From: Bacteroidota bacterium | GTDB lineage: Bacteria; Bacteroidota; Bacteroidia; Bacteroidales; UBA12481 | Direction of reading: 5' to 3' | Length of the DNA stretch: 64,000 nucleotides | Assembly (NCBI GenBank): GCA_018669475.1 | Contig: JABHCC010000142.1 | Coordinates: 1 to 64,000, forward strand | Part shown: piece after piece, positions 1 through 64,000 of the stretch | Layout of the letters: every line of letters starts with the position of its first letter | Numbering within the stretch: the stretch's first letter is position 1 | Translations under genes and position numbers: made by a program | Notes under the pieces: model-generated | Database searches by the model: none | The model's input: the letters and a program-made list of their open reading frames with translations, nothing else | What the model was told of the DNA's origin: nothing

Positions 1-131
1 CTCTAATAAACTACTCAGAATAATATATTCTGTTGTTAATTCTAGAATCCCTTGGGATCCTAATTATATTTGTGCAGATCCAAGAATGGCAACAAAAAAC
101 ATTGCATAAAACTTGTTTTAATCAGAGTATT

Positions 132-198
132 CCAACGACCAAGGACCAACGACCCTGGACATTCGGACCCCTGACCCCGGACTATGGACCCCGGACCC
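132..198. repeat. degenerate GACC/GGACC word repeat
   Basis: About 67 bases are made almost entirely of variants of short words such as CCAACGACC, AGGACC, TGACCCC and TATGGACCCC. The composition is GC-rich against AT-rich flanks. Similar arrays built from other words occur at 7771-7791, 11215-11272 and 51495-51512, all beside gene starts or between genes. Function is unknown; slippage-generated spacer DNA is the simplest explanation. Confidence 0.6.
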
Positions 199-250
199 AT
201 AAATTCCTCTTACAAATTTTTCTTACACAAATACAAACTAATTCGACTCT

Positions 251-266
251 AACTAAATTTTTAGTT
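251..266. promoter_or_regulatory. candidate operator of the BlaI-like repressor
   Basis: A perfect inverted repeat, AACTAAA-TT-TTTAGTT, lies 50 bases before the repressor start. BlaI/MecI repressors bind dyads in their own promoter region, so this is the natural candidate for autoregulation of the blaI-M56-tonB group. Its sequence is not the classical staphylococcal bla operator, so the assignment rests on symmetry and position only. Confidence 0.45.
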
Positions 267-316
267 GGATATCTAAATACTTCGTTTTATATTCGTAGTG
301 AGAAAAAATACAACTT

Positions 317-679
317 ATGCGTGAACTAACTAAAGCTGAAGAACAAATAATGCAGGTACTCTGGCAAAGGGGGCCTTCATTTGTAAAAGAAGTTATCGCT
401 CAGTTATCTGATCAAAAACCAGCATATAGTACGATATCCACCATTATCCGAATTCTACAGGAAAAAGGCTTTGTTGATCACAAGGCTTATGGTCCGACTC
501 ATCAATATTTTGCCCTGATATCCAAGGAAGAGTATTCTCATTTTACGATGAAAAAAATGTTGAATAATTACTTTGATGGCTCCTTGAAAGAAATGGTCAG
601 CTTCTTTTCTAAAAAGGAAGACCTGGATATTAGCGAGATGGAAGATATACTTGAAGTATTAAAGAAAATGAAAGGATAA
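317..679 (+). CDS. BlaI/MecI-family transcriptional repressor
   Basis: 120 residues, the usual size for the family. The N-terminal half (about residues 3-75) is a winged helix-turn-helix with the typical opening LTKAEEQIMQVLW and the recognition stretch YSTISTIIRILQEKGFV. The C-terminal half is helical and acidic, as expected of the dimerisation region. The gene lies three bases before an M56 peptidase gene, the classical BlaI/BlaR1 arrangement: the membrane peptidase senses a signal and triggers cleavage of the repressor. In Bacteroidota such pairs often control envelope functions rather than beta-lactamase, and no beta-lactamase is visible here. The dyad at 251-266 is a likely operator. Confidence 0.9.
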   Translation: MRELTKAEEQIMQVLWQRGPSFVKEVIAQLSDQKPAYSTISTIIRILQEKGFVDHKAYGPTHQYFALISKEEYSHFTMKKMLNNYFDGSLKEMVSFFSKKEDLDISEMEDILEVLKKMKG

Positions 680-682
680 AAC

Positions 683-1981
683 ATGGCTGAATTAATCAGA
701 TACCTACTCTTAGCCAACATCTTTTTATTGGCCACAAGTTTGTTTTTCAGATTGATATTAGCTCGTGAAAAATGGTTCAGGTTTAACAGATCAGTTCTAT
801 TGGGAGGAATGATTAGTGCATTGATTATCCCTTTGTTCCAACTTGACCTACTATCATCACCTGAGAAAGCTCTAATAATAATACCAGAGGTAATAAGCAC
901 ATTCCAGTTTGCAAAGCCTGATATTATTCTTCAGGAAATTCAAATCATTGGTACTGCGCCAAAGGTTTTTCCATGGATATCAATTATGCAGATAATTTAT
1001 CTCGGAGGAATCGTTTGTATGGGGATCTTTTTAGTGCATAAAATCACTAAAATAAATCATTTGCAGCGTTCTCTTCCTATGAAATGGATAAACAATTTGT
1101 TCGTTTCGCTTCTTCCTCAGGGCAATTCAGTATTTAGTTTTCTAGGGATTATCTATTTCCCAGTCCCATTTGAGAGAAATGACATTACAACAAAAATGAT
1201 TCTCAAGCATGAAAGAGTTCACATTGAACAAAAACACAGTTGGGATATTCTATTTATTGAAATAGTGAAGGTATTATTCTTTTATAACCCATCTGTGTAT
1301 AGTATAAAGAAGCATCTTGAATTGACTCATGAATACCTTGCAGATTCAGCCAGTGCAGGATCTGACAAAAAGAAGTATTCACTTGCACTTTTCAACACCT
1401 TTTTTCAGGTTCCTGGTCTAGCCCTCTCAAACGGTTTCAGACGGACAAGCACATTGAAGAGAAGATTTATCATGTTAGAATCAGCCTCGAATCCATGGGC
1501 AGGAATGAAGTATTCACTAATTCTCCCCCTTCTGATCGCATTTATTTACTTGTCGTCGCTAACAACAGTCAATGCACAATCAAAAATCGGGGAAGTGAAG
1601 ACCCAGAAAAACATCATCCAAACAGAAAACTCTGTTAAGCAGATGAATGCAGATAATGAGGAGAAAATATTCTTTATTGTTGAAGATATGCCAAGCTTCA
1701 ATGGAAAAGGAATTAAGTTCTTCAAAAAATGGGTTCAAGAAAGTCTGGTATATCCGGAGGAAGCAAAGCTGAAAATGCAGGATGGAACAGTAACAGCTGA
1801 ATTTATCATATCAATGGATGGCGAAGTAAAAAATATTCAAATCAAAAGTGGCGCTTATAAAATTCTAAATGATGAGGTCATCAGGGTATTAGAGTCCTCG
1901 CCGATATGGAAACCTGGAAAACAGAGAGGGAAACCTGTAAATATCAAAATAAAAATACCGGTACATTTCGTACTTAAATAA
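683..1981 (+). CDS. BlaR1-like M56 metallopeptidase with C-terminal TonB domain
   Basis: 432 residues. Hydrophobic segments near 5-26, 37-56, 101-121 and 276-298 would anchor the protein in the inner membrane. The zinc-binding motif is HERVH (H176-E177-x-x-H180), followed by LTHEYLADSAS, whose glutamate is probably the third ligand. After the last membrane segment comes a TonB C-terminal-like domain (about 330-432) starting at VEDMPSFNGKG. Three bases separate it from the repressor gene, so the two are co-transcribed and probably form a sensor-protease/repressor pair. The TonB-like domain takes the place of the penicillin-binding sensor of BlaR1, so the signal is probably not a beta-lactam. 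The specific substrate is unknown. Confidence 0.88.
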   Translation: MAELIRYLLLANIFLLATSLFFRLILAREKWFRFNRSVLLGGMISALIIPLFQLDLLSSPEKALIIIPEVISTFQFAKPDIILQEIQIIGTAPKVFPWISIMQIIYLGGIVCMGIFLVHKITKINHLQRSLPMKWINNLFVSLLPQGNSVFSFLGIIYFPVPFERNDITTKMILKHERVHIEQKHSWDILFIEIVKVLFFYNPSVYSIKKHLELTHEYLADSASAGSDKKKYSLALFNTFFQVPGLALSNGFRRTSTLKRRFIMLESASNPWAGMKYSLILPLLIAFIYLSSLTTVNAQSKIGEVKTQKNIIQTENSVKQMNADNEEKIFFIVEDMPSFNGKGIKFFKKWVQESLVYPEEAKLKMQDGTVTAEFIISMDGEVKNIQIKSGAYKILNDEVIRVLESSPIWKPGKQRGKPVNIKIKIPVHFVLK

Positions 1982-2005
1982 CTACTAATTAAATATTCAA
2001 ACATC

Positions 2006-2416
2006 ATGAAAGCAATTGTAAAAATTTTGTTACCTGGCATCGCCATGCTCTTATTTGCCAGTTCTGTGTCAACACTTCAAGCCCAGAACAAAAAAGAGAA
2101 TGTATTCACCGTAGTTGAGGATATGCCTCAGTTTCAAGGAGGAGACCTGGATAAATTTAAAACCTGGGTTACAAAGGAAGTTAAGTACCCCAAGGAGGCA
2201 ATGAAAAAAGGAATTAAGGGTAAAGTTTATGTGAGTTTTGTCATTGATGAGGCTGGTAAGGTAACTGATGTAGAAGTAAAAAAAGGAGCCGACAAGTTAC
2301 TAAATGATGAAGCTGTCAGAGCAATAAAAGCTTCTCCCAAATGGGTTCCAGGATCACAGCGAGGAAAGAAAGTTAGTGTTAAAATGGTTTTACCAGTCAT
2401 ATTCAATTTGTCCTAA
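2006..2416 (+). CDS. secreted stand-alone TonB C-terminal domain protein
   Basis: 136 residues: a cleavable-looking signal peptide (hydrophobic core 6-20, cleavage likely after STLQAQ), then one TonB C-terminal domain. The domain is strikingly like the tail of the preceding M56 peptidase: VEDMPQFQGG, YPKEA, KGADKLLNDE, SPKWVPGSQRGK and a closing P-V-x-F match in order. It has no Pro-rich spacer and no N-terminal membrane anchor, so it cannot span the periplasm like true TonB. It follows the peptidase gene by 24 bases and is probably in the same operon. A role as periplasmic partner or ligand of the M56 sensor is inference. Confidence 0.82.
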   Translation: MKAIVKILLPGIAMLLFASSVSTLQAQNKKENVFTVVEDMPQFQGGDLDKFKTWVTKEVKYPKEAMKKGIKGKVYVSFVIDEAGKVTDVEVKKGADKLLNDEAVRAIKASPKWVPGSQRGKKVSVKMVLPVIFNLS

Positions 2417-2467
2417 ATCCGGATACATAGGCTATATTTAGAATTAGAATTAGAATAGCTGAAAAAT

Positions 2468-2501
2468 AAAAAGAGGGTGCTCGTATGAGCACCCTCTTTT
2501 T
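2468..2501. terminator. bidirectional intrinsic terminator
   Basis: A perfect 15-bp stem (2468-2482 with 2487-2501) encloses a GTAT loop, with an A-run on the left and a T-run on the right. It sits between the convergent TonB-domain gene (+) and the OmpA/TPR lipoprotein gene (-) and would terminate both. Confidence 0.93.
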
Positions 2502-2520
2502 ATTTTATTGTAAGAATAAT

Positions 2521-4245
2521 CTATTTCACAATGCTCTGAAATTTGGAGTCAGCAAAATATTTTCCAAATTCAACATCGGTTTTTGCAAGACCTTTCAATT
2601 TTGGCATACCACTAACTGCAGCTTCAAGTGCTTTGTACATGTTATCAGCTTTCCCCTGACGGGCATATACAACAGCTTTTAGGTAATCTGTCATAACACA
2701 TGCCTCATCAACACAATTCAAAGTTTTCATCGCTTTGGCATTGTCGCCATTCAACATCTGAGCCAGGGCAGCATTAAATAAACACACTGATCCAAAATTA
2801 TTAACAGCCTGGGAATAATTTCCTTTATTAATATTTATTATACCCATATTATAGTCAACTTCTTTTCCAGCACCAGCAGCACTTCTAAATAGCCCCTCAG
2901 CCTTTTCAAAGTCTCCATCGATCAATGCTACAACACCCATGTTATTTAAAACAACAGGACTCTTACCATATAAAGTTGAAGCTTTTTCAATTGCTTTTTT
3001 TCCTTCGTCAAATTCACCAAGTTGAACATGTGTCATTCCGAGATCATTCCATGCTCTGAAGCAACCCGGGTATTTGTCTGTTGCAGCTTCATAAATTGCA
3101 TTCTGCTTCTTTACATCTTCTGTAAGTGTGGCAGCATAAAGCATCTCTTCAATACCTAAAACACCAGGATTATTTGCTGCTAATTGAGATATTTCTGAGT
3201 CAGATTTTCCAATAACATCTACATTAACTTCGAGTTTTGAACGACGTAGTTGAGGTAGAATTTCCTCAGTCAGCTCTGTAAAGGCAGCTGAAATATTTTT
3301 AATCTCTTTCTCACGTACAACCGGATCATTATACATTGACAGAACACGTAAGATCAGGTCTTTATCCTGAATTTTTGATTTACTTACCAATTCTTTGAAT
3401 CCTTCCCAGTCTTCAGCAGTACTTAAAAGGTTAAAGAAAGCATCCTTATCAGCATCAGCAATCTCAAGTTTCTTCAATTCAGCCTGAAAGAATTTCGTGG
3501 CTGTTTTTGAACGATTGTCAGCAAGTTTATCATTCCAGTCAAACTCTCCATCAGGAGAAGCAAAGGCAGAAACTTTTACTCCACGAATCTTATAATTATC
3601 TTTTGCGTTAGCTGCTTCAACTGCACTTTTCACTTCTTCAACATCAGCCGCTAGCTTTTCATTTTTAGAAACTGAAGCACTGTTAATTTTGTAATGGATA
3701 TCGGCTTCATAAGTCTCAGGAATTATTCTCTGAAAATTATCCTTAGCGACAATAGCCTGCGCTTCCCTGTTCACAAGAAGTGCGGGAGTTGACACAACCC
3801 CTTCGGCGACCTTAATTGGATCAAAAACTACAGCTTTTGAACCTTGAGAAGCTTCCAGTTTAACCTGCAGCTCAGAAAGACGCATTGCATCGGTATAAGG
3901 AATGCTACCCTTATATGTCAGCTTCCCTCCGGATTTAAAATTGATAACCTTGTTGTTTGCGGTAACCTTCTCACCCTGCAAGGTCACTGGCTTAAACTCT
4001 ATCACACCATCAGGCGTTTTTAAAACAGGAGTCGCAACAACAACTGCTTTCTTAGCAAAATATTTTTCAGGGAAACGTGCATCAATGCTCACGTCCACAG
4101 TGCCACCGTGCATTTCAACTACCTCTGGTGTAACATTGAATTTAATATTTGCTGCATTCTTCTTCATCTTGTTCAATCCACTGCAGCCAGAAAGGAGAAA
4201 TACAGCCACAATTGCAACAAGGATACTGGAGTTAAGTTTTTTCAT
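2521..4245 (-). CDS. OmpA-like/TPR lipoprotein
   Basis: 574 residues from the ATG at 4245; the longer open frame lacks a sensible signal peptide, whereas this start gives a lipoprotein signal ending LLSGC (Cys21). The N-terminal third is beta-rich and hydrophilic. The middle has an OmpA/MotB-like segment with ASPDGEFDWN and LADNRSKTATKFF, resembling peptidoglycan-binding loops. The C-terminal third has TPR-like helical pairs (AWNDLGMTHVQLGEFDEGKKAI, VVLNNMGVVALIDGDFEKA). The family is frequent in Bacteroidales and probably sits in the outer membrane contacting the cell wall; the exact role is unknown. Monocistronic between terminators, with a TAAATTTG -7 box at 4294-4301. Confidence 0.85.
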   Translation of the reverse strand: MKKLNSSILVAIVAVFLLSGCSGLNKMKKNAANIKFNVTPEVVEMHGGTVDVSIDARFPEKYFAKKAVVVATPVLKTPDGVIEFKPVTLQGEKVTANNKVINFKSGGKLTYKGSIPYTDAMRLSELQVKLEASQGSKAVVFDPIKVAEGVVSTPALLVNREAQAIVAKDNFQRIIPETYEADIHYKINSASVSKNEKLAADVEEVKSAVEAANAKDNYKIRGVKVSAFASPDGEFDWNDKLADNRSKTATKFFQAELKKLEIADADKDAFFNLLSTAEDWEGFKELVSKSKIQDKDLILRVLSMYNDPVVREKEIKNISAAFTELTEEILPQLRRSKLEVNVDVIGKSDSEISQLAANNPGVLGIEEMLYAATLTEDVKKQNAIYEAATDKYPGCFRAWNDLGMTHVQLGEFDEGKKAIEKASTLYGKSPVVLNNMGVVALIDGDFEKAEGLFRSAAGAGKEVDYNMGIININKGNYSQAVNNFGSVCLFNAALAQMLNGDNAKAMKTLNCVDEACVMTDYLKAVVYARQGKADNMYKALEAAVSGMPKLKGLAKTDVEFGKYFADSKFQSIVK

Positions 4246-4293
4246 AATAAACCCGTTTATTTGTTTTTTTATTCTGGTTTTTCGAAGTCTATG

Positions 4294-4301
4294 CAAATTT
4301 A
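4294..4301 (-). promoter_or_regulatory. Bacteroidota -7 box (TAAATTTG)
   Basis: Matches the Bacteroidota -7 consensus TAnnTTTG and is followed by C, about 50 bases before the lipoprotein start at 4245. No TTTG is found at the expected -33 spacing, so it is a moderate call. Confidence 0.45.
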
Positions 4302-4371
4302 GTACTATTTTCCTGAAAAAAAAGGTCAATTCTGAGCGTTAAAAAGGGGAAATGTATATATAACACTTTAT

Positions 4372-5037
4372 TCATCTCTCAATAGCAACTCGATTAATCC
4401 CAAGCGAATATGGTTGAGAAAACAGTATTGAGATTAATTCTTGATAATCATCATCATTCGACACAAAATCAGTTTTGCTAATATCCACCACAACAATACG
4501 CAAGTCAGGTTGTTGTCTGAAAAACTCAAAATACCCCTTCTGAATACTCAAAAGATATTCCTCGCTGATATCAGATTCAAATTTCCTGCCTCTTTTTCGG
4601 ATATTATTAAGGATATGATTTGTGTCTGCATGCAAATACACATACAAATCAGGTTTTGGCAAGGACTGGTATATTATGTGAAATATCTGTGAGTACAAGC
4701 CATATTCATCAGATGCAAGCGTATTCCCCGCAAAGATCAATGATTTCATAAAGTAATAATCCGCGATGGTGAAAGATGAGAACATATCTTTCGATTGCAA
4801 GTCATTCTTGAGCTGGTTGTATCGGTCAGCCAGAAATGACATTTCAACCTGAAATGCATATCTGTCCTGATCTTTATAAAACATTGGAAGAAAAGGATTA
4901 TCTGCGAATCTTTCCAGAATCAATTTTGCTCTGTAATCGTTTGATATCCTATTAGCGAGAGATGTTTTGCCTGCCCCGATATTACCTTCAACAACCACAA
5001 ATTGGTATGGACATGGATACTTTTCAGACAGGTTCAT
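4372..5037 (-). CDS. deoxynucleoside kinase (deoxyadenosine/deoxyguanosine kinase family)
   Basis: 221 residues, typical of the dNK family. The P-loop is GNIGAGKT (18-25), followed by ERFADNPFLPMFY, where the ERx motif interacts with the nucleoside, and AFQVEMSFLADRY. The lid region has RKRGRKFESDI with the expected arginines. It phosphorylates deoxynucleosides for dNTP salvage in the cytoplasm. Exact base preference cannot be read reliably. The gene lies downstream of pnp behind that gene's terminator and has no visible promoter of its own, so readthrough or a weak internal promoter is possible. Confidence 0.88.
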   Translation of the reverse strand: MNLSEKYPCPYQFVVVEGNIGAGKTSLANRISNDYRAKLILERFADNPFLPMFYKDQDRYAFQVEMSFLADRYNQLKNDLQSKDMFSSFTIADYYFMKSLIFAGNTLASDEYGLYSQIFHIIYQSLPKPDLYVYLHADTNHILNNIRKRGRKFESDISEEYLLSIQKGYFEFFRQQPDLRIVVVDISKTDFVSNDDDYQELISILFSQPYSLGINRVAIER

Positions 5038-5051
5038 GCAGTAAAGGTAAA

Positions 5052-5083
5052 AAAAAGAGGCGGTGAAATCACCGCCTCTTTTT
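5052..5083 (-). terminator. intrinsic terminator after pnp
   Basis: A perfect 14-bp stem (5052-5065 with 5070-5083) and an AAAT loop, with A/T runs on both sides, immediately downstream of the pnp stop codon on the minus strand. It separates pnp from the deoxynucleoside kinase gene. Confidence 0.9.
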
Positions 5084-5088
5084 AATAT

Positions 5089-7287
5089 CTATTCCCTTTC
5101 TCTTCGGGGATTATTAGGTCGATTTCCGGATGGCCGGCGATCAGATGATCCACCTCCCTGATTAGGATCACGGGGAGGCCTCTTCAACAAAGCTTTCCGG
5201 GATAACCTCAGCTTATTAGTTTTCTGATCAACTTCGATCAACTTAACCTCTATCTCTTCACCTTCCTTCAATACGTCTTCAACTTTCTCTATCCGCTTCC
5301 AGTCGATTTCTGAAATATGTAGCAGACCTTCTTTACCTGGTAGTATTTCTACAAAAGCACCAAATGGTACTATAGATTTAATTTTTCCTTTATAAATCCC
5401 ACCAACTTCTGGTACCGCAACAATTGAATTCACAATTTCAAGTGCAGCATCAATGGATGCCTTATCATTAGAAGATATTTCAACAATACCTTGTCCGTCA
5501 GCTTCTTCAATAGAAATAACTGTACTGGTCTCCGCCTGGATTTCTTGAATTATTTTTCCGCCTGGACCAATAACTGCTCCAATCATATCCTTTGGAATAA
5601 AGATTTTAACAATTCTCGGAACATGAGGTTTATAATCTTCCCTTGGTTCTGAGATTGTTTCCATCATCTTATCCATAATATGAAAACGACCATCACGTGC
5701 CTGTTCCAGCGCATTTTCGAGGATTTCATAAGACAAACCGTCAACTTTTATATCCATTTGACAAGCTGTAATACCATCTCTCGTACCAGTAACTTTAAAG
5801 TCCATATCACCCAAATGATCTTCATCACCCAAGATATCAGACAAAACAGAATATTTACCCTCCTCATTTATAACCAATCCCATCGCTATACCTGAAACTG
5901 GCTTTCTGATTTTTATTCCTGCATCCATCAGTGCCAGAGTTCCGGCACAAACGGTTGCCATAGAACTGGATCCGTTTGATTCAAGTATGTCTGAAACAAT
6001 CCTGATAACATATGGATTATCTTCTCCTTTTGGAATTACGGGCTTAAGTGCTCTCAGAGCCAGGTTACCATGACCAATTTCTCGTCGGCTGGTTCCACGC
6101 ATCGGACGTGCATCACCTGTTGAGAAAGGAGGAAAATTGTAATGCAGTAATAATCGATCTCTACCCTGAAGCATGACTTCGTCAATGATTTTCTCATCAA
6201 GTTTTGATCCAAGTGTCACTGTTGTCAGTGATTGAGTTTCACCCCGGGTGAAAATCGCAGAGCCATGAGCTGAAGGCAAATAATCTATCTCTGACCAAAT
6301 TGGTCTGATCTCATCAGACTTTCTTCCGTCAAGACGAATACCCTCAGCTAATAACAAGTTACGGGTAGCATCTTTCTCGACATCATGAAAATAACGCTTT
6401 GCCATTAAAATCACAGAATCTTCAAGCTCTTCACCTAAAGACTCGATGAATGAATCCCTAACCTCAGTCCAGGCTTCACTTCTCTCATGCTTGGTATTTT
6501 GAGATTTTGCAATCTCATATACTTTATCATAACAGGCTTTATGAATCTGATTTTTCAGATCTTCATCCTTTGGCTCATGATCATATTCTTTGAAACCGGT
6601 AATTCCCAGTTCAGCCCGTAAATCAAGCTGAGCCTGACACTGCTTCTTAATCTCTTCATGACCAAATTTGATAGCTTCAAGCATATCAGCTTCAGAAACC
6701 TCATCCATTTCTCCCTCAACCATGAGAATATTTTCAATGGTTGCACCAATGAGGATTTCCATATCAGCTATTTCAAGCTCATCTGATGTTGGATTGCTTT
6801 TCAATTTACCATCAACTCTTGCAACACGACATTCTGATATAGGTCCGCCAAAGGGAATATCAGTCAGAGTAAGAGCTGCAGATGCTGCCAAGCCAGCCAA
6901 AGCATCCGGACGAGCATCCATATCAGCTGAAAGCAAGCTTAAGGTAACAAATACCTCAGCATGAAAATCAGCTGGAAACAGTGGACGTAGTGCTCTGTCA
7001 ACCAGGCGGCATATTAATATTTCATTGTCACCAGGACGTGCTTCACGCTTGAGGAACCCTCCAGGGAATCGACCTGCTGCAGCAAATTTTTCTTTGTATT
7101 CTACACTTAAAGGCATAAAGTCTACATTCTCTTTAGCCTCTTTGGCCACACATACTGCAGCCAGAATTTTTGTTTTTCCCATGCTTACCACTACAGATCC
7201 ATCAGCCTGTTTGGCTAATTTGCCTGTCTCAATGGTAATTTCACGGCCATCACTTAATTGGATGGTCTTTTCATATAATTGATACAT
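5089..7287 (-). CDS. pnp: polynucleotide phosphorylase
   Basis: 732 residues, full length. Two RNase PH-like domains (roughly 5-215 and 315-550) flank an all-helical linker. [19 protein letters not shown] and SGNDILE-like/[18 protein letters not shown] belong to the catalytic halves, with D-x-x-x-x-D metal ligands around [16 protein letters not shown] domain ([12 protein letters not shown]) and an S1 domain ([14 protein letters not shown]) follow. The C-terminal tail is Arg/Pro/Gly-rich. It degrades RNA 3' to 5' phosphorolytically as a trimer and works with the degradosome. Located behind rpsO, the order conserved across bacteria; a hairpin lies between the two genes. Confidence 0.97.
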
Positions 7288-7368
7288 TTCTTCTTGTTCC
7301 GAATAATAATTGGAATAATAATTTTTAAAAAAAAGTCGGGGGAATCAGGTTAGCAACCTGCCGGATAA

Positions 7369-7408
7369 ATTATAGAAAAAGGCAATTAACATTGCCCTTT
7401 TCTATAAT
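7369..7408 (-). terminator. hairpin between rpsO and pnp
   Basis: Imperfect inverted repeat: ATTATAGAAAA plus GGCAAT pairs with ATTGCC plus TTTTCTATAAT around a short loop, just after the rpsO stop. It could be an attenuating terminator or an RNA-processing site of the rpsO-pnp transcript; in Escherichia coli the equivalent intergenic region carries both. Confidence 0.65.
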
Positions 7409-7413
7409 CTGTG

Positions 7414-7683
7414 CTATTTACGTAGATTCAATGACTTAATGATAGTTCGATACCGCTCAATATCGCGGTCCTTAAGGTAATTCAGCAACCTTCTGCGCTT
7501 CCCTACTAACTTGATCAGGGCGCGTTGTGTACTGTAATCTTTTCTGTTCTCTTTTAAATGTTCTGTCAAATGAGCAATACGGTATGAAAATAAGGCAATC
7601 TGACCTTCTGCAGATCCGGTATCCTCATTAGACTTCCCGTACTTCTCGAAAAACTCTGTTTTCTTTTCCGCTGTTAAGTACAT
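7414..7683 (-). CDS. rpsO: 30S ribosomal protein S15
   Basis: 89 residues, the standard length. Family signatures are present: DTGSAEGQIALFSYRI, LTEHLKENRKDYSTQRAL and LVGKRRRLLNYLKDRD. It binds 16S rRNA and organises the platform of the small subunit. The ATG at 7683 gives the canonical N-terminus. A well-formed promoter lies about 50-80 bases upstream. First gene of the rpsO-pnp unit. Confidence 0.98.
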   Translation of the reverse strand: MYLTAEKKTEFFEKYGKSNEDTGSAEGQIALFSYRIAHLTEHLKENRKDYSTQRALIKLVGKRRRLLNYLKDRDIERYRTIIKSLNLRK

Positions 7684-7734
7684 TGTTTACTTAATTTTAC
7701 TTTTACAATTTTCTTATTCACTATAATTGAGCGG

Positions 7735-7765
7735 CAAAGGTACTAATAAGTAAGTGAAAAGACAA
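7735..7765 (-). promoter_or_regulatory. promoter of rpsO-pnp
   Basis: On the minus strand TTG (7763-7765), a 20-base spacer and TACCTTTG (7735-7742) match the Bacteroidota sigma-ABfr -33/-7 consensus TTTG-N19-21-TAnnTTTG. The predicted start gives a leader of about 45 bases before rpsO. The 15-base word GGCAAAGGTACTAAT over the -7 box recurs at 18295-18309 before purM. Confidence 0.75.
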
Positions 7766-7770
7766 GAAGC

Positions 7771-7791
7771 GGGAGTCGGGAATCGGGAATC
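7771..7791. repeat. GGGAATC triple tandem repeat
   Basis: Three 7-base units, GGGAGTC-GGGAATC-GGGAATC, sit just outside the rpsO promoter in the intergenic region before the divergent isomerase gene. Same style as the word arrays at 132-198 and 11215-11272. Confidence 0.7.
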
Positions 7792-7847
7792 GGACCTCCT
7801 TTTTTTTCTTGCTGAATAATATTAGATTTACCTTAAATGAGATCACT

Positions 7848-8711
7848 ATGAACAGATTGACTTTTAGCTTTGTATTTTTTCTTGTTGTCCATGCTGGTTT
7901 TGGGCAGAACGACACAAAATTATTTCAACCTGAATTGGGAGTCTGCACCTCAATTAAGAATCACGAAATAGTTGCTGCGGCTGGCTTTGACTATATTGAA
8001 GAAGGCGTACAGCGTTTTTTAATTCCTGAGAAATCTGAGGAAGAATTTGAAAAGAACATGGCGATCCTGAAAGAATCCAGTATCCCGATAAAAGCTTGCA
8101 ACGGATTCATCCCAGGCAAATTTAAGACTACCGGGCCTGAGACCCATCATCCACAAATTCTGGAGTTTGCCGAAACAGCTTTCAGGCGAGCACAAATTGC
8201 AGGTATTCAACGCATTGTTTTTGGAAGCTCCGGATCTCGGAACTACCCTGATGGATTTGACAATAAAAAGGCCTGGAAGCAATTTGCTGCCTTATTAGCA
8301 CAAATGGGACCAATTGCGAAAAAATATGATGTTATAGTGGTAATTGAACCATTAAGAAAAGGTGAATCTAACCTGATCAATCGTGTTGACGAAGGTCTTA
8401 AATTAGCGATGATGGTCAATCATCCAAACATTCAGGTGCTTGGAGATGTGTTTCACATGATGAGAGAAGAAGAAGAACCAGCTTCATTTATTGAGGCCCG
8501 GAAACTACTTAAACACACACATATTGCCGAGATTGAGAAGCGTACTGCCCCAGGCCTGGCTGGTGATAATTTAGTTCCATATCTGCAGGCTCTTAAGCAG
8601 GCAGATTATGCAGGAGGAATATCAATTGAAGGAAGCTGGGGAGATAATTTCGAAAAAAATCTCATTATCGCCAGGGCATATTTACAGGGTCAAATCAATT
8701 CTCTTAACTAA
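7848..8711 (+). CDS. secreted sugar phosphate isomerase/epimerase-like TIM barrel
   Basis: 287 residues from the ATG at 7848; the upstream extension begins with TTG and breaks the signal peptide. A hydrophobic signal (TFSFVFFLVVHAGFG) precedes a xylose-isomerase-like TIM barrel. Barrel landmarks are LGVCTSIKNHEIVAAAGFDYIE, VIVVIEPLRKGESN, NIQVLGDVFHMMREEE, KHTHIAEI and GGISIEGSWGD, with E, D, H and E residues placed like the metal ligands of this superfamily. It probably acts on a sugar or sugar acid in the periplasm; the substrate cannot be assigned. The 3' end overlaps the convergent lipoprotein gene by four bases. Confidence 0.82.
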   Translation: MNRLTFSFVFFLVVHAGFGQNDTKLFQPELGVCTSIKNHEIVAAAGFDYIEEGVQRFLIPEKSEEEFEKNMAILKESSIPIKACNGFIPGKFKTTGPETHHPQILEFAETAFRRAQIAGIQRIVFGSSGSRNYPDGFDNKKAWKQFAALLAQMGPIAKKYDVIVVIEPLRKGESNLINRVDEGLKLAMMVNHPNIQVLGDVFHMMREEEEPASFIEARKLLKHTHIAEIEKRTAPGLAGDNLVPYLQALKQADYAGGISIEGSWGDNFEKNLIIARAYLQGQINSLN

Positions 8712-9376
8712 TATCTATAAACAAATTCTCCCAAAAGACTTGACATAACAGGGTTTCCCCTGAGCCAGAATTTCACTTCGTTTGTGCCATTTTGTTGAAT
8801 TGGTCTGAGACTAAATGTGAGCCACTCTCTGAGATATGCCTCGCACATGTCTCCATTACCAATATGCTCAAGCATTAAATGTAAATCACCACCTCCATCC
8901 AAACCAGATTCCAGAGCCCACAGATTGAACTGATGAATTGCACAGCCACCCGAATACCCAACATGCATGCGGAGAGTATCTCCATCTATAATAACTGAGT
9001 CTATTGAAAATAAATCCATCGAGGTTTCCCTACCAGGATAGTCACTTAAAAACCTCACCTGATCAGGTTTCTCAATAATCTGCCTAATCTCCAGAGTTGC
9101 ATACTGTATCTGCCCTAAGCCACAATTATAAACATCATCCACTTCTTTGGTTTTTATCCATACCTCCAGATTGTCAACCTTAAAAGCATCCGGCAGGTTT
9201 TCAACATGATATGAAACCCCCTCTACCAGTAACAACCAACCACATCCATCTACTTCAGGAGCACCTGTCCAATACACAACTCCCTCATACCAATTAGCAT
9301 CAACAGCAGGATCATCCTTATCGCATGAAACAGCAAAAAAAGCACTCAAAACAAATAACAAAACAAAAGTTCTCAT
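8708..9376 (-). CDS. lipoprotein of unknown function (GGC-x-H motif)
   Basis: 222 residues from the ATG at 9376, chosen because it gives a clean lipoprotein signal ending FAVSC (Cys18) followed by Asp/Lys; the longer frame puts a charged segment in front. The mature part is beta-rich, with paired cysteines (DGCGW, YNCGL) and a YSGGCAIHQFNLWALESG motif that I have seen as a conserved element of small Bacteroidota lipoproteins but cannot tie to a function. Last of four co-directional lipoprotein genes including a serpin, 77 bases after the previous one. Confidence 0.75.
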   Translation of the reverse strand: MRTFVLLFVLSAFFAVSCDKDDPAVDANWYEGVVYWTGAPEVDGCGWLLLVEGVSYHVENLPDAFKVDNLEVWIKTKEVDDVYNCGLGQIQYATLEIRQIIEKPDQVRFLSDYPGRETSMDLFSIDSVIIDGDTLRMHVGYSGGCAIHQFNLWALESGLDGGGDLHLMLEHIGNGDMCEAYLREWLTFSLRPIQQNGTNEVKFWLRGNPVMSSLLGEFVYRY

Positions 9377-9453
9377 AAATAATTTTTTAGTCCCAATTTT
9401 CAAATAATTCACCATTAAGCACTCACCCTTAACACTTTACACTCTATCGCTTC

Positions 9454-9963
9454 TTAATGCCATGGATAATAATCCCTATCATCACAAACCTTACCTGATT
9501 TTTGATTCACCAAATCAATATTAAAGATCAAAGGAGACTTCGGATCCTTCACAAATGGTTCAAGCATTTGAACTACATATTTCTTTGGCTTGACGTGGTG
9601 AACAGTTATATCCAGATTGTATAAGCAATTACAACGGCAAAGCTGCATTGAATCTCGTTCTGTTACCACAATTGTATCGCCAATGAAATCCAGACTTAAA
9701 AGGATCTCCTCGGGACAACAGTTGAAGCCGGCATTAAAATGTTGTAAGAGCAAGGTACTATCCCCATCATACTCCCACCAAACACATGACTGGCCAGGAC
9801 CAGGCTCATCAGTTTTAGATCCAAATTCTGAATTACACATCAGATCTGTCTCAATGGAAACATAAGGATCAGGCTGCACCGTATCCTCTTTATCACAGGC
9901 AGCAATCAGTGAGATAAAGGCGATTAAAAAAATTAGAAATATTGGAATATTATGCTTCATCAT
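9454..9963 (-). CDS. 8-cysteine lipoprotein, copy 1
   Basis: 169 residues. The lipoprotein signal ends LIAAC (Cys23). Mature features: MCNSEFGSK, an EYDGDS motif, HFNAGFNCCPEE, DTIVVTERD, LCRCNCLYNLDI and a C-terminal VCDDRDYYPWH. Apart from the lipidated Cys there are eight cysteines, an even number suggesting four disulfides or a metal site. The gene at 11277-11783 encodes a clear homologue with all eight cysteines in the same order. Starts 28 bases after the serpin stop, so probably the same operon. Function not recognised. Confidence 0.78.
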   Translation of the reverse strand: MMKHNIPIFLIFLIAFISLIAACDKEDTVQPDPYVSIETDLMCNSEFGSKTDEPGPGQSCVWWEYDGDSTLLLQHFNAGFNCCPEEILLSLDFIGDTIVVTERDSMQLCRCNCLYNLDITVHHVKPKKYVVQMLEPFVKDPKSPLIFNIDLVNQKSGKVCDDRDYYPWH

Positions 9964-9991
9964 GTAAATATTCTACATTATTATTATAATA

Positions 9992-11212
9992 CTATTCCAC
10001 TGCCGGATTCATAACCCGACCTACAAAAAGAATTGTTCCGGATGATTTCTCAGCAATCGCATACAGGAATGGCTTGTTGGCCGAAAAATAATTACCAATA
10101 CTGGTAAGATTAATCTCAACCGATGTAACCGCTGCAGCTTCAGTACCTTCTTCGTCAACCTCAATAAAAGTTTTATGCTTAACATCATTGATCAGTAATT
10201 GCCCCCCTTCAAGGATACCTGAAAAATCAGCAGCATTTGTAAAGGCCACTTCCATACCCATTCCCATTAAAGCCTCTTTCAGACTGATTTCATATGCAAA
10301 TTTAAATTTGGGTAGATTAACAGATACGTCTTTCATCTCAGTGAATCCATTCATCCAGACATTCCAATTTTGAGTAGTAAATGACTCAACTACATCTTTG
10401 ATTTCTTTATCATAATTCGGAACAAACAAAAACATACTCCAGTTTCCCTTGCCATATGGCAATTCCAGTGCAGTAAATAAATCGTTCTGCAGCATATTAG
10501 CATCTACTTCCATTTTCATCATCGGAACCTCAACGGATTGTTCTCCATTTAAAAAGAATGGACCATCTACTGTTGCCTTCTTATCAAACTCATATCTCCA
10601 TGCCCCTTTAAAATAGATTGCATTAATCAGGAACATGAATGAATCCGGAGTTATTTGCTCTACGATCTTATCAATTTTTTCGTGAGTCTTTTCCGACACC
10701 CAATCATTAATCACATCAATAGTAGCGGGATCAGAAAAGTCTAATGCTCTGACTGCTGCGTTATAATAATTCTCATTACGGCTGATAAAATCCGGCAGGA
10801 TCGTAAAATCATTCCTATACCAGATTGAGTTTGCAATTTCCAAAATCACTTGTGGATCATGCACCAATAAAGCATCAACTAACTGTTTATTCAATTGATT
10901 GATATCCTCTAGCGACAATCCTGTCATCTCCATAACCTGCTCCATAGCAAGTTTGGTTTCACCCTCAGCTCCGTTATATGTCATTGACAAAGCCAATGAA
11001 ACACTCAGTGGAGAAATCATTATGTTTTTTTCAGCCTCCTCATTAGCCAATACAGTCCTGAACAAATTAATGCCAAAAGCATTATCAGATTCAATTAACT
11101 CCTGAGACTTCAGAGGAAGATTCAGCGGCTTAGGCTCTCCAACATCGTCTTTATTACAAGACACAAATGTGATAAACAACAGCGCGATTATTGTAATTGA
11201 AAAGTATTTCAT
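9992..11212 (-). CDS. serpin-family protease inhibitor lipoprotein
   Basis: 406 residues from the ATG at 11212, where a lipoprotein signal ending FVSC (Cys19) begins; in-frame ATGs up to 11248 lie in a tandem repeat and would add MTK units before the signal. The body is a full serpin: ISPLSVSLALSMTYNGAEGET near the N-terminus, FINAIYFKGAW-like LINAIYFKGAW, LPKFKFAYEISLKEAL, and the hinge of the reactive-centre loop EVDEEGTEAAAVTSVEI followed by NKPFLYAI and TILFVGRVMNP. Small residues in the hinge (P15-P9) are the mark of inhibitory serpins. It probably traps proteases at the cell surface or in the periplasm. Flanked by the two 8-Cys lipoproteins. Confidence 0.92.
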   Translation of the reverse strand: MKYFSITIIALLFITFVSCNKDDVGEPKPLNLPLKSQELIESDNAFGINLFRTVLANEEAEKNIMISPLSVSLALSMTYNGAEGETKLAMEQVMEMTGLSLEDINQLNKQLVDALLVHDPQVILEIANSIWYRNDFTILPDFISRNENYYNAAVRALDFSDPATIDVINDWVSEKTHEKIDKIVEQITPDSFMFLINAIYFKGAWRYEFDKKATVDGPFFLNGEQSVEVPMMKMEVDANMLQNDLFTALELPYGKGNWSMFLFVPNYDKEIKDVVESFTTQNWNVWMNGFTEMKDVSVNLPKFKFAYEISLKEALMGMGMEVAFTNAADFSGILEGGQLLINDVKHKTFIEVDEEGTEAAAVTSVEINLTSIGNYFSANKPFLYAIAEKSSGTILFVGRVMNPAVE

Positions 11213-11214
11213 TT

Positions 11215-11272
11215 TTGTCATTTTAGTCATTTTAGTCATTTTAGTCATTAGTCATCAGTCATTGGTCATCAT
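11215..11272. repeat. TTTTAGTCA / GTCAT word repeat at the serpin 5' end
   Basis: On the minus strand three near-perfect 9-base units ATGACTAAA are followed by ATGACAAAA, and preceded by shorter GATGACC, AATGACT and GATGACT units. The in-frame part encodes M-T-K four times directly before the real signal peptide, so copy-number change in steps of nine bases keeps the frame and offers several ATG codons. Slippage could tune translation initiation. Confidence 0.8.
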
Positions 11273-11276
11273 CCTT

Positions 11277-11783
11277 CTAAGTCCCCCAGGGGTAATGTCC
11301 TCGGCTCACACATATTTCACCAGTATTTTCCTCTGTAAGAGAAATATGACCTTCAAGTTTTGCTTCCTCAGCCTGCCTCACATAAGGTTCATCAACAGTT
11401 ATTATGTATTCACCTGGTGGAACCGGCTGTATTGTGTAATTCATATCATATAAGCAATCACAATCACATACCCCCTCATCTTCTGATTCAAGAACAAAAA
11501 TGGTATCATTACGGATCTCCACATCAACCATAAATCTTTCAGGACAGCAATTAAATCCTGCATTGATATGTGAAATCGTCAATATACTATCCCCATCATA
11601 CTCGAAAATCAGGCAATCGGTATCAGAAGGATAATCTGATTCGCTTTTCATCCCAAACCCCTTACAATCACCAACTTCCTCAAGATTGACAAGTGGATTA
11701 TCCCAGATTTTGGGCTGCTCTTTGGCACATGCACACAACATCAGGAACAGTACAAAACTAAATGCACTATATATTTTGATCAT
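11277..11783 (-). CDS. 8-cysteine lipoprotein, copy 2
   Basis: 168 residues; lipoprotein signal ending LCAC (Cys19). It aligns along its length with the product of 9454-9963: FEYDGDSILTISHINAGFNC plus CPE, DTIFVLESED, VCDCDCLYDMNY, EPYVRQAEE and ICVSRGHYPWG correspond in order, including eight cysteines. Divergence is high outside these motifs, so the duplication is old or the proteins have different partners. First gene of the lipoprotein/serpin run, 64 bases before the serpin start. Function unknown; the constant association with a serpin here is the main clue. Confidence 0.78.
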   Translation of the reverse strand: MIKIYSAFSFVLFLMLCACAKEQPKIWDNPLVNLEEVGDCKGFGMKSESDYPSDTDCLIFEYDGDSILTISHINAGFNCCPERFMVDVEIRNDTIFVLESEDEGVCDCDCLYDMNYTIQPVPPGEYIITVDEPYVRQAEEAKLEGHISLTEENTGEICVSRGHYPWGT

Positions 11784-11796
11784 AACAAGTGTGTTT

Positions 11797-12729
11797 CTAC
11801 TGGTATACTGAAAGCAAATTTTGTACCACAGTTAAACCATTCACAAAAGAAGTTGGCTTAAAGTTAAGTTCCTTCTCTGCTTTATCCAGGATAAAACCGG
11901 TATCAGGTGGGCGTTTCCCCGCTTGCTCTAATGAAGCGGAACTAATCGGACTAATTAAAGACTCATCCAAACTAAAAAAGCGAGCAATTCTGAGGGAAAA
12001 ATCATAAACACTTCCATATTCATCCCCAGACAAATGATAGATCCCTTCTTTTTGGCCCTTAATAATTGAACCAATGCCATTTGCCAGGTCGTCAACCAGT
12101 GTTGGCATTCTGAACTGATCATTCACCACTCTGATTGCCTTTCCGGCTTCCAGAGAATTTTTGACCCAGAGAACAAGATTTGATCTGCTCATGGCTGGGG
12201 TTACCCCATAGACCAAAATTGTGCGTACAATTGACCAGGGTACTGAGAGCTTCATGGTAATTCTCTCCCCTGCCAGTTTTGATTCACCATAAATACTAAC
12301 AGGATCTACCTGGTCTTCTTCCCGATAAGGACCATTCTCCCCGCTAAAAACAAAATCTGTGGAGATATAAACTAAATGTGATCCACATCTCCCTGCCAGC
12401 TTTGCGATATTTCTAGTAGCATCTACATTTATTGATTCACAATCTGCCGGATTCAATTCACAAGGATCTACCTGTGTCATAGCAGCAGCATGAACGATTA
12501 CATCCGGCAGGATATCTTTGGCCAGCTTATTGACAGCAGCTTCTTCAGTTAAATCAAGCTGAATAAATGTATATCCATCCTGATCAGGATAAACATTGGG
12601 AGAACGGGATAGAGCAAATAATTGATAATCCGGATTCCCTCTCAGAATCTTAATAAGGTTCTGACCCAATAATCCATTTGAACCTGTAATCAGTACCTTT
12701 TTAATATTATGAACCACTTCCTTCGACAA
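11797..12729 (-). CDS. RmlD-like dTDP-4-dehydrorhamnose reductase family SDR
   Basis: 310 residues, extended short-chain dehydrogenase. The Rossmann motif is VLITGSNGLLGQNLIKIL (GxxGxxG). ADVIVHAAAMTQVDPCE-like PDVIVHAAAMTQVDPCE and YISTDFVFSGENGPY follow, and the catalytic Tyr-Lys is in PVSIYGESKLAGE. This is the RmlD subfamily signature, but no rmlA, B or C lies nearby, so the sugar substrate is uncertain. It overlaps the end of the potassium channel gene by 23 bases, so the two are co-transcribed. Confidence 0.85.
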   Translation of the reverse strand: MSKEVVHNIKKVLITGSNGLLGQNLIKILRGNPDYQLFALSRSPNVYPDQDGYTFIQLDLTEEAAVNKLAKDILPDVIVHAAAMTQVDPCELNPADCESINVDATRNIAKLAGRCGSHLVYISTDFVFSGENGPYREEDQVDPVSIYGESKLAGERITMKLSVPWSIVRTILVYGVTPAMSRSNLVLWVKNSLEAGKAIRVVNDQFRMPTLVDDLANGIGSIIKGQKEGIYHLSGDEYGSVYDFSLRIARFFSLDESLISPISSASLEQAGKRPPDTGFILDKAEKELNFKPTSFVNGLTVVQNLLSVYQ

Positions 12730-13747
12730 TTGATCTTAGTTTTTTGATTTGATCAGGGGAACCAAGCACGAATAATTTATCATCGCAATTAACGCTGTTA
12801 TCCGGTGAAGGATTAAATATATATTCTCCTGATTTAGATTTTATTCCAATGATGGTTGCACCTGAATTTGTTCTCAACTGAAGATCTTTTATAGAACCTT
12901 TTAAAAAGCAATCATCTATATAGTTCCCATCAATCTCTTCTAGTTTCACCTTAGATTCTGTCTGCAACAATATATTATCAATAAATTCGACAACATCGGG
13001 CTGAGCAACCAATTTAGCCATACGAATTCCACCAATTCTATCGGGCATTATAACATTATCGGCTCCGGCCCGCTTGATTTTAACATCAGAATGATCTTCA
13101 GATGCCCTGGATATAATCCTAAGATTGGGGTTTAAGCTTCTCGCAGATATTACAACGAAAGTATTATCAGCATCACTTGGTAAAGTAGTAATCAGGGCCT
13201 CAGCTTTCTGGATCCCTGCCCTTTCGAGAATTTCGTCATGAGTGGCATCACCTTGAACAAAAGTTTTCACACCATCTTCATTCAAACGTTGAATGACATC
13301 ATCATTTGATTCAATAACAATAAATGAGTATTTATGGTCCATCAATTCAATTGTAGCCTGTTTCCCGTTTCGTCCGTATCCGCAGATAATAACATGCCCT
13401 TTCATACGCTTTATTCTTCTGTCGAGTTTTCTGTTAAAATAATAATCTCTGAAACCTCCATCAATGATAAACTTTGAGAAAGTACCCAGCACATAGGCAA
13501 ATATCCCGATAGAAGCAAAAAGTAAAAACACCGTAAAATAATGCCCCGGTGCTGACAGTGGCTTAACTTCATTAAACCCAACTGTTGACATTGTAATCAC
13601 CGTCATATACAGGGCCTGTTCGAAAGAATAGCCTTCGATTAACTCATAACCAATTATCCCGATGAAGATAACGGTTACAAGTAACACAATAGCTACCAAA
13701 GTATTACTCACGTGGTTATTCAGCCTTGCCTTCCTTCTCCCTGACAC
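12707..13747 (-). CDS. two-TM potassium channel with RCK (TrkA-N/TrkA-C) domains
   Basis: 346 residues. Two membrane helices (about 14-37 and 69-92) flank a pore loop with MSTVGFNEVKPL. The cytoplasmic part is a TrkA-N/RCK domain starting VIICGYGRNGK, with the acidic ribose-binding position VIES, then a TrkA-C domain near the C-terminus (ATIIGIKSKSGEYIFNPSP). This is the Kch/MthK-like layout for ligand-gated K+ conductance. The selectivity filter reads TVGFN where TVGYG is usual; TVGF occurs in bacterial homologues, but Asn after it is unusual. Downstream the gene overlaps the RmlD-like gene. Confidence 0.9.
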   Translation of the reverse strand: MSGRRKARLNNHVSNTLVAIVLLVTVIFIGIIGYELIEGYSFEQALYMTVITMSTVGFNEVKPLSAPGHYFTVFLLFASIGIFAYVLGTFSKFIIDGGFRDYYFNRKLDRRIKRMKGHVIICGYGRNGKQATIELMDHKYSFIVIESNDDVIQRLNEDGVKTFVQGDATHDEILERAGIQKAEALITTLPSDADNTFVVISARSLNPNLRIISRASEDHSDVKIKRAGADNVIMPDRIGGIRMAKLVAQPDVVEFIDNILLQTESKVKLEEIDGNYIDDCFLKGSIKDLQLRTNSGATIIGIKSKSGEYIFNPSPDNSVNCDDKLFVLGSPDQIKKLRSIVEGSGS

Positions 13748-13798
13748 TAATTTCGATTTAATGGTTCAAGCTAAAAATAATAAAATTACCTTGATAAA

Positions 13799-15061
13799 TT
13801 ACTCCCGGATGGTGAGCCGGCCGAGACTGCACTGCAAACATCGCCTGTTAACACAAAATTCTTTATACAAGTATAGAAATGTTTGTGAGTAAAAAGCATT
13901 TGGAATTCTGAATCCGGCTTCTTTCCAGTTCCGCAAAATACTGTTATCCTCAGGAGGAATTTGCTCCAGCTGCTCCAACCAGTCCCTGATCGCTTCTTCT
14001 TCTCCATGCTGCTGCCGATAAAAGGCTGTAAAAGGCAATACCACATTTATTTGCAGTAATCCATTAGCAATATGGCCAATACTTGTATTTGGTTTTTTCG
14101 CTTTTCGTCCAAAATCTATATGCCTACTCCAATAAGAGGATATTGTTGCATCGAAATTGAGCCCGGATGATTGAGATCCTGGGGACAACAATAATTCAAA
14201 ATAATCATGGCGATTGTAAAGCCAGGCCGCCAATTGAGCAATTCTGACTGCAGGTTGATTTCCCGGACGAGTGCGTTTTCTGTTCCAGTTGTAATCTGTT
14301 GGCTTCTTTAAGTGATACTTCTCCCTCATGTATGCATATTCTTTACTAATAGCAAGAGCATATGGATCAGGATTTTGCTCTGGAATCATTCCTGCCTGTC
14401 CGAATAATAAACACTCTAATTGAAATAAATTCTCCAGATTTTTCTCCAGTATCTGATGGTCAATTGATCTGGCAAGAATTTCAAAATTCTCATGATTTTT
14501 CCCAAAGCCAAACCCTCTGAATAACACTCGCAAGGACAAATTCTTCCATCCTCCACGATTCTCTTCAAGACCAGCTGACATGCTCTCAATTTTGGATTGC
14601 AGTCTGTTAACACCCATTGCTACAAGAGCAGTTTCGACATGTATTGTTGGTATTGATTTCCATGCAGATCCACAGGGTATTGGCGATATATTGTTCACCA
14701 TTGCCATGTAAGTATCGAAATAACATTCATCCACCTCAAGCTCAATGGCAGGAATTATACTACCGCCTGTTGTGTAAACTGCTTTGTCGAGTTGATAAAC
14801 AACATGGAGGATAACCTGGTCATAATGAGGATCATGCTGATGCTGGTGCTGATACCAATCCGAGGCTTTAAGATGTATTTCAACATGCCCGATCCACTCA
14901 GCCTTACCGATTCTGATTCGGGCATTCAGAAAATCAGGTCCGGAATCTCTGTTAAGCCAACCTGCTTTGATTACAGTAACATCAAAGCCCTCAGAAGTTG
15001 AAAGAGATTTTTGACGATAAAGACCATAACGCCAAATGTAATGTAAGAATTCTTCTGTCAT
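13799..15061 (-). CDS. DUF2851 family protein
   Basis: 420 residues matching the DUF2851 family, widespread in Bacteroidota and of unknown function. Recognisable stretches are EFLHYIWRYGLY, GWLNRDSGPDFLNARIRIG, WIGHVEIHLKASDW and the histidine-rich HQHQHDPHYDQVILHVVY. The C-terminus carries a cysteine cluster (CVNRRCLQC) that may bind metal. The arrangement of E, H and D residues suggests a nuclease-like metal site, but that is inference. It lies between the channel gene and pyrF on the same strand with gaps of about 50 bases. Confidence 0.85.
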   Translation of the reverse strand: MTEEFLHYIWRYGLYRQKSLSTSEGFDVTVIKAGWLNRDSGPDFLNARIRIGKAEWIGHVEIHLKASDWYQHQHQHDPHYDQVILHVVYQLDKAVYTTGGSIIPAIELEVDECYFDTYMAMVNNISPIPCGSAWKSIPTIHVETALVAMGVNRLQSKIESMSAGLEENRGGWKNLSLRVLFRGFGFGKNHENFEILARSIDHQILEKNLENLFQLECLLFGQAGMIPEQNPDPYALAISKEYAYMREKYHLKKPTDYNWNRKRTRPGNQPAVRIAQLAAWLYNRHDYFELLLSPGSQSSGLNFDATISSYWSRHIDFGRKAKKPNTSIGHIANGLLQINVVLPFTAFYRQQHGEEEAIRDWLEQLEQIPPEDNSILRNWKEAGFRIPNAFYSQTFLYLYKEFCVNRRCLQCSLGRLTIRE

Positions 15062-15115
15062 ACCAATATGCTTTTATTGGTATAGATGCAGAAACAGATA
15101 TTGAATGGAAAAAGA

Positions 15116-15928
15116 TTAGAAGAAACTTGCCATTTTTTCCTGAATATTCTTTGCAGCAATAGAAGCCTTCTTATCAAAATCACTTTCAGAAGAAGCAAAA
15201 ATTATACCGCGGGAGCTGTTGATTAAAAGTCCACCATGATCATTTTTGCCATGGCTTAACACTCCCTCCAGATCTCCTCCTTGTGCTCCTACACCTGGAA
15301 CCAGAAGAAAATGATCAGGTATTAGCTTTCTTATATTTGACAAATATTTGCTTTGAGTTGCACCGACCACATACATTACATTATCAGTTGTACCCCATTC
15401 ACTACTTGAGAGAATAACCTCTTCATATAGGAATCGCATATTCTCTAAACGCTGCAATTCAAAATCCTTTGAACCCTGATTACTGGTAAGAGCTAGAATA
15501 ATTACCCACTTATCCTGATAATCCAGGAATGGCTCGATGGAATCCCGCCCCATATAAGGAGAAAGTGTCACTGCATCAAAGTCAAAGTGGACAAAATATG
15601 CCCTGGCATACTGACTGGCAGTATTGCCAATATCTCCACGCTTGGCATCTGCAATGATAAAAATTGATGGATCCACTGATCTTATATGATCAACAGTTTT
15701 TTCCAGACTAATCCATCCCTTCGTTCCTAATGACTCATAAAAAGCAAGGTTTGGTTTATAGGCAACGGTATACTGATGGCTTGCATCAATAATAGCACGA
15801 TTGAATTCAAAAACAGGATCAGAACTACTTTTTACTATGTCAGGGAGTTTCTGTATATCTGAATCCAGACCTACACACAGACAAGATTTTTTCCTCCGGA
15901 TCTCAGTAAATAGTTCCCTGCGATTCAT
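15116..15928 (-). CDS. pyrF: orotidine 5'-phosphate decarboxylase
   Basis: 270 residues from the ATG at 15928; a TTG nine bases earlier is less likely. Type 2 OMP decarboxylase of the longer Bacteroidota/mycobacterial form. CVGLDSDIQKLP gives the first substrate Asp, KPNLAFYESLG the Lys, and DAKRGDIGNTASQYA the catalytic D-x-K-x-x-D. VTLSPYMG and LVPGVGAQGGD complete the barrel. It catalyses the last step of UMP synthesis. It starts 5 bases after the prfA stop, so it is translated from the same mRNA as release factor 1. Confidence 0.95.
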   Translation of the reverse strand: MNRRELFTEIRRKKSCLCVGLDSDIQKLPDIVKSSSDPVFEFNRAIIDASHQYTVAYKPNLAFYESLGTKGWISLEKTVDHIRSVDPSIFIIADAKRGDIGNTASQYARAYFVHFDFDAVTLSPYMGRDSIEPFLDYQDKWVIILALTSNQGSKDFELQRLENMRFLYEEVILSSSEWGTTDNVMYVVGATQSKYLSNIRKLIPDHFLLVPGVGAQGGDLEGVLSHGKNDHGGLLINSSRGIIFASSESDFDKKASIAAKNIQEKMASFF

Positions 15929-15933
15929 AAAAG

Positions 15934-17010
15934 TCAATTTACATCCGATGCTTTCAGCCTTTCAGCATTCTCAGCAATGATTAGTTTGTCAATTATCTCC
16001 TGAATATTCCCATCTAAAATTGATGGCAGATTATACAAAGTTAAGGCAATTCTGTGGTCCGTTACACGTCCCTGCGGATAATTATATGTTCTAATCTTTG
16101 CTGAACGGTCTCCGCTTGAAACCATAGTCTTACGCTTACTGGTAATATCATCAAGATACTTCTGATACTCAAGATTGTACAATCTTGTCCTTAGCTCAGC
16201 CATAGCCTTGTCTTTATTTTTAATCTGGGATTTCTGATCCTGGCATGTAACAACAATACCTGAGGGTTCATGAGTTAAGCGAACAGCTGAGTATGTGGTG
16301 TTAACAGATTGCCCTCCTGGTCCGGATGAACAGAAAGTATCAACCCGGATATCACTTGGAATTAACTCAACATCAAATTCCTCAGCTTCGGGAAGTACAG
16401 CTACAGATGAAGCTGAAGTATGTACCCGTCCCTGAGTTTCAGTTTGAGGTACACGCTGAACTCTGTGAACCCCTGACTCATATTTCATAATACCATAAAC
16501 ACCTTGCCCTGATATTTTCAAAATAATTTCTTTATATCCTCCTGAGGTACCTTCTGTATTGGAGTTCAGATTCATTTTCCATCCTTTTGAATCACAGAAC
16601 TTTGTGTACATTCGATACAAATCTCCTGCAAAAATACTGGCCTCATCCCCTCCTGCTCCTGCCCTGATCTCTATAATAGCATTCTTCCCATCTTCAGGAT
16701 CCTCAGGTAATAGTAAGAACTTAATCTCCTCATCCATCTCATTTCTGCGCTGAATAAGCTCATCAAGTTCTGCTTTGGCCATTTCCCGCATCTCAGCATC
16801 CTTCTCCTTCTCGAGCAGGGCCTTTGTTGAACTAATATTGCTTATCACGTTATCATATTCATTGTAAGCTTCTACGATAGGTTCCAGCAGCTTATATTCT
16901 TTATTAAGTTTGATATAGCGCTTCATATCATTAATCACATCCGGATCAGTAATTAATCTACCAACTTCTTCAAATCGATCTGCAACGCCTTTTAATTTTT
17001 CTAGTAACAT
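15934..17010 (-). CDS. prfA: peptide chain release factor 1
   Basis: 358 residues, standard length. The peptidyl-tRNA hydrolysis motif GGQ is in [17 protein letters not shown]. The codon-recognition tripeptide is P-Q-T in [12 protein letters not shown], the PxT form of RF1 rather than the SPF form of RF2, so it reads UAA and [22 protein letters not shown] and [13 protein letters not shown] are further signatures. Placed between purM and pyrF on the minus strand, with the purM gene about 100 bases upstream. Confidence 0.96.
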
Positions 17011-17117
17011 GGATTTCCTTTTTTGAATCTGTGATTCGATAATTCTTTAATTAGCTCTGTTCTGGTTTACCCCGGGCACGCTTGCCTGTGGAGCAACATA
17101 ATAGGTTATAAATGAAG

Positions 17118-18287
17118 CTAATAAAAAAAGTCTCCTTCGTCTGTACGAATCGTTAGTTTTTTCTCATTGGATGGTTCACAATGTCCAATAATCTTTGCAT
17201 CCAGGTTGAATGCCGAGCATATGTCAATAATCGTTGATGAATATTTCTCAGGAAGGTATATCTCGAACCTGTGTCCCATATTAAATACCTTGTACATTTC
17301 CTGCCATTCAGTACCAGATTGCTCCTGAATAATTCTGAACAATGGGGGTATTGAGAATAAATCGTCTTTTATTATGTGCAAATCATTCACAAAGTTCAGA
17401 ACTTTTGTCTGGGCCCCTCCTGAGCAGTGAATTAAGCCATGGATTTCCTGCCGGATTTCTTGCAATACCTTCCGGATAACAGGCGCATAGGTTCTGGTAG
17501 GTGATAACACGAGTTTCCCAGCATCCAGTCCAAGCTCTGCTATAGCATCAGTCAGCTTCATGCCACCTGAATAAACCAGATCTTCAGGCACCTCAGGATC
17601 ATAAGATTCAGGATACTTATCAGCCAGGTAATGTGCAAATACATCATGTCTTGCCGAAGTTAAGCCATTGCTTCCCATTCCGCCGTTATAAGCATCTTCC
17701 CAGGTGGTTTGTCCTGATGAGGATAAACCAACAATAATGTCACCTGCCTGAATATTATCATTAGCTATCACTTCAGCTCTTGGCATACGGGCTGTCACCG
17801 TTGAATCAACAATAATTGTTCTTACCAGATCTCCTACATCAGCTGTTTCACCTCCGGTGAAGACCATATTAAAGCCCAATTCATTGAACTGTTCTATAAC
17901 TTCAGCCGTTCCATTGATTACTGCGGATATTACTTCTCCAGGGATTTTGTTTTTGTTTCTTCCTATGGTTGATGACAGCAAGACATTATCAGTTACCCCA
18001 ATGCACAATAAGTCATCAGTATTCATTACAATGGCATCCTGGGCAATCCCTTTCCAAACAGATAAATCTCCGGTTTCTTTCCAATAAAGGTATGCCAAAG
18101 CAGATTTTGTACCTGCCCCATCAGCATGCATAATATTGCAATACCTGGAATCATTGGCCAGAATATCCGGAATTATTTTGCAAAAGGCATTTGGATATAA
18201 TCCTTTATCAAGGTGCTCAATGGCGGCATGTACATCTTCCTTTGATGCCGAAACCCCTCGTTGTTTATACCTGGAACTTTGTGCCAT
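17118..18287 (-). CDS. purM: phosphoribosylformylglycinamidine cyclo-ligase (AIR synthase)
   Basis: 389 residues from the ATG at 18287; the upstream TTG lies in the promoter. It is the longer Bacteroidota form. Landmarks: YKQRGVSASKEDVHAAI, HADGAGTKSALAYLYW, DLLCIGVTDNVLLSS, MVFTGGETADVGDLV and the C-terminal GGAQTKVLNF and VFNMGHRFEIYLP. It closes the imidazole ring in purine synthesis using ATP. The -7 box is only about 10 bases before the start, implying a very short or absent leader. Next to prfA and pyrF, so purine and pyrimidine genes are neighbours here. Confidence 0.95.
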   Translation of the reverse strand: MAQSSRYKQRGVSASKEDVHAAIEHLDKGLYPNAFCKIIPDILANDSRYCNIMHADGAGTKSALAYLYWKETGDLSVWKGIAQDAIVMNTDDLLCIGVTDNVLLSSTIGRNKNKIPGEVISAVINGTAEVIEQFNELGFNMVFTGGETADVGDLVRTIIVDSTVTARMPRAEVIANDNIQAGDIIVGLSSSGQTTWEDAYNGGMGSNGLTSARHDVFAHYLADKYPESYDPEVPEDLVYSGGMKLTDAIAELGLDAGKLVLSPTRTYAPVIRKVLQEIRQEIHGLIHCSGGAQTKVLNFVNDLHIIKDDLFSIPPLFRIIQEQSGTEWQEMYKVFNMGHRFEIYLPEKYSSTIIDICSAFNLDAKIIGHCEPSNEKKLTIRTDEGDFFY

Positions 18288-18296
18288 AACGGGGGG

Positions 18297-18304
18297 CAAA
18301 GGTA
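18297..18304 (-). promoter_or_regulatory. -7 box before purM
   Basis: TACCTTTG within the 15-base word GGCAAAGGTACTAAT, identical to the rpsO promoter core at 7733-7747. No correctly spaced TTG is seen; the upstream part lies in the 3' end of the PorE-like gene. The expected transcription start is within a few bases of the purM ATG. Confidence 0.5.
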
Positions 18305-18310
18305 CTAATT

Positions 18311-20476
18311 TTAGGGCAGTTTTTTTATGGTCTCAATTTTCCCGATCTTTTCCTTTGCAGCTGCCTTTCGCATCTTATTAACCTCTGCGTCGATTCCGGT
18401 GCCTTGTTTTCTCCCACCTCTGTTCAATTCCTTCTGTCCCATCTCAAGTATCTGTTGATCAAGGTCCATTCCATCATTTAGTTTATCACGAGGAACGTAG
18501 TCGGTACTGAGAACCCTGAATTCAGTACGCCGGTTAATCTGATGGGCTATCTCCTGATTATCATTATTTTCCAGAGCTTCGATAAACTCTTTGCTCAATG
18601 TGTCACCCGCAACAATGAAATCATATTCTTCAGCCATAAGCTCATCAATACTACGGGGCAATTCGGGACCATATCCTCTGGCTTTCAAGCGATCGCCTTC
18701 GATATCTTTTGACATAAGATAATCGACTACTGACTGAGCCCTCCTTTGTGAAAGCTCAAGATTTGACATTGTACTGAATGGTCTTACATCAGTGTGTGAC
18801 ATTAATTCAATAGTAATATTCGGATTATCTTCAAGGGTTTCAACTAAATCGTCAAGCGCAACCAGTGATTCAGGTCTCAAATCCCATTTGGCCAGATCAT
18901 ATAGAATATTGGGCAATTCCACTGGTTTCTCAATCGGGGCCATCACAAGGCTGACTTCAAAATTACGGCTATCAGGAATACCCATGGTTGTTTCTCTGAA
19001 TTTTCCATTCAAGAATCCCCGCTTGAGAGAAACCAGGATATAATCAGTTTCTGGCTTAAGATTAAAGCTAAATATCCCGGTAGAGTCAGTTATATATTCA
19101 AGGTTTGTACCCTCACTACCAATCAGCCTTACATTCACTGAATCGATGGGTAGTTGGTCATTCTCATTCAACACTACTCCGGAAACTGAAAAACGCTTTA
19201 CGGGCAGAACAAAAGAATATATATCATCACCACCCCGACCACCCTCATCCCTGCTGGATGTAAAATAGCCTTGCTTATCTTGTTTCTGAAAAACGATTCC
19301 AAAATCATCTGCCTCAGAATTGAGAGGGACTTTCATATTCTCAACAATCCATTTTCCATCGGGCTGCAGCCTGGATTCAAAAATATCAAGTCCGCCTAAA
19401 CCTAAGTGTCCGTTACTTGAGAAATAAAATAAAGAATCATTCTTAAAGTATGGAAACATTTCATCACCTGAAGAATTGACTATTTCGCCCATATTATCTG
19501 GCACTCCCCAGTTTCCCGATGCGCTTTCACGACTAACTTTCCAAATATCTTTTCCACCATATCCTCCATATAAATTCGAAACGAAAAGCATTGTAAGTTC
19601 ATCCTCAGAGAGGCTGGGATGAGCAATAACAACACTATCGTGAGCAAGTGGAAAAGCTGTTGGCTCAGACCAGGCAGATCCAGCCTTTGTTGACATCATT
19701 ATCTGACATCCCAATTCCTCGACTTTGTCGAATCTGCAGCGGGTAAAATAAATTCGGTTACCATCAGATGAAACCCAGGGTACTCCATCGTCATACATTG
19801 AGCTAATCACCCTATCCATTGGTACAGGCACCGACCATTTCTGCTTATTATCCAGTCGGGTAAAAAATATGTCAGTAAAGCTCTCTCCGGTTGCCCCGTG
19901 CAACTTGTTTCCTTCTGCCCCTTCACGTGAGCTGGTAATATACAACTCACGATAATCTCCACTACCAAAATATGGAGCGAAGTCATTCTCTCTGGTATTA
20001 AAATCACGAATATTCTCGATCTCATAACGGGTGGGGTTCTCCTTCCATATTAGCATTGAATCGCAACCCTGGTAGGCAAACTGGGCAAGCTGATCCTCTG
20101 GTTTTTCAGTCAGATAAGCTTCATATTCTTCCTTGGCTTCTTTCAGTTCACCATTCATTTTCAGCATCTCCGCATAATAGAAGTGCACCATCGGATCAGG
20201 GTAATTACGCTTCAATACGCGGTAATACTGGGCTTTTGCTCTGGTTACCTGCTTAGTTAGTCTGTAGCAATGGCCCAGTTTATAACTAATCTCTGTTTTA
20301 CGCAGACGATCTTTCTCCTTTTTGTAGGCTTTCTTGTATTTATCTATGGCATTATAATACTCGCCAATTTCAAAAGTCTTGTCAGCCATAGCAACCAGAT
20401 CCCGGCGTTGTGCATGCAATGGATTGGTAAATACAGCAATAAACAAGACTAACAGTGTGATTCTTAGCACCTTCAT
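18311..20476 (-). CDS. PorE-like TPR/beta-propeller/CRD/OmpA envelope protein
   Basis: 721 residues. A signal peptide ends at LHAQ. The order is: TPR-like helices (about 30-140; EIGEYYNAIDKYKKAY, YAEMLKMNGELKEAKEEYEAYL), a PD40/WD40-like propeller (about 165-430; FAPYFGSGDYRELYITSSR, FYFSSNGHLGLGGLDIFES), a carboxypeptidase regulatory-like domain (about 435-530), and an OmpA C-terminal domain (about 540-700; SHTDVRPFSTMSNLELSQRR, ARGYG). This four-part order is that of PorE, a peptidoglycan-linked T9SS component. T9SS cargo is encoded elsewhere in the window, which fits. PorE homologues have many paralogues, so the exact role is inferred. Confidence 0.83.
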   Translation of the reverse strand: MKVLRITLLVLFIAVFTNPLHAQRRDLVAMADKTFEIGEYYNAIDKYKKAYKKEKDRLRKTEISYKLGHCYRLTKQVTRAKAQYYRVLKRNYPDPMVHFYYAEMLKMNGELKEAKEEYEAYLTEKPEDQLAQFAYQGCDSMLIWKENPTRYEIENIRDFNTRENDFAPYFGSGDYRELYITSSREGAEGNKLHGATGESFTDIFFTRLDNKQKWSVPVPMDRVISSMYDDGVPWVSSDGNRIYFTRCRFDKVEELGCQIMMSTKAGSAWSEPTAFPLAHDSVVIAHPSLSEDELTMLFVSNLYGGYGGKDIWKVSRESASGNWGVPDNMGEIVNSSGDEMFPYFKNDSLFYFSSNGHLGLGGLDIFESRLQPDGKWIVENMKVPLNSEADDFGIVFQKQDKQGYFTSSRDEGGRGGDDIYSFVLPVKRFSVSGVVLNENDQLPIDSVNVRLIGSEGTNLEYITDSTGIFSFNLKPETDYILVSLKRGFLNGKFRETTMGIPDSRNFEVSLVMAPIEKPVELPNILYDLAKWDLRPESLVALDDLVETLEDNPNITIELMSHTDVRPFSTMSNLELSQRRAQSVVDYLMSKDIEGDRLKARGYGPELPRSIDELMAEEYDFIVAGDTLSKEFIEALENNDNQEIAHQINRRTEFRVLSTDYVPRDKLNDGMDLDQQILEMGQKELNRGGRKQGTGIDAEVNKMRKAAAKEKIGKIETIKKLP

Positions 20477-20591
20477 ACTTAATTTTTTTCAGCTGACTGC
20501 AGGTAAAAATAGGCAATATTTGCCTCAATTAAAATAGTAACGAGACAAATACCACCTATCGTATATTAAGGTCTTACTTGTTTACAACAAT

Positions 20592-22781
20592 TTATCGGGC
20601 ATACAACAACTCCCTGTATTTAGGCAATGGCCACAAATCATCATCAACAATCAATTCAAGCTTATCTATATGGTAGCGAATCCTGTCAAGAAATGGTTTC
20701 ACCTGGATTGAATATGCGTTTGCTTTATCACGAATATTTTCAATCTTGTTAGCCTTTTTCCTTTCCCCCACCATTTCATCGACCAATTCCTGAATAAGGG
20801 CCTTATGCTTAGATATTCTCTTTATGGCATTAAGCTGGTGACCGGCTGCATCTCCAAACTCACTTGCTGGAAGTATATCCTTTAATCCTTTAACATTTTC
20901 AATCAAGCGATTTTGATATCTGATAACAGTTGGAACAATATGATTAACTGCAAGATCACCAAGAACCCGGGCTTCAATCTGAATCTTCTTTGTATACGTT
21001 TCTAGACGAATATCATACCTGGCATCCAGTTCTCTGGCACTCAACACATTTTTTCCGGCCAGCAAAGCAATCGACTTAGGTGAGATATATGCTTTTAAGG
21101 CTTCCGGTGCTTCTTTCACATTAGTCAGACCGCGACTCAGAGCTTCTTCTACCCACTCATCACTATATCCATTTCCTTCGAACAAAATGCGCTTAGATGC
21201 AATTATATATTTTCGTAGTATTTTAAAAATTGCCTCATCCTTTTTCAATCCCGTAGAGATCAGTTTATCAACAGCGATTTTGAACTCCTCGAGTTGATTA
21301 GCAACTGCTGTATTTAAGACAGTCATAGGAGCAGCACAATTGGTTGTTGACCCTACCGCTCTGAATTCAAATCGATTCCCGGTAAATGCGAATGGTGAAG
21401 TCCTATTTCGATCGGTATTGTCAAGGAGAATTTCAGGAATTTTACCTATATCCAGCTTGAGCTCGGTTTTTTCATCCGGAGTCATCTTCTTTTGTGTGAC
21501 CTTCGATTCAATATCCTTCAGCACCTTGGTTATCTGTTTACCCAGAAAAACTGAAATAATTGCTGGTGGTGCCTCGTTGGCTCCCAATCTGTGTTCATTA
21601 CCTGCTGATACGATACTGGCCCTTAAGAGCTCAGAATGATCATGTACGGCTTTCATTGTATTAATCAGGAAAGTAAGGAATTGCAAATTTGTTTTAGGTG
21701 TTGTTCCTGGTGACAGAATATTTACACCTGTATTGGATAACAATGACCAATTATTATGCTTACCACTACCATTTACTCCCTTATATGGCTTCTCATGAAG
21801 CAATACTCTGAATTTATGATGGCGTGCAACACGTTTCATCACATCCATCAATAATTGATTATGATCAACCGCCAGGTTTGCCTCTTCAAAAACAGGAGCA
21901 CATTCAAACTGATTCGGAGCAACTTCATTATGACGGGTCCGTAGAGGAATCCCAAGCTTATAACACTCATTCTCAAAGTCTTTCATAAATGCCACAACCC
22001 TCTCAGGAATTGAACCAAAATAATGATCCTCTAATTGCTGATCTTTTGCTGAGGCATGTCCCATGAGTGTCCGGTCAGCTAATACCAAATCGGGTCTGGC
22101 ATAATAAAGTGCTTCATCAACAAGGAAATACTCTTGCTCCCAACCCAAAGTACTAATTACCTTCGAAACGTCTTTATCAAAATACTGACAAACCTTAACC
22201 GCCGCCTTGTCCAAAATAAATAGCGACTTTAATAAAGGTGTTTTATAATCAAGAGCTTCACCGGTGTAAGAGATAAATACCGTGGGTATACAGAGTGTTT
22301 TATCAACAATAAATGCAGGTGATGATGGATCCCAGGCTGAATAACCACGTGCTTCAAATGTGTTTCTTATTCCCCCACTTGGCAAGGATGAAGCATCCGG
22401 CTCTTGCTGAATCAGCTCATTTCCACTGAAATGCTCGAACACATTTCCGTCAGAAGTAGGTTCAAAGAAGGCATCGTGTTTCTCTGCTGTTGATCCGTTC
22501 AGAGGATGAAACCAATGAGTATAATGAGTTGCCCCTCTTTCCATTGCCCATGCCTTCATAGCAGAAGCAACAGCATCGGCAACTTTGCGGTCAATGTGTC
22601 CCCAGGTGTCAATAGCCTTTTTTACATTTTGAAATGCTTCTAAAGGCAAGTATTTCTTCATAGTATCCAGATCCAGAGTATTAACTCCGTAAAACTCAGA
22701 AACTTTATCTGAGGGAGCCGGAACAACAATCGCCGGACGGTTAAATAACTCCTGCATGGCAGCGAATCGATAAGTTGACAT
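20592..22781 (-). CDS. glnN: glutamine synthetase type III
   Basis: 729 residues, the size of GSIII and far longer than GSI. Signatures are THWFHPLNGSTAEKHDAF near the N-terminus, the catalytic stretch LGWEQEYFLVDEALYY, RHNEVAPNQFECAPVFEEANLAVDHNQ, and the ATP/Glu-binding NGSGKHNNWSLLSNTG, plus NRTSPFAFTGNRFEFRAVGS. It makes glutamine from glutamate, ammonia and ATP as a dodecamer and is a main ammonium-assimilating enzyme of Bacteroidota. Monocistronic. A TACTTTTG -7 box at 22885-22892 is preceded by an unusual G-rich tract. Confidence 0.97.
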   Translation of the reverse strand: MSTYRFAAMQELFNRPAIVVPAPSDKVSEFYGVNTLDLDTMKKYLPLEAFQNVKKAIDTWGHIDRKVADAVASAMKAWAMERGATHYTHWFHPLNGSTAEKHDAFFEPTSDGNVFEHFSGNELIQQEPDASSLPSGGIRNTFEARGYSAWDPSSPAFIVDKTLCIPTVFISYTGEALDYKTPLLKSLFILDKAAVKVCQYFDKDVSKVISTLGWEQEYFLVDEALYYARPDLVLADRTLMGHASAKDQQLEDHYFGSIPERVVAFMKDFENECYKLGIPLRTRHNEVAPNQFECAPVFEEANLAVDHNQLLMDVMKRVARHHKFRVLLHEKPYKGVNGSGKHNNWSLLSNTGVNILSPGTTPKTNLQFLTFLINTMKAVHDHSELLRASIVSAGNEHRLGANEAPPAIISVFLGKQITKVLKDIESKVTQKKMTPDEKTELKLDIGKIPEILLDNTDRNRTSPFAFTGNRFEFRAVGSTTNCAAPMTVLNTAVANQLEEFKIAVDKLISTGLKKDEAIFKILRKYIIASKRILFEGNGYSDEWVEEALSRGLTNVKEAPEALKAYISPKSIALLAGKNVLSARELDARYDIRLETYTKKIQIEARVLGDLAVNHIVPTVIRYQNRLIENVKGLKDILPASEFGDAAGHQLNAIKRISKHKALIQELVDEMVGERKKANKIENIRDKANAYSIQVKPFLDRIRYHIDKLELIVDDDLWPLPKYRELLYAR

Positions 22782-22884
22782 TGGAATTTTTGTTAAGTTA
22801 ATTAATCGATGGAAAATAAGTAAGGGTCATTATTATTTTGCTATTTTATTTCAATGCCCCCCTAATTTTAACACATATTCTTTG

Positions 22885-22892
22885 CAAAAGTA
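22885..22892 (-). promoter_or_regulatory. -7 box of glnN
   Basis: TACTTTTG followed by C on the minus strand, about 105 bases before the glnN start. The -33 region falls in or near the G-run at 22910-22932 and no TTTG is present at normal spacing. Confidence 0.5.
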
Positions 22893-22909
22893 GGAATTTA
22901 TTCCAAACA

Positions 22910-22932
22910 CCCCCCCCTCAACACCCCACCCC
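22910..22932 (-). repeat. G-rich tract (G8 and two G4 runs) upstream of glnN
   Basis: On the minus strand the sequence reads GGGGTGGGGTGTTGAGGGGGGGG, with a further G6 at about 22856-22861. The pure G8 run is prone to slippage, and the runs have the composition of a possible G-quadruplex. It lies just upstream of the -7 box where the -33 element would be. Confidence 0.75.
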
Positions 22933-22957
22933 TTTATTAAATACTTATCAACCAATC

Positions 22958-22993
22958 AAAAAAAAGGCCAGTCTGATGACCGGCCTTTTTTTT
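22958..22993 (-). terminator. intrinsic terminator after the M20 dipeptidase gene
   Basis: The arms GGCCGGUC and GACUGGCC pair on the minus-strand RNA with one G-U wobble around AUCA, flanked by runs of eight A and eight T. The wobble forms only on the minus strand, which fits termination of the dipeptidase gene ending at 23010. Confidence 0.88.
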
Positions 22994-23009
22994 AAATAAC
23001 AATTATATT

Positions 23010-24377
23010 TTATTTCATCATCTCAGCATAGTGCTTGTAGAAATAAGTTATTGTTTCGATTCCTTTCAAGAAATTCCACACAGGATAATTCTCATTTGGA
23101 GAATGAATGGCATCTGATTCCAAGCCGAAGCCCATCAATATTGACTTAATTCCTAAGACTTCCTCAAAAGTTGAAATAATCGGAATACTTCCACCGCTCC
23201 TGACAGGAACAGGTCGTTTACCAAAGGCTTCAGTGTAGGCTTTGTCTGCTGCCAGATAAGCAGTTATTGTGGTTGGTGAAACATAGGCCGGTCCGCCATG
23301 TAGTGGAACAACATCAATTTTTATACTGTCTGGACTAATTGATTCCAAATGCTTTTTAACCAATTCAGCAATCTTTTCGTGATTTTGATCAGGCACCAAT
23401 CTGGTACTGATCTTTGCATAAGCCTTTGACGGAAGAACAGTTTTTGCACCTTCGCCAGTATATCCGCCCCAAATTCCACAAATATCAAAAGATGGCCTGA
23501 TACCAGTTCTTTCATTTGTGGAGAATCCTTTTTCACCAGCTACTGTATTTACATCTATCGCATTCTCATATTCCTTCAGATTAAAAGGAGCCTTTGCCAT
23601 AAATTCCCTTTCTTCAGCGCTAACCTCGATTACATCATCATAAAATCCGGGAATCGTAATTCGCTTATCTTCATCCTGCAAAGAAGCAAGCATCGTACAT
23701 AAAGCATTAACGGGATTATCAACTGCTCCTCCAAATAAGCCCGAGTGTAAATCTCGGTTCGGACCAGTTAATTCAACCTGAAGATATGTTAGTCCCCGCA
23801 AACCAGTAGTGATTGATGGTATATCCTGAGCAATCATTCCAGTATCGGAAACAAGAATCACATCTGCTTTGAGCATATCCTTGTTCTCCTTACAAAATTT
23901 CCCAAGGTTTGGTGATCCGATCTCCTCTTCTCCTTCAATCATAAATTTCACATTACAAGGCAGCTGATTGGTTTTTACCAAATATTCAAATGCTTTTGCA
24001 TGCATAAATCCCTGACCTTTATCGTCATCAGCTCCTCTGGCAAAAATTACACCATCTTTGATTACAGGTTCAAAAGGATCAGTTTCCCATAAATCGAGCG
24101 GATCAACCGGCATTACATCCATGTGTGCATACACCAGGACCGTGGGCAATTCCGGATCAATGATCTTTTCACCATAAGCAACCGGGTTACCATCTGTTTG
24201 ATAAACACTAGCATGATCTGCCCCAGCTGCTAAAAGCGCCTCTTTCCAATAATCAGCCGCCCGTTTCATGTCAGGCTTATGCTTTGACAATGAACTTATC
24301 GATGGAATACGAATCAATTCAAAAAGCTCCTCAAGGAAACGGTCCTTGTTTTGTTCTATGTAATCGTTAATGTGCAT
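23010..24377 (-). CDS. M20 family dipeptidase
   Basis: 455 residues, cytoplasmic (no signal). Zinc-site motifs in order: VYAHMDVMPVDP, RGADDDKGQGFMHAKA (bridging Asp), IEGEEEIGSPNLG (catalytic Glu and ligand Glu), VSDTG, and a C-terminal AIHSPNENYP with the last His ligand. The dimerisation domain insertion starts near GLRGLTYLQVELTGPNRDLHSG. It matches the PepV/CNDP-like branch that cleaves dipeptides. Its promoter is not obvious; a strong terminator follows. The gene upstream (24405) is 27 bases away and may be co-transcribed. Confidence 0.93.
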   Translation of the reverse strand: MHINDYIEQNKDRFLEELFELIRIPSISSLSKHKPDMKRAADYWKEALLAAGADHASVYQTDGNPVAYGEKIIDPELPTVLVYAHMDVMPVDPLDLWETDPFEPVIKDGVIFARGADDDKGQGFMHAKAFEYLVKTNQLPCNVKFMIEGEEEIGSPNLGKFCKENKDMLKADVILVSDTGMIAQDIPSITTGLRGLTYLQVELTGPNRDLHSGLFGGAVDNPVNALCTMLASLQDEDKRITIPGFYDDVIEVSAEEREFMAKAPFNLKEYENAIDVNTVAGEKGFSTNERTGIRPSFDICGIWGGYTGEGAKTVLPSKAYAKISTRLVPDQNHEKIAELVKKHLESISPDSIKIDVVPLHGGPAYVSPTTITAYLAADKAYTEAFGKRPVPVRSGGSIPIISTFEEVLGIKSILMGFGLESDAIHSPNENYPVWNFLKGIETITYFYKHYAEMMK

Positions 24378-24404
24378 GTTTTAAAATGTTATATGTGTTT
24401 TCAA

Positions 24405-25043
24405 TTAGTACTCTCTGACATAGGCAGTGGAAAAAAACAAATGAATCTGGGCTCCGCTGACTGTATAATACTTATTATAACTCCCGTATAAGGAGAGTCC
24501 GACTCCAATATCATAAAAAATCCGGTAGGTCATTTGAATTTCAGCAAACCCACCAAGAGCATTATAACCAAAAGCCCTGTTCTCTCCATCCTCTTCACTC
24601 CAGTCAATATAACTACCGTAAGCAAGTGAGGGACCAGCAAACAATCCAATATTATACCGTAAACCCTCGAATCTCTTTCCAGCTCCTAAATAAAGGTCAT
24701 TCTGCTTTTGATACGAGCGCCACCAAACCTGTATGTCAGATGAGGCATGATATCCAATAGTCAAACCAATATTATTAATAAAATGATGATATGAAATCAG
24801 CAAGTTCTGCTCAATTGTCGACTTCTTGTGATTCATACCCGCTCCATAAGCCAATGTAAGATAGGGACTGTTTTGCTTATAGATTTTCTCATTAAGAATA
24901 AACCGTCCGTCACGCAGGGGGAAAACAGTATCTTTACCGTGAACTCTATAGGCTTCTTCTTCAGCATCCTGTGCAAGGATGTTTCCGGACCAAAAGAAAG
25001 ACAGGGAAAATACAATTAGAAAAATTCTTTTCATTTCGTCCAT
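24405..25043 (-). CDS. putative outer-membrane beta-barrel protein
   Basis: 212 residues (or 209 from a second ATG at 25034). A signal peptide ending at NILAQ is followed by alternating hydrophobic/aromatic segments such as YLTLAYGAGMNHK, NIGLTIGYHASS, YNIGLFAGPSLAYGSY and YDIGVGLSLYGSYNKYY, the look of short transmembrane strands; the chain ends with an aromatic residue. No family could be named. Probably a small outer-membrane barrel. It sits between the DUF3109 and M20 dipeptidase genes on the same strand. Confidence 0.7.
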   Translation of the reverse strand: MDEMKRIFLIVFSLSFFWSGNILAQDAEEEAYRVHGKDTVFPLRDGRFILNEKIYKQNSPYLTLAYGAGMNHKKSTIEQNLLISYHHFINNIGLTIGYHASSDIQVWWRSYQKQNDLYLGAGKRFEGLRYNIGLFAGPSLAYGSYIDWSEEDGENRAFGYNALGGFAEIQMTYRIFYDIGVGLSLYGSYNKYYTVSGAQIHLFFSTAYVREY

Positions 25044-25081
25044 TTTAATATAATGTTAAACCTGATGTGAAGTTAATCATT

Positions 25082-25654
25082 TTAGTTTTCCAGTTCCAGG
25101 TTTTTTGCTGCATAATCGAGTTGGTCATACCAATCCTGACCATATGATCTGATTAGGGCATCCTTTACAAAAACATAAGCAGGCAAACCTAGCTTTTTGC
25201 CTTTTTCATTAGCTAACTTACAAATATCCCACTCATCAAAATTAACTGCATCGTAATGCTTATATTTTTTGATCCGAATTGGATACAGATGACATGACAA
25301 AGGCTTTAACCAGTCGATTACACCATCTCTGCCTGCCTGTTCAATTGCGCAAAGAGCTACACCATTCTCAAATACAACATAGGCACATTCCTCCTTATTA
25401 ACCAGAGGAGTTACCATGTCCTTATCTTCATCAATAAGATGCACTCCCAGTTTTTCAACGGCCTGTATCCCTTCAGGTCTCATGTATGGAACTATCGTAC
25501 TGTAGTCTCTTTCAAGGTTTTGAGATTCCTGCTCAGTCAGAGGGGCTCCACTGTCTCCGTATACACAACAAGCTCCTTTGCATGCAGCAAGATCACAGCA
25601 AAACTGCTTTGAAAGTACATCCAGACTTACGAGTGTTTTTCCTATCTCCAGCAC
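25082..25654 (-). CDS. DUF3109 family cysteine-rich protein
   Basis: 190 residues from a GTG start at 25654; the next residues LEIGKTLVSLDV fit the usual family N-terminus, so the GTG is preferred to internal codons. The diagnostic cysteine cluster is FCCDLAACKGACCVYGDSGAPL; later cysteines occur in EECAYV, ALCAIEQAG and LSCHLYPIRI. The pattern resembles YkgJ-type metal or iron-sulfur cluster binding, but the function is not established. 21 bases downstream of gpmI and probably in its transcript. Confidence 0.88.
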   Translation of the reverse strand: MLEIGKTLVSLDVLSKQFCCDLAACKGACCVYGDSGAPLTEQESQNLERDYSTIVPYMRPEGIQAVEKLGVHLIDEDKDMVTPLVNKEECAYVVFENGVALCAIEQAGRDGVIDWLKPLSCHLYPIRIKKYKHYDAVNFDEWDICKLANEKGKKLGLPAYVFVKDALIRSYGQDWYDQLDYAAKNLELEN

Positions 25655-25675
25655 AATATAATCTTTGTAGTATTA

Positions 25676-27193
25676 CTAAATCAATGCCTGACCCGTCATT
25701 CCTTCTGCCTTGTCGATTCCCATTATTTTGAGAATAGTAGGTGCCACATCTGCCAATATTCCATCTTTTATCTCAGTATAATCCTCCCCAACTAGTATAC
25801 ATGGCACAGGATTTAAAGAATGAGCAGTATTTGGTGAACCATCAGGATTTTTTGCATAATCTGCATTACCATGATCTGCAATAATCATTGCAGTATATCC
25901 ATTCTCCCTGGCTGCATCAACAACTTTTTCTACACATGAATCTACGGCCTGAACAGCCTGAACAATTGCATCCCAAATTCCTGTATGTCCAACCATATCA
26001 CCATTTGCAAAGTTCAAACAAACGAAATCCACCTCTCCTTTATTCAATTCCTTAACTATTGCATCTCTTACAAGATATGCACTCATTTCAGGTTGCAAGT
26101 CATAAGTAGCCACTTTAGGTGAGGAAATCAGAATTCGCTCTTCACCATTAAAAGGCTTTTCACGCCCACCTGAAAAGAAGAATGTGACATGGGCATATTT
26201 TTCAGTTTCAGCTATTCTGATTTGCTTCTTACCAGCCCTTGAAACTAATTCACCCAGCGTGTCTTTAACATTCTCCTTATCATATATTATATGAACCCCT
26301 TTAAAGCTATCGTCATATCGGGTAAGAGTATAATATTGCAAAGGCAAAGTGTGCATATCAAACTCAGGCATATCCTGTTGACTCAATACCACAGTCATTT
26401 CCCTAAGCCGGTCTGTTCTGAAATTAAAACAAATAACCACATCATCCTCCCGGATGGTAGTCAAGGCCTCACCTTTATCGTCAGTTACAACTACAGGCTT
26501 AATAAACTCATCTGTAATCCCCTCACTATAACTGTCTTTTATCGCCTCAACAACTGATTTAGCAGGCTTACCTCTACCATGTACATATAAGTCGTATCCT
26601 TCCTTTACACGCTCCCATCTCTTATCGCGGTCCATGCTGTAGTATCTTCCTATAAGACTGGCAATCTTGCCATTTGAGCTTTGTAAATGATCCTCCAGAT
26701 TTTGAACAAAACCTAAACCACTTTTTGGATCAGTATCTCTTCCGTCAGTTATGGCATGAATGAAAACCTTATCCAGATTATAATCATTTGTCAGATCACA
26801 AAGTTTGTACAAATGCTTGTCAAGACTGTGAACACCACCGTCAGAGACCAAACCAATAAAATGCACCTGCTTGCCTTTTTCTTTAGCATAGCTGAAAGCT
26901 TCTTTTAAAGCCGGATTATCTGCAATACTATTGTCAGCCACAGCCCTGTTTATTTTCACAAGGTCCTGGTAAATTACTCGTCCACCCCCGATATTCAGGT
27001 GTCCCACTTCTGAATTTCCCATTTGCCCATCCGGCAGGCCTACATTCTCACCTGAGGTTTGAAGGCGGGAATTCGGATACTTCTCAGTCAGCATCTCCAT
27101 ATACGGAGTGCTTGTCTGTGCAATCACATCAGACTCAGGTGAGCTACCATAGCCCCATCCATCCAATATAATCAGGATTACTTTTTTGTTCAT
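25676..27193 (-). CDS. gpmI: 2,3-bisphosphoglycerate-independent phosphoglycerate mutase
   Basis: 505 residues, full length. The alkaline-phosphatase-fold metal site is present: [10 protein letters not shown], catalytic Ser in [26 protein letters not shown], and [11 protein letters not shown] with the late metal ligands, then [14 protein letters not shown]. It interconverts 3- and 2-phosphoglycerate with Mn2+ in glycolysis. First gene of a unit with DUF3109 downstream. Confidence 0.97.
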
Positions 27194-27266
27194 TTCAATA
27201 TTTTATATTAGACAAAAAGGCCCTGCCGGATTAGACTGACAAAGCCAAAATGTGCCCATTAAGAAT

Positions 27267-27722
27267 CTATGGATATATGATCTTCTTCAAAACCCGAAGA
27301 GTATCAATCTCAATATACTTACGTTTTCCCTTGAAGGTATAGCCAATCAAAGCTGCACCATCAAATTCCATAGGTGCCTGCCTGGTTTTACCCTGCACTT
27401 TTACATAACTTCCTTCGTTTTCAGGTTTATATTTAATTCCTGCTGCCAAATAAACCGTATCTTTTTTACTGAACTCAAAATCTGATCTATGTGCAAGATC
27501 TTTCACCGCCTGTACTTCGAAAAAATCTTCTCCTATCCATAGCTCATCAATCTTAAGTTTATCCGAAGCTTTTTTAGCAATAAGTGCAATTCTGAAATCA
27601 GTACCATAACCAGATTGATAAATTCCGCCAGCCCATGCTTGTGAAGTAGCATCTACAACTTTGATCTTTGAACCAAACAAGAATACTGTCAATATTATAA
27701 ATGCAGTAATAGTAGTTTTCAT
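27267..27722 (-). CDS. secreted hypothetical protein, all-beta
   Basis: 151 residues with an N-terminal hydrophobic signal (ITAFIILTVFLFGS). The remainder is short alternating hydrophobic segments with many Lys and aromatic residues (FRIALIAKKASDKLKIDELWIG, VYLAAGIKYKP, EFDGAALIGYTFKGKRKYIEI), consistent with a small beta-sandwich in the periplasm or at the surface. No family recognised. Separate gene between gpmI and another secreted unknown, with intergenic gaps of about 75 and 105 bases. Confidence 0.65.
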   Translation of the reverse strand: MKTTITAFIILTVFLFGSKIKVVDATSQAWAGGIYQSGYGTDFRIALIAKKASDKLKIDELWIGEDFFEVQAVKDLAHRSDFEFSKKDTVYLAAGIKYKPENEGSYVKVQGKTRQAPMEFDGAALIGYTFKGKRKYIEIDTLRVLKKIIYP

Positions 27723-27828
27723 CCGTTAATATTTTAATATATTTATCCTTTTGTTATGCTCGGTTCACAGCACCGTATTCAATTAAATTACCTTTTCAGA
27801 TAAGTGGTCAAAAGTACACAATTCCCTG

Positions 27829-28527
27829 CTATCGCCCTTGTTCTAAACGCTGGATTAGGCCCATTTCTGCTAAACTATTCATCAAAACCTGTTTATCGTA
27901 AAAGAAGCGTTCCTGAAACTTGTCATACCAAACTTTGGCTTCGGCCCATCTTTTTTGCTGAGCAAGAATGTATATCACATTAAAATAGGCAATGCCAAAT
28001 TCAAAATACAGATCCATCTCACAAGCGTTGATAAAATGAGTCAGCGCCTGATTCGGGTCTCCCATCTGGAAAGCCTTTATACCATTTGTTATTGCACCAT
28101 TTAGCTCGGGATCAATGATTATCCCCTGCATGTAAAATTTCTTATCAGATCCTTCCTCCTGTATATCTAAATATTTTACAGGTTTTTCCAGTGGGGGAAA
28201 ATACAGCTTGAATTCCAGAATGTCGTCTTTGAAAGAAAAGGTATGTTTCTCTGGATAAAAGGGAACATTTTCTGATTTGACCAGGCGAACAGCATCAGGC
28301 TCACCCGATTTGCGGGCAATAAGCTTTTTTGATTTTATTGAAAATGGAGTTAATTGACTTTGATTCCTTATCCTGACTGTCACTACAGTAGAGCTATCTG
28401 TCAATTCAATTTTAAAAATACTTAGGCTTACCATCGGTCTGATGGCAATATTTGGATTAAAAACCACCTGAGCCTGGGCAGGTAACAGTATTCCAACAAG
28501 GAGTATGAGAAAAAAGAGTTTCTTCAT
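27829..28527 (-). CDS. secreted hypothetical protein with TPR-like tail
   Basis: 232 residues. A signal peptide ends LLPAQAQ. The N-terminal part (about 20-135) is beta-rich and the C-terminal part (about 150-230) helical with TPR-like character (GIKAFQMGDPNQALTHFINACEM, VIYILAQQKRWAEAKVWYDKF). The layout suggests a small periplasmic scaffold, but I cannot name it. Immediately downstream (29 bases) of the M28 peptidase gene on the same strand, so the two are probably co-expressed. Confidence 0.68.
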   Translation of the reverse strand: MKKLFFLILLVGILLPAQAQVVFNPNIAIRPMVSLSIFKIELTDSSTVVTVRIRNQSQLTPFSIKSKKLIARKSGEPDAVRLVKSENVPFYPEKHTFSFKDDILEFKLYFPPLEKPVKYLDIQEEGSDKKFYMQGIIIDPELNGAITNGIKAFQMGDPNQALTHFINACEMDLYFEFGIAYFNVIYILAQQKRWAEAKVWYDKFQERFFYDKQVLMNSLAEMGLIQRLEQGR

Positions 28528-28556
28528 TTCAGTTTCTTTATTTTGTGTATTACAAA

Positions 28557-29927
28557 TTACAGGCCATATTTATCAAACAAAAAGATAAGTGAAGCCATTG
28601 CTGCAGCACCAAGTTGCATTTCTCTCCTGTCGACCTGTTCAAAGGTGTCAAAAGCAGAGTGATGAAACCTGAAGTACCGTTGGGCATCCGGAACCATCCC
28701 TAACCATACAATATCAGGATAAATGGCTTTTAAAGGACTGATATCCACGCCTCCTCCTCCTTTAACAAATCCCAATCCGTATGGTTGAAAATACTTTTTC
28801 CATGCCATTGCCTTTTCAAAACGAACAGGATCCGATCCTATTGCAATATTTCTTGGCGACAAAACTCCCCGGTCTGATTCCATTGCAGCAATATGTATTT
28901 CCCCTTTCTCTCCGGCTTCCCGTGCATAAGCCTGGCCACCCCGCTGAGCAACCTCCTCATCCATAAACATAACTGCCCGTATAGTATGCTTTGGTTTTAT
29001 GCCTGTTGCATTTAAAAGTCGCAATACTTCAATAGCCTGCATACATCCGCCTCCATCATCATGAGCTCCTTCACTATTATCCCAGGCATCTAAATGTCCA
29101 CCCACGGTGATTATCTGTTCAGGATACTCTGATCCCCTGATTTCTCCGATAACATTATGTGAAGGCACATCCGACAGAGTCTGACAAGTAGTTCTGAAGA
29201 AAAAGCTCAAGTCCGGATCATTTTTAAGCCAAGAGCTCAGCAGATTAGCTCCATTAGTTGTAATTGCAACAGCCGGAATTTGCTTAAGGCCATCGGCATA
29301 CCTTGTCAGACCGGTGTGAGGGTAATCATCATTTTCATTAGTTACTGAGCGCACAAGGCAGGCTAGGGCTCCATACTTTGCTGCTCTTGCAGGTCCTTCA
29401 GTACGCTGATTCACAGCAGCCCCATAGGCCGAAAAAGTACCGATACGATTTTGATCCATCGGACGATTGAAAAAAACTATTTTACCTGCTACCTGATCAC
29501 CAATTCTGTCAAGCTCTTTAAAGTCATTAACTTCTATAATACCAGCACTCAATCCCGGGGATCCTGTACCAACGGATAATCCTAAAGCAGTTACAGGTAC
29601 TTCTTTGGTTCCATACATTGCAGAGATAATCCTTGCTTGCTCAGGCTCACCTCTAATCCATCGCTTGACCATGCAATCCTGCTTCCATACTGTGTCAAGA
29701 TTCATTTCAAGCATTATCTGATATGTAAACTCAACAGCTGCGGCAGCTTCAGGAGTTCCACAAATCCTTCCGGCAGTATTTTTACATAGCCATTCCAAAT
29801 TATTATACGCTTCCCAGCTATTTAATGCTGAATGATAGATCTGCTCTATTTGCTTCTCATCAGTCTGACTAAACAGGGTTGACACGCTGCTAATCCCTAT
29901 GATTAAATACAAGACAAGTGTTCTCAT
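28557..29927 (-). CDS. secreted M28 family metallopeptidase with PA domain
   Basis: 456 residues with a signal peptide ending near TLFSQ. A PA-like insert lies at about 120-240 (PGLSAGIIEVNDFKELD, KIVFFNRP). Catalytic zinc site: VGGHLDAWDNSEGAHDDGGG (first His and bridging Asp), FMDEEVAQRGG (Glu pair), AMESDRG, and FRFHHSAFDTFE (last His). Resembles carboxypeptidase Q/aminopeptidase-type M28 enzymes, trimming peptides outside the inner membrane. Divergent from the butyrate-kinase-like gene at 30001. A second, distinct M28 enzyme is at 45446. Confidence 0.9.
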   Translation of the reverse strand: MRTLVLYLIIGISSVSTLFSQTDEKQIEQIYHSALNSWEAYNNLEWLCKNTAGRICGTPEAAAAVEFTYQIMLEMNLDTVWKQDCMVKRWIRGEPEQARIISAMYGTKEVPVTALGLSVGTGSPGLSAGIIEVNDFKELDRIGDQVAGKIVFFNRPMDQNRIGTFSAYGAAVNQRTEGPARAAKYGALACLVRSVTNENDDYPHTGLTRYADGLKQIPAVAITTNGANLLSSWLKNDPDLSFFFRTTCQTLSDVPSHNVIGEIRGSEYPEQIITVGGHLDAWDNSEGAHDDGGGCMQAIEVLRLLNATGIKPKHTIRAVMFMDEEVAQRGGQAYAREAGEKGEIHIAAMESDRGVLSPRNIAIGSDPVRFEKAMAWKKYFQPYGLGFVKGGGGVDISPLKAIYPDIVWLGMVPDAQRYFRFHHSAFDTFEQVDRREMQLGAAAMASLIFLFDKYGL

Positions 29928-29949
29928 AAGTGCTCTTCAAATTAAGTCT

Positions 29950-29957
29950 TAAATTTG
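29950..29957 (+). promoter_or_regulatory. candidate -7 box of the butyrate-kinase-like gene
   Basis: TAAATTTG followed by C, 44 bases before the ATG at 30001. It fits the -7 consensus; a matching TTTG at -33 is not seen. Confidence 0.4.
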
Positions 29958-30000
29958 CCAAAGAATTTGCTTAATTTCAAGCTTATAAAATGAATGAACT

Positions 30001-31098
30001 ATGAGTACGCAAACATCCTTCCAATCGCCTCTTATTCTGGCTATTCACCCCAGAATACCATTCACAAATATTGGAATTTTCAGAAACCAGCAAATGATGT
30101 TTCTGAAGAAAGTAAGCCATCCGAAGGAAGAAGTGGCATCATTCAGGCACTATACTGATCAAACTGAATATAGAGTTGAAAAGATTTTGAATGAACTAAA
30201 AGGTAATGATATTCCACTAAATGACATTAAGGTAATAATCGGGAGGGGAGGATTAATCAGACCGGTAAAAGCTGGCATATATAAAACCAATCAAGCATTA
30301 CTTGATGATTTAAGTAATGGAATAGGAGGAGAAGATGTTGTAAACCTATCTGGCTTGTTAGCTCATTTTATTTCAGAACAGATCGAAGGTTCTCAGGCTT
30401 TCGTTGCTGACCCGGTGGTAGTAGATGAATTTGATGACATAGCAAGAATATCAGGCCACCCTGACCTTGTTCGCAGGTCGGTTTTTCATGCCCTGGAGCA
30501 GAAATCTGTGGCCAGAAAATTTGCAAAAACAACTCTGAAAAAATATGAGGATCTAAATCTGATTGTTGCTCAAATGGGTAATGGTATAACGATAGGTGCT
30601 CATCATAAGGGAAGAGTCATCGATGCCAACCAGGGATTGGATGGTGATGGTCCGTTCTCCCCAACACGTTCAGGAAACCTGCCTATGGGCGATTTGATCA
30701 AGCTATGCTTCAGTGGTAAAAAAACTAAGGATGAGCTTACTCGTATGATCACCACAGAAGGTGGATTATTTGCATATCTGGGTACTCACGATGGCTATAT
30801 CGTAGATAACATGGCCAGAAATGGAGATGAGAAAGCTAAATTCCTCCTAGAAGCAATGGCTTATCAGGCAGCCAAAACAATTGGTTCAATGTATGCTGTA
30901 TTGAAAGGTCAGGTCGATGCCATTCTATTAACAGGAGGCCTCACTCAAAGCAGGTACATCATGGATGAACTTCTTGATCGGATAAAACCAATGGGCACAG
31001 TACATATTTATTCAAGTGAAGATGACGTAGAAACTCTGGCCTTGAACGGATATTATATCCTCCAGGGCGATCTGGAACCTATGGAATACAAGCACTAG
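30001..31098 (+). CDS. butyrate kinase family protein with altered active-site motifs
   Basis: 365 residues, the family length. The fold is clear: IIGRGGLIRPVKAGIY, VADPVVVDEFDDIARISGHP, GRVIDANQGLDGDGPFSP and ILLTGGLTQSRYI match the Buk branch of acetokinases. However the N-terminal NPGSTSTK phosphate motif is replaced by HPRIPFTN, and the VAHMGGG motif, whose His matches the essential acetate-kinase His180, reads VAQMGNG. Activity as a (iso)butyrate kinase is therefore uncertain. It converges with the isobutyryl-CoA mutase gene, only one base between the stops, which keeps a C4-acid link plausible. No phosphotransbutyrylase gene is nearby. Confidence 0.85.
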   Translation: MSTQTSFQSPLILAIHPRIPFTNIGIFRNQQMMFLKKVSHPKEEVASFRHYTDQTEYRVEKILNELKGNDIPLNDIKVIIGRGGLIRPVKAGIYKTNQALLDDLSNGIGGEDVVNLSGLLAHFISEQIEGSQAFVADPVVVDEFDDIARISGHPDLVRRSVFHALEQKSVARKFAKTTLKKYEDLNLIVAQMGNGITIGAHHKGRVIDANQGLDGDGPFSPTRSGNLPMGDLIKLCFSGKKTKDELTRMITTEGGLFAYLGTHDGYIVDNMARNGDEKAKFLLEAMAYQAAKTIGSMYAVLKGQVDAILLTGGLTQSRYIMDELLDRIKPMGTVHIYSSEDDVETLALNGYYILQGDLEPMEYKH

Positions 31099-31099
31099 C

Positions 31100-34000
31100 C
31101 TACATATTTCTTCGATATCTTCCCCCAACATCAAATAATGCATGGGTGATTTGTCCTAATGAGGCATATTTTGACGCTTCCATCAGAACTGCGAAAATAT
31201 TTTCCTGATTAATTGCAGCCTGTTGAATTTTGTCAAGCCAGATATCTGTCTTACTGTGACTAACTTGTATATTCACTTCAAGTGAATCAAGCTGCATCTG
31301 TTTCTCATCCTCTCCTGCCCGTATTACCTCGCCTGGCCTTTCAATCGGAGAGCCTTTCGCTGACAGGAATGTATTAACTCCCATAATAGGAAGCTCACCA
31401 GAGTTCTTAAGTCGCTCATAATAAAGTGATTCTTCCTGTATCTTATTTCTTTGATAATTAAGCTCCATTGCACCTAATACGCCTCCCCGGTCAGAAATAC
31501 GCTCAAACTCCGACAATACTGCTTCCTCAACTAAATCAGTCAGCTCTTCAACAATGAATGATCCCTGAAGAGGATTCTGGTTTTTTGACAAGCCAAGCTC
31601 GTGATTAATAATCAATTGTATTGCCAACGCGCGTCTGACCGATTCTTCCGTCGGAGTAGTAATCGCTTCATCATACGCATTGGTATGCAAAGAATTGCAA
31701 TTATCATACACCGCATAAAGAGCTTGCAAACTGGTTCTGATATCATTAAAATCAATCTCCTGAGCATGCAGTGACCGCCCGGAGGTTTGAATATGATACT
31801 TCAGCTTTTGCGACCGTTCATTTCCTTTATATCTGTTCTTTATTGCTTTAGCCCATATTATTCTTGCCACCCGACCAATTACTGAGAATTCAATATCTAA
31901 ACCGTTTGAAAAGAAGAAAGATAGATTTGGCGCAAAATCATCGATATTCATACCTCTGGCAAGAAAATACTCCAAATAGGTAAATCCATTCGCCAAAGTG
32001 AAGGCCAGTTGAGTTATAGGATTAGCACCAGCTTCAGCAATATGATAACCTGAAATAGAAACAGAGTAGAAATTCCTTATTCCATTCTGAATAAAATATT
32101 CCTGAACATCTGCCATCAATTTCATGGAAAAATCAATCGAGAACAAACATGTGTTCTGAGCCTGATCTTCCTTTAAGATATCTGCCTGAAGTGTGCCGCG
32201 CACCTTATTTATGGTATCTTGTTTGATTTGCTTATAGATATCAGCAGGCAATACTTCATCACCTGTTACGCCAAGTAAAAGCAGGCCAGAGCCGTCATGT
32301 CCATCAGGTATTTCACTACGATATACAGGAACCTGTTTACCCAGTGCCTTATATTTATTCTGAATGAACTTTTTTGTTTGTTCTTCTAATCCCTCCCGGA
32401 TAATATACTTCTCACAGGCCTGATCAACAGCGGTATTTAAAAAGAATGCTGCCAGAATTGATGCCGGACCATTGATGGTCATCGAGACGGATGTTTTAGA
32501 GCTCTCCAGGTCGAAGCCCGAATAGAGCCTCTTGGAATCATCAAGGGAGCAAACTGAAACTCCGCTATTCCCCACCTTCCCATAGATATCCGGACGAACA
32601 TTTGGATCTTCACCATACAGGGTTACTGAATCATAGGCTGTTGACAGGCGCTTTGCTGACAAACCTCTAGACAAATAGTGAAATCTCTTGTTTGTTCGCT
32701 CAGGACCACCCTCACCTGCAAACATCCTTGTCGGATCCTCAGACTCCAGCTTGTATGGAAAAACACCGGCTGCATATGGAAACTCTCCAGGTACGTTTTC
32801 TCGTAAAACCCACTTGAGAATATTCCCCCAACCCGTAAATTTTGGCAAGGAGACTTTTGGAATCATCAGATGGGAAAGAGTTTCGGTTTTAGTTTCAACC
32901 TCAACAATCTTATTTCTGACCTTGTACTTGTATATCGCTTGATTATAATCAGCTTTCTTTTGTTCCCAATTCTGAATTATTTCAAAGTTTTCCCTGCTAA
33001 GCCGCTCTACCAGTTTTCTATAAGCTGAATCATACTGAGCAGAATCTTTAAGTAGTTCCCGATTCAGGTCCAGAGCATATAATTCTTCTGCCATTCCGGC
33101 CTGCTCCTGGGTCCATTCATTATATTTTCTAACAGTTTCAGCAATCTCAGCCAGATATCTGATTCTTCTTGGTGGAATGATTTCAATTTTTTCGTGAGAG
33201 GAAGGCAGACTTCTCTTTGGAAATAAGTCAAGACCTGATTGATCTCTCAATGTCTTCACTAAGGCCAAATATAATTCATTTACACCTGGGTCATTGAATT
33301 GCGAAGCAACTGTTCCGACTACCGGCATATCTTCCGGATCTTCATCAAATAAAGCCCGATTTCTTTGAAATTGCTTTTTTACATCACGAAGTGCATCATC
33401 AGCCCCTCTTTTGTCAAACTTATTTAATGCCACGATATTTGCATAATCCAACATATCAATCTTTTCAAGCTGTGTTGCAGCTCCATATTCAGGAGTCATA
33501 ACATAAAGTGACATATCACTGAAATCTGCAATTTCAGTGTCGGACTGGCCAATTCCTGAAGTTTCCAGAATTATCAGATCAAAATTGCTCACACCAACTA
33601 ATTGCAACACCTGGTTCATATAAACCGGGATCGAGATATGTGATTGACGGGTAGCCAGTGAACGCATGAAAACACCAGCCTGATGAATACTGTTCATTCT
33701 GATTCGATCACCCAGAAGTGCTCCACCTGTTTTTCGTTTTGTTGGATCAACTGAAAGAATACACAAGCGTAAATCCGGTCTGCTAAGTTTAAATCTCCTT
33801 ACAAGCTCATCGACTAATGAACTTTTACCGGCGCCACCTGTCCCTGTTATTCCAAGAACCGGAGGTGTTATATCAGCTGCATTCTCCTTTATGGCATCAA
33901 TAACGGGCTTGATCAGATCTTTTGAATTTTCAACAGCAGAAATACTCTCGGCCAGGTATTTAAAGGAAGACTTGATGGTATTTACCGGATGGATAACCTT

Positions 34001-34447
34001 ACCCCGTTCAAAATCACTCTCTTTCAACAGGTAACTTATCATTCCATTCAGCCCCATCACTCTCCCGTCATCCGGAGAGAATATTTTGGTAATCCCATAT
34101 TTCTCCAAATCATAAATCTCTTCTGGCAGAATAACACCACCACCACCTCCAAATATTCTGATATGATTTGCACCAGCCTCATTAAACTGATCCTTCATGT
34201 ATTTAAAAAACTCCATGTGACCACCCTGATAGGAGGTTATTGCCACAGCCTGGACATCTTCATGTATGGCAGCCTCAACAATATCATCCACAGATCGATT
34301 GTGACCCAGATGAATGACCTCAACCCCAGCAGATTGAATAATACGACGCATAATGTTTATTGTAGCATCGTGTCCGTCAAATAAGGACGAAGCGGTAACA
34401 ATCCGAACCGGAAATACCGGTTCATATAAAGCATTATCTACAAGCAT
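31100..34447 (-). CDS. icmF: fused isobutyryl-CoA mutase
   Basis: 1115 residues with the three-part order of IcmF. B12-binding domain (about 13-150): [15 protein letters not shown] with the cobalt-ligand His, then [14 protein letters not shown]-protein chaperone (about 190-430): Walker [26 protein letters not shown] and NKFDKRG. Mutase barrel (about 560-1115): [39 protein letters not shown] and [14 protein letters not shown]. It interconverts isobutyryl-CoA and n-butyryl-CoA with adenosylcobalamin, the GTPase domain serving cofactor loading. Last gene of the operon beginning at 39076. Confidence 0.95.
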
Positions 34448-34457
34448 ATAGTTTTTT

Positions 34458-35597
34458 CTATGACATCAGAGACCTCGAAATCACGATTTTTTGAATCTCT
34501 GAAGTCCCTTCATAAATTTGAGTGAGCTTGGCTTCTCTCATAAGCCTTTCAACATGATATTCTGCGACATAGCCATATCCACCATGAATCTGAACCGCTT
34601 CTGTTGTGATTTCCATAGACGAATCCGCAGCATATTGTTTGGCCATTGCACTGGCTACTCCATATGCTTGCCCCTGATCTTTCAGCCAGGCAGCTTTGAA
34701 ACAGAAATATCTTGATGCTTCAATTTTAACAGCCATATCTGATAACTTAAAAGCCAAAGATTGGTGGTAAGCTATAACTTTTCCAAAGGCCTTTCTCTCT
34801 TGAGAATACTGTACAGAACGTTCAAAGGCTCCTGAAGCAATTCCCAAAGCCTGTGCAGCTATTCCAATACGACCACCATCTAAGGTTTTCATTGCAAATT
34901 TAAAACCAAAGCCATCTTTACCAATGCGGTTTTCTTTTGGAACTTTTACATCTGTGAACATCACCGAATGAGTATCAGAACTACGCATACCCATTTTCTC
35001 TTCATGAGGCCCAAGACTGATTCCGGGGCTGTCTTTCTCAACTATCAGTGCATTGATTCCCTTATGTCCGAGCTCTTTATTAGTTTGTGCAGTCACAAGA
35101 TACACTGATGCACAATTCGCATTTGTAATCCAATTCTTCGTTCCATTAACCAGATAATAGTCGCCTTTATCTTCAGCAAATGTTCTCTGAGAAGTTGCAT
35201 CTGAACCAGCTTCAGGCTCTGATAGCAGGAATGCACCAAGTATTTCACCCCTTGCCAGAGGTTTGAGATATTTTTCCTTCTGTTCTTCAGTCCCATATTC
35301 CTCAAGACCCCAGCAGACAAGGGAATTGTTTACTGACATGATTACTCCGACAGAGGAATCCACTTTGCATATCTCCTCCATAGCCAGGACATAAGATACG
35401 GTATCCATTCCTCCTCCGTCATATTTTGGATCGACCATCATACCCATAAATCCAAGTTCAGCAAGAGCTTTCACATGCCTGTCCGGGAAGCGGGCCTCAC
35501 GGTCACGTTCTATCACATCCTGAATGAGCTCCCGCTGAGCATAATCGCGAGCTGCATCCCTAATCATTATTTGTTCTTCAGTTAAGCTAAAATCCAT
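34458..35597 (-). CDS. short-chain acyl-CoA dehydrogenase
   Basis: 379 residues, standard. [17 protein letters not shown] and [10 protein letters not shown] are the FAD-contact signatures; [19 protein letters not shown] and [16 protein letters not shown] follow, and the catalytic base is the Glu of [11 protein letters not shown]. That Glu position is the one of butyryl/short-chain enzymes. It oxidises butyryl-CoA to crotonyl-CoA (or the reverse). Starts 10 bases before icmF; a hairpin lies upstream between it and the thiolase gene. Confidence 0.93.
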
Positions 35598-35631
35598 GAT
35601 GATATTTAATTATAGTTTTAAGTCTTTTTGC

Positions 35632-35655
35632 AGAGACACACAGCAGTGTGCCTCT
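35632..35655 (-). other. intercistronic hairpin between thiolase and acyl-CoA dehydrogenase genes
   Basis: Ten-base arms AGAGGCACAC and GTGTGTCTCT pair on the minus-strand RNA (one G-U) around TGCT. No T-run follows in the direction of transcription, so it is more likely an mRNA stability or processing element than a terminator. A short ATT-rich run lies beside it. Confidence 0.5.
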
Positions 35656-35674
35656 ATTGTTATTATTATTGTTA

Positions 35675-36919
35675 TTATGTTGCTTGTTTATATATTACTA
35701 CTACGATTGTTTTATCGTCCCCACCCATATTAACAGACATTCCATAGGGGCGATCTTTTTTGATTTCTATTTGAGCTTTGCCAGCTTTCCCGGTCAATTG
35801 CTCCCAGATAGTTACTGCCTGATGAACACCTGTTGCTCCGGTTGGGTGACCCCATCCAATCAAGCCACCTGTTGTATTAAAGGGAATCACTCCATCTCTT
35901 GCAGTATTCCCCTGAAGAATAAAATCAGCCCCTTCTCCTGGTTCAGCCAATCCCATAGCCTCAACTCCCAACAAGCCGGCAACTGTGAAACAATCATGAG
36001 TCTCCACGGTTCCAATCTGAGCCATTGTTATGCCTGCCCTGTCAAGAGCAAGGGCAACAGCAGTTCTGATGGTTGTCAGGCTTGTCAGATCCTGAGGTGG
36101 TTTAGTAATATCCTCTTCTACCTGAGACCAGGCCACAACTTCAATAGCCTGATCTTTTGTTAAACCACAGGCTTGTAATCCCTCTTCTGACAGAATTGCT
36201 ATTGAAGAAGCCCCATCAGACACTTTTGAACAGTCAAACACATTAAGGTGATCAACAAATACTTTTCCGTTTGGCTCCATCATTGCAAGCTCTTCCAGAT
36301 CCTCAGTATTATTATGAAATTCCTGTGCTGTTTCACACAAGCGGGCATTGTCAATGGCATTTTTATACCAGCGGGCAAAAGCCTGTCTGGTTTTTTCTCT
36401 GCCATATTTTTCAAAATAAGCTCCTGCCCGATCAGAAAACTGTCCGGGAAAATAATAGGCATGTCCATTTTTTCGTTCCTGAAACCAACCGGCACCAGCC
36501 AATACATCAGCCCCGTAAATTGCTTTCATGGTATTTTGAACTTCAACCCCAATAGACAATACAACTTCAGCTGTCTCAGCTAATACAGAACGTATACCTG
36601 AAGTAAGTGCAAGCCCTCCCGAACCACAGGCTCCTTCGACACTGGTTGCCGGTTTAAAGCGCAGATCGGGATCAATCATTGGGAAAAATCCTGGTAAGTT
36701 AGCTTGCTTATTAAAGCGAGCAGCCATGAAATTTCCGATTACACATTCATCAACATTTTTCCCTCCGCCAATCTGTTCAAGACATCCTTTACCTGCTTCA
36801 TCAATATAATGCTCCAGACCCGGTCGGGGCTTTTTGGGATGAAACTCCTTTCTTCCCGTACCAAGTGAAATAGTATTATACCCAGCTGTCATGTATACTT
36901 TTCTTCGCAAATTCTTCAT
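35675..36919 (-). CDS. SCP2-type thiolase (acetyl-CoA C-acyltransferase)
   Basis: 414 residues. The nucleophilic Cys is in SVEGACGSGGLAL. In place of the NEAF motif it has HDCF (VETHDCFTVAG), and GHPTGATGVHQ supplies the other His. The C-terminal CxG motif of classical thiolases is absent: GMSVNMGGDD stands there. This HDCF/no-CxG pattern marks SCP2-like thiolases. Its place in the operon suggests cleavage or formation of acetoacetyl-CoA. The start follows MKNLRRKVYMTAGYNT, a common N-terminus of this subgroup. Gap of 6 bases to the upstream dehydrogenase gene. Confidence 0.9.
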   Translation of the reverse strand: MKNLRRKVYMTAGYNTISLGTGRKEFHPKKPRPGLEHYIDEAGKGCLEQIGGGKNVDECVIGNFMAARFNKQANLPGFFPMIDPDLRFKPATSVEGACGSGGLALTSGIRSVLAETAEVVLSIGVEVQNTMKAIYGADVLAGAGWFQERKNGHAYYFPGQFSDRAGAYFEKYGREKTRQAFARWYKNAIDNARLCETAQEFHNNTEDLEELAMMEPNGKVFVDHLNVFDCSKVSDGASSIAILSEEGLQACGLTKDQAIEVVAWSQVEEDITKPPQDLTSLTTIRTAVALALDRAGITMAQIGTVETHDCFTVAGLLGVEAMGLAEPGEGADFILQGNTARDGVIPFNTTGGLIGWGHPTGATGVHQAVTIWEQLTGKAGKAQIEIKKDRPYGMSVNMGGDDKTIVVVIYKQAT

Positions 36920-36925
36920 GATTGA

Positions 36926-38254
36926 CTAATTAAAATAGTTGTTAATAGGACCATAGGCATGATAGAAACCCGTTTCCAAAACTTTATTGACATCATCAAC
37001 TGATGCTGCCACTCCTGTATTAACCAGCAATTCACCGATTCTTTTTGATTCAAGAACATAATTCCTTGCCAGTTTAGCACCTTTAGTATCCATACTCTTG
37101 AGCTTAGAGAAGAAGTTTTCAAGCATTTCCTTCTTTCCGGGACTAAAATTTACCTGCTTCCAGTTTGCAGGCTGAGGAAGTGGTCCTGTAAAGCTTTCTG
37201 ATTTTTTAACAATCTCATCAACCGGAACATAAGCACCAGTCTTCAATTCATACACATGACTTATACGACCCTTTTTATATTGAAAGAATCCATCCTTCTG
37301 CGTACCATTGGAGAATTGTCCACCTTTGACCCCTTTTGTCAATAGCTGATCCAGTAATTCACTATGTAATTCTTCATCCGGGAGGTATGGATTCATAACC
37401 TGCATAATGTATGACACCACATCAATACCCACATAATCTATAAGCTGAAAAATCCCCATCGGCCTCAATAAGAAATCCTGGCTGATACTGTTCATAATGT
37501 AAACAGATTCCGCAAAGCTGAATTGGTCATTCAATTTTTTAGCTTCGATAATCCCGTGTAAGGCATCCCTCATGAAATGACCATTTCCAATAAATCCGGC
37601 AAAGTCATTTGAGGGGACAATCTTCTTTCTCAGATTTCGTGCATAATTTTTCGCAAACTCAATCAGTTCAGGTTTACAATCTTCAGTTGGGATTAGCTCA
37701 ACCAACTTCTGCACTGCAGGCGGATTATAAAAATGAAAGCCAATTATGCGACCATTTAAACCAGCATCAGTATTTAGTTCGCCAATTGGGATTGAGGAGG
37801 TATTGGTGAAGAACCAGGGAGATTCCTGACTATTTGCATCAATTTCTCGCAGAATTGAAACTTTGAGCTTTGGATCCTCCTTAATAGCTTCAAAAACCAG
37901 GCTGCTGTCATAGATATCCGACAAATGTGTTGATATTCGTATGGTAGCCAACACATCTTTGGTATATTGTTCAATGACATCGCCGTTTTCAATTAAATCT
38001 TTGCGGTCAGCATATAGTTTTCGCAGCAATACTGTTTTTTTCTCTGCGGCTCTGACTACCTGTGATTGTACATATTGAAGTAAGCCAGAAAGTCCATCAG
38101 CGGAGACATCGACTGCATATAAGACAAGTTTTAATTCTTTATTTTGCAGCATTAAATCGGTCATTTCCATAGCGGTCAGAAGTAATATTCCGCTACCCAT
38201 TTTTCCCGCGGCACCCAATACCGCTACTTTCCTGAATTTGTCAGTATATCCCAT
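36926..38254 (-). CDS. 3-hydroxyacyl-CoA dehydrogenase
   Basis: 442 residues, longer than the usual ~290 because of an extended N-terminal Rossmann region and C-terminal tail. The NAD motif is VAVLGAAGKMGSG. Catalytic-region signatures are FFTNTSSIPIGEL, GFHFYNPPAVQKLVELI (catalytic His) and NDFAGFIGNGHF. The C-terminal domain contains RPMGIFQLIDYVGIDV. It oxidises 3-hydroxybutyryl-CoA to acetoacetyl-CoA. Second gene of the operon after crotonase. Confidence 0.92.
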   Translation of the reverse strand: MGYTDKFRKVAVLGAAGKMGSGILLLTAMEMTDLMLQNKELKLVLYAVDVSADGLSGLLQYVQSQVVRAAEKKTVLLRKLYADRKDLIENGDVIEQYTKDVLATIRISTHLSDIYDSSLVFEAIKEDPKLKVSILREIDANSQESPWFFTNTSSIPIGELNTDAGLNGRIIGFHFYNPPAVQKLVELIPTEDCKPELIEFAKNYARNLRKKIVPSNDFAGFIGNGHFMRDALHGIIEAKKLNDQFSFAESVYIMNSISQDFLLRPMGIFQLIDYVGIDVVSYIMQVMNPYLPDEELHSELLDQLLTKGVKGGQFSNGTQKDGFFQYKKGRISHVYELKTGAYVPVDEIVKKSESFTGPLPQPANWKQVNFSPGKKEMLENFFSKLKSMDTKGAKLARNYVLESKRIGELLVNTGVAASVDDVNKVLETGFYHAYGPINNYFN

Positions 38255-38299
38255 TTTATTAATATGATTACGGTGATGAAAATATTTTTATTTCGGAAC

Positions 38300-39076
38300 C
38301 TAATTATTGGACCAGTCAGGCTTACGTTTTTCGAGAAATGCTTTCATTCCTTCCTTAGCTTCGTCTTCAAACAATTGTGAAAATTTCTCTTTCTCCAAAT
38401 CCATTGCCTGATTGAAACTTAAATGCCTGCCTTTACGTATTACTTCTTTAACTTTTCGGATAGCTTTTGGGCCTCTTTTTGCTATTTTCCGAGCCAGTGA
38501 GAGGGCATCCTCCATTAACATATCCGGCTCGCAAAGCTGTTGAACAAGTCCAAGGCGATATGCTTCTTCAGCACTAAAAGGATCGCCAGACATAATACAC
38601 TTCAAGGCATTTCCGAGGCTTGTCAGCCGTGTTAATCTCTGCGTTCCGGCGTATCCTGGAATTAATCCAAGCCCAACCTCCGGCAGGCCAAAAACAGCTT
38701 TAGTTGACCCTAATCGCATATCACAGGCCATAGCCAATTCGCAACCTCCTCCTAATGCATATCCGTTTACGGCTGCAATTACGGGAATAGGCAGTTCCTC
38801 AAGACGCATAAATGATTGTTGACCCTTCTCAGAAAAGCCTTTAGCTTCTGAGGGATTCATATCGACCATTTCAGCAATATCAGCACCAGCTACAAAAGCT
38901 TTTCCGGCACCGGTAATCACGAGAACCCTGAAAGGTTCATTCGCAATTATATCATCGATATAAGTATTCAGCTCACTAAAAAAAGCGGAGTTAAGCGCAT
39001 TTAATGCCTCAGGACGGGAGATGGTAAGAACCTCCACATTCCCAAAACGCTCTGGTTTCAGAATTTGGTAATCCAT
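38300..39076 (-). CDS. enoyl-CoA hydratase (crotonase family)
   Basis: 258 residues. Oxyanion-hole motifs GAGKAFVAGADIAEM and NGYALGGGCELAMACD; both catalytic Glu are present (GGGCE and LPEVGLGLIPGYAGTQRL). It hydrates crotonyl-CoA to 3-hydroxybutyryl-CoA. First gene of the operon; about 110 bases of AT-rich DNA with an inverted repeat lie before it. Confidence 0.95.
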   Translation of the reverse strand: MDYQILKPERFGNVEVLTISRPEALNALNSAFFSELNTYIDDIIANEPFRVLVITGAGKAFVAGADIAEMVDMNPSEAKGFSEKGQQSFMRLEELPIPVIAAVNGYALGGGCELAMACDMRLGSTKAVFGLPEVGLGLIPGYAGTQRLTRLTSLGNALKCIMSGDPFSAEEAYRLGLVQQLCEPDMLMEDALSLARKIAKRGPKAIRKVKEVIRKGRHLSFNQAMDLEKEKFSQLFEDEAKEGMKAFLEKRKPDWSNN

Positions 39077-39130
39077 GATAATATATTATGTTAGGCTATA
39101 AGGTTAACACACAAAACACTACTTACAATA

Positions 39131-39148
39131 TACATATATTCGTATGTA
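39131..39148. promoter_or_regulatory. inverted repeat upstream of the acyl-CoA operon
   Basis: TACATA, six bases, TATGTA: a short symmetric element 55 bases before the crotonase start. It has the shape of a repressor site (for example of a TetR-type fatty-acid regulator), but no such regulator is encoded nearby and the region is AT-rich, so chance is possible. Confidence 0.3.
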
Positions 39149-39189
39149 AATACAAATGTGAAATACTAATTATGCAGCATAAAAACCTT

Positions 39190-41661
39190 CTATCTGACTT
39201 TCATCATCTTAACTAATTTGACATCTTCACCAAGCAGAATTCTGCCATAATATATTCCGGATGGCAGCTCATTTCCTCCCTCTGAATTACCATCCCAATC
39301 AACTGAATGCTGTCCAAGTTCATAATCTGCATGAATAAGAGATCTAAGTTTCCTCCCGGCATGATCAAATATCTCGATAGTTACCATTGCATCTTCCTGA
39401 ACAATAAACGACATTCTGGTTTTATCGGAGAAAGGATTTGGAAAACTTCTGGCAGTCAGTTCGTCTGAAGAAAAGTCAAGTGTTGAAACTGGTATAATTC
39501 CGAAAGCTTCCTGAAAACTATTATCAGTAACCTTAACTTTTATCTGATATAAAGTATTGACTTCTTCTGGACGGCAAAACAAAAGTCCGTTGGCTTCAAT
39601 CTTAGTTTTACCAGGAATATTGAATGGAACCATCCTGACAACCTGGTTTGGCACCACTATATTCATTGACGATTGGCTTGTTTGCAAAATGGTTTTTCCA
39701 TCTCCCTTTGACAAGCCACCCAGATAAGAAATGCGGGTTGGATGAAGAAGATTATAGTCAGAATAATGAAATTCAATAAGACCATCAGGGTATAAGCTAC
39801 AGGCAACACGAATATTTGTCGACATGCCATCAACAGAAGCCATAGCATCCCAGAAAACTGTAACAACAGAATCCTGGGGATGGTAGTGCATCCGGTTATC
39901 ACTAGCAAAATAACTCAGATCATGGCCAAATGGAATAATGCTTTTACGCTGCTTTGTTGACAGGTCAGGATCAACAGCATAAGGGTAATCCTGATACTCT
40001 GTCTCCAGTAATATCAGGCCTTCTTCGTCGATATAGATATTTCTGAAATTCTCCCCATAGAATGGGAAATCAAAAGGTAATTCCAGTTCATAATAATCCC
40101 CGCTTGCCAGATTTCTTGGAATTTTCATTCCTTCAATCTCAGGAAATTCCCTTTTGAGACTGTCTTCAGTATAATCGTGTACAATTTCCCATCTGCCAGG
40201 TCCGCTGATGCCCTCAGCCTGTAACTGAATAGTCATCCACTGATTGGTTTCTGTATATTGAACAGGATAATCCCTAACCTTTACTTTCGAGAAACTCACA
40301 GAATGGTCAAGTCCTATTATGGTCGTCTGATTGTCAAGCAAAAGAACCTCTCCTGAACTTGATGATATTCGTGATTCTCCATTTTCATAATTTACAAGCT
40401 CAAAATTATATACCAGACCATTACCCTGATTTGAGGGATCATCTTCATCGATCAATACAAAAAAGCGAGTGATCTGATCTGATTCAATATATGATAGCAA
40501 AGGTGTGATATCCAAGCCTATTTCCATATGATTTCCCAACTGTGCTTCACCCAGGCTAACAGAACCTCCCTGGAAGTGGAAAAGAGGAAAGTTATGAATG
40601 TAATCAGGCTGAGTTGCCTCAGGATCGCTTGAGACTCCTGCACTTATCTTGATCATATTTCTATAGGTATGAACCAATTCCAGCTTCATAGTTAAAACGG
40701 GGTGATAATCCGGCAGGACATCGATAACATGGACAGATCGATTCCAGAAACCACCCTGGTAGCCGTACTTTGCCATCAAACGATATGGCACATAGGCTTT
40801 CCCGCGGTTGCCCCAAGCATCTCCCCAAGAATTTATTACAATTAAAGCTCCGATCTCATAATCATTCAAATCCACCAAACCATCTCCATTCAGATCAATA
40901 TGATTGGTATAAATACCATCCCCATTATAATCGTACTTCACGTCATCATTGTATCCTACTATTGTCATGGCATGGCCAACAACGTCACCAAATCTTGTGA
41001 TAATAACTTTTCCGGCGTCATATGAATCATCAGGCACCTGGTTATACTGCATTCCTCCTGATCCTATCTGAAAATTTGCAAGTCCTCCAAATGGATAGCC
41101 GTCATTATGATTAAATAAATATGTTTTCAGAGCACGTAAACCGTTTACGTCAGATACAGAAATCGAATAATTATTAATCACCTTGTTCTGCATGGCTCTT
41201 AAATATTTATCGTAGCCCGACATCCACACAGTGTTATCTGACCAGTATGGGTAATCCCAATAATTCGGACAACCATTTGCTTTAATGATCTCCCAACTAT
41301 CGAAATAACTTACACCGGTACTCGCTGAATTGGAATTCAGAAAGTTCCAGACATACAAGGGAGGGTACTGATTCTGTAAAGAATCGCCAATTAAATTTCG
41401 CTGCCGGTTCAATTCGTAAGTCAAGAGATATCCAACCGAGCTGGCCTGGTTACAACTCCAGCCGTACTGATTAAATACCGGAGGAAACCAGGGCTGAGTT
41501 GAATTATCCACTCGTAATGGCAAAGTAATACCACCTTTCAGATTGTCAATTTTATCAAGCGGGTATTCAGGAAAATTGGGCCCTTCAGCAGTTTCTTGTC
41601 CCATCAACACAAAACCGAATGACAAAAAAATCATCAGGCCTATCAATCCATTCATTCTCAT
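39190..41661 (-). CDS. papain-like (C1) cysteine peptidase with T9SS sorting domain
   Basis: 823 residues. Signal peptide ends near VLMGQ. The catalytic domain (about 45-310) has all four papain residues: Q and C in VFNQYGWSCNQASS, His in VVGHAMTIVGYND, Asn in VINSWGDAWGNRG. Between His and Asn is an insert DYNGDGIYTNHIDLNGDGL with two EF-hand-like DxNGDG calcium loops. Beta-sandwich regions follow, then a T9SS tail (FPNPFSDKTRMSF, AGRKLRSL, GIYYGRI, VKMMKV). It is likely exported and attached to the surface by T9SS to digest proteins; it could also be the target class for serpins. Confidence 0.88.
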   Translation of the reverse strand: MRMNGLIGLMIFLSFGFVLMGQETAEGPNFPEYPLDKIDNLKGGITLPLRVDNSTQPWFPPVFNQYGWSCNQASSVGYLLTYELNRQRNLIGDSLQNQYPPLYVWNFLNSNSASTGVSYFDSWEIIKANGCPNYWDYPYWSDNTVWMSGYDKYLRAMQNKVINNYSISVSDVNGLRALKTYLFNHNDGYPFGGLANFQIGSGGMQYNQVPDDSYDAGKVIITRFGDVVGHAMTIVGYNDDVKYDYNGDGIYTNHIDLNGDGLVDLNDYEIGALIVINSWGDAWGNRGKAYVPYRLMAKYGYQGGFWNRSVHVIDVLPDYHPVLTMKLELVHTYRNMIKISAGVSSDPEATQPDYIHNFPLFHFQGGSVSLGEAQLGNHMEIGLDITPLLSYIESDQITRFFVLIDEDDPSNQGNGLVYNFELVNYENGESRISSSSGEVLLLDNQTTIIGLDHSVSFSKVKVRDYPVQYTETNQWMTIQLQAEGISGPGRWEIVHDYTEDSLKREFPEIEGMKIPRNLASGDYYELELPFDFPFYGENFRNIYIDEEGLILLETEYQDYPYAVDPDLSTKQRKSIIPFGHDLSYFASDNRMHYHPQDSVVTVFWDAMASVDGMSTNIRVACSLYPDGLIEFHYSDYNLLHPTRISYLGGLSKGDGKTILQTSQSSMNIVVPNQVVRMVPFNIPGKTKIEANGLLFCRPEEVNTLYQIKVKVTDNSFQEAFGIIPVSTLDFSSDELTARSFPNPFSDKTRMSFIVQEDAMVTIEIFDHAGRKLRSLIHADYELGQHSVDWDGNSEGGNELPSGIYYGRILLGEDVKLVKMMKVR

Positions 41662-41751
41662 CTGCTACAATTTTGGCAAAATTTAGTAATAATACTTTAA
41701 ACCATTTGTCGCAGAAATGACTTATAACAACTTATTTACAGTTTTATAAAA

Positions 41752-41780
41752 AAAGAACCGACTGAAAAAGCCGGTTCTTT
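41752..41780 (-). terminator. terminator after tRNA-Phe
   Basis: AAAGAACCG pairs with CGGTTCTTT, followed on the minus strand by a T-run, four bases downstream of the tRNA. It could also limit transcription reaching the peptidase gene. Confidence 0.8.
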
Positions 41781-41783
41781 GGG

Positions 41784-41856
<73 letters not shown>

Positions 41857-41871
41857 CAATTTTTGGGTTGA

Positions 41872-41902
41872 CAAATGTATGTCAAAAAATGCATTCCTCA
41901 AA
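41872..41902 (-). promoter_or_regulatory. promoter of tRNA-Phe
   Basis: TTTG (41899-41902), a 19-base spacer and TACATTTG (41872-41879) on the minus strand, an exact Bacteroidota housekeeping promoter layout, ending about 15 bases before the tRNA 5' end. Confidence 0.8.
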
Positions 41903-41964
41903 GAGGGTCTGATAAAAACCGATTATTTAAATTGCTTTCAAATAAGTTTCTTCGCCAGTTTTAC

Positions 41965-41972
41965 TAAATTTG
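41965..41972 (+). promoter_or_regulatory. candidate -7 box of the M16 peptidase gene
   Basis: TAAATTTG followed by C, 23 bases before the ATG at 41995. No properly spaced TTTG is found upstream. Confidence 0.45.
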
Positions 41973-41994
41973 CGACCTGATTAGCAAGTAATTG

Positions 41995-43215
41995 ATGAAT
42001 TATTCAGTACACACCTTAAACAATGGAATCAGGATAGTCCACCTGGCAGTAGATTCGCCTGTTTCACATTGTGGTATTATGGTTAACGCCGGGTCACGAG
42101 ATGAAGAAGATAATGAACATGGGATTGCCCATTTTATTGAACATGTGATCTTCAAAGGGACAAAAAAGAGAAAAGCTTACCATATCCTGAGTCGTTTGGA
42201 TGATGTTGGTGGTGAGATAAATGCATATACAACCAAAGAAGAAACAGCTTTTTATGCTGCCTTTTTAAAACCTCATTTCGAAAGAGCCCTGGAACTTTTA
42301 TCTGATATATTTTTCAATTCAGTCTTTCCAAAGGCTGAGATCGAAAAAGAAAAAGATGTAGTTATTGATGAGATTAATTCATACAAAGACAGTCCGGCCG
42401 ACCTGATTTTCGACGATTTTGAGGAGATCATGTTTAAAAACCATCCGATAGGAAGAAATATTCTGGGAACGCCAGACACAATCCCCTCTTTTAGTAAAGA
42501 ATCCATACAGTCATTTATGGATGCTAACTATCACACCGACCAAACAGTTTTCTGCTCGGTTGGAAGCTATCCATTTCAAAAGATTGTCAAGCTTTGCGAA
42601 AGATACCTGGGATCAGTGCCGGAAAACCTCAGCAATAAAAACAGAAAACCTTTCATTAACTATAATCCTCTTACCGAGATTCAGAAAAAGAATACCTTTC
42701 AGGCTCATTGCATTATGGGCAACCTGGCTTATACTGCTATGGATAAAAGAAGAATGGATTTGGTTTTATTGAATAACCTTCTGGGCGGGCAAGGCTTAAA
42801 TTCGCGATTGAATATGTCATTACGTGAAAAGCATGGCTATGCATATTCCGTAGAATCCAGTTTTACACCCTATCTTGATACAGGGATTCTGACAATTTAT
42901 TTTGGAACTGATAAAGAGAAACTTGACAAAAGCATTCAGCTGGTTCATAAGGAGTTGAAAAAGCTCAGGGAAACGAGTCTGGGTTCAATGCAATTGCACA
43001 GGGCAAAGAATCAGATTATCGGACAAATGGCCATGTCATCGGATAACAAAGAGAATCTTCTTTTTTCACTTGGTAAATCATTCCTGCTTTTCAACCGCTT
43101 CGACTCCCTTGAAATTATGAATAATAAATTTGAACAGATCACGGCGGAACGTTTAAGAGAGGTAGCCAATGAGGTGCTCAATCCTGATCACATGTCTCAG
43201 CTAATATACCAGTGA
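41995..43215 (+). CDS. M16 family zinc metallopeptidase (processing-peptidase type)
   Basis: 406 residues from the ATG at 41995; the preceding in-frame TTG is less likely. The inverted zinc motif is HFIEH in NEHGIAHFIEHVIFKGT, with the distal Glu in INAYTTKEETAFYAAF. GGQGLNSRLNMSLREKHGYAYSVESSF marks the C-terminal half-domain. Single-unit M16B enzymes like this degrade peptides in the cytoplasm or periplasm; no signal is seen. The methyltransferase gene starts inside its stop codon. Confidence 0.93.
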   Translation: MNYSVHTLNNGIRIVHLAVDSPVSHCGIMVNAGSRDEEDNEHGIAHFIEHVIFKGTKKRKAYHILSRLDDVGGEINAYTTKEETAFYAAFLKPHFERALELLSDIFFNSVFPKAEIEKEKDVVIDEINSYKDSPADLIFDDFEEIMFKNHPIGRNILGTPDTIPSFSKESIQSFMDANYHTDQTVFCSVGSYPFQKIVKLCERYLGSVPENLSNKNRKPFINYNPLTEIQKKNTFQAHCIMGNLAYTAMDKRRMDLVLLNNLLGGQGLNSRLNMSLREKHGYAYSVESSFTPYLDTGILTIYFGTDKEKLDKSIQLVHKELKKLRETSLGSMQLHRAKNQIIGQMAMSSDNKENLLFSLGKSFLLFNRFDSLEIMNNKFEQITAERLREVANEVLNPDHMSQLIYQ

Positions 43216-43877
43216 GTTCATACAGTAAAAATATTGGAATTAACAGTGATGATTTAGATATGTACATCCGGGATCATTCCTCTGCTGAAGATCCTGTACT
43301 GTATGATTTATATCGCAGAACTCATCTCAAATTATACCATCCGCGCCGATCATCTGATCACTTTGCTGGTCAATTTTTATCTTTTATCAGTCAATTAGTC
43401 AAACCCAGGAGAATCCTGGAAATTGGTACTTATTCAGGATATGGAAGCATCTGTCTTGCTAAAGGGCTTGTTGCTGAAGGTATTCTTCATACAATTGAAA
43501 TCAATGATGAAATTGAGGATTTTATTAAGGAGTCCTTTTCCAATGCCAGGATCTCTGACAGAGTCATTTTGCATATTGGTGATGCGTGTGAAATAATTCC
43601 TACTATAGATGAAGAATTTGATCTGATTTTTATTGACGGAAATAAGGATCAATACTCAAAATATTTTGACAGTGTTATTAACAAAGTGAAACCCGGGGGA
43701 TTTATCATTGCTGATAATGTTTTATGGGATGGTAAAGTACTGACAGATAACATTCCCAACAATGATCCTTTCACCAAAGGCATCCAATTATTCAATAATA
43801 AAATCCAGGCTGATAAGCGAGTGGAAAATCTCCTTTTACCACTTTATGATGGCCTGATGATGATCCGGAAGAAATAA
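43212..43877 (+). CDS. SAM-dependent O-methyltransferase (COMT/CCoAOMT-like)
   Basis: 221 residues from a GTG that overlaps the M16 stop by four bases (GTGA), so translation is coupled. SAM-binding motif I is ILEIGTYSGYGSICLA; HTIEIND, DLIFIDGNKDQY (metal-binding Asp) and FIIADNVLWDGKV follow in the order of the cation-dependent O-methyltransferase family. Members methylate small phenolic or hydroxylated molecules; the substrate here is unknown. Coupling to an M16 peptidase is common in Bacteroidota. Confidence 0.92.
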   Translation: MSSYSKNIGINSDDLDMYIRDHSSAEDPVLYDLYRRTHLKLYHPRRSSDHFAGQFLSFISQLVKPRRILEIGTYSGYGSICLAKGLVAEGILHTIEINDEIEDFIKESFSNARISDRVILHIGDACEIIPTIDEEFDLIFIDGNKDQYSKYFDSVINKVKPGGFIIADNVLWDGKVLTDNIPNNDPFTKGIQLFNNKIQADKRVENLLLPLYDGLMMIRKK

Positions 43878-43903
43878 AAGCACATGAAGACAGGCCTGAT
43901 TAA

Positions 43904-44803
43904 TTATATCATCTGAGACTTTCTTCTCCACATTGGTTTGATGATTTTCTTTTCTTTTATCACCCTGTTAATCAGATAGATTGTCAGAATTATTGAAATA
44001 ACAACGATAATAATAGATGCTTCAGGACCAAAAGCTCCTCCTGTCAGCCATTCAGGACCAGAAAGCTCTGATTTAAGAACCCCCTCAACTGCCCCTCCTG
44101 ATACAGGAGCCCCATAGAATCCACCCAGAGTAAAATTCCATGCGAAATGCATACCGATAACGATCCAAAGTTTTCTTGTAATCACATATAATAATGCCAA
44201 AACAAAACCGGCTGTAATAGAAATTGAGATGGAGCTTAGTATGCTTGCATTGTCATTCCAAATATGTAGAAATCCGAAAATAAAGGCGGTCAGAATCATT
44301 GACCACCAAGTACCCAATGCATCCTCAATAATTCGAAAAGCTACACCCCTCAATAGTAATTCTTCAATTATTCCGGCCTGAACTGCCATAATAAAAACCG
44401 GAATCATAACTTCGGGATGGTTCCAGCCAGAAACATGATACCCATTAAACAAGGCAATTCCTGCTATAGTTAAACTGACGAAAACAATGCCCACCAGAAC
44501 CCCTGTACCTGTTTGAGCAAAAGCATTCATCGATAATTCTGAGACTCTTCGGCCTTCAAATAACCCCACATACAAGCAATAAGACAAAAAGCTAAGAGCA
44601 CATACCAAGATCAACTGTACAAATTGATCATACCATTTAAATAAATCGTGACCGCTTATCCAAAAAACAGCATCCGACAAATAATAACCTGCTGTAACTC
44701 CAAGCATAAGAAAACAAAGAGCTATCACTAAACGGGTTAGTGGAAACCGGATCACTCTCATTGCCCGGACACTTAACTGAATACTATGATTATGTAATGC
44801 CAT
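43904..44803 (-). CDS. CPBP-family intramembrane glutamic protease
   Basis: 299 residues with about eight hydrophobic segments. CPBP/Abi motifs are all present: motif 1 IEELLLRGVAF (EExxxR), motif 2 FGFLHIWND (His) and motif 3 IGMHFAWNF. Such proteases cut within membranes, as in CAAX processing or anti-sigma control. One-base overlap with the stop of the cyclophilin gene upstream shows they share an mRNA. Substrate unknown. Confidence 0.88.
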   Translation of the reverse strand: MALHNHSIQLSVRAMRVIRFPLTRLVIALCFLMLGVTAGYYLSDAVFWISGHDLFKWYDQFVQLILVCALSFLSYCLYVGLFEGRRVSELSMNAFAQTGTGVLVGIVFVSLTIAGIALFNGYHVSGWNHPEVMIPVFIMAVQAGIIEELLLRGVAFRIIEDALGTWWSMILTAFIFGFLHIWNDNASILSSISISITAGFVLALLYVITRKLWIVIGMHFAWNFTLGGFYGAPVSGGAVEGVLKSELSGPEWLTGGAFGPEASIIIVVISIILTIYLINRVIKEKKIIKPMWRRKSQMI

Positions 44804-45381
44804 TACTGAATCTCCATTTTATGTATCCTTATCTGTGGATCAATATCTTGTCCTGCCGCAGGGCTTCCCCAGATATCTCTGCACACTTTAAAACCCTCGA
44901 TAACCTGACCAAAAGCTGCAAAGCCTTTCCTATCAGAATTCCGTCTTCCCCTGTAATCCAACTCTGGCTGATCACCCATGCAGATAAAAAACTCAGACGA
45001 AGCAGAACCCGGCCTTCCTCTTGCCATTGAAATGGTACCATCAAGATGTTTTAATCCGGTGGTATCAGTATGTTCATGTTCAATCCTGGCCACCTTCACC
45101 CGATCCTGTTTATGCGAAATTCCTCCTTGAATAACTGAGATAGAGATTGGATTACTATCATTCCCCTGGCGTACAGTTCTATAAAATGAAGCTCCATCAT
45201 AAACGCCATCCTCAACAAGTTTGAGAAAATTGCCTGCTGTAACAGGTGCTTTATCCATGTACAGCTCAACAAGGATATTGCCTTTAGGAGTTTGAATTTC
45301 AACTACCGGATTTTTTTTCTGACAGCTACTGATCAGTATTCCACAAAAAAGAATTAAAATTGCAATGCTTCTTATGTTCAT
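44803..45381 (-). CDS. lipoprotein cyclophilin-type peptidyl-prolyl isomerase
   Basis: 192 residues from the ATG at 45381, where a lipoprotein signal ending LISSC (Cys20) starts; the longer frame adds 22 residues in front of it. Cyclophilin core: VELYMDKAPVTAGNFLKLV, GASFYRTV, VIQGG, GTISMARGRPGSASSEFFIC and FAAFGQVIEG. It assists folding of exported proteins in the periplasm. The usual active-site Arg is retained (FYRTV). Co-transcribed with the CPBP protease gene. Confidence 0.92.
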   Translation of the reverse strand: MNIRSIAILILFCGILISSCQKKNPVVEIQTPKGNILVELYMDKAPVTAGNFLKLVEDGVYDGASFYRTVRQGNDSNPISISVIQGGISHKQDRVKVARIEHEHTDTTGLKHLDGTISMARGRPGSASSEFFICMGDQPELDYRGRRNSDRKGFAAFGQVIEGFKVCRDIWGSPAAGQDIDPQIRIHKMEIQ

Positions 45382-45401
45382 AGTCGATTTTTTAAGGTAA
45401 T

Positions 45402-45431
45402 CAAAGATAGTAAAACCAACAATTTGATCAA
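45402..45431 (-). promoter_or_regulatory. promoter of the cyclophilin-CPBP operon
   Basis: TTG (45429-45431), 19 bases, TATCTTTG (45402-45409) on the minus strand; textbook Bacteroidota spacing, giving a leader of about 15 bases. Confidence 0.72.
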
Positions 45432-45445
45432 GAAAGCCAAGTATC

Positions 45446-46492
45446 ATGCAAACCTGCTATACAACTAAATCCACCACCAGATATTTTCTAGTTCTATTTG
45501 CTTTTTGTCTGTTTTTCCAGAATAGCTCAGCCCAGTCCGACTCAGAAAAGGTATCAGCCGAGGAGTTACATGATTGGGCTCACTATCTGGCATCAGACGA
45601 AATGAAGGGAAGGCAAAACGGATCACCAGAGATGAAGGAGGCTGCAAGATTCATTGCCGAAAATTTCAAATCTTCAGGCTTAAAGCCGCTACCGGGTATG
45701 GATAGTTTTTTTCAGCCATACACCTTCAAATCCCGAAGATCAGGGGAATTAAAAGAACAAAATGTCCTCGCATACCTGGAAGGAAGTGATCCTGATTTGA
45801 AAAATGAATATATTATTTTCTCAGCACATTTTGATCATGTTGGCATTGGTCGGATAGTTGATGGTGATAGCATTTACAATGGGGCAAATGATAATGCAGC
45901 AGGTACAACAACGATGATGGGATTGGCCAGATCATGGAAGCGTTCAGGAATCAGACCTAAGCGCTCAGTGATTTTTGCTGCATTTAGTGGAGAAGAGATG
46001 GGCATGCACGGAAGCCGACATTTTTTCGAAAACTGTCCTGTCTCAAGTGATAATATTTTCATGAATCTTAATTTTGAAATGACAGGCCATTGCACCAAAC
46101 TGGGAAAACAAAGGTACTATATCACCGGCCCGAGTTATACGAATTTTGATGAATTACTTGACGAATACAATATAGAAACAAAATGGAAACGCGACGCCAC
46201 CGTAGAAGGTGCTGATGGCTTACTTTTTGCTTCAGACAATGTAGTATTTGCGGTTGACAGGTCAGAAGATGAGATGAAGCTCAATATTCCGGCTCACACT
46301 TTATGCACACATGGAGGTGAGGATCATATTCATCGTCCACATGATGAACCAGGATTCATGAATTACGACAACATGGCTGATTTGGTAAATTATTTAGCAA
46401 AACTTGGAATTTTTCTTTCTGAAATGGATGACGATGTCATCAAATGGGATCATAAGGCATTTGCAAAGGCTATGAAGAATCGCAGAAGATAA
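45446..46492 (+). CDS. secreted M28 family aminopeptidase-like metallopeptidase
   Basis: 348 residues; signal peptide ends NSSAQ. Zinc site: FSAHFDHVGIG (His), NGANDNAAGTTTM (bridging Asp), FSGEEMGMHGS (Glu pair), NFEMTG, and EDHIHRPHDE (last His). No PA insertion, unlike the M28 at 28557, so it is a different subgroup. It probably trims peptides in the periplasm or outside. Divergent from the cyclophilin gene. Confidence 0.92.
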   Translation: MQTCYTTKSTTRYFLVLFAFCLFFQNSSAQSDSEKVSAEELHDWAHYLASDEMKGRQNGSPEMKEAARFIAENFKSSGLKPLPGMDSFFQPYTFKSRRSGELKEQNVLAYLEGSDPDLKNEYIIFSAHFDHVGIGRIVDGDSIYNGANDNAAGTTTMMGLARSWKRSGIRPKRSVIFAAFSGEEMGMHGSRHFFENCPVSSDNIFMNLNFEMTGHCTKLGKQRYYITGPSYTNFDELLDEYNIETKWKRDATVEGADGLLFASDNVVFAVDRSEDEMKLNIPAHTLCTHGGEDHIHRPHDEPGFMNYDNMADLVNYLAKLGIFLSEMDDDVIKWDHKAFAKAMKNRRR

Positions 46493-46495
46493 GAT

Positions 46496-48781
46496 CTAGT
46501 TATCATACCTTAGTTTGATAAACCTCTTGACGATTGCATTATCACCATATATCACACGCAGAAAATAAATCCCTTCGGCGGCATTTATTATCTCGGGTAT
46601 TCCGGTATATGTATGTTCACCTTTGGCAAAGAATGTACCACTAAGAGGGGCCATCCAAATGGTTCTTCCAATATAATCCAACACTGAAATCCTTACCTGA
46701 GTTGATTCTTCCAAACCAATTTTCAGTGTTACATCTTCAATAAAAGGATTTGGATAAACGCCTGCAACAACTCCTGTAAAAACGGGATCTTCAATATCGG
46801 GATCAGAACCACCTGTGCCTCCCGTTCCGCCTGTTCCTGAGCCCATAACATTGGCTGCCCCGGGGCTTGGAATATCCATATATTCCCAATCTCCGGTACC
46901 GTCGCTATATCTCCCTAAAGAAATCTTATCATTTTGTCTGGGGAAAGTTTTACTATCAATCATTTCAGCATTTCCCGCCATATTCTGATAAATCCCGATT
47001 GACTCTCCCATACTTGCCAATTTGAAATCCAGATATAAGGGCCCCATGTCAGCATTAGAATTCGCCGTAAAAACGAGAAAGCCTTTGGGCTGAATAGTTG
47101 TAAGTTGGGGTTGATTGGCAGGAATCATATGTTTGAATGGATCTAGTAAAACATCAGTCAGGTACAAGCCCCCCATATCTATTGGCATATCAGAAGCATT
47201 GTATATTTCTATCCAGTCAGAGAAATTCCCTGATCCATCAACATTCACTGATAAGTTATTTGCCATAAACTCATTAATATACAATCCATCAACCAAATCA
47301 AATTCTCTTTTGTTCGCTGTACCAGGTGTTGGTACCGAAAGCAAATTCAATTCTCCATGTCCATCAGGGTAACGTCCATATGACACATCATAGGGCAATT
47401 CATCAAATGACCAATGGTCAATTATCACAAGTTCATCAGGCGTTTTTTGAACAATAGCAATGTTTTCTCCCTTACTGCTGAGTTCAAGATCCAGATGCAG
47501 AGGACCAAGTTCAGGATGGTGATCTGCTCTCAAAACAACATAACCATATGGAGGTATTGTTGTCTGGTTACGGTTTCCTCTGGGAATTTGCCATTTTTTG
47601 AGATATGAGAGCACATCAGTAATATACAAACCACCCATATCTACAGGAGTAGAATTGCTATTATAAATTTCAATCCAATCGCTACAAACACCAGAAGCAT
47701 CCGGGTATATGGTTTTATGTTTCGATACAATCTCATTTATATACAACCCCGTAATCGGCTCAAATACCAACATTTCATTCTCCATGAAAGGGGTCGGCTC
47801 AACAAATGTCACCAAATCCCCATGAGGACCATTTGGATATCTACCAAAGCTTTGATCAGGAGAAAGTGCTAAATAGGTAATATGATCAATGAGAATATAA
47901 TTATTCCCCGATTTTCGTGAAAGGAGTACTTTGCCACCCTGGCTTGGCAAGCGGAAATCCAGATGTAAGATCCCCCTGTCTGGTTCGTCATCTGCCCAAA
48001 AAAGCAGGTATCCTCCTGGTAAAATTGTTGTTAAATCATAATCAGTCTCCGGGATTTGCACAAGACCGCGTTGATTATGATCATTACTAATAAAAAGGCC
48101 TGCAACATTTTGAGCGGTATTACCACTATTATAAACCTCAATCCAATCAGGATAAAACCCATGCTCATCTGACAAATAGCTATCATTTTTAGCCATGAAC
48201 TCATTCAATGAAATATCCGCCACAGGATTGGCCCCGTTCTGATATCCGGGAGTGCCTCCATACCTCTTACTTAGTTCCCAATTCACAGGATCAGAGTAGT
48301 CAGTAGCTCCGGTTTTAAGTTCAATTGAGTAATGATGGATATTTGTTGGTATCGGCCAGGGATCATTTACTCCATATGTAATTCGGGATACAGTCTGGCC
48401 TGAACCATCAAGGATTTTAATAGTCTCTCCTGTATTACTAAGTGTTCCGCTATCCCATTCAAATTTATCGTTTACTCCTGCCGGATGTTGGGAAATATCC
48501 TTTACCAGAAGAACATAAGAGTCGGCAAGCAGGATATAATTATTTGGAAAGGTAAAATTTACAGCTTCAGTAAGCCGATAGCCACCCAGGTTAATTTGCT
48601 TATTATCTGCATTATAAATCTCAATGAATTCAAGATTTTCATTCTCCAATCCACCAAGCAGAGGCTTATAGCTAATTTCAGTTATTTGCAGGTTATCCGC
48701 AATTCCTTGATAACTAAGCAATGTAACTGCCAATAAGCAGACAATATTTATTAGTCTGTATTTTGCGAAAAATGCCTTCAT
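46496..48781 (-). CDS. secreted lamin-tail-domain array protein with T9SS sorting domain
   Basis: 761 residues. A signal peptide ends near SYQGIA. One type-A LTD (TEISYKPLLGG, FIEIYNADN, PWPIPTN, RYGGTPGYQN) is followed by three type-B LTDs of about 150 residues, each with a core like SDWIEIYN-GGLYITD-IPxxxxTTIxP-LHLDFxLxS-YGRYPDG-PTPG. A GTGGTGGTGG linker leads to the T9SS domain (VYPNPFIEDVTLKIGL, GIYFLRVIYG, KRFIKL). The same architecture recurs in the next three genes. Probably surface-attached; LTDs bind macromolecules, but the ligand is unknown. No beta-helix in this copy. Confidence 0.88.
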   Translation of the reverse strand: MKAFFAKYRLINIVCLLAVTLLSYQGIADNLQITEISYKPLLGGLENENLEFIEIYNADNKQINLGGYRLTEAVNFTFPNNYILLADSYVLLVKDISQHPAGVNDKFEWDSGTLSNTGETIKILDGSGQTVSRITYGVNDPWPIPTNIHHYSIELKTGATDYSDPVNWELSKRYGGTPGYQNGANPVADISLNEFMAKNDSYLSDEHGFYPDWIEVYNSGNTAQNVAGLFISNDHNQRGLVQIPETDYDLTTILPGGYLLFWADDEPDRGILHLDFRLPSQGGKVLLSRKSGNNYILIDHITYLALSPDQSFGRYPNGPHGDLVTFVEPTPFMENEMLVFEPITGLYINEIVSKHKTIYPDASGVCSDWIEIYNSNSTPVDMGGLYITDVLSYLKKWQIPRGNRNQTTIPPYGYVVLRADHHPELGPLHLDLELSSKGENIAIVQKTPDELVIIDHWSFDELPYDVSYGRYPDGHGELNLLSVPTPGTANKREFDLVDGLYINEFMANNLSVNVDGSGNFSDWIEIYNASDMPIDMGGLYLTDVLLDPFKHMIPANQPQLTTIQPKGFLVFTANSNADMGPLYLDFKLASMGESIGIYQNMAGNAEMIDSKTFPRQNDKISLGRYSDGTGDWEYMDIPSPGAANVMGSGTGGTGGTGGSDPDIEDPVFTGVVAGVYPNPFIEDVTLKIGLEESTQVRISVLDYIGRTIWMAPLSGTFFAKGEHTYTGIPEIINAAEGIYFLRVIYGDNAIVKRFIKLRYDN

Positions 48782-48873
48782 TAAGCATTATTGTTCCTAT
48801 GACCCTCAGAGGGTATGAAGTTACAGAAAATTCAGGAACAACAAAACAAAGGGATGTATTGATTTTCAAAGAT

Positions 48874-50073
48874 CTATCTCGACGAATGAATAATCTTTCT
48901 GGAGAATTGTTTCCCATCCAAACAAACAGAGACAAAATACACTCCAAATGGCAGATCAGATAAATCTAAATCGATCTCAGACCTCCCGGATGGAAATATT
49001 TCTCCGTCAAAATCGAAGGACTTAATAATTCTTCCATGCTGACTAATAATCCTTATTGGAATAGCTGCGGATTCAATATGTGAGACTGATAATATCAGGT
49101 GATCAAACACAGGATTTGGAAAAATGTGATAAAGGTTTGTTTGCAGGTATGGAATATCATTAACAAAACTCGATGAATTGGAGCTACCCGGAGTCGGACT
49201 CTCAAAAAACTCCCATTGATCTGAACCATCAGGTAATCGACCGTAGGAGATATCAACTGATTGCTGTCCAAAGCTGATCTCATCAATTTTCAAAACTGCT
49301 CCGGAAACAACCTGATTTAAACCAATAGCCTCGCCCTGGCTACTTAATTGGAAATCCAGATGAAGAGGTCCCAAATTTGGGCTTCCATCAGCAAAAAGAA
49401 CAATGAAACCCTTTGCAGGAATTGTAGTTTCTGTTGGAGAGTTCTCAGGCAATTGCCATTTTCTTGGGTCATCCAAAACATCAGTGATATACAAACCTCC
49501 AGCATCTATCGCCTGTTCTGTATAATTATAAATCTCAATCCAATCAGCATAATTGCCCAGTTCATCTGCATACGAATTACCATAATTTGAAACAAACTCA
49601 TTTATGTACAGCCCATCCACAATGACAATCTCAGTGTTATTAGAAACCCCGGGGGTTGGTATCTCAAAAAATCTGAATAGCTCATCTCCGTCAGGAAAAC
49701 GACCCCATGAAACATCAGTTGTTTGGATTCCATAACTAAGCTGGTCGATAAAAACCAGACCCTCAGGTCTCCTCTGAACAAGGCCAATTTCCTCACCTCC
49801 ACTTGAGAGTTCAAAATCCAGGTGTAAACTACCCAAATCCTCCTGATTATCAGCTCGAAATACTAAGAATCCCTTTCCAGGGATGGTGGTGTGATCCGGA
49901 TCATTTAATGGAATCTGACACTTATCCGGCTCACTCGAATTATCTGTAATATATAAGCCCCCAAGGTCAACAGCAAGCTTGTTGTCATTGTAAATTTCAA
50001 TCCAATCAGAGAAATTACCAAATTCGTCTGGATAGATCACTCCAAACTTTGCGACAAATTCATTTATAAACAA
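48874..50073 (-). CDS. C-terminal fragment of the split LTD protein
   Basis: 399 residues from the first usable start after the TAA: two type-B LTDs (INEFVAKFGVIYPDEFGNFS, INEFVSNYGNSYADELGNYA) and a T9SS domain (IFPNPVFDHLILSVSHIESA, PFGVYFVSVCLDG). It has no signal peptide, so if translated separately it would stay in the cytoplasm. Sequence is not decayed, arguing for a recent interruption. Confidence 0.7.
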   Translation of the reverse strand: MFINEFVAKFGVIYPDEFGNFSDWIEIYNDNKLAVDLGGLYITDNSSEPDKCQIPLNDPDHTTIPGKGFLVFRADNQEDLGSLHLDFELSSGGEEIGLVQRRPEGLVFIDQLSYGIQTTDVSWGRFPDGDELFRFFEIPTPGVSNNTEIVIVDGLYINEFVSNYGNSYADELGNYADWIEIYNYTEQAIDAGGLYITDVLDDPRKWQLPENSPTETTIPAKGFIVLFADGSPNLGPLHLDFQLSSQGEAIGLNQVVSGAVLKIDEISFGQQSVDISYGRLPDGSDQWEFFESPTPGSSNSSSFVNDIPYLQTNLYHIFPNPVFDHLILSVSHIESAAIPIRIISQHGRIIKSFDFDGEIFPSGRSEIDLDLSDLPFGVYFVSVCLDGKQFSRKIIHSSR

Positions 50074-50160
50074 ACCTGAAAGCAGTTCTTCATGAACGAG
50101 TCGGTTCGATTCTCCGGGGCTTGGAATAGAAAAAACCTCAAAGTCCTCACCCCCATCAGG

Positions 50161-51294
50161 TTAGCGCCCATAACTAATATCAGGATACTGACGCTCATAA
50201 TCGATTTTGTCAATAAGCACAAAGTCACCATCATAGCTTTGCAAAATAGCCAGTTCACTCCCCTGACTAGGCAATTTGAAATCTAAATGCAACAATCCAT
50301 TCTGAGGTTTCTCATCTGCCCACAACAACAAGTATCCGCCAGGTTCAATTGTTGTTTGATCAAAATCATCAAGGCCAATCTGTCCCATATCAGGATGGTC
50401 AGGATCAATTGTAACATAAATACCTGCCACATTCAAATATTGTTCACTTATGTTAAACAATTCAATCCAGTCAGAATATTCACTAAATTCATCCCTGATA
50501 AAACCATCATTCTTTGGCATAACTTCATTAATAAGCACTTCAGAAATTAAGACATTTTCATTTGCCTTTCCAGGAGAACCACCATATTGATAACTTAGGT
50601 GCCACTTTGATCCGTCCTCATGCTCCAGGGTATTCTCGTTTAGCTCAATGCTATAATTATAGTATTCTGTAGGTTCTGGCCAGGGGGAATCATCTCCATA
50701 AGTAACTGAGAAAACAGTTTGCCCTTCTGAATTTGTAAGCAATATGGGTTCACTCTCATTGCTTAATCTACCATTATCCCATTCTTGAATCTCCCCTCCA
50801 AATCCGTCCCAGAATGATTCATCCTTCACCAAAATCATATATTCACCCGATGATAAATAAAGATTGGATTCAAATGTATAGGAGAATCCTCCCGAAAATT
50901 CAAATTCATTCAAATTAACAAGCTGATCACCTGCATTATATATTTCTATAAACTCCAGACCCTCTTCCTCGACCCCGTCAATCATGGGCCGATAATTTAT
51001 CTCTGTCAGAATTAGAAACAAAGTCGTTTCCTGCATTGTGGGTATGGCCCCAATATCTCTCCTTATACCATCAGGATCAAGGCTACCATCAGGATCACCG
51101 GCATCAATCGCAGGAGATCCTTCAGTTGATTCGAAATTCAGGCTCTCATGAGTCGCCCCAAATTTCACCACAAACGGAACTTTTTCTTCGGATTTTATTT
51201 CATCCTGACAGATGATCTGATATTCCTTACCCAATCCATGAGTACAGTTCAAAACGATCAGAATGACACACAGGCATGCTTCTTTTCCAATCAT
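50161..51294 (-). CDS. N-terminal fragment of the split LTD protein
   Basis: 377 residues: a signal peptide (ACLCVILIVLNCTHGLG), a scrap of beta-helix exit sequence (SPAIDAGDPDGSLDPDGIRR), one type-A LTD (TEINYRPMIDG, PWPEPTEYYNYSIEL) and a type-B LTD cut just after ISYGR. If the TAA is real, the protein would be exported to the periplasm but lacks the T9SS domain, so it could not reach the surface. Confidence 0.7.
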   Translation of the reverse strand: MIGKEACLCVILIVLNCTHGLGKEYQIICQDEIKSEEKVPFVVKFGATHESLNFESTEGSPAIDAGDPDGSLDPDGIRRDIGAIPTMQETTLFLILTEINYRPMIDGVEEEGLEFIEIYNAGDQLVNLNEFEFSGGFSYTFESNLYLSSGEYMILVKDESFWDGFGGEIQEWDNGRLSNESEPILLTNSEGQTVFSVTYGDDSPWPEPTEYYNYSIELNENTLEHEDGSKWHLSYQYGGSPGKANENVLISEVLINEVMPKNDGFIRDEFSEYSDWIELFNISEQYLNVAGIYVTIDPDHPDMGQIGLDDFDQTTIEPGGYLLLWADEKPQNGLLHLDFKLPSQGSELAILQSYDGDFVLIDKIDYERQYPDISYGR

Positions 51295-51370
51295 AACTTA
51301 AAGATAGATAATTTAATAACAACTGTATCTACCGACTAAATAATATTTTGAGCTGTCATCCCTAAAAAGA

Positions 51371-51406
51371 CAAAGGAGACATCACGATAATGTGATGTCT
51401 CCTTTG
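51371..51406 (-). terminator. terminator after tRNA-Leu
   Basis: A perfect 15-bp stem, 51371-51385 with 51392-51406, around a six-base loop, followed on the minus strand by TCTTTTTAGG. It ends the tRNA-Gly/tRNA-Leu transcript one base after the tRNA. Confidence 0.85.
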
Positions 51407-51490
51407 TACCCGGGGCCGGGCTCGAACCGGCACGGCCTAATGGCCACTGGATTTTAAGTCCAGCGCGTCTACCAATTCCGCCACCTGGGC
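51407..51490 (-). tRNA. tRNA-Leu (UAA)
   Basis: 84 bases with a long variable arm (GGCCATTAGGCC), as class II tRNAs have. Anticodon loop CTTAAAA gives UAA. T-loop TTCGAGC. The acceptor GCCCAGG/CCCGGGT has an A-C mismatch at position 5-68 and a terminal G-U. Discriminator A; CCA not encoded. Transcribed with tRNA-Gly upstream. Confidence 0.93.
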
Positions 51491-51494
51491 AAAT

Positions 51495-51512
51495 GGGTGT
51501 GGGTGTGGGTGT
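51495..51512. repeat. GGGTGT triple tandem repeat
   Basis: Three exact hexamers GGGTGT between tRNA-Leu and tRNA-Gly, another example of the short word arrays in this window. Confidence 0.7.
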
Positions 51513-51573
51513 AGGTTTGCTTCACTTATCATTATAAAGCCTGAATGATGGTAGACATCCAGGCTTATTTTTG

Positions 51574-51646
<73 letters not shown>

Positions 51647-51657
51647 TTTTGGGAATG

Positions 51658-51665
51658 CAAATATA
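51658..51665 (-). promoter_or_regulatory. -7 box of the tRNA-Gly/tRNA-Leu unit
   Basis: TATATTTG followed by C, 12 bases before the tRNA-Gly 5' end on the minus strand. The -33 region is a T-run without a clear TTTG. Confidence 0.55.
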
Positions 51666-51721
51666 GTTTGTTTTTGTAATCCCTAAAAAAAAAACTCTAC
51701 TTTTTTTAATCTTTCCTGAAA

Positions 51722-52288
51722 TTATCCACCTAATTCCCTGTATCTGAAACACTCACAAACATGGTCATTCACTATTCCACCTGATTGCAGAAAGGCATAA
51801 ACAATAGTGGATCCAACAAATTTAAACCCTTTACTCTTTAGACTCTTGCTAATTTCGTCAGAAAGTGAAGTACTGGCAGGCACTTCATTCATTGAATTCC
51901 AGGAATTCTGCACTACTTTTTCCTTTGTAAAACTCCAAATATAGTTATCAAAACTTCCGTGCTCTTTCTGTATCTCCATAAATGCTAAAGCATTTGAAAC
52001 AGTGGCCCTGATCTTCAGTTGGTTTCGAATAATACCAGCATCCAGCATCAAACTTTTGACCTTAGCTTCATCATACTGAGCAATAATAACAGGATCAAAA
52101 TCATCCAATGCTTTCCTGAAGTTATCCCTCTTATGCAAAACAGTCCTCCAGCTCAAACCTGCCTGAAAAGCATCAAGAACAATAAACTCAAACCATTTCT
52201 TGTCATCATGAACTATCACCCCCCATTCATGGTCATGATAATCAATCATTAAAGGATCGTTGGATGGCCAATCGCATCTTATCACCAT
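51722..52288 (-). CDS. tag: DNA-3-methyladenine glycosylase I
   Basis: 188 residues. Tag signatures: RCDWPSNDPLMIDYHDHEWG, FEFIVLDAFQAGLSW, and the C-terminal VNDHVCECF. Cys5, a His in YHDHEWG and the His/Cys of DHVCECF fit the structural zinc site known in E. coli Tag. It excises 3-methyladenine from DNA in base-excision repair. It is a housekeeping gene lying alone among the LTD genes and tRNAs. Confidence 0.95.
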   Translation of the reverse strand: MVIRCDWPSNDPLMIDYHDHEWGVIVHDDKKWFEFIVLDAFQAGLSWRTVLHKRDNFRKALDDFDPVIIAQYDEAKVKSLMLDAGIIRNQLKIRATVSNALAFMEIQKEHGSFDNYIWSFTKEKVVQNSWNSMNEVPASTSLSDEISKSLKSKGFKFVGSTIVYAFLQSGGIVNDHVCECFRYRELGG

Positions 52289-52301
52289 ATGTTGTATCTA
52301 A

Positions 52302-55241
52302 TTATTGTACAATTAATAGTCTTTTTACCTGTGTCAAATCATCAGTAATGACCTGAACGAATACAATCCCACAATATTTAAAACCATTGCTGAATTCTGC
52401 TATACTAATATTATGTATCCCTGTATTCATCAATTGTTCCCGCTTCACTAATTGCTCTGTTAAAACTTGTCCATTAAGGTCACAAATCCGAATAATAATT
52501 TTACGCTTTTCAATCCAGTCTCCAGAGAAGTGAATATTAATCTGCTCTGAAGCAGGATTTGGATAGACAAAGAAATCAAGATTATCAGATATCGGAAACA
52601 ATTCAGATGCTGTACTTCCATTACTTTTGCCGGGAGTTGAAATAGGGTAATACTGCCAACCAAGCTCACCATCATTTATTCGTCCATATGAAATGTCAAC
52701 AGTTTGGGGAGGATATTTTATACTATCAATAATTCGATTATAGCCCCATAATTCTTGGACCAGAACAATACATTCCCCACTACTTGCTAACCTAAAATCT
52801 AAATGATCAATACCAAGGTTAGGTAATTGATCAGCTCTGAATACATGAAATCCTCCAGACTCGATCAAAGTTGAATCTGGGTACTCCATACTAATCTGAT
52901 GAGAGAGAAAATTATCTGGATTATCTGAGAACCAAAGTCCTCCCATATCAATAGCAATATCTCCCTTATTATAAATTTCAATCCAATCAGAATACAAACC
53001 GAACTCATCGGGATGTTTATTCTCAACCTTAGCTGCAAATTCATTAATAACTAAATCCTCGATTAATAAATCTTCCGCTCTTGCATTAGGTGATCCAGGG
53101 GTTGGAACTTCAAAATACTCAGCTATTAAACCTCCATTGGGATACCTTCCATATGAAATATTAATTGCTTGAGAAGGGTAAGTTATCTCATTGATAGAAT
53201 AATAGCCTGTTTGGGTCAACTGTGTCAGGCCAACTTCCCCTCCACCACTTTTCAAAGTAAAATTCAAATGAAAAACACCTTTGTCAGGATCTTCATCGGC
53301 AAATAATAGTATAAATTGACCTGGAGCCAGTGTTGTTGTATTAGGCTGATCATCCGGAATCAAATATAAATCAGGTTCTTCCAAATCATTTGTCACATAC
53401 AAGCCCCCCAGATTGATATGCTGATCCCCCTTATTAAATATTTCTATCCAGTCAGAATAATCCCCATATTCATCAGCATAGTAGGTTCCTGCTTTAGCCG
53501 TTAGTTCATTAATTACAAGATCATGTAATAAAGTCCTTTTACCAGATCGGCCCGGGGTCCCGTTTGGATCATATGACAATCTCCAATTATCTGCATTATT
53601 GGGTGAATCTGAAACATCGTTCATCTCAATAGAATAACTATATAATGATGGAAGAATCGGCCATGGGTTCTGATCATCATATTCCAGCTCCATAAGAACT
53701 TGTCCATCAGAATTGCTTACAACTAAAACGTCTCCTTCGTTACTTAATTGGCCAGAAAACCATTGATAAACCTGATATCCCATATTCTCATATACCAGTG
53801 CAGATTTAGCAACAATAATATATTCTCCTGGACTTATCAAAGTTCCATCCATAAATGTATAACTAATTGCACCACTGATAGATACTCCACCTAAGTCTAT
53901 GCTTTCTTCTTCTCTATTTAAGATCTCAATAAACTCATAAGGCGGATTTTCTGACCCATCCTCTAAAGGACGGTAATTAATTTCAGTAATTGCAATATTA
54001 TAATAGCCTTCATGTGTAAAGGGTATTGCTCCCATATCTGACCGGGTTCCATCCGGATCATTTGGACTGGTTGGATCTCCTGAATCTATTGCTGGTGAGT
54101 CAGCTTGAAGAGAAAAATCCCCATTCCCCGGATCTACTAATCTGGGATCTCTATAGATATTACCAGTGCCCGACATACTTCCGGCATCTGAAATACAATA
54201 ATTAATTGTAACAGTTGAATTATGTTCACTAGTAAATGATTGGTCGCAATTATCAATAATAGTATTAGTAACATAAAGAATACCTCCTCCATAGTTAACC
54301 TTTGGATTACTCGTGCCAGACACACCAACTTCACAATTAAACACAGTGTTATTATTTGCTGTAACTACTGCAAGATCTTTTGAAACAATTCCACCAGCGG
54401 CATTAAATACAATATTTCTCTCCACCAGTGCCCTCGATTGTTCACCAATTGAAATACCCTTATCAGACATATCACTTATCCTATTTTCAGTGATTATAAC
54501 ATTAGAATCATCACCACCAATATCTATTCCATCAGAATTATCCCCACTGAATCCATAAATAATATTTCCATGAATAAGAGCAGTAGAAAAATCAAAATCA
54601 ATTGCATCGCAATTATCTTTGTCATTTCCAATAAATTCACAGTACTGAATAAGGCCAGAAGAATTCTCTGCGAAATTCAAGTAATCACTACCTGCTTTGT
54701 CGCAATAGAATGATGAGTATTGAATTGTAACATTATCACATGAGACAATCCTTAATGGCTCATAATTATCGGTAAAATTAACGTGATCAATTAGCAAATC
54801 ATCTGCTTTATATGCAGTTATTGCCGCTTGTTCTCTGCCTGGGTTATCACCAAGTGTAGTGCCAGATATGTTAACATATTCAATGACACAAAGCCCTGAT
54901 GGGTCAACCAAACTCAAAATATCCCAATTGGGATGCCCGGATTTAGGCTCAAGGACAATAGGACCCCATTCTCTCCCTTTCATTTCCAACTGCCCCTCGA
55001 TATACAAACCAGCTCCTTGAGCAAACTGAATAACAACTCCAGCTTCCACCGTGAGCTTTACTCCTGAAATCACTGTGACATTACTATTCGCTACATAAGG
55101 CGAATTATCCTGTGTAAGTGTCATTGGTGATTCTATTGTTGCAGGAAGATTAGTTCCCGTCGGAATCATCCTTGGCTTTCCCAAAGTCCCTAATATCACT
55201 CCTAATAAAATCACCCAGCCTATAATGAACTTTTTCAGCAT
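52302..55241 (-). CDS. secreted beta-helix/LTD array protein with T9SS sorting domain
   Basis: 979 residues. Signal peptide (IIGWVILLGVILGTLG). Residues about 40-395 form a right-handed parallel beta-helix (VTVISGVKLTVEAGVVIQFA entry strand; repeated short NxI/V turns such as ALIHGNIIYGFSGDNSDGI), closing with SPAIDSGDPTSPNDPDGTRS. Then a type-A LTD (TEINYRPLEDG, PWPILPS), two type-B LTDs (INELTAKAGTYYADEYGDYS; INEFAAKVENKHPDEFGLYS) and a T9SS tail (VYPNPASEQINIHFSG). It is the complete version of the architecture from which the split neighbour appears to have lost the helix. Likely cell-surface or released; polysaccharide binding is a guess. Confidence 0.88.
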   Translation of the reverse strand: MLKKFIIGWVILLGVILGTLGKPRMIPTGTNLPATIESPMTLTQDNSPYVANSNVTVISGVKLTVEAGVVIQFAQGAGLYIEGQLEMKGREWGPIVLEPKSGHPNWDILSLVDPSGLCVIEYVNISGTTLGDNPGREQAAITAYKADDLLIDHVNFTDNYEPLRIVSCDNVTIQYSSFYCDKAGSDYLNFAENSSGLIQYCEFIGNDKDNCDAIDFDFSTALIHGNIIYGFSGDNSDGIDIGGDDSNVIITENRISDMSDKGISIGEQSRALVERNIVFNAAGGIVSKDLAVVTANNNTVFNCEVGVSGTSNPKVNYGGGILYVTNTIIDNCDQSFTSEHNSTVTINYCISDAGSMSGTGNIYRDPRLVDPGNGDFSLQADSPAIDSGDPTSPNDPDGTRSDMGAIPFTHEGYYNIAITEINYRPLEDGSENPPYEFIEILNREEESIDLGGVSISGAISYTFMDGTLISPGEYIIVAKSALVYENMGYQVYQWFSGQLSNEGDVLVVSNSDGQVLMELEYDDQNPWPILPSLYSYSIEMNDVSDSPNNADNWRLSYDPNGTPGRSGKRTLLHDLVINELTAKAGTYYADEYGDYSDWIEIFNKGDQHINLGGLYVTNDLEEPDLYLIPDDQPNTTTLAPGQFILLFADEDPDKGVFHLNFTLKSGGGEVGLTQLTQTGYYSINEITYPSQAINISYGRYPNGGLIAEYFEVPTPGSPNARAEDLLIEDLVINEFAAKVENKHPDEFGLYSDWIEIYNKGDIAIDMGGLWFSDNPDNFLSHQISMEYPDSTLIESGGFHVFRADQLPNLGIDHLDFRLASSGECIVLVQELWGYNRIIDSIKYPPQTVDISYGRINDGELGWQYYPISTPGKSNGSTASELFPISDNLDFFVYPNPASEQINIHFSGDWIEKRKIIIRICDLNGQVLTEQLVKREQLMNTGIHNISIAEFSNGFKYCGIVFVQVITDDLTQVKRLLIVQ

Positions 55242-55336
55242 ATAATGTTTTGTTTTACTTGTTAATCAATAGAATATTTATAACTATTATTACTAAAACT
55301 AGGAATATTTTGATGTGTTTTTTTACATTTCAAATA

Positions 55337-58300
55337 TTAATAAACTACTATGCGTCTTGTCTCTGATTTTTCTCCGATCCTCAGTGTAATAAAATAATAA
55401 CCAGGAGATAACTTAAAATTTCTAATATTGATAGTTTTCTCTATTTTCCCTGGTGAAAATAACCCATCTCTCAAATCTATACTGTATACTGAATAACCAT
55501 ACATGTTAGTCATATTTAAATGTATTAGGCTAGATTCAGATAATTGGATTTGTAAATGCAAGAGTTCACTGGCTGGATTAGGATAAACAAGCCATTGCAC
55601 AATATCCTGATGGTTATAATTAGCGGAACTTGAACCTAAATTACTTTGCAATGGTGTTGGTGAATCAAAGAATACCCAGTTTGCATCCCCATCCTCTTCC
55701 CGACCATATGAAATATTAGAAGTCTGAGCACCATAACTAACTTCGTCAATAATGGTGTTAATTCCAAACAATACTTGAGATAGTGCAACATATTCTCCAC
55801 TTCCGGCCAACTGGAAATTAGTGTGTTGTACACCTAAAGCAGGATCTCCTGATGGATAAATCATTAGGTATCCCTTGCCTGGTATTGTCGTTAACTCTGA
55901 ATTTGTTTCCGGGATCTGCCAAAGGGTCAAATCTGACTCCCTATCAGTTATATACAAACCTCCAATATTAATGGATTCACTGTTCGAGTTATAGAGCTCA
56001 ATCCAATCATCATACAATCCAACATTATTAATATGAACTGAAGAATTCCTGGCCATTATCTCATTAATATATACTCCAGTAATTCCTGAAATATTACTCC
56101 CATTTGCCCTTCCAGGAGTCGGACTGGAGAAAAAAGTCCAAGTATCATGACCATCAGATGATCGTCCATATGAAACATCTCCTGTCTGCTCCGGATAAAC
56201 CAAACCCTCTATCTCATTAACAATACCATTTGTAATACTGTACAAACCAATTTGGCCACCACTACCTGACAAAAGGAAAGACAAATGATATGCACCAGCA
56301 TCATCAAGTTCATCAGCATGAACGACCAGATATCCTCCCGGTGGGATAAATAATGAGTCCTGATGGTCAGCTGTAAATTCATACATGTCTGGCGTCTCAA
56401 AGTCCCGTGTTATAAATAGATGATTAAGCGTTATAAAATGATTTGACCCATTATAAAACTCTATCCAATCACTGATAAAATCAAATTCATCAGGAAAGGT
56501 AGTCAGATTTCTAGCCATAAACTCATTAATATACAAGTCTTCCATTGGTGGAATTGAATTGTCCCTTCCAGGAGTTCCACCAATATAATAGCTATTTCTC
56601 CAAGAGTGAACAGTTGAATTATCAAGCTCTGTTTCCACAAACTCCAGGCTTGGGCCCTTGCCCATTGGCCATTGACTCCATAGATCTGAATCATTATAAA
56701 TTATTTCATCAATTATATCTCCATCAGGGCTCATCAATATAATTTCTCCGTTTTCTATGGGAAGATCACCATCTGTCCATTGAACATGGATAAAATCTTG
56801 TCCAGCAAAAACTGAAACATCTTGACAAACAACGAAATAATCTCCAGGACCTACCTCATATCCAGCACTGAAAGTGTAGGAAACATCCCCCCCAAAAGAA
56901 TATCCATCCAAATCTACAGTTCCACTACCCATATTGTGGATTTCAACAAACTTCGTTGACACAAGTGGATCAGAGGGCAAATAATGAATTTCCGTTATCA
57001 TAAGGTTTCCAATACTAGCACCATTTAGCAGGGTGTACCTGCCGATATCAGTTCGTGAACCATCATCATCATTTGCATATGCCGGATCACCATTGTTTAT
57101 AGCAACTGATCCATTTGACAATCTGAAGTCGGACGTAGAAGGTTCCACAAACCTTGGATTTCCTGTAATATTTCCCAATCCAGGATAATTATCACCAGTA
57201 CTCAAATTAAATTCAGCTGATAGACTTGTACCATCTGAGACCTTAAAATCCTGATCTTCACTCTGAGCTATAATAGAATTTGTTATATGAGCATTAGCCC
57301 CACTAAAAGAACCATCAGAATGACTTAAGGAAATAGCACTTCGATTCTGATAAAAAGTAATATGGTCAAAATCACCTGAAGATCCATGATCAAGCTCAAT
57401 CCCAATATCAGATTGTTCAATAACAGAAAATCTGACATCAACTGGCGATTGTTTAGCCGAAAGTGCTTTATCTTCAATTTCATCAAAATATGAATCCCGT
57501 ACGCTAACAGGCAAATCAGTTATAAATGAACATCCATCATCTCCAATTTTATAGAAATAGGATCCGCTTATAGTAATTTGACCTTCCACAGAACCGTCAA
57601 AACCGAAAGCTGTAATCGCATCTTGATTGTCTTCGGGATTCGGGTTATCATTATTTGGGAGATACATAAAATGAGATCCCGTAATAGTCGCTGGAGAATT
57701 CTCTAACTCAATTCCGGATAGACAATTATAAAGAACAGAATTATGCATCTCTAGTTTTGCATCTTTTACATGAACACCTTTACCCCCTAATTCGATCATA
57801 TATACATTATCAAGAAAAAGAGGTCTCTCAGACTCTATTACTGCTTGCTTGTCATATGAACCTGGATTTTTGGAAATACCTTTCCCGCCTTGTACAAGAA
57901 AGCAGTGCGAAATATTTACGGATCCATATCCACTATGAATCTGTATCCCACCCCATCTCTCACCAGCCGCGAGGGGAAGAATAACAACAGGATTACCAGG
58001 AACTCCATTTATTTGTATTTGCCCTTCAACTGTGATATTGGCATATTTTTTTATGAATATTCTTGTTCCTGCTTCAATCGTCAAAGTAGCATTAGCAGGA
58101 ATATTCAAAGCTGAAATTATTTCATAATCATAATCTGCAGTCCATACCTGGGAGCGAAGAATCTTTTCACTTCTTATTCTGATTGGCCTGTGCGAATCAA
58201 ATGTTAAGTCATGTGAATCATCCTCAAGTTTTAACACTACATCCTCATCCATAGAGGGGGTGATCCACTCCAATCCCAAGCCTTTTCTTAAATAAACCTG

Positions 58301-61300
58301 ATCTGTTATTATGCTCTGTTGCACTAATTCAATATTTTCAGATCGATTCATTGTTTCTGGGAATAAATCAGGATCTGAATACCTGACTAACACAGGCAGT
58401 GTTTGCCCGGAGCTAAAGATTTTGGGTGCAATAAGGTTTTCACTTGGAGCCACATTAGAGCTTCGAGGTGTTGGCTCTGCAAAGGATTGCACTTCGGGAG
58501 AACCATCAGGAAACCTTCCAAACGAGATGTCTTCACTACCTGCAGGATAATCCAACTTATCAATCTCCTTCAACGTAACTCCATCAAAATCTAAATGATA
58601 CAATCCAAACATCCCACCAGACACATCGGGTAACAAGCTGGTATGAAACAGGCCCTGACCTGTCAGGCCATCCAGGTAGAGAATAATATAGTCTCCCGAG
58701 GGAATAAGTGTACTGAAAGCATCAGAAATTGGAATTTGATGATCCATTTGGCTGTTTTCATTCCGAATTATGTAGCCCCCAATATTTATAGGAGCATCTG
58801 AACCATTATATACCTCAATCCATGCAGAATGTTTATCCCGATCATCAAGGTTAACTGAATTATTATTAACAAGAATCTCATTGAGTTTTACCTTTGTGAA
58901 ATCTGGAACTCGGTTCAATTCACCTGGTGTCCCCCAAGCTTCATAACTCGAACGCCAATTTTCTTGTGCAGAGTTGTCATCCCCCGGATTACTTAACTCC
59001 AGGCTGAATCCATTTCCATCAGCAAGAGGACTCCAGGGATCCTGTCCTGAATAGGATATTTCAGCAAGCTTCTTCCCATTTACATCAATAAAAGTCAATG
59101 TTTCACCAGTATTGGACAATTTCTCACTACCCCAATCAAAAACTTTATTATCCAGATACTTATAGGATTCAGCATTAGCAGTCAAAATAAGATATTCTCC
59201 ACCGTTCAACCATGTATTAAATGGGAAAGTAAAATCAATTGCTCCTTGCAGTTGGTAACCTGAAATATTAGTTGCCTCATTATAGGGATTATATAATTCG
59301 ATAAATTCAAAATCGCTATCCTTTCCATGACTGGCTGAAGGATTGTAATAAATCTCATTTACAACAATAGCTCCAGCTCCGACAGTTGATTGATAAGAGA
59401 ATTTACCAATATCTGGCCGTGTTCCATCAGGGTCTGGCTCAAACTCAGGATCTCCTTTATCAATTGCTGGTGAATCATACTTTAAATGCAGACTATTGAC
59501 TCCTGTACCAATGAATTTCGGATCACCTAAGAGGTTATTCTCTCCTGGTAACACTTTAGTATCTGAAAGAGAATAATAAAATGTTGGTTCGTTAGATAAA
59601 TCGTCATTCCATGCAACATCAGAAAACTTCGATAAAATTGAATTCCAAACTTCGGTTGCTCCAAAAATTGAATTCTTTACTGGACGAGAAGTCTCATAAA
59701 AGGTTGTATGGCTAACTTTTGCGTCAGACCACCAACCAGGAACAATTCCTGCATTGCATCCAATAATCAGGCACCGGTCAAATGATGCATCTGACCAATA
59801 TCCACATGAAGATGCCTTATCCATAATTTCAAAAAAGAGGGTATTATAAACCTCTATGTCAGAAGCAAGCATGTCAATTGCATCATCTTCAATATTTGCA
59901 ACAACACTATTATCAAGTCTTGAAGGAGGATGTTCATCATTCAAATCCTTCCAAAAATAAATTCCATCATTGTCATTACCTGTACGTTCCCGATCAGGAT
60001 CTGGAATATCTACTATCCATGTATGGTCTACTAAACTATAAGATTGTCTAAATTCAGGTCCCATAGCTGAAGTAGCAAACAAACATTCATCAATAATTAC
60101 TTCAGCAGATTCAGACCCAAATCCTTTCCCTATATTTTCAAAAATATAACAGTTAAACATACAAATATCAGCAAACGAACTTCTAACTACGGCCTGAGTT
60201 TCAGTATGAAAAAACAAGCGGCTTGGATCACTCCCACCATGGAAGAAAAAGGCATGATTTAAAACTGATAGCCCATCATGATCACGAATCTCAAGACCTC
60301 CCCATTTTTCATCACTCTCATGTGGCATAAACACAACTGGCATTCCAGGAGTTCCATTTATAAACACAGGTCCATTCGAAATTATATTCGCCTTTGAACC
60401 AAATCTTATCCTGACCCCTTTTTCAATTGTCAGGGAACCAAACTCTCCTATAGTTAATTCATCTTCAATAAAGTAGTTAACTCCAGAGGTTAAAGTTAAA
60501 TCTGTATTATAAGTAGGTGACAATGTAACTACTGGAATATCTGAAACAACATGAATAAAAGCTACATCATCAAGATCTTCAACTCTGATTTCAACATCCT
60601 TATTTGCAGTAAGTTTCACCACAGCATAACCAACTCCTTTGGTAAATCGCATAATTGATGGTTCAACTGCTGCTGATCCAACATCAATTGTTTTCTCTCC
60701 ATGAAAGGTATAATCAACACTACCATCTTCATTTAATACTTTAGCATATATAGGGACCCAATCTCCTGATTCACACGTATGAGGTACAATAATATATTTT
60801 GATCCCGGGCGATTTAATTGATCAGGACTCGGGTCGGAGAATGTTAACCACTCTCCATCTCCGTTAGGAAACCTGCCATTAGATTTTCCTTGGGCCTGCA
60901 ATCCATAATTGATATGATCAATTTGTGTCACCCAATCTATAAAACCCATACTAATAACAATATCACCTGAATTACCTCCAATTTTAAAACCACAATGCTT
61001 AAATCCCAGATCAGGCTGATTATCTGCCAAGAATAACAGTACTTCACCCGGCTCAACAGTACTTTCATCTGGAAAACCAAATGGAATCATCCATTTAAGC
61101 GGATCTAGTGGATCATCGCTAAGATATAATCCTCCAACATCAATCGGTTTGTCATTCCCATTATATATTTCTATCCAATCAGTGTTTTTTAAGTACCCTT
61201 CAGATTCAGGTAGAGTAAGAAACTCATTTATGGAAAGATTTGCCAGTGCAATTGAATTTATAATGGTGGGAGTCCCTCCAGCTCCCTGACTGGCCCTCCA

Positions 61301-64000
61301 ATTATTCCCATTATTATTGTCATCTCCCAGGTTCAAAAGCTCAACTGAGGCTCCATTCAATGATCCTTTTTCAGGCCAGGGTGCATTTATAGAATAGCTT
61401 ACCTCATCCACTATATCTCCATTAGGGGAATTAATTTTCAAGGTTTCTCCATTGGTTGACAGATTACCACTAGTCCATTGGAATACCTGACCCTGAATTG
61501 TATTGAAATTATTCAAATTCTTCACCACTAACAGCTTCTCTTTAGCCTCTAAAATTGTACCTACGGGAAAGACATAGGATATTCCCACCGTAAAAGCATA
61601 TCCTGAAATATCAATAGAATGATCTCCAATATTTGAAACCTCAATAAAGCCAGCTTCAGTACCACCATTATTATCTGGAGGATTGTAGGCAATTTCTGAT
61701 ATTACGACCTGACTTTCTGTGACTTTAACAAATTCAGCTGCCAAATTGAAATCATTTGCTGTAACAATGGTAACCGGGTTTTCTAACGATTTTCCTTCTG
61801 TAACACCTGATAAGGCTAAATCAAAACTCAAATCATTAGAACTTGGAACATCCTGATGTACTTCAACTGCAAATGTATTAGTACCTGACACCAATAAATC
61901 AATGGCCAATTCAGTATGGTGATATGTTCTTTCGTCAACCCATCCTGCCATGGTGCTCGCATATGTCTGAAAATCTATTACTCCAGATGGCATATTAGAT
62001 CGGTATACCTCAACACCATTTAAATATACAACAGCTCCATCATCTCTCAATAAATCTAGGTTTAGCTTACTATATTGATTTAAGTCAATAACTTCAAATT
62101 CCTTTCTGAAGTAATAGGTAATATGGCCACTATTAATATCTGTATCATTTTCATTTTGAAAGCCAAGGTTAGCATTGCCTGAACTCCAACTATTATCATC
62201 AAATCCCACCCCAATCCAAGCTGTTCCCTGATTACTTCCATCATCCAAATATTTCCACTCGGATTTGGATAATACAATGCTGGTGCCACTTGAGACTCCA
62301 CTATTCCAACCATTAAACTTAAAACCAGGAGTGGGCACTGCCTCGAAGCTAAGAGGTATATCCTTGGCGAACTTAGTTATGGATTGATCATGGTCAATTT
62401 CTATTCCGTCCTCAACTATTCTTCCACTATTCTCTGGAATAATTGAAAAAACACCATCAATATCACCAGCCAAATTAAAAAAGTCTTCCAGGTAATTCCT
62501 TGTTATTGAAGGCCTGTTGGTAGCATAATCTCGCATAACCTGCACTTTTTTCTTCCAGTCAGCCTTACTCGTAATCATTCCTGGCCAGGTACCTCCCCAC
62601 CGATCAAGATGCCGATCAATCTGACCATCAATTTGAGCAGCTAGGCTATCAATATAATGGATTACCCTATCCGGATGGAAAACAGTTTGATCAACTACTA
62701 ATAGCCTTGAAATAAATCGATCTGTGAAATCCTCATTCTCAATTAAATGTGACATAAGAGGATCATTCTCACCTAATTGTTCCAAAACATCCAGATCAAT
62801 GAAGGAATAACCATAGTCAAGATCAAAAAGCAACCATTTAAATTTGCCGTCGGGCGTTTTCGGACGCCAAACTCTCCTATTATGACGCCAACTTCTGTTG
62901 GAAGAGATAACTTGCACAATTATGTAATCAATATAGTTGTCAATATCCATTAATGATGCAACCATTTCATAATTCTCATCCTTAGATAAATCAGCTGTTG
63001 TTACGAAATTCAACAGCGTTTTATAAGCACCAACATCACCAGAAATAATCTCTATACTTGCGGGAGAGTCATCATTGTCAATAAAAAGAACATCCAGGTT
63101 TTCCGGATCAACACCATGATGAGAGGCAAGGTAGTTTTCATTATACTTCTCCCGAATATTGTGGATCCCCATATATTCTCCGTTTAAAAAAAGAATACTT
63201 GGACGATATGCTTGGACATCAATATTTAGCTGATCCTGGACTATGCTTTGAATCATACCGTCTCTAAATAAAGTGTACCGCCAGTCATCACTAGAGCTAC
63301 GCAGTAAAAACGATTCAAAGAAATTAAGCGGCATATGTGAAAATAGAGGATAATTGATATAACCTACACCCAGGCTTTGTCTGGCATAAATAGCCAATGA
63401 TTTCTCCGGGAAATTTATCGCACCTCTCCCAAATAATCTGATATCCACATCAGCAACTATACCCCTGACACCATCAGGTTCAAAAAACTCTAAAGTTGCA
63501 GGTCGTTCCCAGGGCTTTCTTGTTGCGACGTTAGCGTCCAGATAAATCCCAACACTATTGTCATACAAATAATCATCTTCAGTACTGATCGAGAAAACGG
63601 GCAAACTAATATCCTCATTAATAAAATAGGTATTACTTATGGTTTCTCCAGGTAGCAGTCCAGGCTCAAAAACTTTAGCCTTTATAACAGTCGTTTCATC
63701 GATGGCAATTGTCGAACTATATCTGCTTGAATTAAACCGTGGTGTACCTCCATCTGTCGTATACCTGATAACTCCCTCAGCAGAATTGGTTTCAAGTTGC
63801 AATTGCAATGATCCTGAATAGAAGCCTCCTTCATTGGAAAACTGCACCCTTCCAGCCTGTTCAATAAGATTAACCCCATCGCTATTCTCTGTTCCTGCAG
63901 TTGGATTGGCAAAATATTGAAGTTTCCCTAAATCATTCGGATCTCTTCCGTAAGATATGTCAAAGTATTGTTGTGGAAGATCAATAGTATCCACAGGAAA
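55337..64000 (-). CDS. giant CotH-kinase/beta-helix/LTD surface protein with T9SS sorting domain (5' end outside window)
   Basis: At least 2887 residues; the frame is still open at the right edge, so the start and signal lie beyond. From there: the end of a type-B LTD, a chitobiase-like beta-sandwich (IRYTTDGGTPRFNSSRYS), a CotH-kinase domain (about 63.6-62.5 kb) with NGEYMGIHNIREKYNENY and LLFDLDYGYSF, a jelly-roll-like region (62.3-61.8 kb), type-A and type-B LTDs (61.7-60.8 kb), beta-helix 1 (60.5-59.4 kb), LTD A and B (59.4-58.4 kb), beta-helix 2 (58.2-57.0 kb), LTD A and two B (57.0-55.6 kb), and a T9SS tail (VYPNPASELLHLQIQL). CotH domains are atypical protein kinases; an exported one in this setting is unusual. 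Confidence 0.87.
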   Translation of the reverse strand, partial: FPVDTIDLPQQYFDISYGRDPNDLGKLQYFANPTAGTENSDGVNLIEQAGRVQFSNEGGFYSGSLQLQLETNSAEGVIRYTTDGGTPRFNSSRYSSTIAIDETTVIKAKVFEPGLLPGETISNTYFINEDISLPVFSISTEDDYLYDNSVGIYLDANVATRKPWERPATLEFFEPDGVRGIVADVDIRLFGRGAINFPEKSLAIYARQSLGVGYINYPLFSHMPLNFFESFLLRSSSDDWRYTLFRDGMIQSIVQDQLNIDVQAYRPSILFLNGEYMGIHNIREKYNENYLASHHGVDPENLDVLFIDNDDSPASIEIISGDVGAYKTLLNFVTTADLSKDENYEMVASLMDIDNYIDYIIVQVISSNRSWRHNRRVWRPKTPDGKFKWLLFDLDYGYSFIDLDVLEQLGENDPLMSHLIENEDFTDRFISRLLVVDQTVFHPDRVIHYIDSLAAQIDGQIDRHLDRWGGTWPGMITSKADWKKKVQVMRDYATNRPSITRNYLEDFFNLAGDIDGVFSIIPENSGRIVEDGIEIDHDQSITKFAKDIPLSFEAVPTPGFKFNGWNSGVSSGTSIVLSKSEWKYLDDGSNQGTAWIGVGFDDNSWSSGNANLGFQNENDTDINSGHITYYFRKEFEVIDLNQYSKLNLDLLRDDGAVVYLNGVEVYRSNMPSGVIDFQTYASTMAGWVDERTYHHTELAIDLLVSGTNTFAVEVHQDVPSSNDLSFDLALSGVTEGKSLENPVTIVTANDFNLAAEFVKVTESQVVISEIAYNPPDNNGGTEAGFIEVSNIGDHSIDISGYAFTVGISYVFPVGTILEAKEKLLVVKNLNNFNTIQGQVFQWTSGNLSTNGETLKINSPNGDIVDEVSYSINAPWPEKGSLNGASVELLNLGDDNNNGNNWRASQGAGGTPTIINSIALANLSINEFLTLPESEGYLKNTDWIEIYNGNDKPIDVGGLYLSDDPLDPLKWMIPFGFPDESTVEPGEVLLFLADNQPDLGFKHCGFKIGGNSGDIVISMGFIDWVTQIDHINYGLQAQGKSNGRFPNGDGEWLTFSDPSPDQLNRPGSKYIIVPHTCESGDWVPIYAKVLNEDGSVDYTFHGEKTIDVGSAAVEPSIMRFTKGVGYAVVKLTANKDVEIRVEDLDDVAFIHVVSDIPVVTLSPTYNTDLTLTSGVNYFIEDELTIGEFGSLTIEKGVRIRFGSKANIISNGPVFINGTPGMPVVFMPHESDEKWGGLEIRDHDGLSVLNHAFFFHGGSDPSRLFFHTETQAVVRSSFADICMFNCYIFENIGKGFGSESAEVIIDECLFATSAMGPEFRQSYSLVDHTWIVDIPDPDRERTGNDNDGIYFWKDLNDEHPPSRLDNSVVANIEDDAIDMLASDIEVYNTLFFEIMDKASSCGYWSDASFDRCLIIGCNAGIVPGWWSDAKVSHTTFYETSRPVKNSIFGATEVWNSILSKFSDVAWNDDLSNEPTFYYSLSDTKVLPGENNLLGDPKFIGTGVNSLHLKYDSPAIDKGDPEFEPDPDGTRPDIGKFSYQSTVGAGAIVVNEIYYNPSASHGKDSDFEFIELYNPYNEATNISGYQLQGAIDFTFPFNTWLNGGEYLILTANAESYKYLDNKVFDWGSEKLSNTGETLTFIDVNGKKLAEISYSGQDPWSPLADGNGFSLELSNPGDDNSAQENWRSSYEAWGTPGELNRVPDFTKVKLNEILVNNNSVNLDDRDKHSAWIEVYNGSDAPINIGGYIIRNENSQMDHQIPISDAFSTLIPSGDYIILYLDGLTGQGLFHTSLLPDVSGGMFGLYHLDFDGVTLKEIDKLDYPAGSEDISFGRFPDGSPEVQSFAEPTPRSSNVAPSENLIAPKIFSSGQTLPVLVRYSDPDLFPETMNRSENIELVQQSIITDQVYLRKGLGLEWITPSMDEDVVLKLEDDSHDLTFDSHRPIRIRSEKILRSQVWTADYDYEIISALNIPANATLTIEAGTRIFIKKYANITVEGQIQINGVPGNPVVILPLAAGERWGGIQIHSGYGSVNISHCFLVQGGKGISKNPGSYDKQAVIESERPLFLDNVYMIELGGKGVHVKDAKLEMHNSVLYNCLSGIELENSPATITGSHFMYLPNNDNPNPEDNQDAITAFGFDGSVEGQITISGSYFYKIGDDGCSFITDLPVSVRDSYFDEIEDKALSAKQSPVDVRFSVIEQSDIGIELDHGSSGDFDHITFYQNRSAISLSHSDGSFSGANAHITNSIIAQSEDQDFKVSDGTSLSAEFNLSTGDNYPGLGNITGNPRFVEPSTSDFRLSNGSVAINNGDPAYANDDDGSRTDIGRYTLLNGASIGNLMITEIHYLPSDPLVSTKFVEIHNMGSGTVDLDGYSFGGDVSYTFSAGYEVGPGDYFVVCQDVSVFAGQDFIHVQWTDGDLPIENGEIILMSPDGDIIDEIIYNDSDLWSQWPMGKGPSLEFVETELDNSTVHSWRNSYYIGGTPGRDNSIPPMEDLYINEFMARNLTTFPDEFDFISDWIEFYNGSNHFITLNHLFITRDFETPDMYEFTADHQDSLFIPPGGYLVVHADELDDAGAYHLSFLLSGSGGQIGLYSITNGIVNEIEGLVYPEQTGDVSYGRSSDGHDTWTFFSSPTPGRANGSNISGITGVYINEIMARNSSVHINNVGLYDDWIELYNSNSESINIGGLYITDRESDLTLWQIPETNSELTTIPGKGYLMIYPSGDPALGVQHTNFQLAGSGEYVALSQVLFGINTIIDEVSYGAQTSNISYGREEDGDANWVFFDSPTPLQSNLGSSSANYNHQDIVQWLVYPNPASELLHLQIQLSESSLIHLNMTNMYGYSVYSIDLRDGLFSPGKIEKTINIRNFKLSPGYYFITLRIGEKSETRRIVVY

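What the first reader, a model, noticed from the sequence alone, without database searches (positions are those of the whole stretch)
46496..64000. Tandem family of beta-helix/lamin-tail-array proteins exported by T9SS, with a CotH kinase in the largest
Seen: four co-directional genes share a modular order (optional beta-helix, one type-A LTD with a PWP-x-SIEL signature, several type-B LTDs of ~150 residues with a WIEIYN...GGLYITD...LHLDF...YGRxPDG...PTPG frame, T9SS tail). The giant member repeats the helix-A-B block twice and adds a CotH-kinase domain. Known: LTD, CotH and beta-helix domains occur together in Bacteroidota; T9SS tails mark surface or released proteins. Inferred: the cluster expanded by duplication and block shuffling and makes a co-displayed surface layer or adhesive fibre, possibly with the CotH domain phosphorylating partners during export.
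Basis: partly seen in the sequence, partly recalled or inferred. Interest (0 to 1): 0.75.

Follow-up and report, generated by a model that had tools for sequence, protein, structure and literature searches.

The report
Exported surface proteins with disarmed kinase
A bacterium carries an inserted set of four related genes for large, probably exported surface proteins; the biggest contains a kinase-shaped domain that lacks the key catalytic residue, and its sister copy elsewhere in the genome sits beside genes that look like a machine for making and exporting a polysaccharide.

Summary
Four minus-strand genes encode lamin-tail-domain (LTD) proteins with type IX secretion (T9SS) tails. The second is broken by an in-frame stop and has lost most of its beta-helix. 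The giant runs past the window (3,186 aa). Two tRNA genes and a tag glycosylase gene interrupt the run. In relatives the flanking genes are neighbours, so w1+w2 and w3+giant look like two insertions on either side of that cassette.

The giant is not a local block shuffle. A 47%-identical, nearly gap-free paralog lies on contig C162, and their LTDs pair by position. In four genomes the C162-type giant lies beside a TPR/YaiO barrel gene; a SPOR/HEAT gene (three genomes) and a PgaC-like glycosyltransferase (two, partial in a third) follow: a putative exopolysaccharide locus.

The CotH domain is predicted to fold like CotH kinase (Z 32) but has Ser at the catalytic Asp. Serine marks one clade (43 of 113 sequences); 57 of 60 CotH domains sampled as a control have Asp. 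A structural or binding role is likelier than ordinary phosphorylation.

Best reading: T9SS-exported, polysaccharide-associated surface or matrix scaffolds, duplicated and partly decaying. New variant of a known kind.

The parts
46496..48781 (-). w1, 761 aa: LTD A, three LTD B, T9SS tail; no beta-helix
48874..51294 (-). w2, broken gene of 806 codons: short N-terminal stub, end of a beta-helix, LTD A, three LTD B, T9SS tail
50161..50163 (-). in-frame TAA stop inside the first LTD B of w2
   Evidence: window and contig agree
51406..51490 (-). tRNA-Leu (TAA), part of the conserved cassette between the two insertions
51573..51646 (-). tRNA-Gly (GCC), same cassette
51722..52288 (-). tag, DNA-3-methyladenine glycosylase I; backbone gene
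52302..55241 (-). w3, 979 aa: beta-helix (about residues 30-410), LTD A, two LTD B, T9SS tail
55337..64000 (-). giant, 3186 aa (continues to 64897 on contig C77): N-terminal domain (unnamed, by eye), LTD B, CHB_HEX/Fn3-assoc, CotH, a second copy of the N-terminal domain (by eye), A-B, helix, A-B, helix, A-B-B, T9SS tail
62507..63442 (-). CotH kinase-fold domain of the giant; Ser at the catalytic-Asp position, metal-binding Asp kept
63644..63832 (-). CHB_HEX_C_1 / Fn3-associated domain before CotH
60812..61708 (-). giant block 1: LTD A (61256-61708) and LTD B (60812-61237)
58454..60811 (-). giant block 2: helix region (by homology to w3), LTD A and LTD B
55628..58453 (-). giant block 3: helix region (by homology to w3), LTD A and two LTD B

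Best explanation
The cluster encodes T9SS-exported, multi-domain surface or matrix proteins of a bacterium that is presumably one of the Bacteroidota. The giant is a duplicate of a protein that in this family is encoded at a putative exopolysaccharide synthesis and export locus (giant - TPR/YaiO barrel protein - unknown protein - SPOR/HEAT protein - PgaC-like glycosyltransferase). After export, the beta-helices, whose nearest solved folds are alginate epimerases, PL6 lyases and tailspikes, would bind or lie along a polysaccharide, and the chain of LTD folds would act as spacers and contact modules. The CotH-fold domain lacks the catalytic Asp and would act as a pseudokinase-like binding domain, not as an ordinary kinase. 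The copies in this window entered as two insertions flanking a tRNA-Leu/tRNA-Gly/tag cassette, and one of them (w2) is already decaying. Shown by computation: domains, paralogy, the locus association in related genomes, insertion synteny, the Asp-to-Ser change and the predicted fold. Inferred: export, polysaccharide binding, matrix role, loss of kinase activity.
For: Domains and tails above cut-off; SprA present. Giant paralog 47% identical over 3164 columns with 12 gap positions. Locus order: giant beside TPR/YaiO in 4 genomes (G000 C162, G001 C91, G003 C111, G005 C85); the unknown gene and the SPOR/HEAT gene follow in 3 (the G003 contig ends first); the GT2 gene follows in G000 and G005, with a partial copy at the end of the G001 contig. 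Co-occurrence: of 12 genomes of family f1, matches of 700 residues or more to 2,027 residues of the giant (window 55628-61708) occur in G000, G001, G003 and G005; in the other 8 the longest listed match is about 340 residues. TPR/YaiO at 41-43% over nearly all 786 residues occurs outside G000 in the same three, with only weaker partial matches in three of the other 8. The GT2's best NCBIfam hit is TIGR03937 PgaC_IcaA, E 4e-36, below its cut-off. Insertion synteny: 5 of 5 fetched relatives that cover it keep M28 peptidase, tRNA-Leu, tRNA-Gly and tag in that order (one with extra cargo, one with only an M28 remnant); of 5 that extend beyond tag on the other side, 4 have mutS next and 1 (G010) another ORF. 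CotH: Ser at the catalytic position in the 4 giants whose CotH is known (window, C162, G003, G005) and in 39 of 40 named loci, one not covering it; 34 of 34 in alignment A3; as a control, 57 Asp, 2 Ser and 1 His in 60 other CotH domains. One branch on the tree, support 93. Fold: 5jd9 Z 32.1, rmsd 2.5, 327 aligned. Helix of w3: AlgG 4nk6 Z 32.5, rmsd 2.2, 304 aligned. Precedents linking CotH proteins with polysaccharide: PMC7112168, PMC12345266, PMC8250860 (passages).
Against: The window copy itself is not next to polysaccharide genes among the neighbours examined, and none of the four locus genes was found (blastp, E 1e-4) in the fetched flanks of the 40 named CotH loci, so the link may hold only in this family. 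Co-occurrence is 4 genomes of one family, which may share the block by descent; some of the other 8 are incomplete (67 and 80%). The GT2 is far below the PgaC cut-off, and no deacetylase was looked for in the genome. The metal-binding Asp and the catalytic-loop Asn are kept, so some nucleotide chemistry may remain. Helix similarity shows a fold, not a ligand. No expression or secretion data.
Confidence: 0.5

Rival explanations
1. Active enzyme of another kind: the Ser-type CotH domain binds nucleotide with its kept Asn and Asp and transfers something (AMP, or phosphate with another base) to a surface protein or sugar.
For: Ser, the following His-Asn and the DxD are invariant in 34 of 34 sequences of A3, which suggests selection on that site; predicted CotH fold intact.
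Against: The residue before the metal-binding Asp, aromatic in 66 of 69 Asp-type domains, is aromatic in 4 of 43 Ser-type ones; in CotH a Trp at or near this place stacks on the adenine (Trp245, PMC12189002 passage; the pairing is my inference). The window giant keeps Phe. Nucleotide is scarce outside the cell (general knowledge).
Confidence: 0.2
2. Adhesin or surface layer without any special link to polysaccharide: the proteins make a co-displayed coat or fibre.
For: T9SS tails, repeated LTDs and long beta-helices fit adhesins; PfbA, a streptococcal adhesin, is among the helix matches (Z 26.6, rmsd 2.7, 289 aligned).
Against: Neighbourhood of the C162-type giant with polysaccharide-like genes; w2 is broken, so a fixed four-part layer is unlikely.
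Confidence: 0.2
3. Degradative complex: LTD/CotH/beta-helix proteins act on external polysaccharide, comparable to the cellulosomal LTD-LTD-Fn3-CotH protein Cthe_0239.
For: Nearest solved folds of the helix are an alginate epimerase and PL6 lyases; Cthe_0239 has LTD, Fn3 and CotH (PMC6083626 passage).
Against: No catalytic glycoside hydrolase or polysaccharide lyase family and no dockerin matched in the window proteins at E 0.01 (CHB_HEX_C_1 is a C-terminal accessory domain).
Confidence: 0.1

Closest known systems
CotH kinase (Bacillus spore coat; PF08757; PDB 5jd9, 5jda)
   Same: Predicted fold over 327 residues; metal-binding Asp and catalytic-loop Asn kept
   Different: Catalytic Asp replaced by Ser; domain sits inside a T9SS-tailed LTD protein
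T9SS type A cargo proteins (TIGR04183/PF18962)
   Same: C-terminal sorting domain above cut-off in all four
   Different: Nothing special about the tail; function of the cargo unknown
B-CotH-helix-A-tail proteins of about 1,500 aa in MAGs (for example L087, L089, L104)
   Same: LTD, CHB_HEX, Ser-type CotH, beta-helix, LTD A and T9SS tail in the same order (the tail of L087 is under the Pfam and just over the NCBIfam cut-off)
   Different: The giant adds further A-B and helix units; no polysaccharide locus seen in their fetched flanks
Cthe_0239 of Clostridium thermocellum (LTD, LTD, Fn3, CotH; cellulosomal)
   Same: LTD and CotH in one extracellular protein (PMC6083626 passage)
   Different: No dockerin matched here; T9SS tail instead; beta-helices added
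CotH-like accessory proteins of Pel loci (SIR_1594 of Streptococcus intermedius)
   Same: Secreted CotH-domain protein encoded with polysaccharide genes, whose mutant has changed Pel level and reduced aggregation (PMC12345266 passages; PMC7112168 passages)
   Different: Different polysaccharide system; no LTD or T9SS mentioned in the passages

Membership tests
Lamin tail domain proteins (PF00932) | LTD above the curated cut-off | tested here: met
   (all five pieces above 34.3 bits); human lamin tails among the weaker Foldseek hits of the w3 model (E about 0.006)
T9SS type A cargo | C-terminal type A sorting domain above cut-off | tested here: met
   (for w2 in the piece after the stop)
T9SS type A cargo | T9SS machinery in the genome | tested here: met
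   SprA (TIGR04189) 2688 bits; other components not searched
T9SS type A cargo | Protein exported by T9SS | not testable with these tools
   needs secretome of wild type and T9SS mutant
CotH kinases | CotH profile and fold | tested here: met
   PF08757 134 bits; model against 5jd9 Z 32.1, rmsd 2.5, 327 aligned
CotH kinases | Catalytic Asp (D228 of B. subtilis CotH; D228Q is inactive, PMC7821199 passage) | tested here: not met
   Ser in the window domain; column assigned by alignment to 5jd9 and by the 23-residue spacing to D251
CotH kinases | Metal-binding Asp (D251) | tested here: met
CotH kinases | Kinase activity | not testable with these tools
   needs purified domain
Poly-GlcNAc (Pga/Ica) synthase-dependent systems (C162 locus) | PgaC/IcaA synthase above the equivalog cut-off | tested here: not met
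   best NCBIfam hit, but 124.9 bits against 422.3
Poly-GlcNAc (Pga/Ica) synthase-dependent systems (C162 locus) | TPR plus outer-membrane barrel exporter | tested here: inconclusive
   TPR repeats plus YaiO barrel (PF19413 82.7 bits); PgaA equivalog only 38.5 bits against 366.65 for the G005 protein
Poly-GlcNAc (Pga/Ica) synthase-dependent systems (C162 locus) | N-deacetylase partner (PgaB/IcaB) | not tested
   genome not searched for it; the 652-aa locus protein has no Pfam or NCBIfam match
Cellulosomal LTD/CotH proteins | Dockerin | tested here: not met
   no dockerin in the Pfam scan of the window proteins at E 0.01 (first 301 residues of the giant not in that scan)

The most novel reading that the evidence does not exclude
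The Ser-type CotH domains are a distinct Bacteroidota-wide subfamily in which an extracellular kinase fold lost its catalytic Asp once and has been kept under selection for another job (binding or a different nucleotide transfer). In one family the subfamily has been built into a 3,200-residue beta-helix/LTD protein that works as the T9SS-exported partner of a synthase-dependent exopolysaccharide, so that polysaccharide export and T9SS export jointly build the matrix.
Probability: 0.25. Interest if true: 0.65.

Novelty: new variant of a known kind. Interest (0 to 1): 0.45.

Why it matters
LTD and CotH domains are frequent in this genome (43 and 12 matches) and CotH is found in 38 of 60 genomes searched around it, yet in the open-licence library I found no paper with CotH, Bacteroidetes and type IX secretion together, none with lamin tail domain and T9SS, two with lamin tail domain and Bacteroidetes (listing only, not opened) and one with lamin tail domain and CotH (a cellulosome paper). 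If the Ser-type clade has no kinase activity, the label 'CotH kinase' misleads. The link of the C162-type giant to a polysaccharide-like locus gives a direct, testable hypothesis for what such giants do.

Tried and rejected
Origin of the giant by block shuffling inside the cluster: rejected, because its LTDs pair by position with the C162 paralog and at 6 of 8 positions lie next to giants of other genera, and the paralogs align over 3164 columns with 12 gap positions. Some mixing exists: the last LTD of the G001 protein L056:1754-4942 groups with the last LTD of the giants (0.955), while its A and first B group with those of w1 and w2. Many nodes of those trees have low support.

tRNA-targeted integration: w1+w2 sit at the 3' side of tRNA-Leu, but no shared word of 11 bases in direct orientation joins the tRNA-Leu side to the M28 side, and none of 9 joins tag to mutS. 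No integrase was seen among the window proteins that I scanned, which are a part of them. The mechanism stays unknown.

Polysaccharide genes near the named relatives: no hit at E 1e-4 in the fetched stretches of 40 loci, many of which are short contigs. The stop in w2 as a recoded codon: nothing supports it; two other LTD matches in relatives also contain a stop (G031 and G040). An error in this draft assembly is not excluded.

Foreign origin by base composition: w3 and the giant are 36.9 and 37.6% GC, w1 and w2 39.7 and 39.8%, the backbone 39.6 and 40.0%, the C162 giant 37.6%; not decisive.

phmmer of the single CotH domain against the PDB found nothing up to E 1; the profile of five found 5jd9 at 3.7e-8. 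The 40 named loci are biased, because the scan used two peptide patterns from the giants, and several are near-copies of each other. So I took 60 further CotH domains as a control: hand-picked from the 140 matches, mostly near full length, those already held left out. Five of the 60 are from this genome. The Ser/Asp tree is FastTree, with long branches flagged; 113 of 116 rows, those of at least 220 aa, were kept. Alignment A3 holds 33 of the 40 named loci. The match at G000 C104 (partial) was not examined. In one search one of 56 rows (L112) covered neither site and one (L107) not the second.

Synteny around tag: of the 11 other family genomes 8 have a tag match; 6 of these were fetched, and G002 and G004, with fragmentary matches, were not. 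The w3 model is only fair (mean pLDDT 70, pTM 0.44, six sequences; helix blocks mostly 70-90 with dips). The Nguyen 2016 CotH paper is not held; its mutants are quoted from passages of PMC7821199.

I also mended counts and wording.
Full report
What is there. On the minus strand of 46496-64000 lie four genes for LTD proteins with T9SS tails. w1 (46496-48781, 761 aa) is A-B-B-B. w2 (48874-51294) is A-B-B-B with a stop inside the first B. w3 (52302-55241, 979 aa) is helix-A-B-B. The giant (from 55337, past the window to 64897, 3186 aa) is B-CotH-A-B-helix-A-B-helix-A-B-B. Profiles pass curated cut-offs for LTD, tail and CotH, and for the helix in w3 only. Between w2 and w3 lie tRNA-Leu, tRNA-Gly and tag. 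The genome has 43 LTD matches, 12 CotH matches, at least 150 T9SS tails and one strong SprA, so the parts are ordinary for this organism. It is a draft genome of 215 contigs, presumably of the Bacteroidota (inferred from SprA, the tails and the named relatives; its name is not known to me).

The second gene is decaying. Its reading frame is open except for one TAA at 50161-50163; window and contig agree. Just after its presumed signal peptide, 22 residues match the start of the G001 protein L056:1754-4942 (score 54, 0 of 1000 shuffles as high), but the rest of that N-terminal domain and nearly all of the helix are missing and the frame resumes at the helix end. The part after the stop still has a T9SS tail above cut-off. 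So it has one large in-frame deletion, relative to that protein, and one stop. Intact relatives exist. An assembly error at the stop cannot be excluded.

Two insertions beside a conserved cassette. In six family genomes fetched around tag, the order M28 peptidase - tRNA-Leu - tRNA-Gly - tag is kept in the 5 whose contigs cover it (G005, G006, G009, G010, G011). G011 has only an M28 remnant (113 aligned residues), and G010 carries other genes (acyltransferase/GNAT, methyltransferase and one more) between M28 and tRNA-Leu. Beyond tag, mutS comes next in 4 of the 5 that extend there (G001, G005, G006, G011; abutting or within 0.4 kb); in G010 another ORF does. In the window, w1+w2 fill the M28/tRNA-Leu gap (46493-51405), and w3, the giant and a metallophosphoesterase gene fill the tag/mutS gap (52289-66429, the last part beyond the window). 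In the genus mate G001 mutS abuts tag, so the second insertion is younger than that split or was lost there; the first gap is not covered in G001. The metallophosphoesterase has its close homolog on another contig in G006 and G010. No shared words at the ends.

The giant is a paralog. On C162:92190-101835 a 3214-aa protein has the same order of LTDs and CotH; 1502 of 3164 aligned positions are identical, with 12 gap positions. Separate trees of A and B domains put 7 of the 8 LTDs of the window giant with the same position of the C162 giant (the third A at only 0.603); at the second B the C162 copy groups with G003 and G005 first (0.708). At 6 of 8 positions the neighbours are giants of G001, G003 or G005, some at low support. 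The C-terminal halves give (C162, window) together with support 1.0, at 44.6% identity, against 32-36% to G001, G003 and G005. Hence the repeated helix-A-B order predates the cluster, and the window giant arose by duplication of the whole gene or arrived from a relative. The A domains of w1, w2, w3 and the G001 protein form their own clade (0.943). These trees held only two genomes outside the family, so they do not test an origin from further away.

The C162 locus. The giant is next to a TPR/YaiO barrel gene in four genomes. An opposite-strand protein of about 650 aa without any Pfam or NCBIfam match and a SPOR/HEAT protein follow (G000, G001, G005), then a family-2 glycosyltransferase whose best NCBIfam hit is the poly-GlcNAc synthase PgaC/IcaA, well below that model's cut-off (G000, G005, partial in G001). 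Among the 12 genomes of the family, long matches to the giant occur in G000, G001, G003 and G005 and not in the other 8, and the full-length TPR/YaiO gene has the same distribution; three of the other 8 have weaker partial matches to it. Some of the 8 are incomplete. A synthase plus a TPR-barrel protein resembles synthase-dependent exopolysaccharide systems (recalled); the membership test for Pga/Ica is not met. Between G000 and G001 the locus is no more similar than between G000 and G005 (GT2 78/78%, a SPOR/HEAT piece 64/63%, unknown protein 37/37%, YaiO 39/42%), although mutS is 90/76% and tag 75/67%. The locus may be exchanged between lineages, or parts of it evolve fast.

The CotH domain. 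A model from 34 sequences (mean pLDDT 77, pTM 0.83) matches Bacillus cereus CotH 5jd9 with Z 32.1, rmsd 2.5, 327 aligned; the next chain, a PI4-kinase, is at Z 12.7. In B. subtilis CotH the D228Q and D251A forms are inactive (PMC7821199, passages); CotH has residues corresponding to PKA D166, N171 and D184 (PMC12189002, passage). That D228 and D251 are the first and last of these, and their columns, are my inference from the alignment to 5jd9 and the 23-residue spacing. The window domain has Ser at the first and Asp at the second. The C162, G003 and G005 giants do too, and 39 of 40 named loci have Ser at the first site, one not covering it. As a control outside that biased set, 57 of 60 other CotH domains have Asp there, 2 Ser (G010, G033) and 1 His. 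On a tree of 113 rows the 43 Ser rows are one side of one branch (support 93; two changes in all with the His row). The residue before D251 is aromatic in 66 of 69 Asp rows and 4 of 43 Ser rows; the window giant has Phe. This argues against ordinary phosphorylation by this clade and leaves nucleotide binding open.

The wider clade. Named relatives with complete ORFs share one plan, LTD B, Ser-type CotH, LTD A near the C-terminus, most about 1,500 aa; three scanned with Pfam also have CHB_HEX, a beta-helix and a T9SS tail (one tail under the Pfam cut-off). LTD A is in 30 and LTD B in 33 of the 40 CotH ORFs, many of them cut by contig ends. Record titles name Bacteroidales, Flavobacteriales, Saprospiraceae, Prolixibacteraceae, Flammeovirgaceae and others, and one Latescibacterota MAG. 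The giant is this plan enlarged.

What the helix may do. The w3 model places its helix on alginate epimerase AlgG (Z 32.5, rmsd 2.2, 304 aligned), PL6 alginate lyases, phage tailspikes and the adhesin PfbA. Right-handed beta-helices of this kind often handle polysaccharides (general knowledge); a fold match does not show a ligand.

Mechanism and likelihood. Most likely (0.5): T9SS-exported matrix or surface scaffolds that associate with a self-made polysaccharide, with the CotH fold as a binding domain. Precedents: the mutant of the secreted CotH-like SIR_1594 has changed Pel levels and reduced aggregation in Streptococcus intermedius (PMC12345266, passages), CotH-like genes adjoin Pel loci (PMC7112168, passages), and a CotH protein is among the candidate stalk genes of Zetaproteobacteria (PMC8250860, one passage). 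Print: no paper with CotH, Bacteroidetes and type IX secretion, none with lamin tail domain and T9SS, none with YaiO, exopolysaccharide and Bacteroidetes; CotH with pseudokinase gave 12 papers, 10 listed, of which I read passages of two, neither about this clade. Only a PMC open-licence library was searched.

Noticed in passing
L077 (JABHYP010000547.1, 3,698 bp): The CotH domain closest to the window giant among the 33 named ones in A3 (47% identity) is on a short contig of a MAG labelled Latescibacterota; transfer or a misplaced contig.
   Followed up: no
L116:1676-5328 (G010): The gap between M28 peptidase and tRNA-Leu holds other cargo in G010 (acyltransferase/GNAT, methyltransferase and a further gene), so the site may be an insertion hot spot.
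   Followed up: partly
C162 locus (L035, L071) against L057 and L055: The polysaccharide-like locus is no more similar between genus mates than between genera, unlike mutS; it may be swapped between lineages.
   Followed up: partly
L035:2104-4062 and L055:6785-8746: Conserved protein of about 650 aa in the C162 locus, on the opposite strand, with no Pfam or NCBIfam match.
   Followed up: no
L058:1415-7105 (G005 C13): Two tandem, related T9SS-type LTD proteins with two LTD B each (938 and 926 aa open frames; helix and tail shown by Pfam for the first): another duplication of short LTD genes in the family.
   Followed up: no
G000:C171:352175-353155 (L178): A CotH domain with His at the catalytic-Asp position, on a long branch.
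   Followed up: no
window 31100-34447: One chain with B12-binding, MeaB and methylmalonyl-CoA mutase domains.
   Followed up: no
contig C77, between the giant and the metallophosphoesterase gene and between that gene and mutS (beyond the window): Short repeated words flank the inserted metallophosphoesterase gene (by eye).
   Followed up: no
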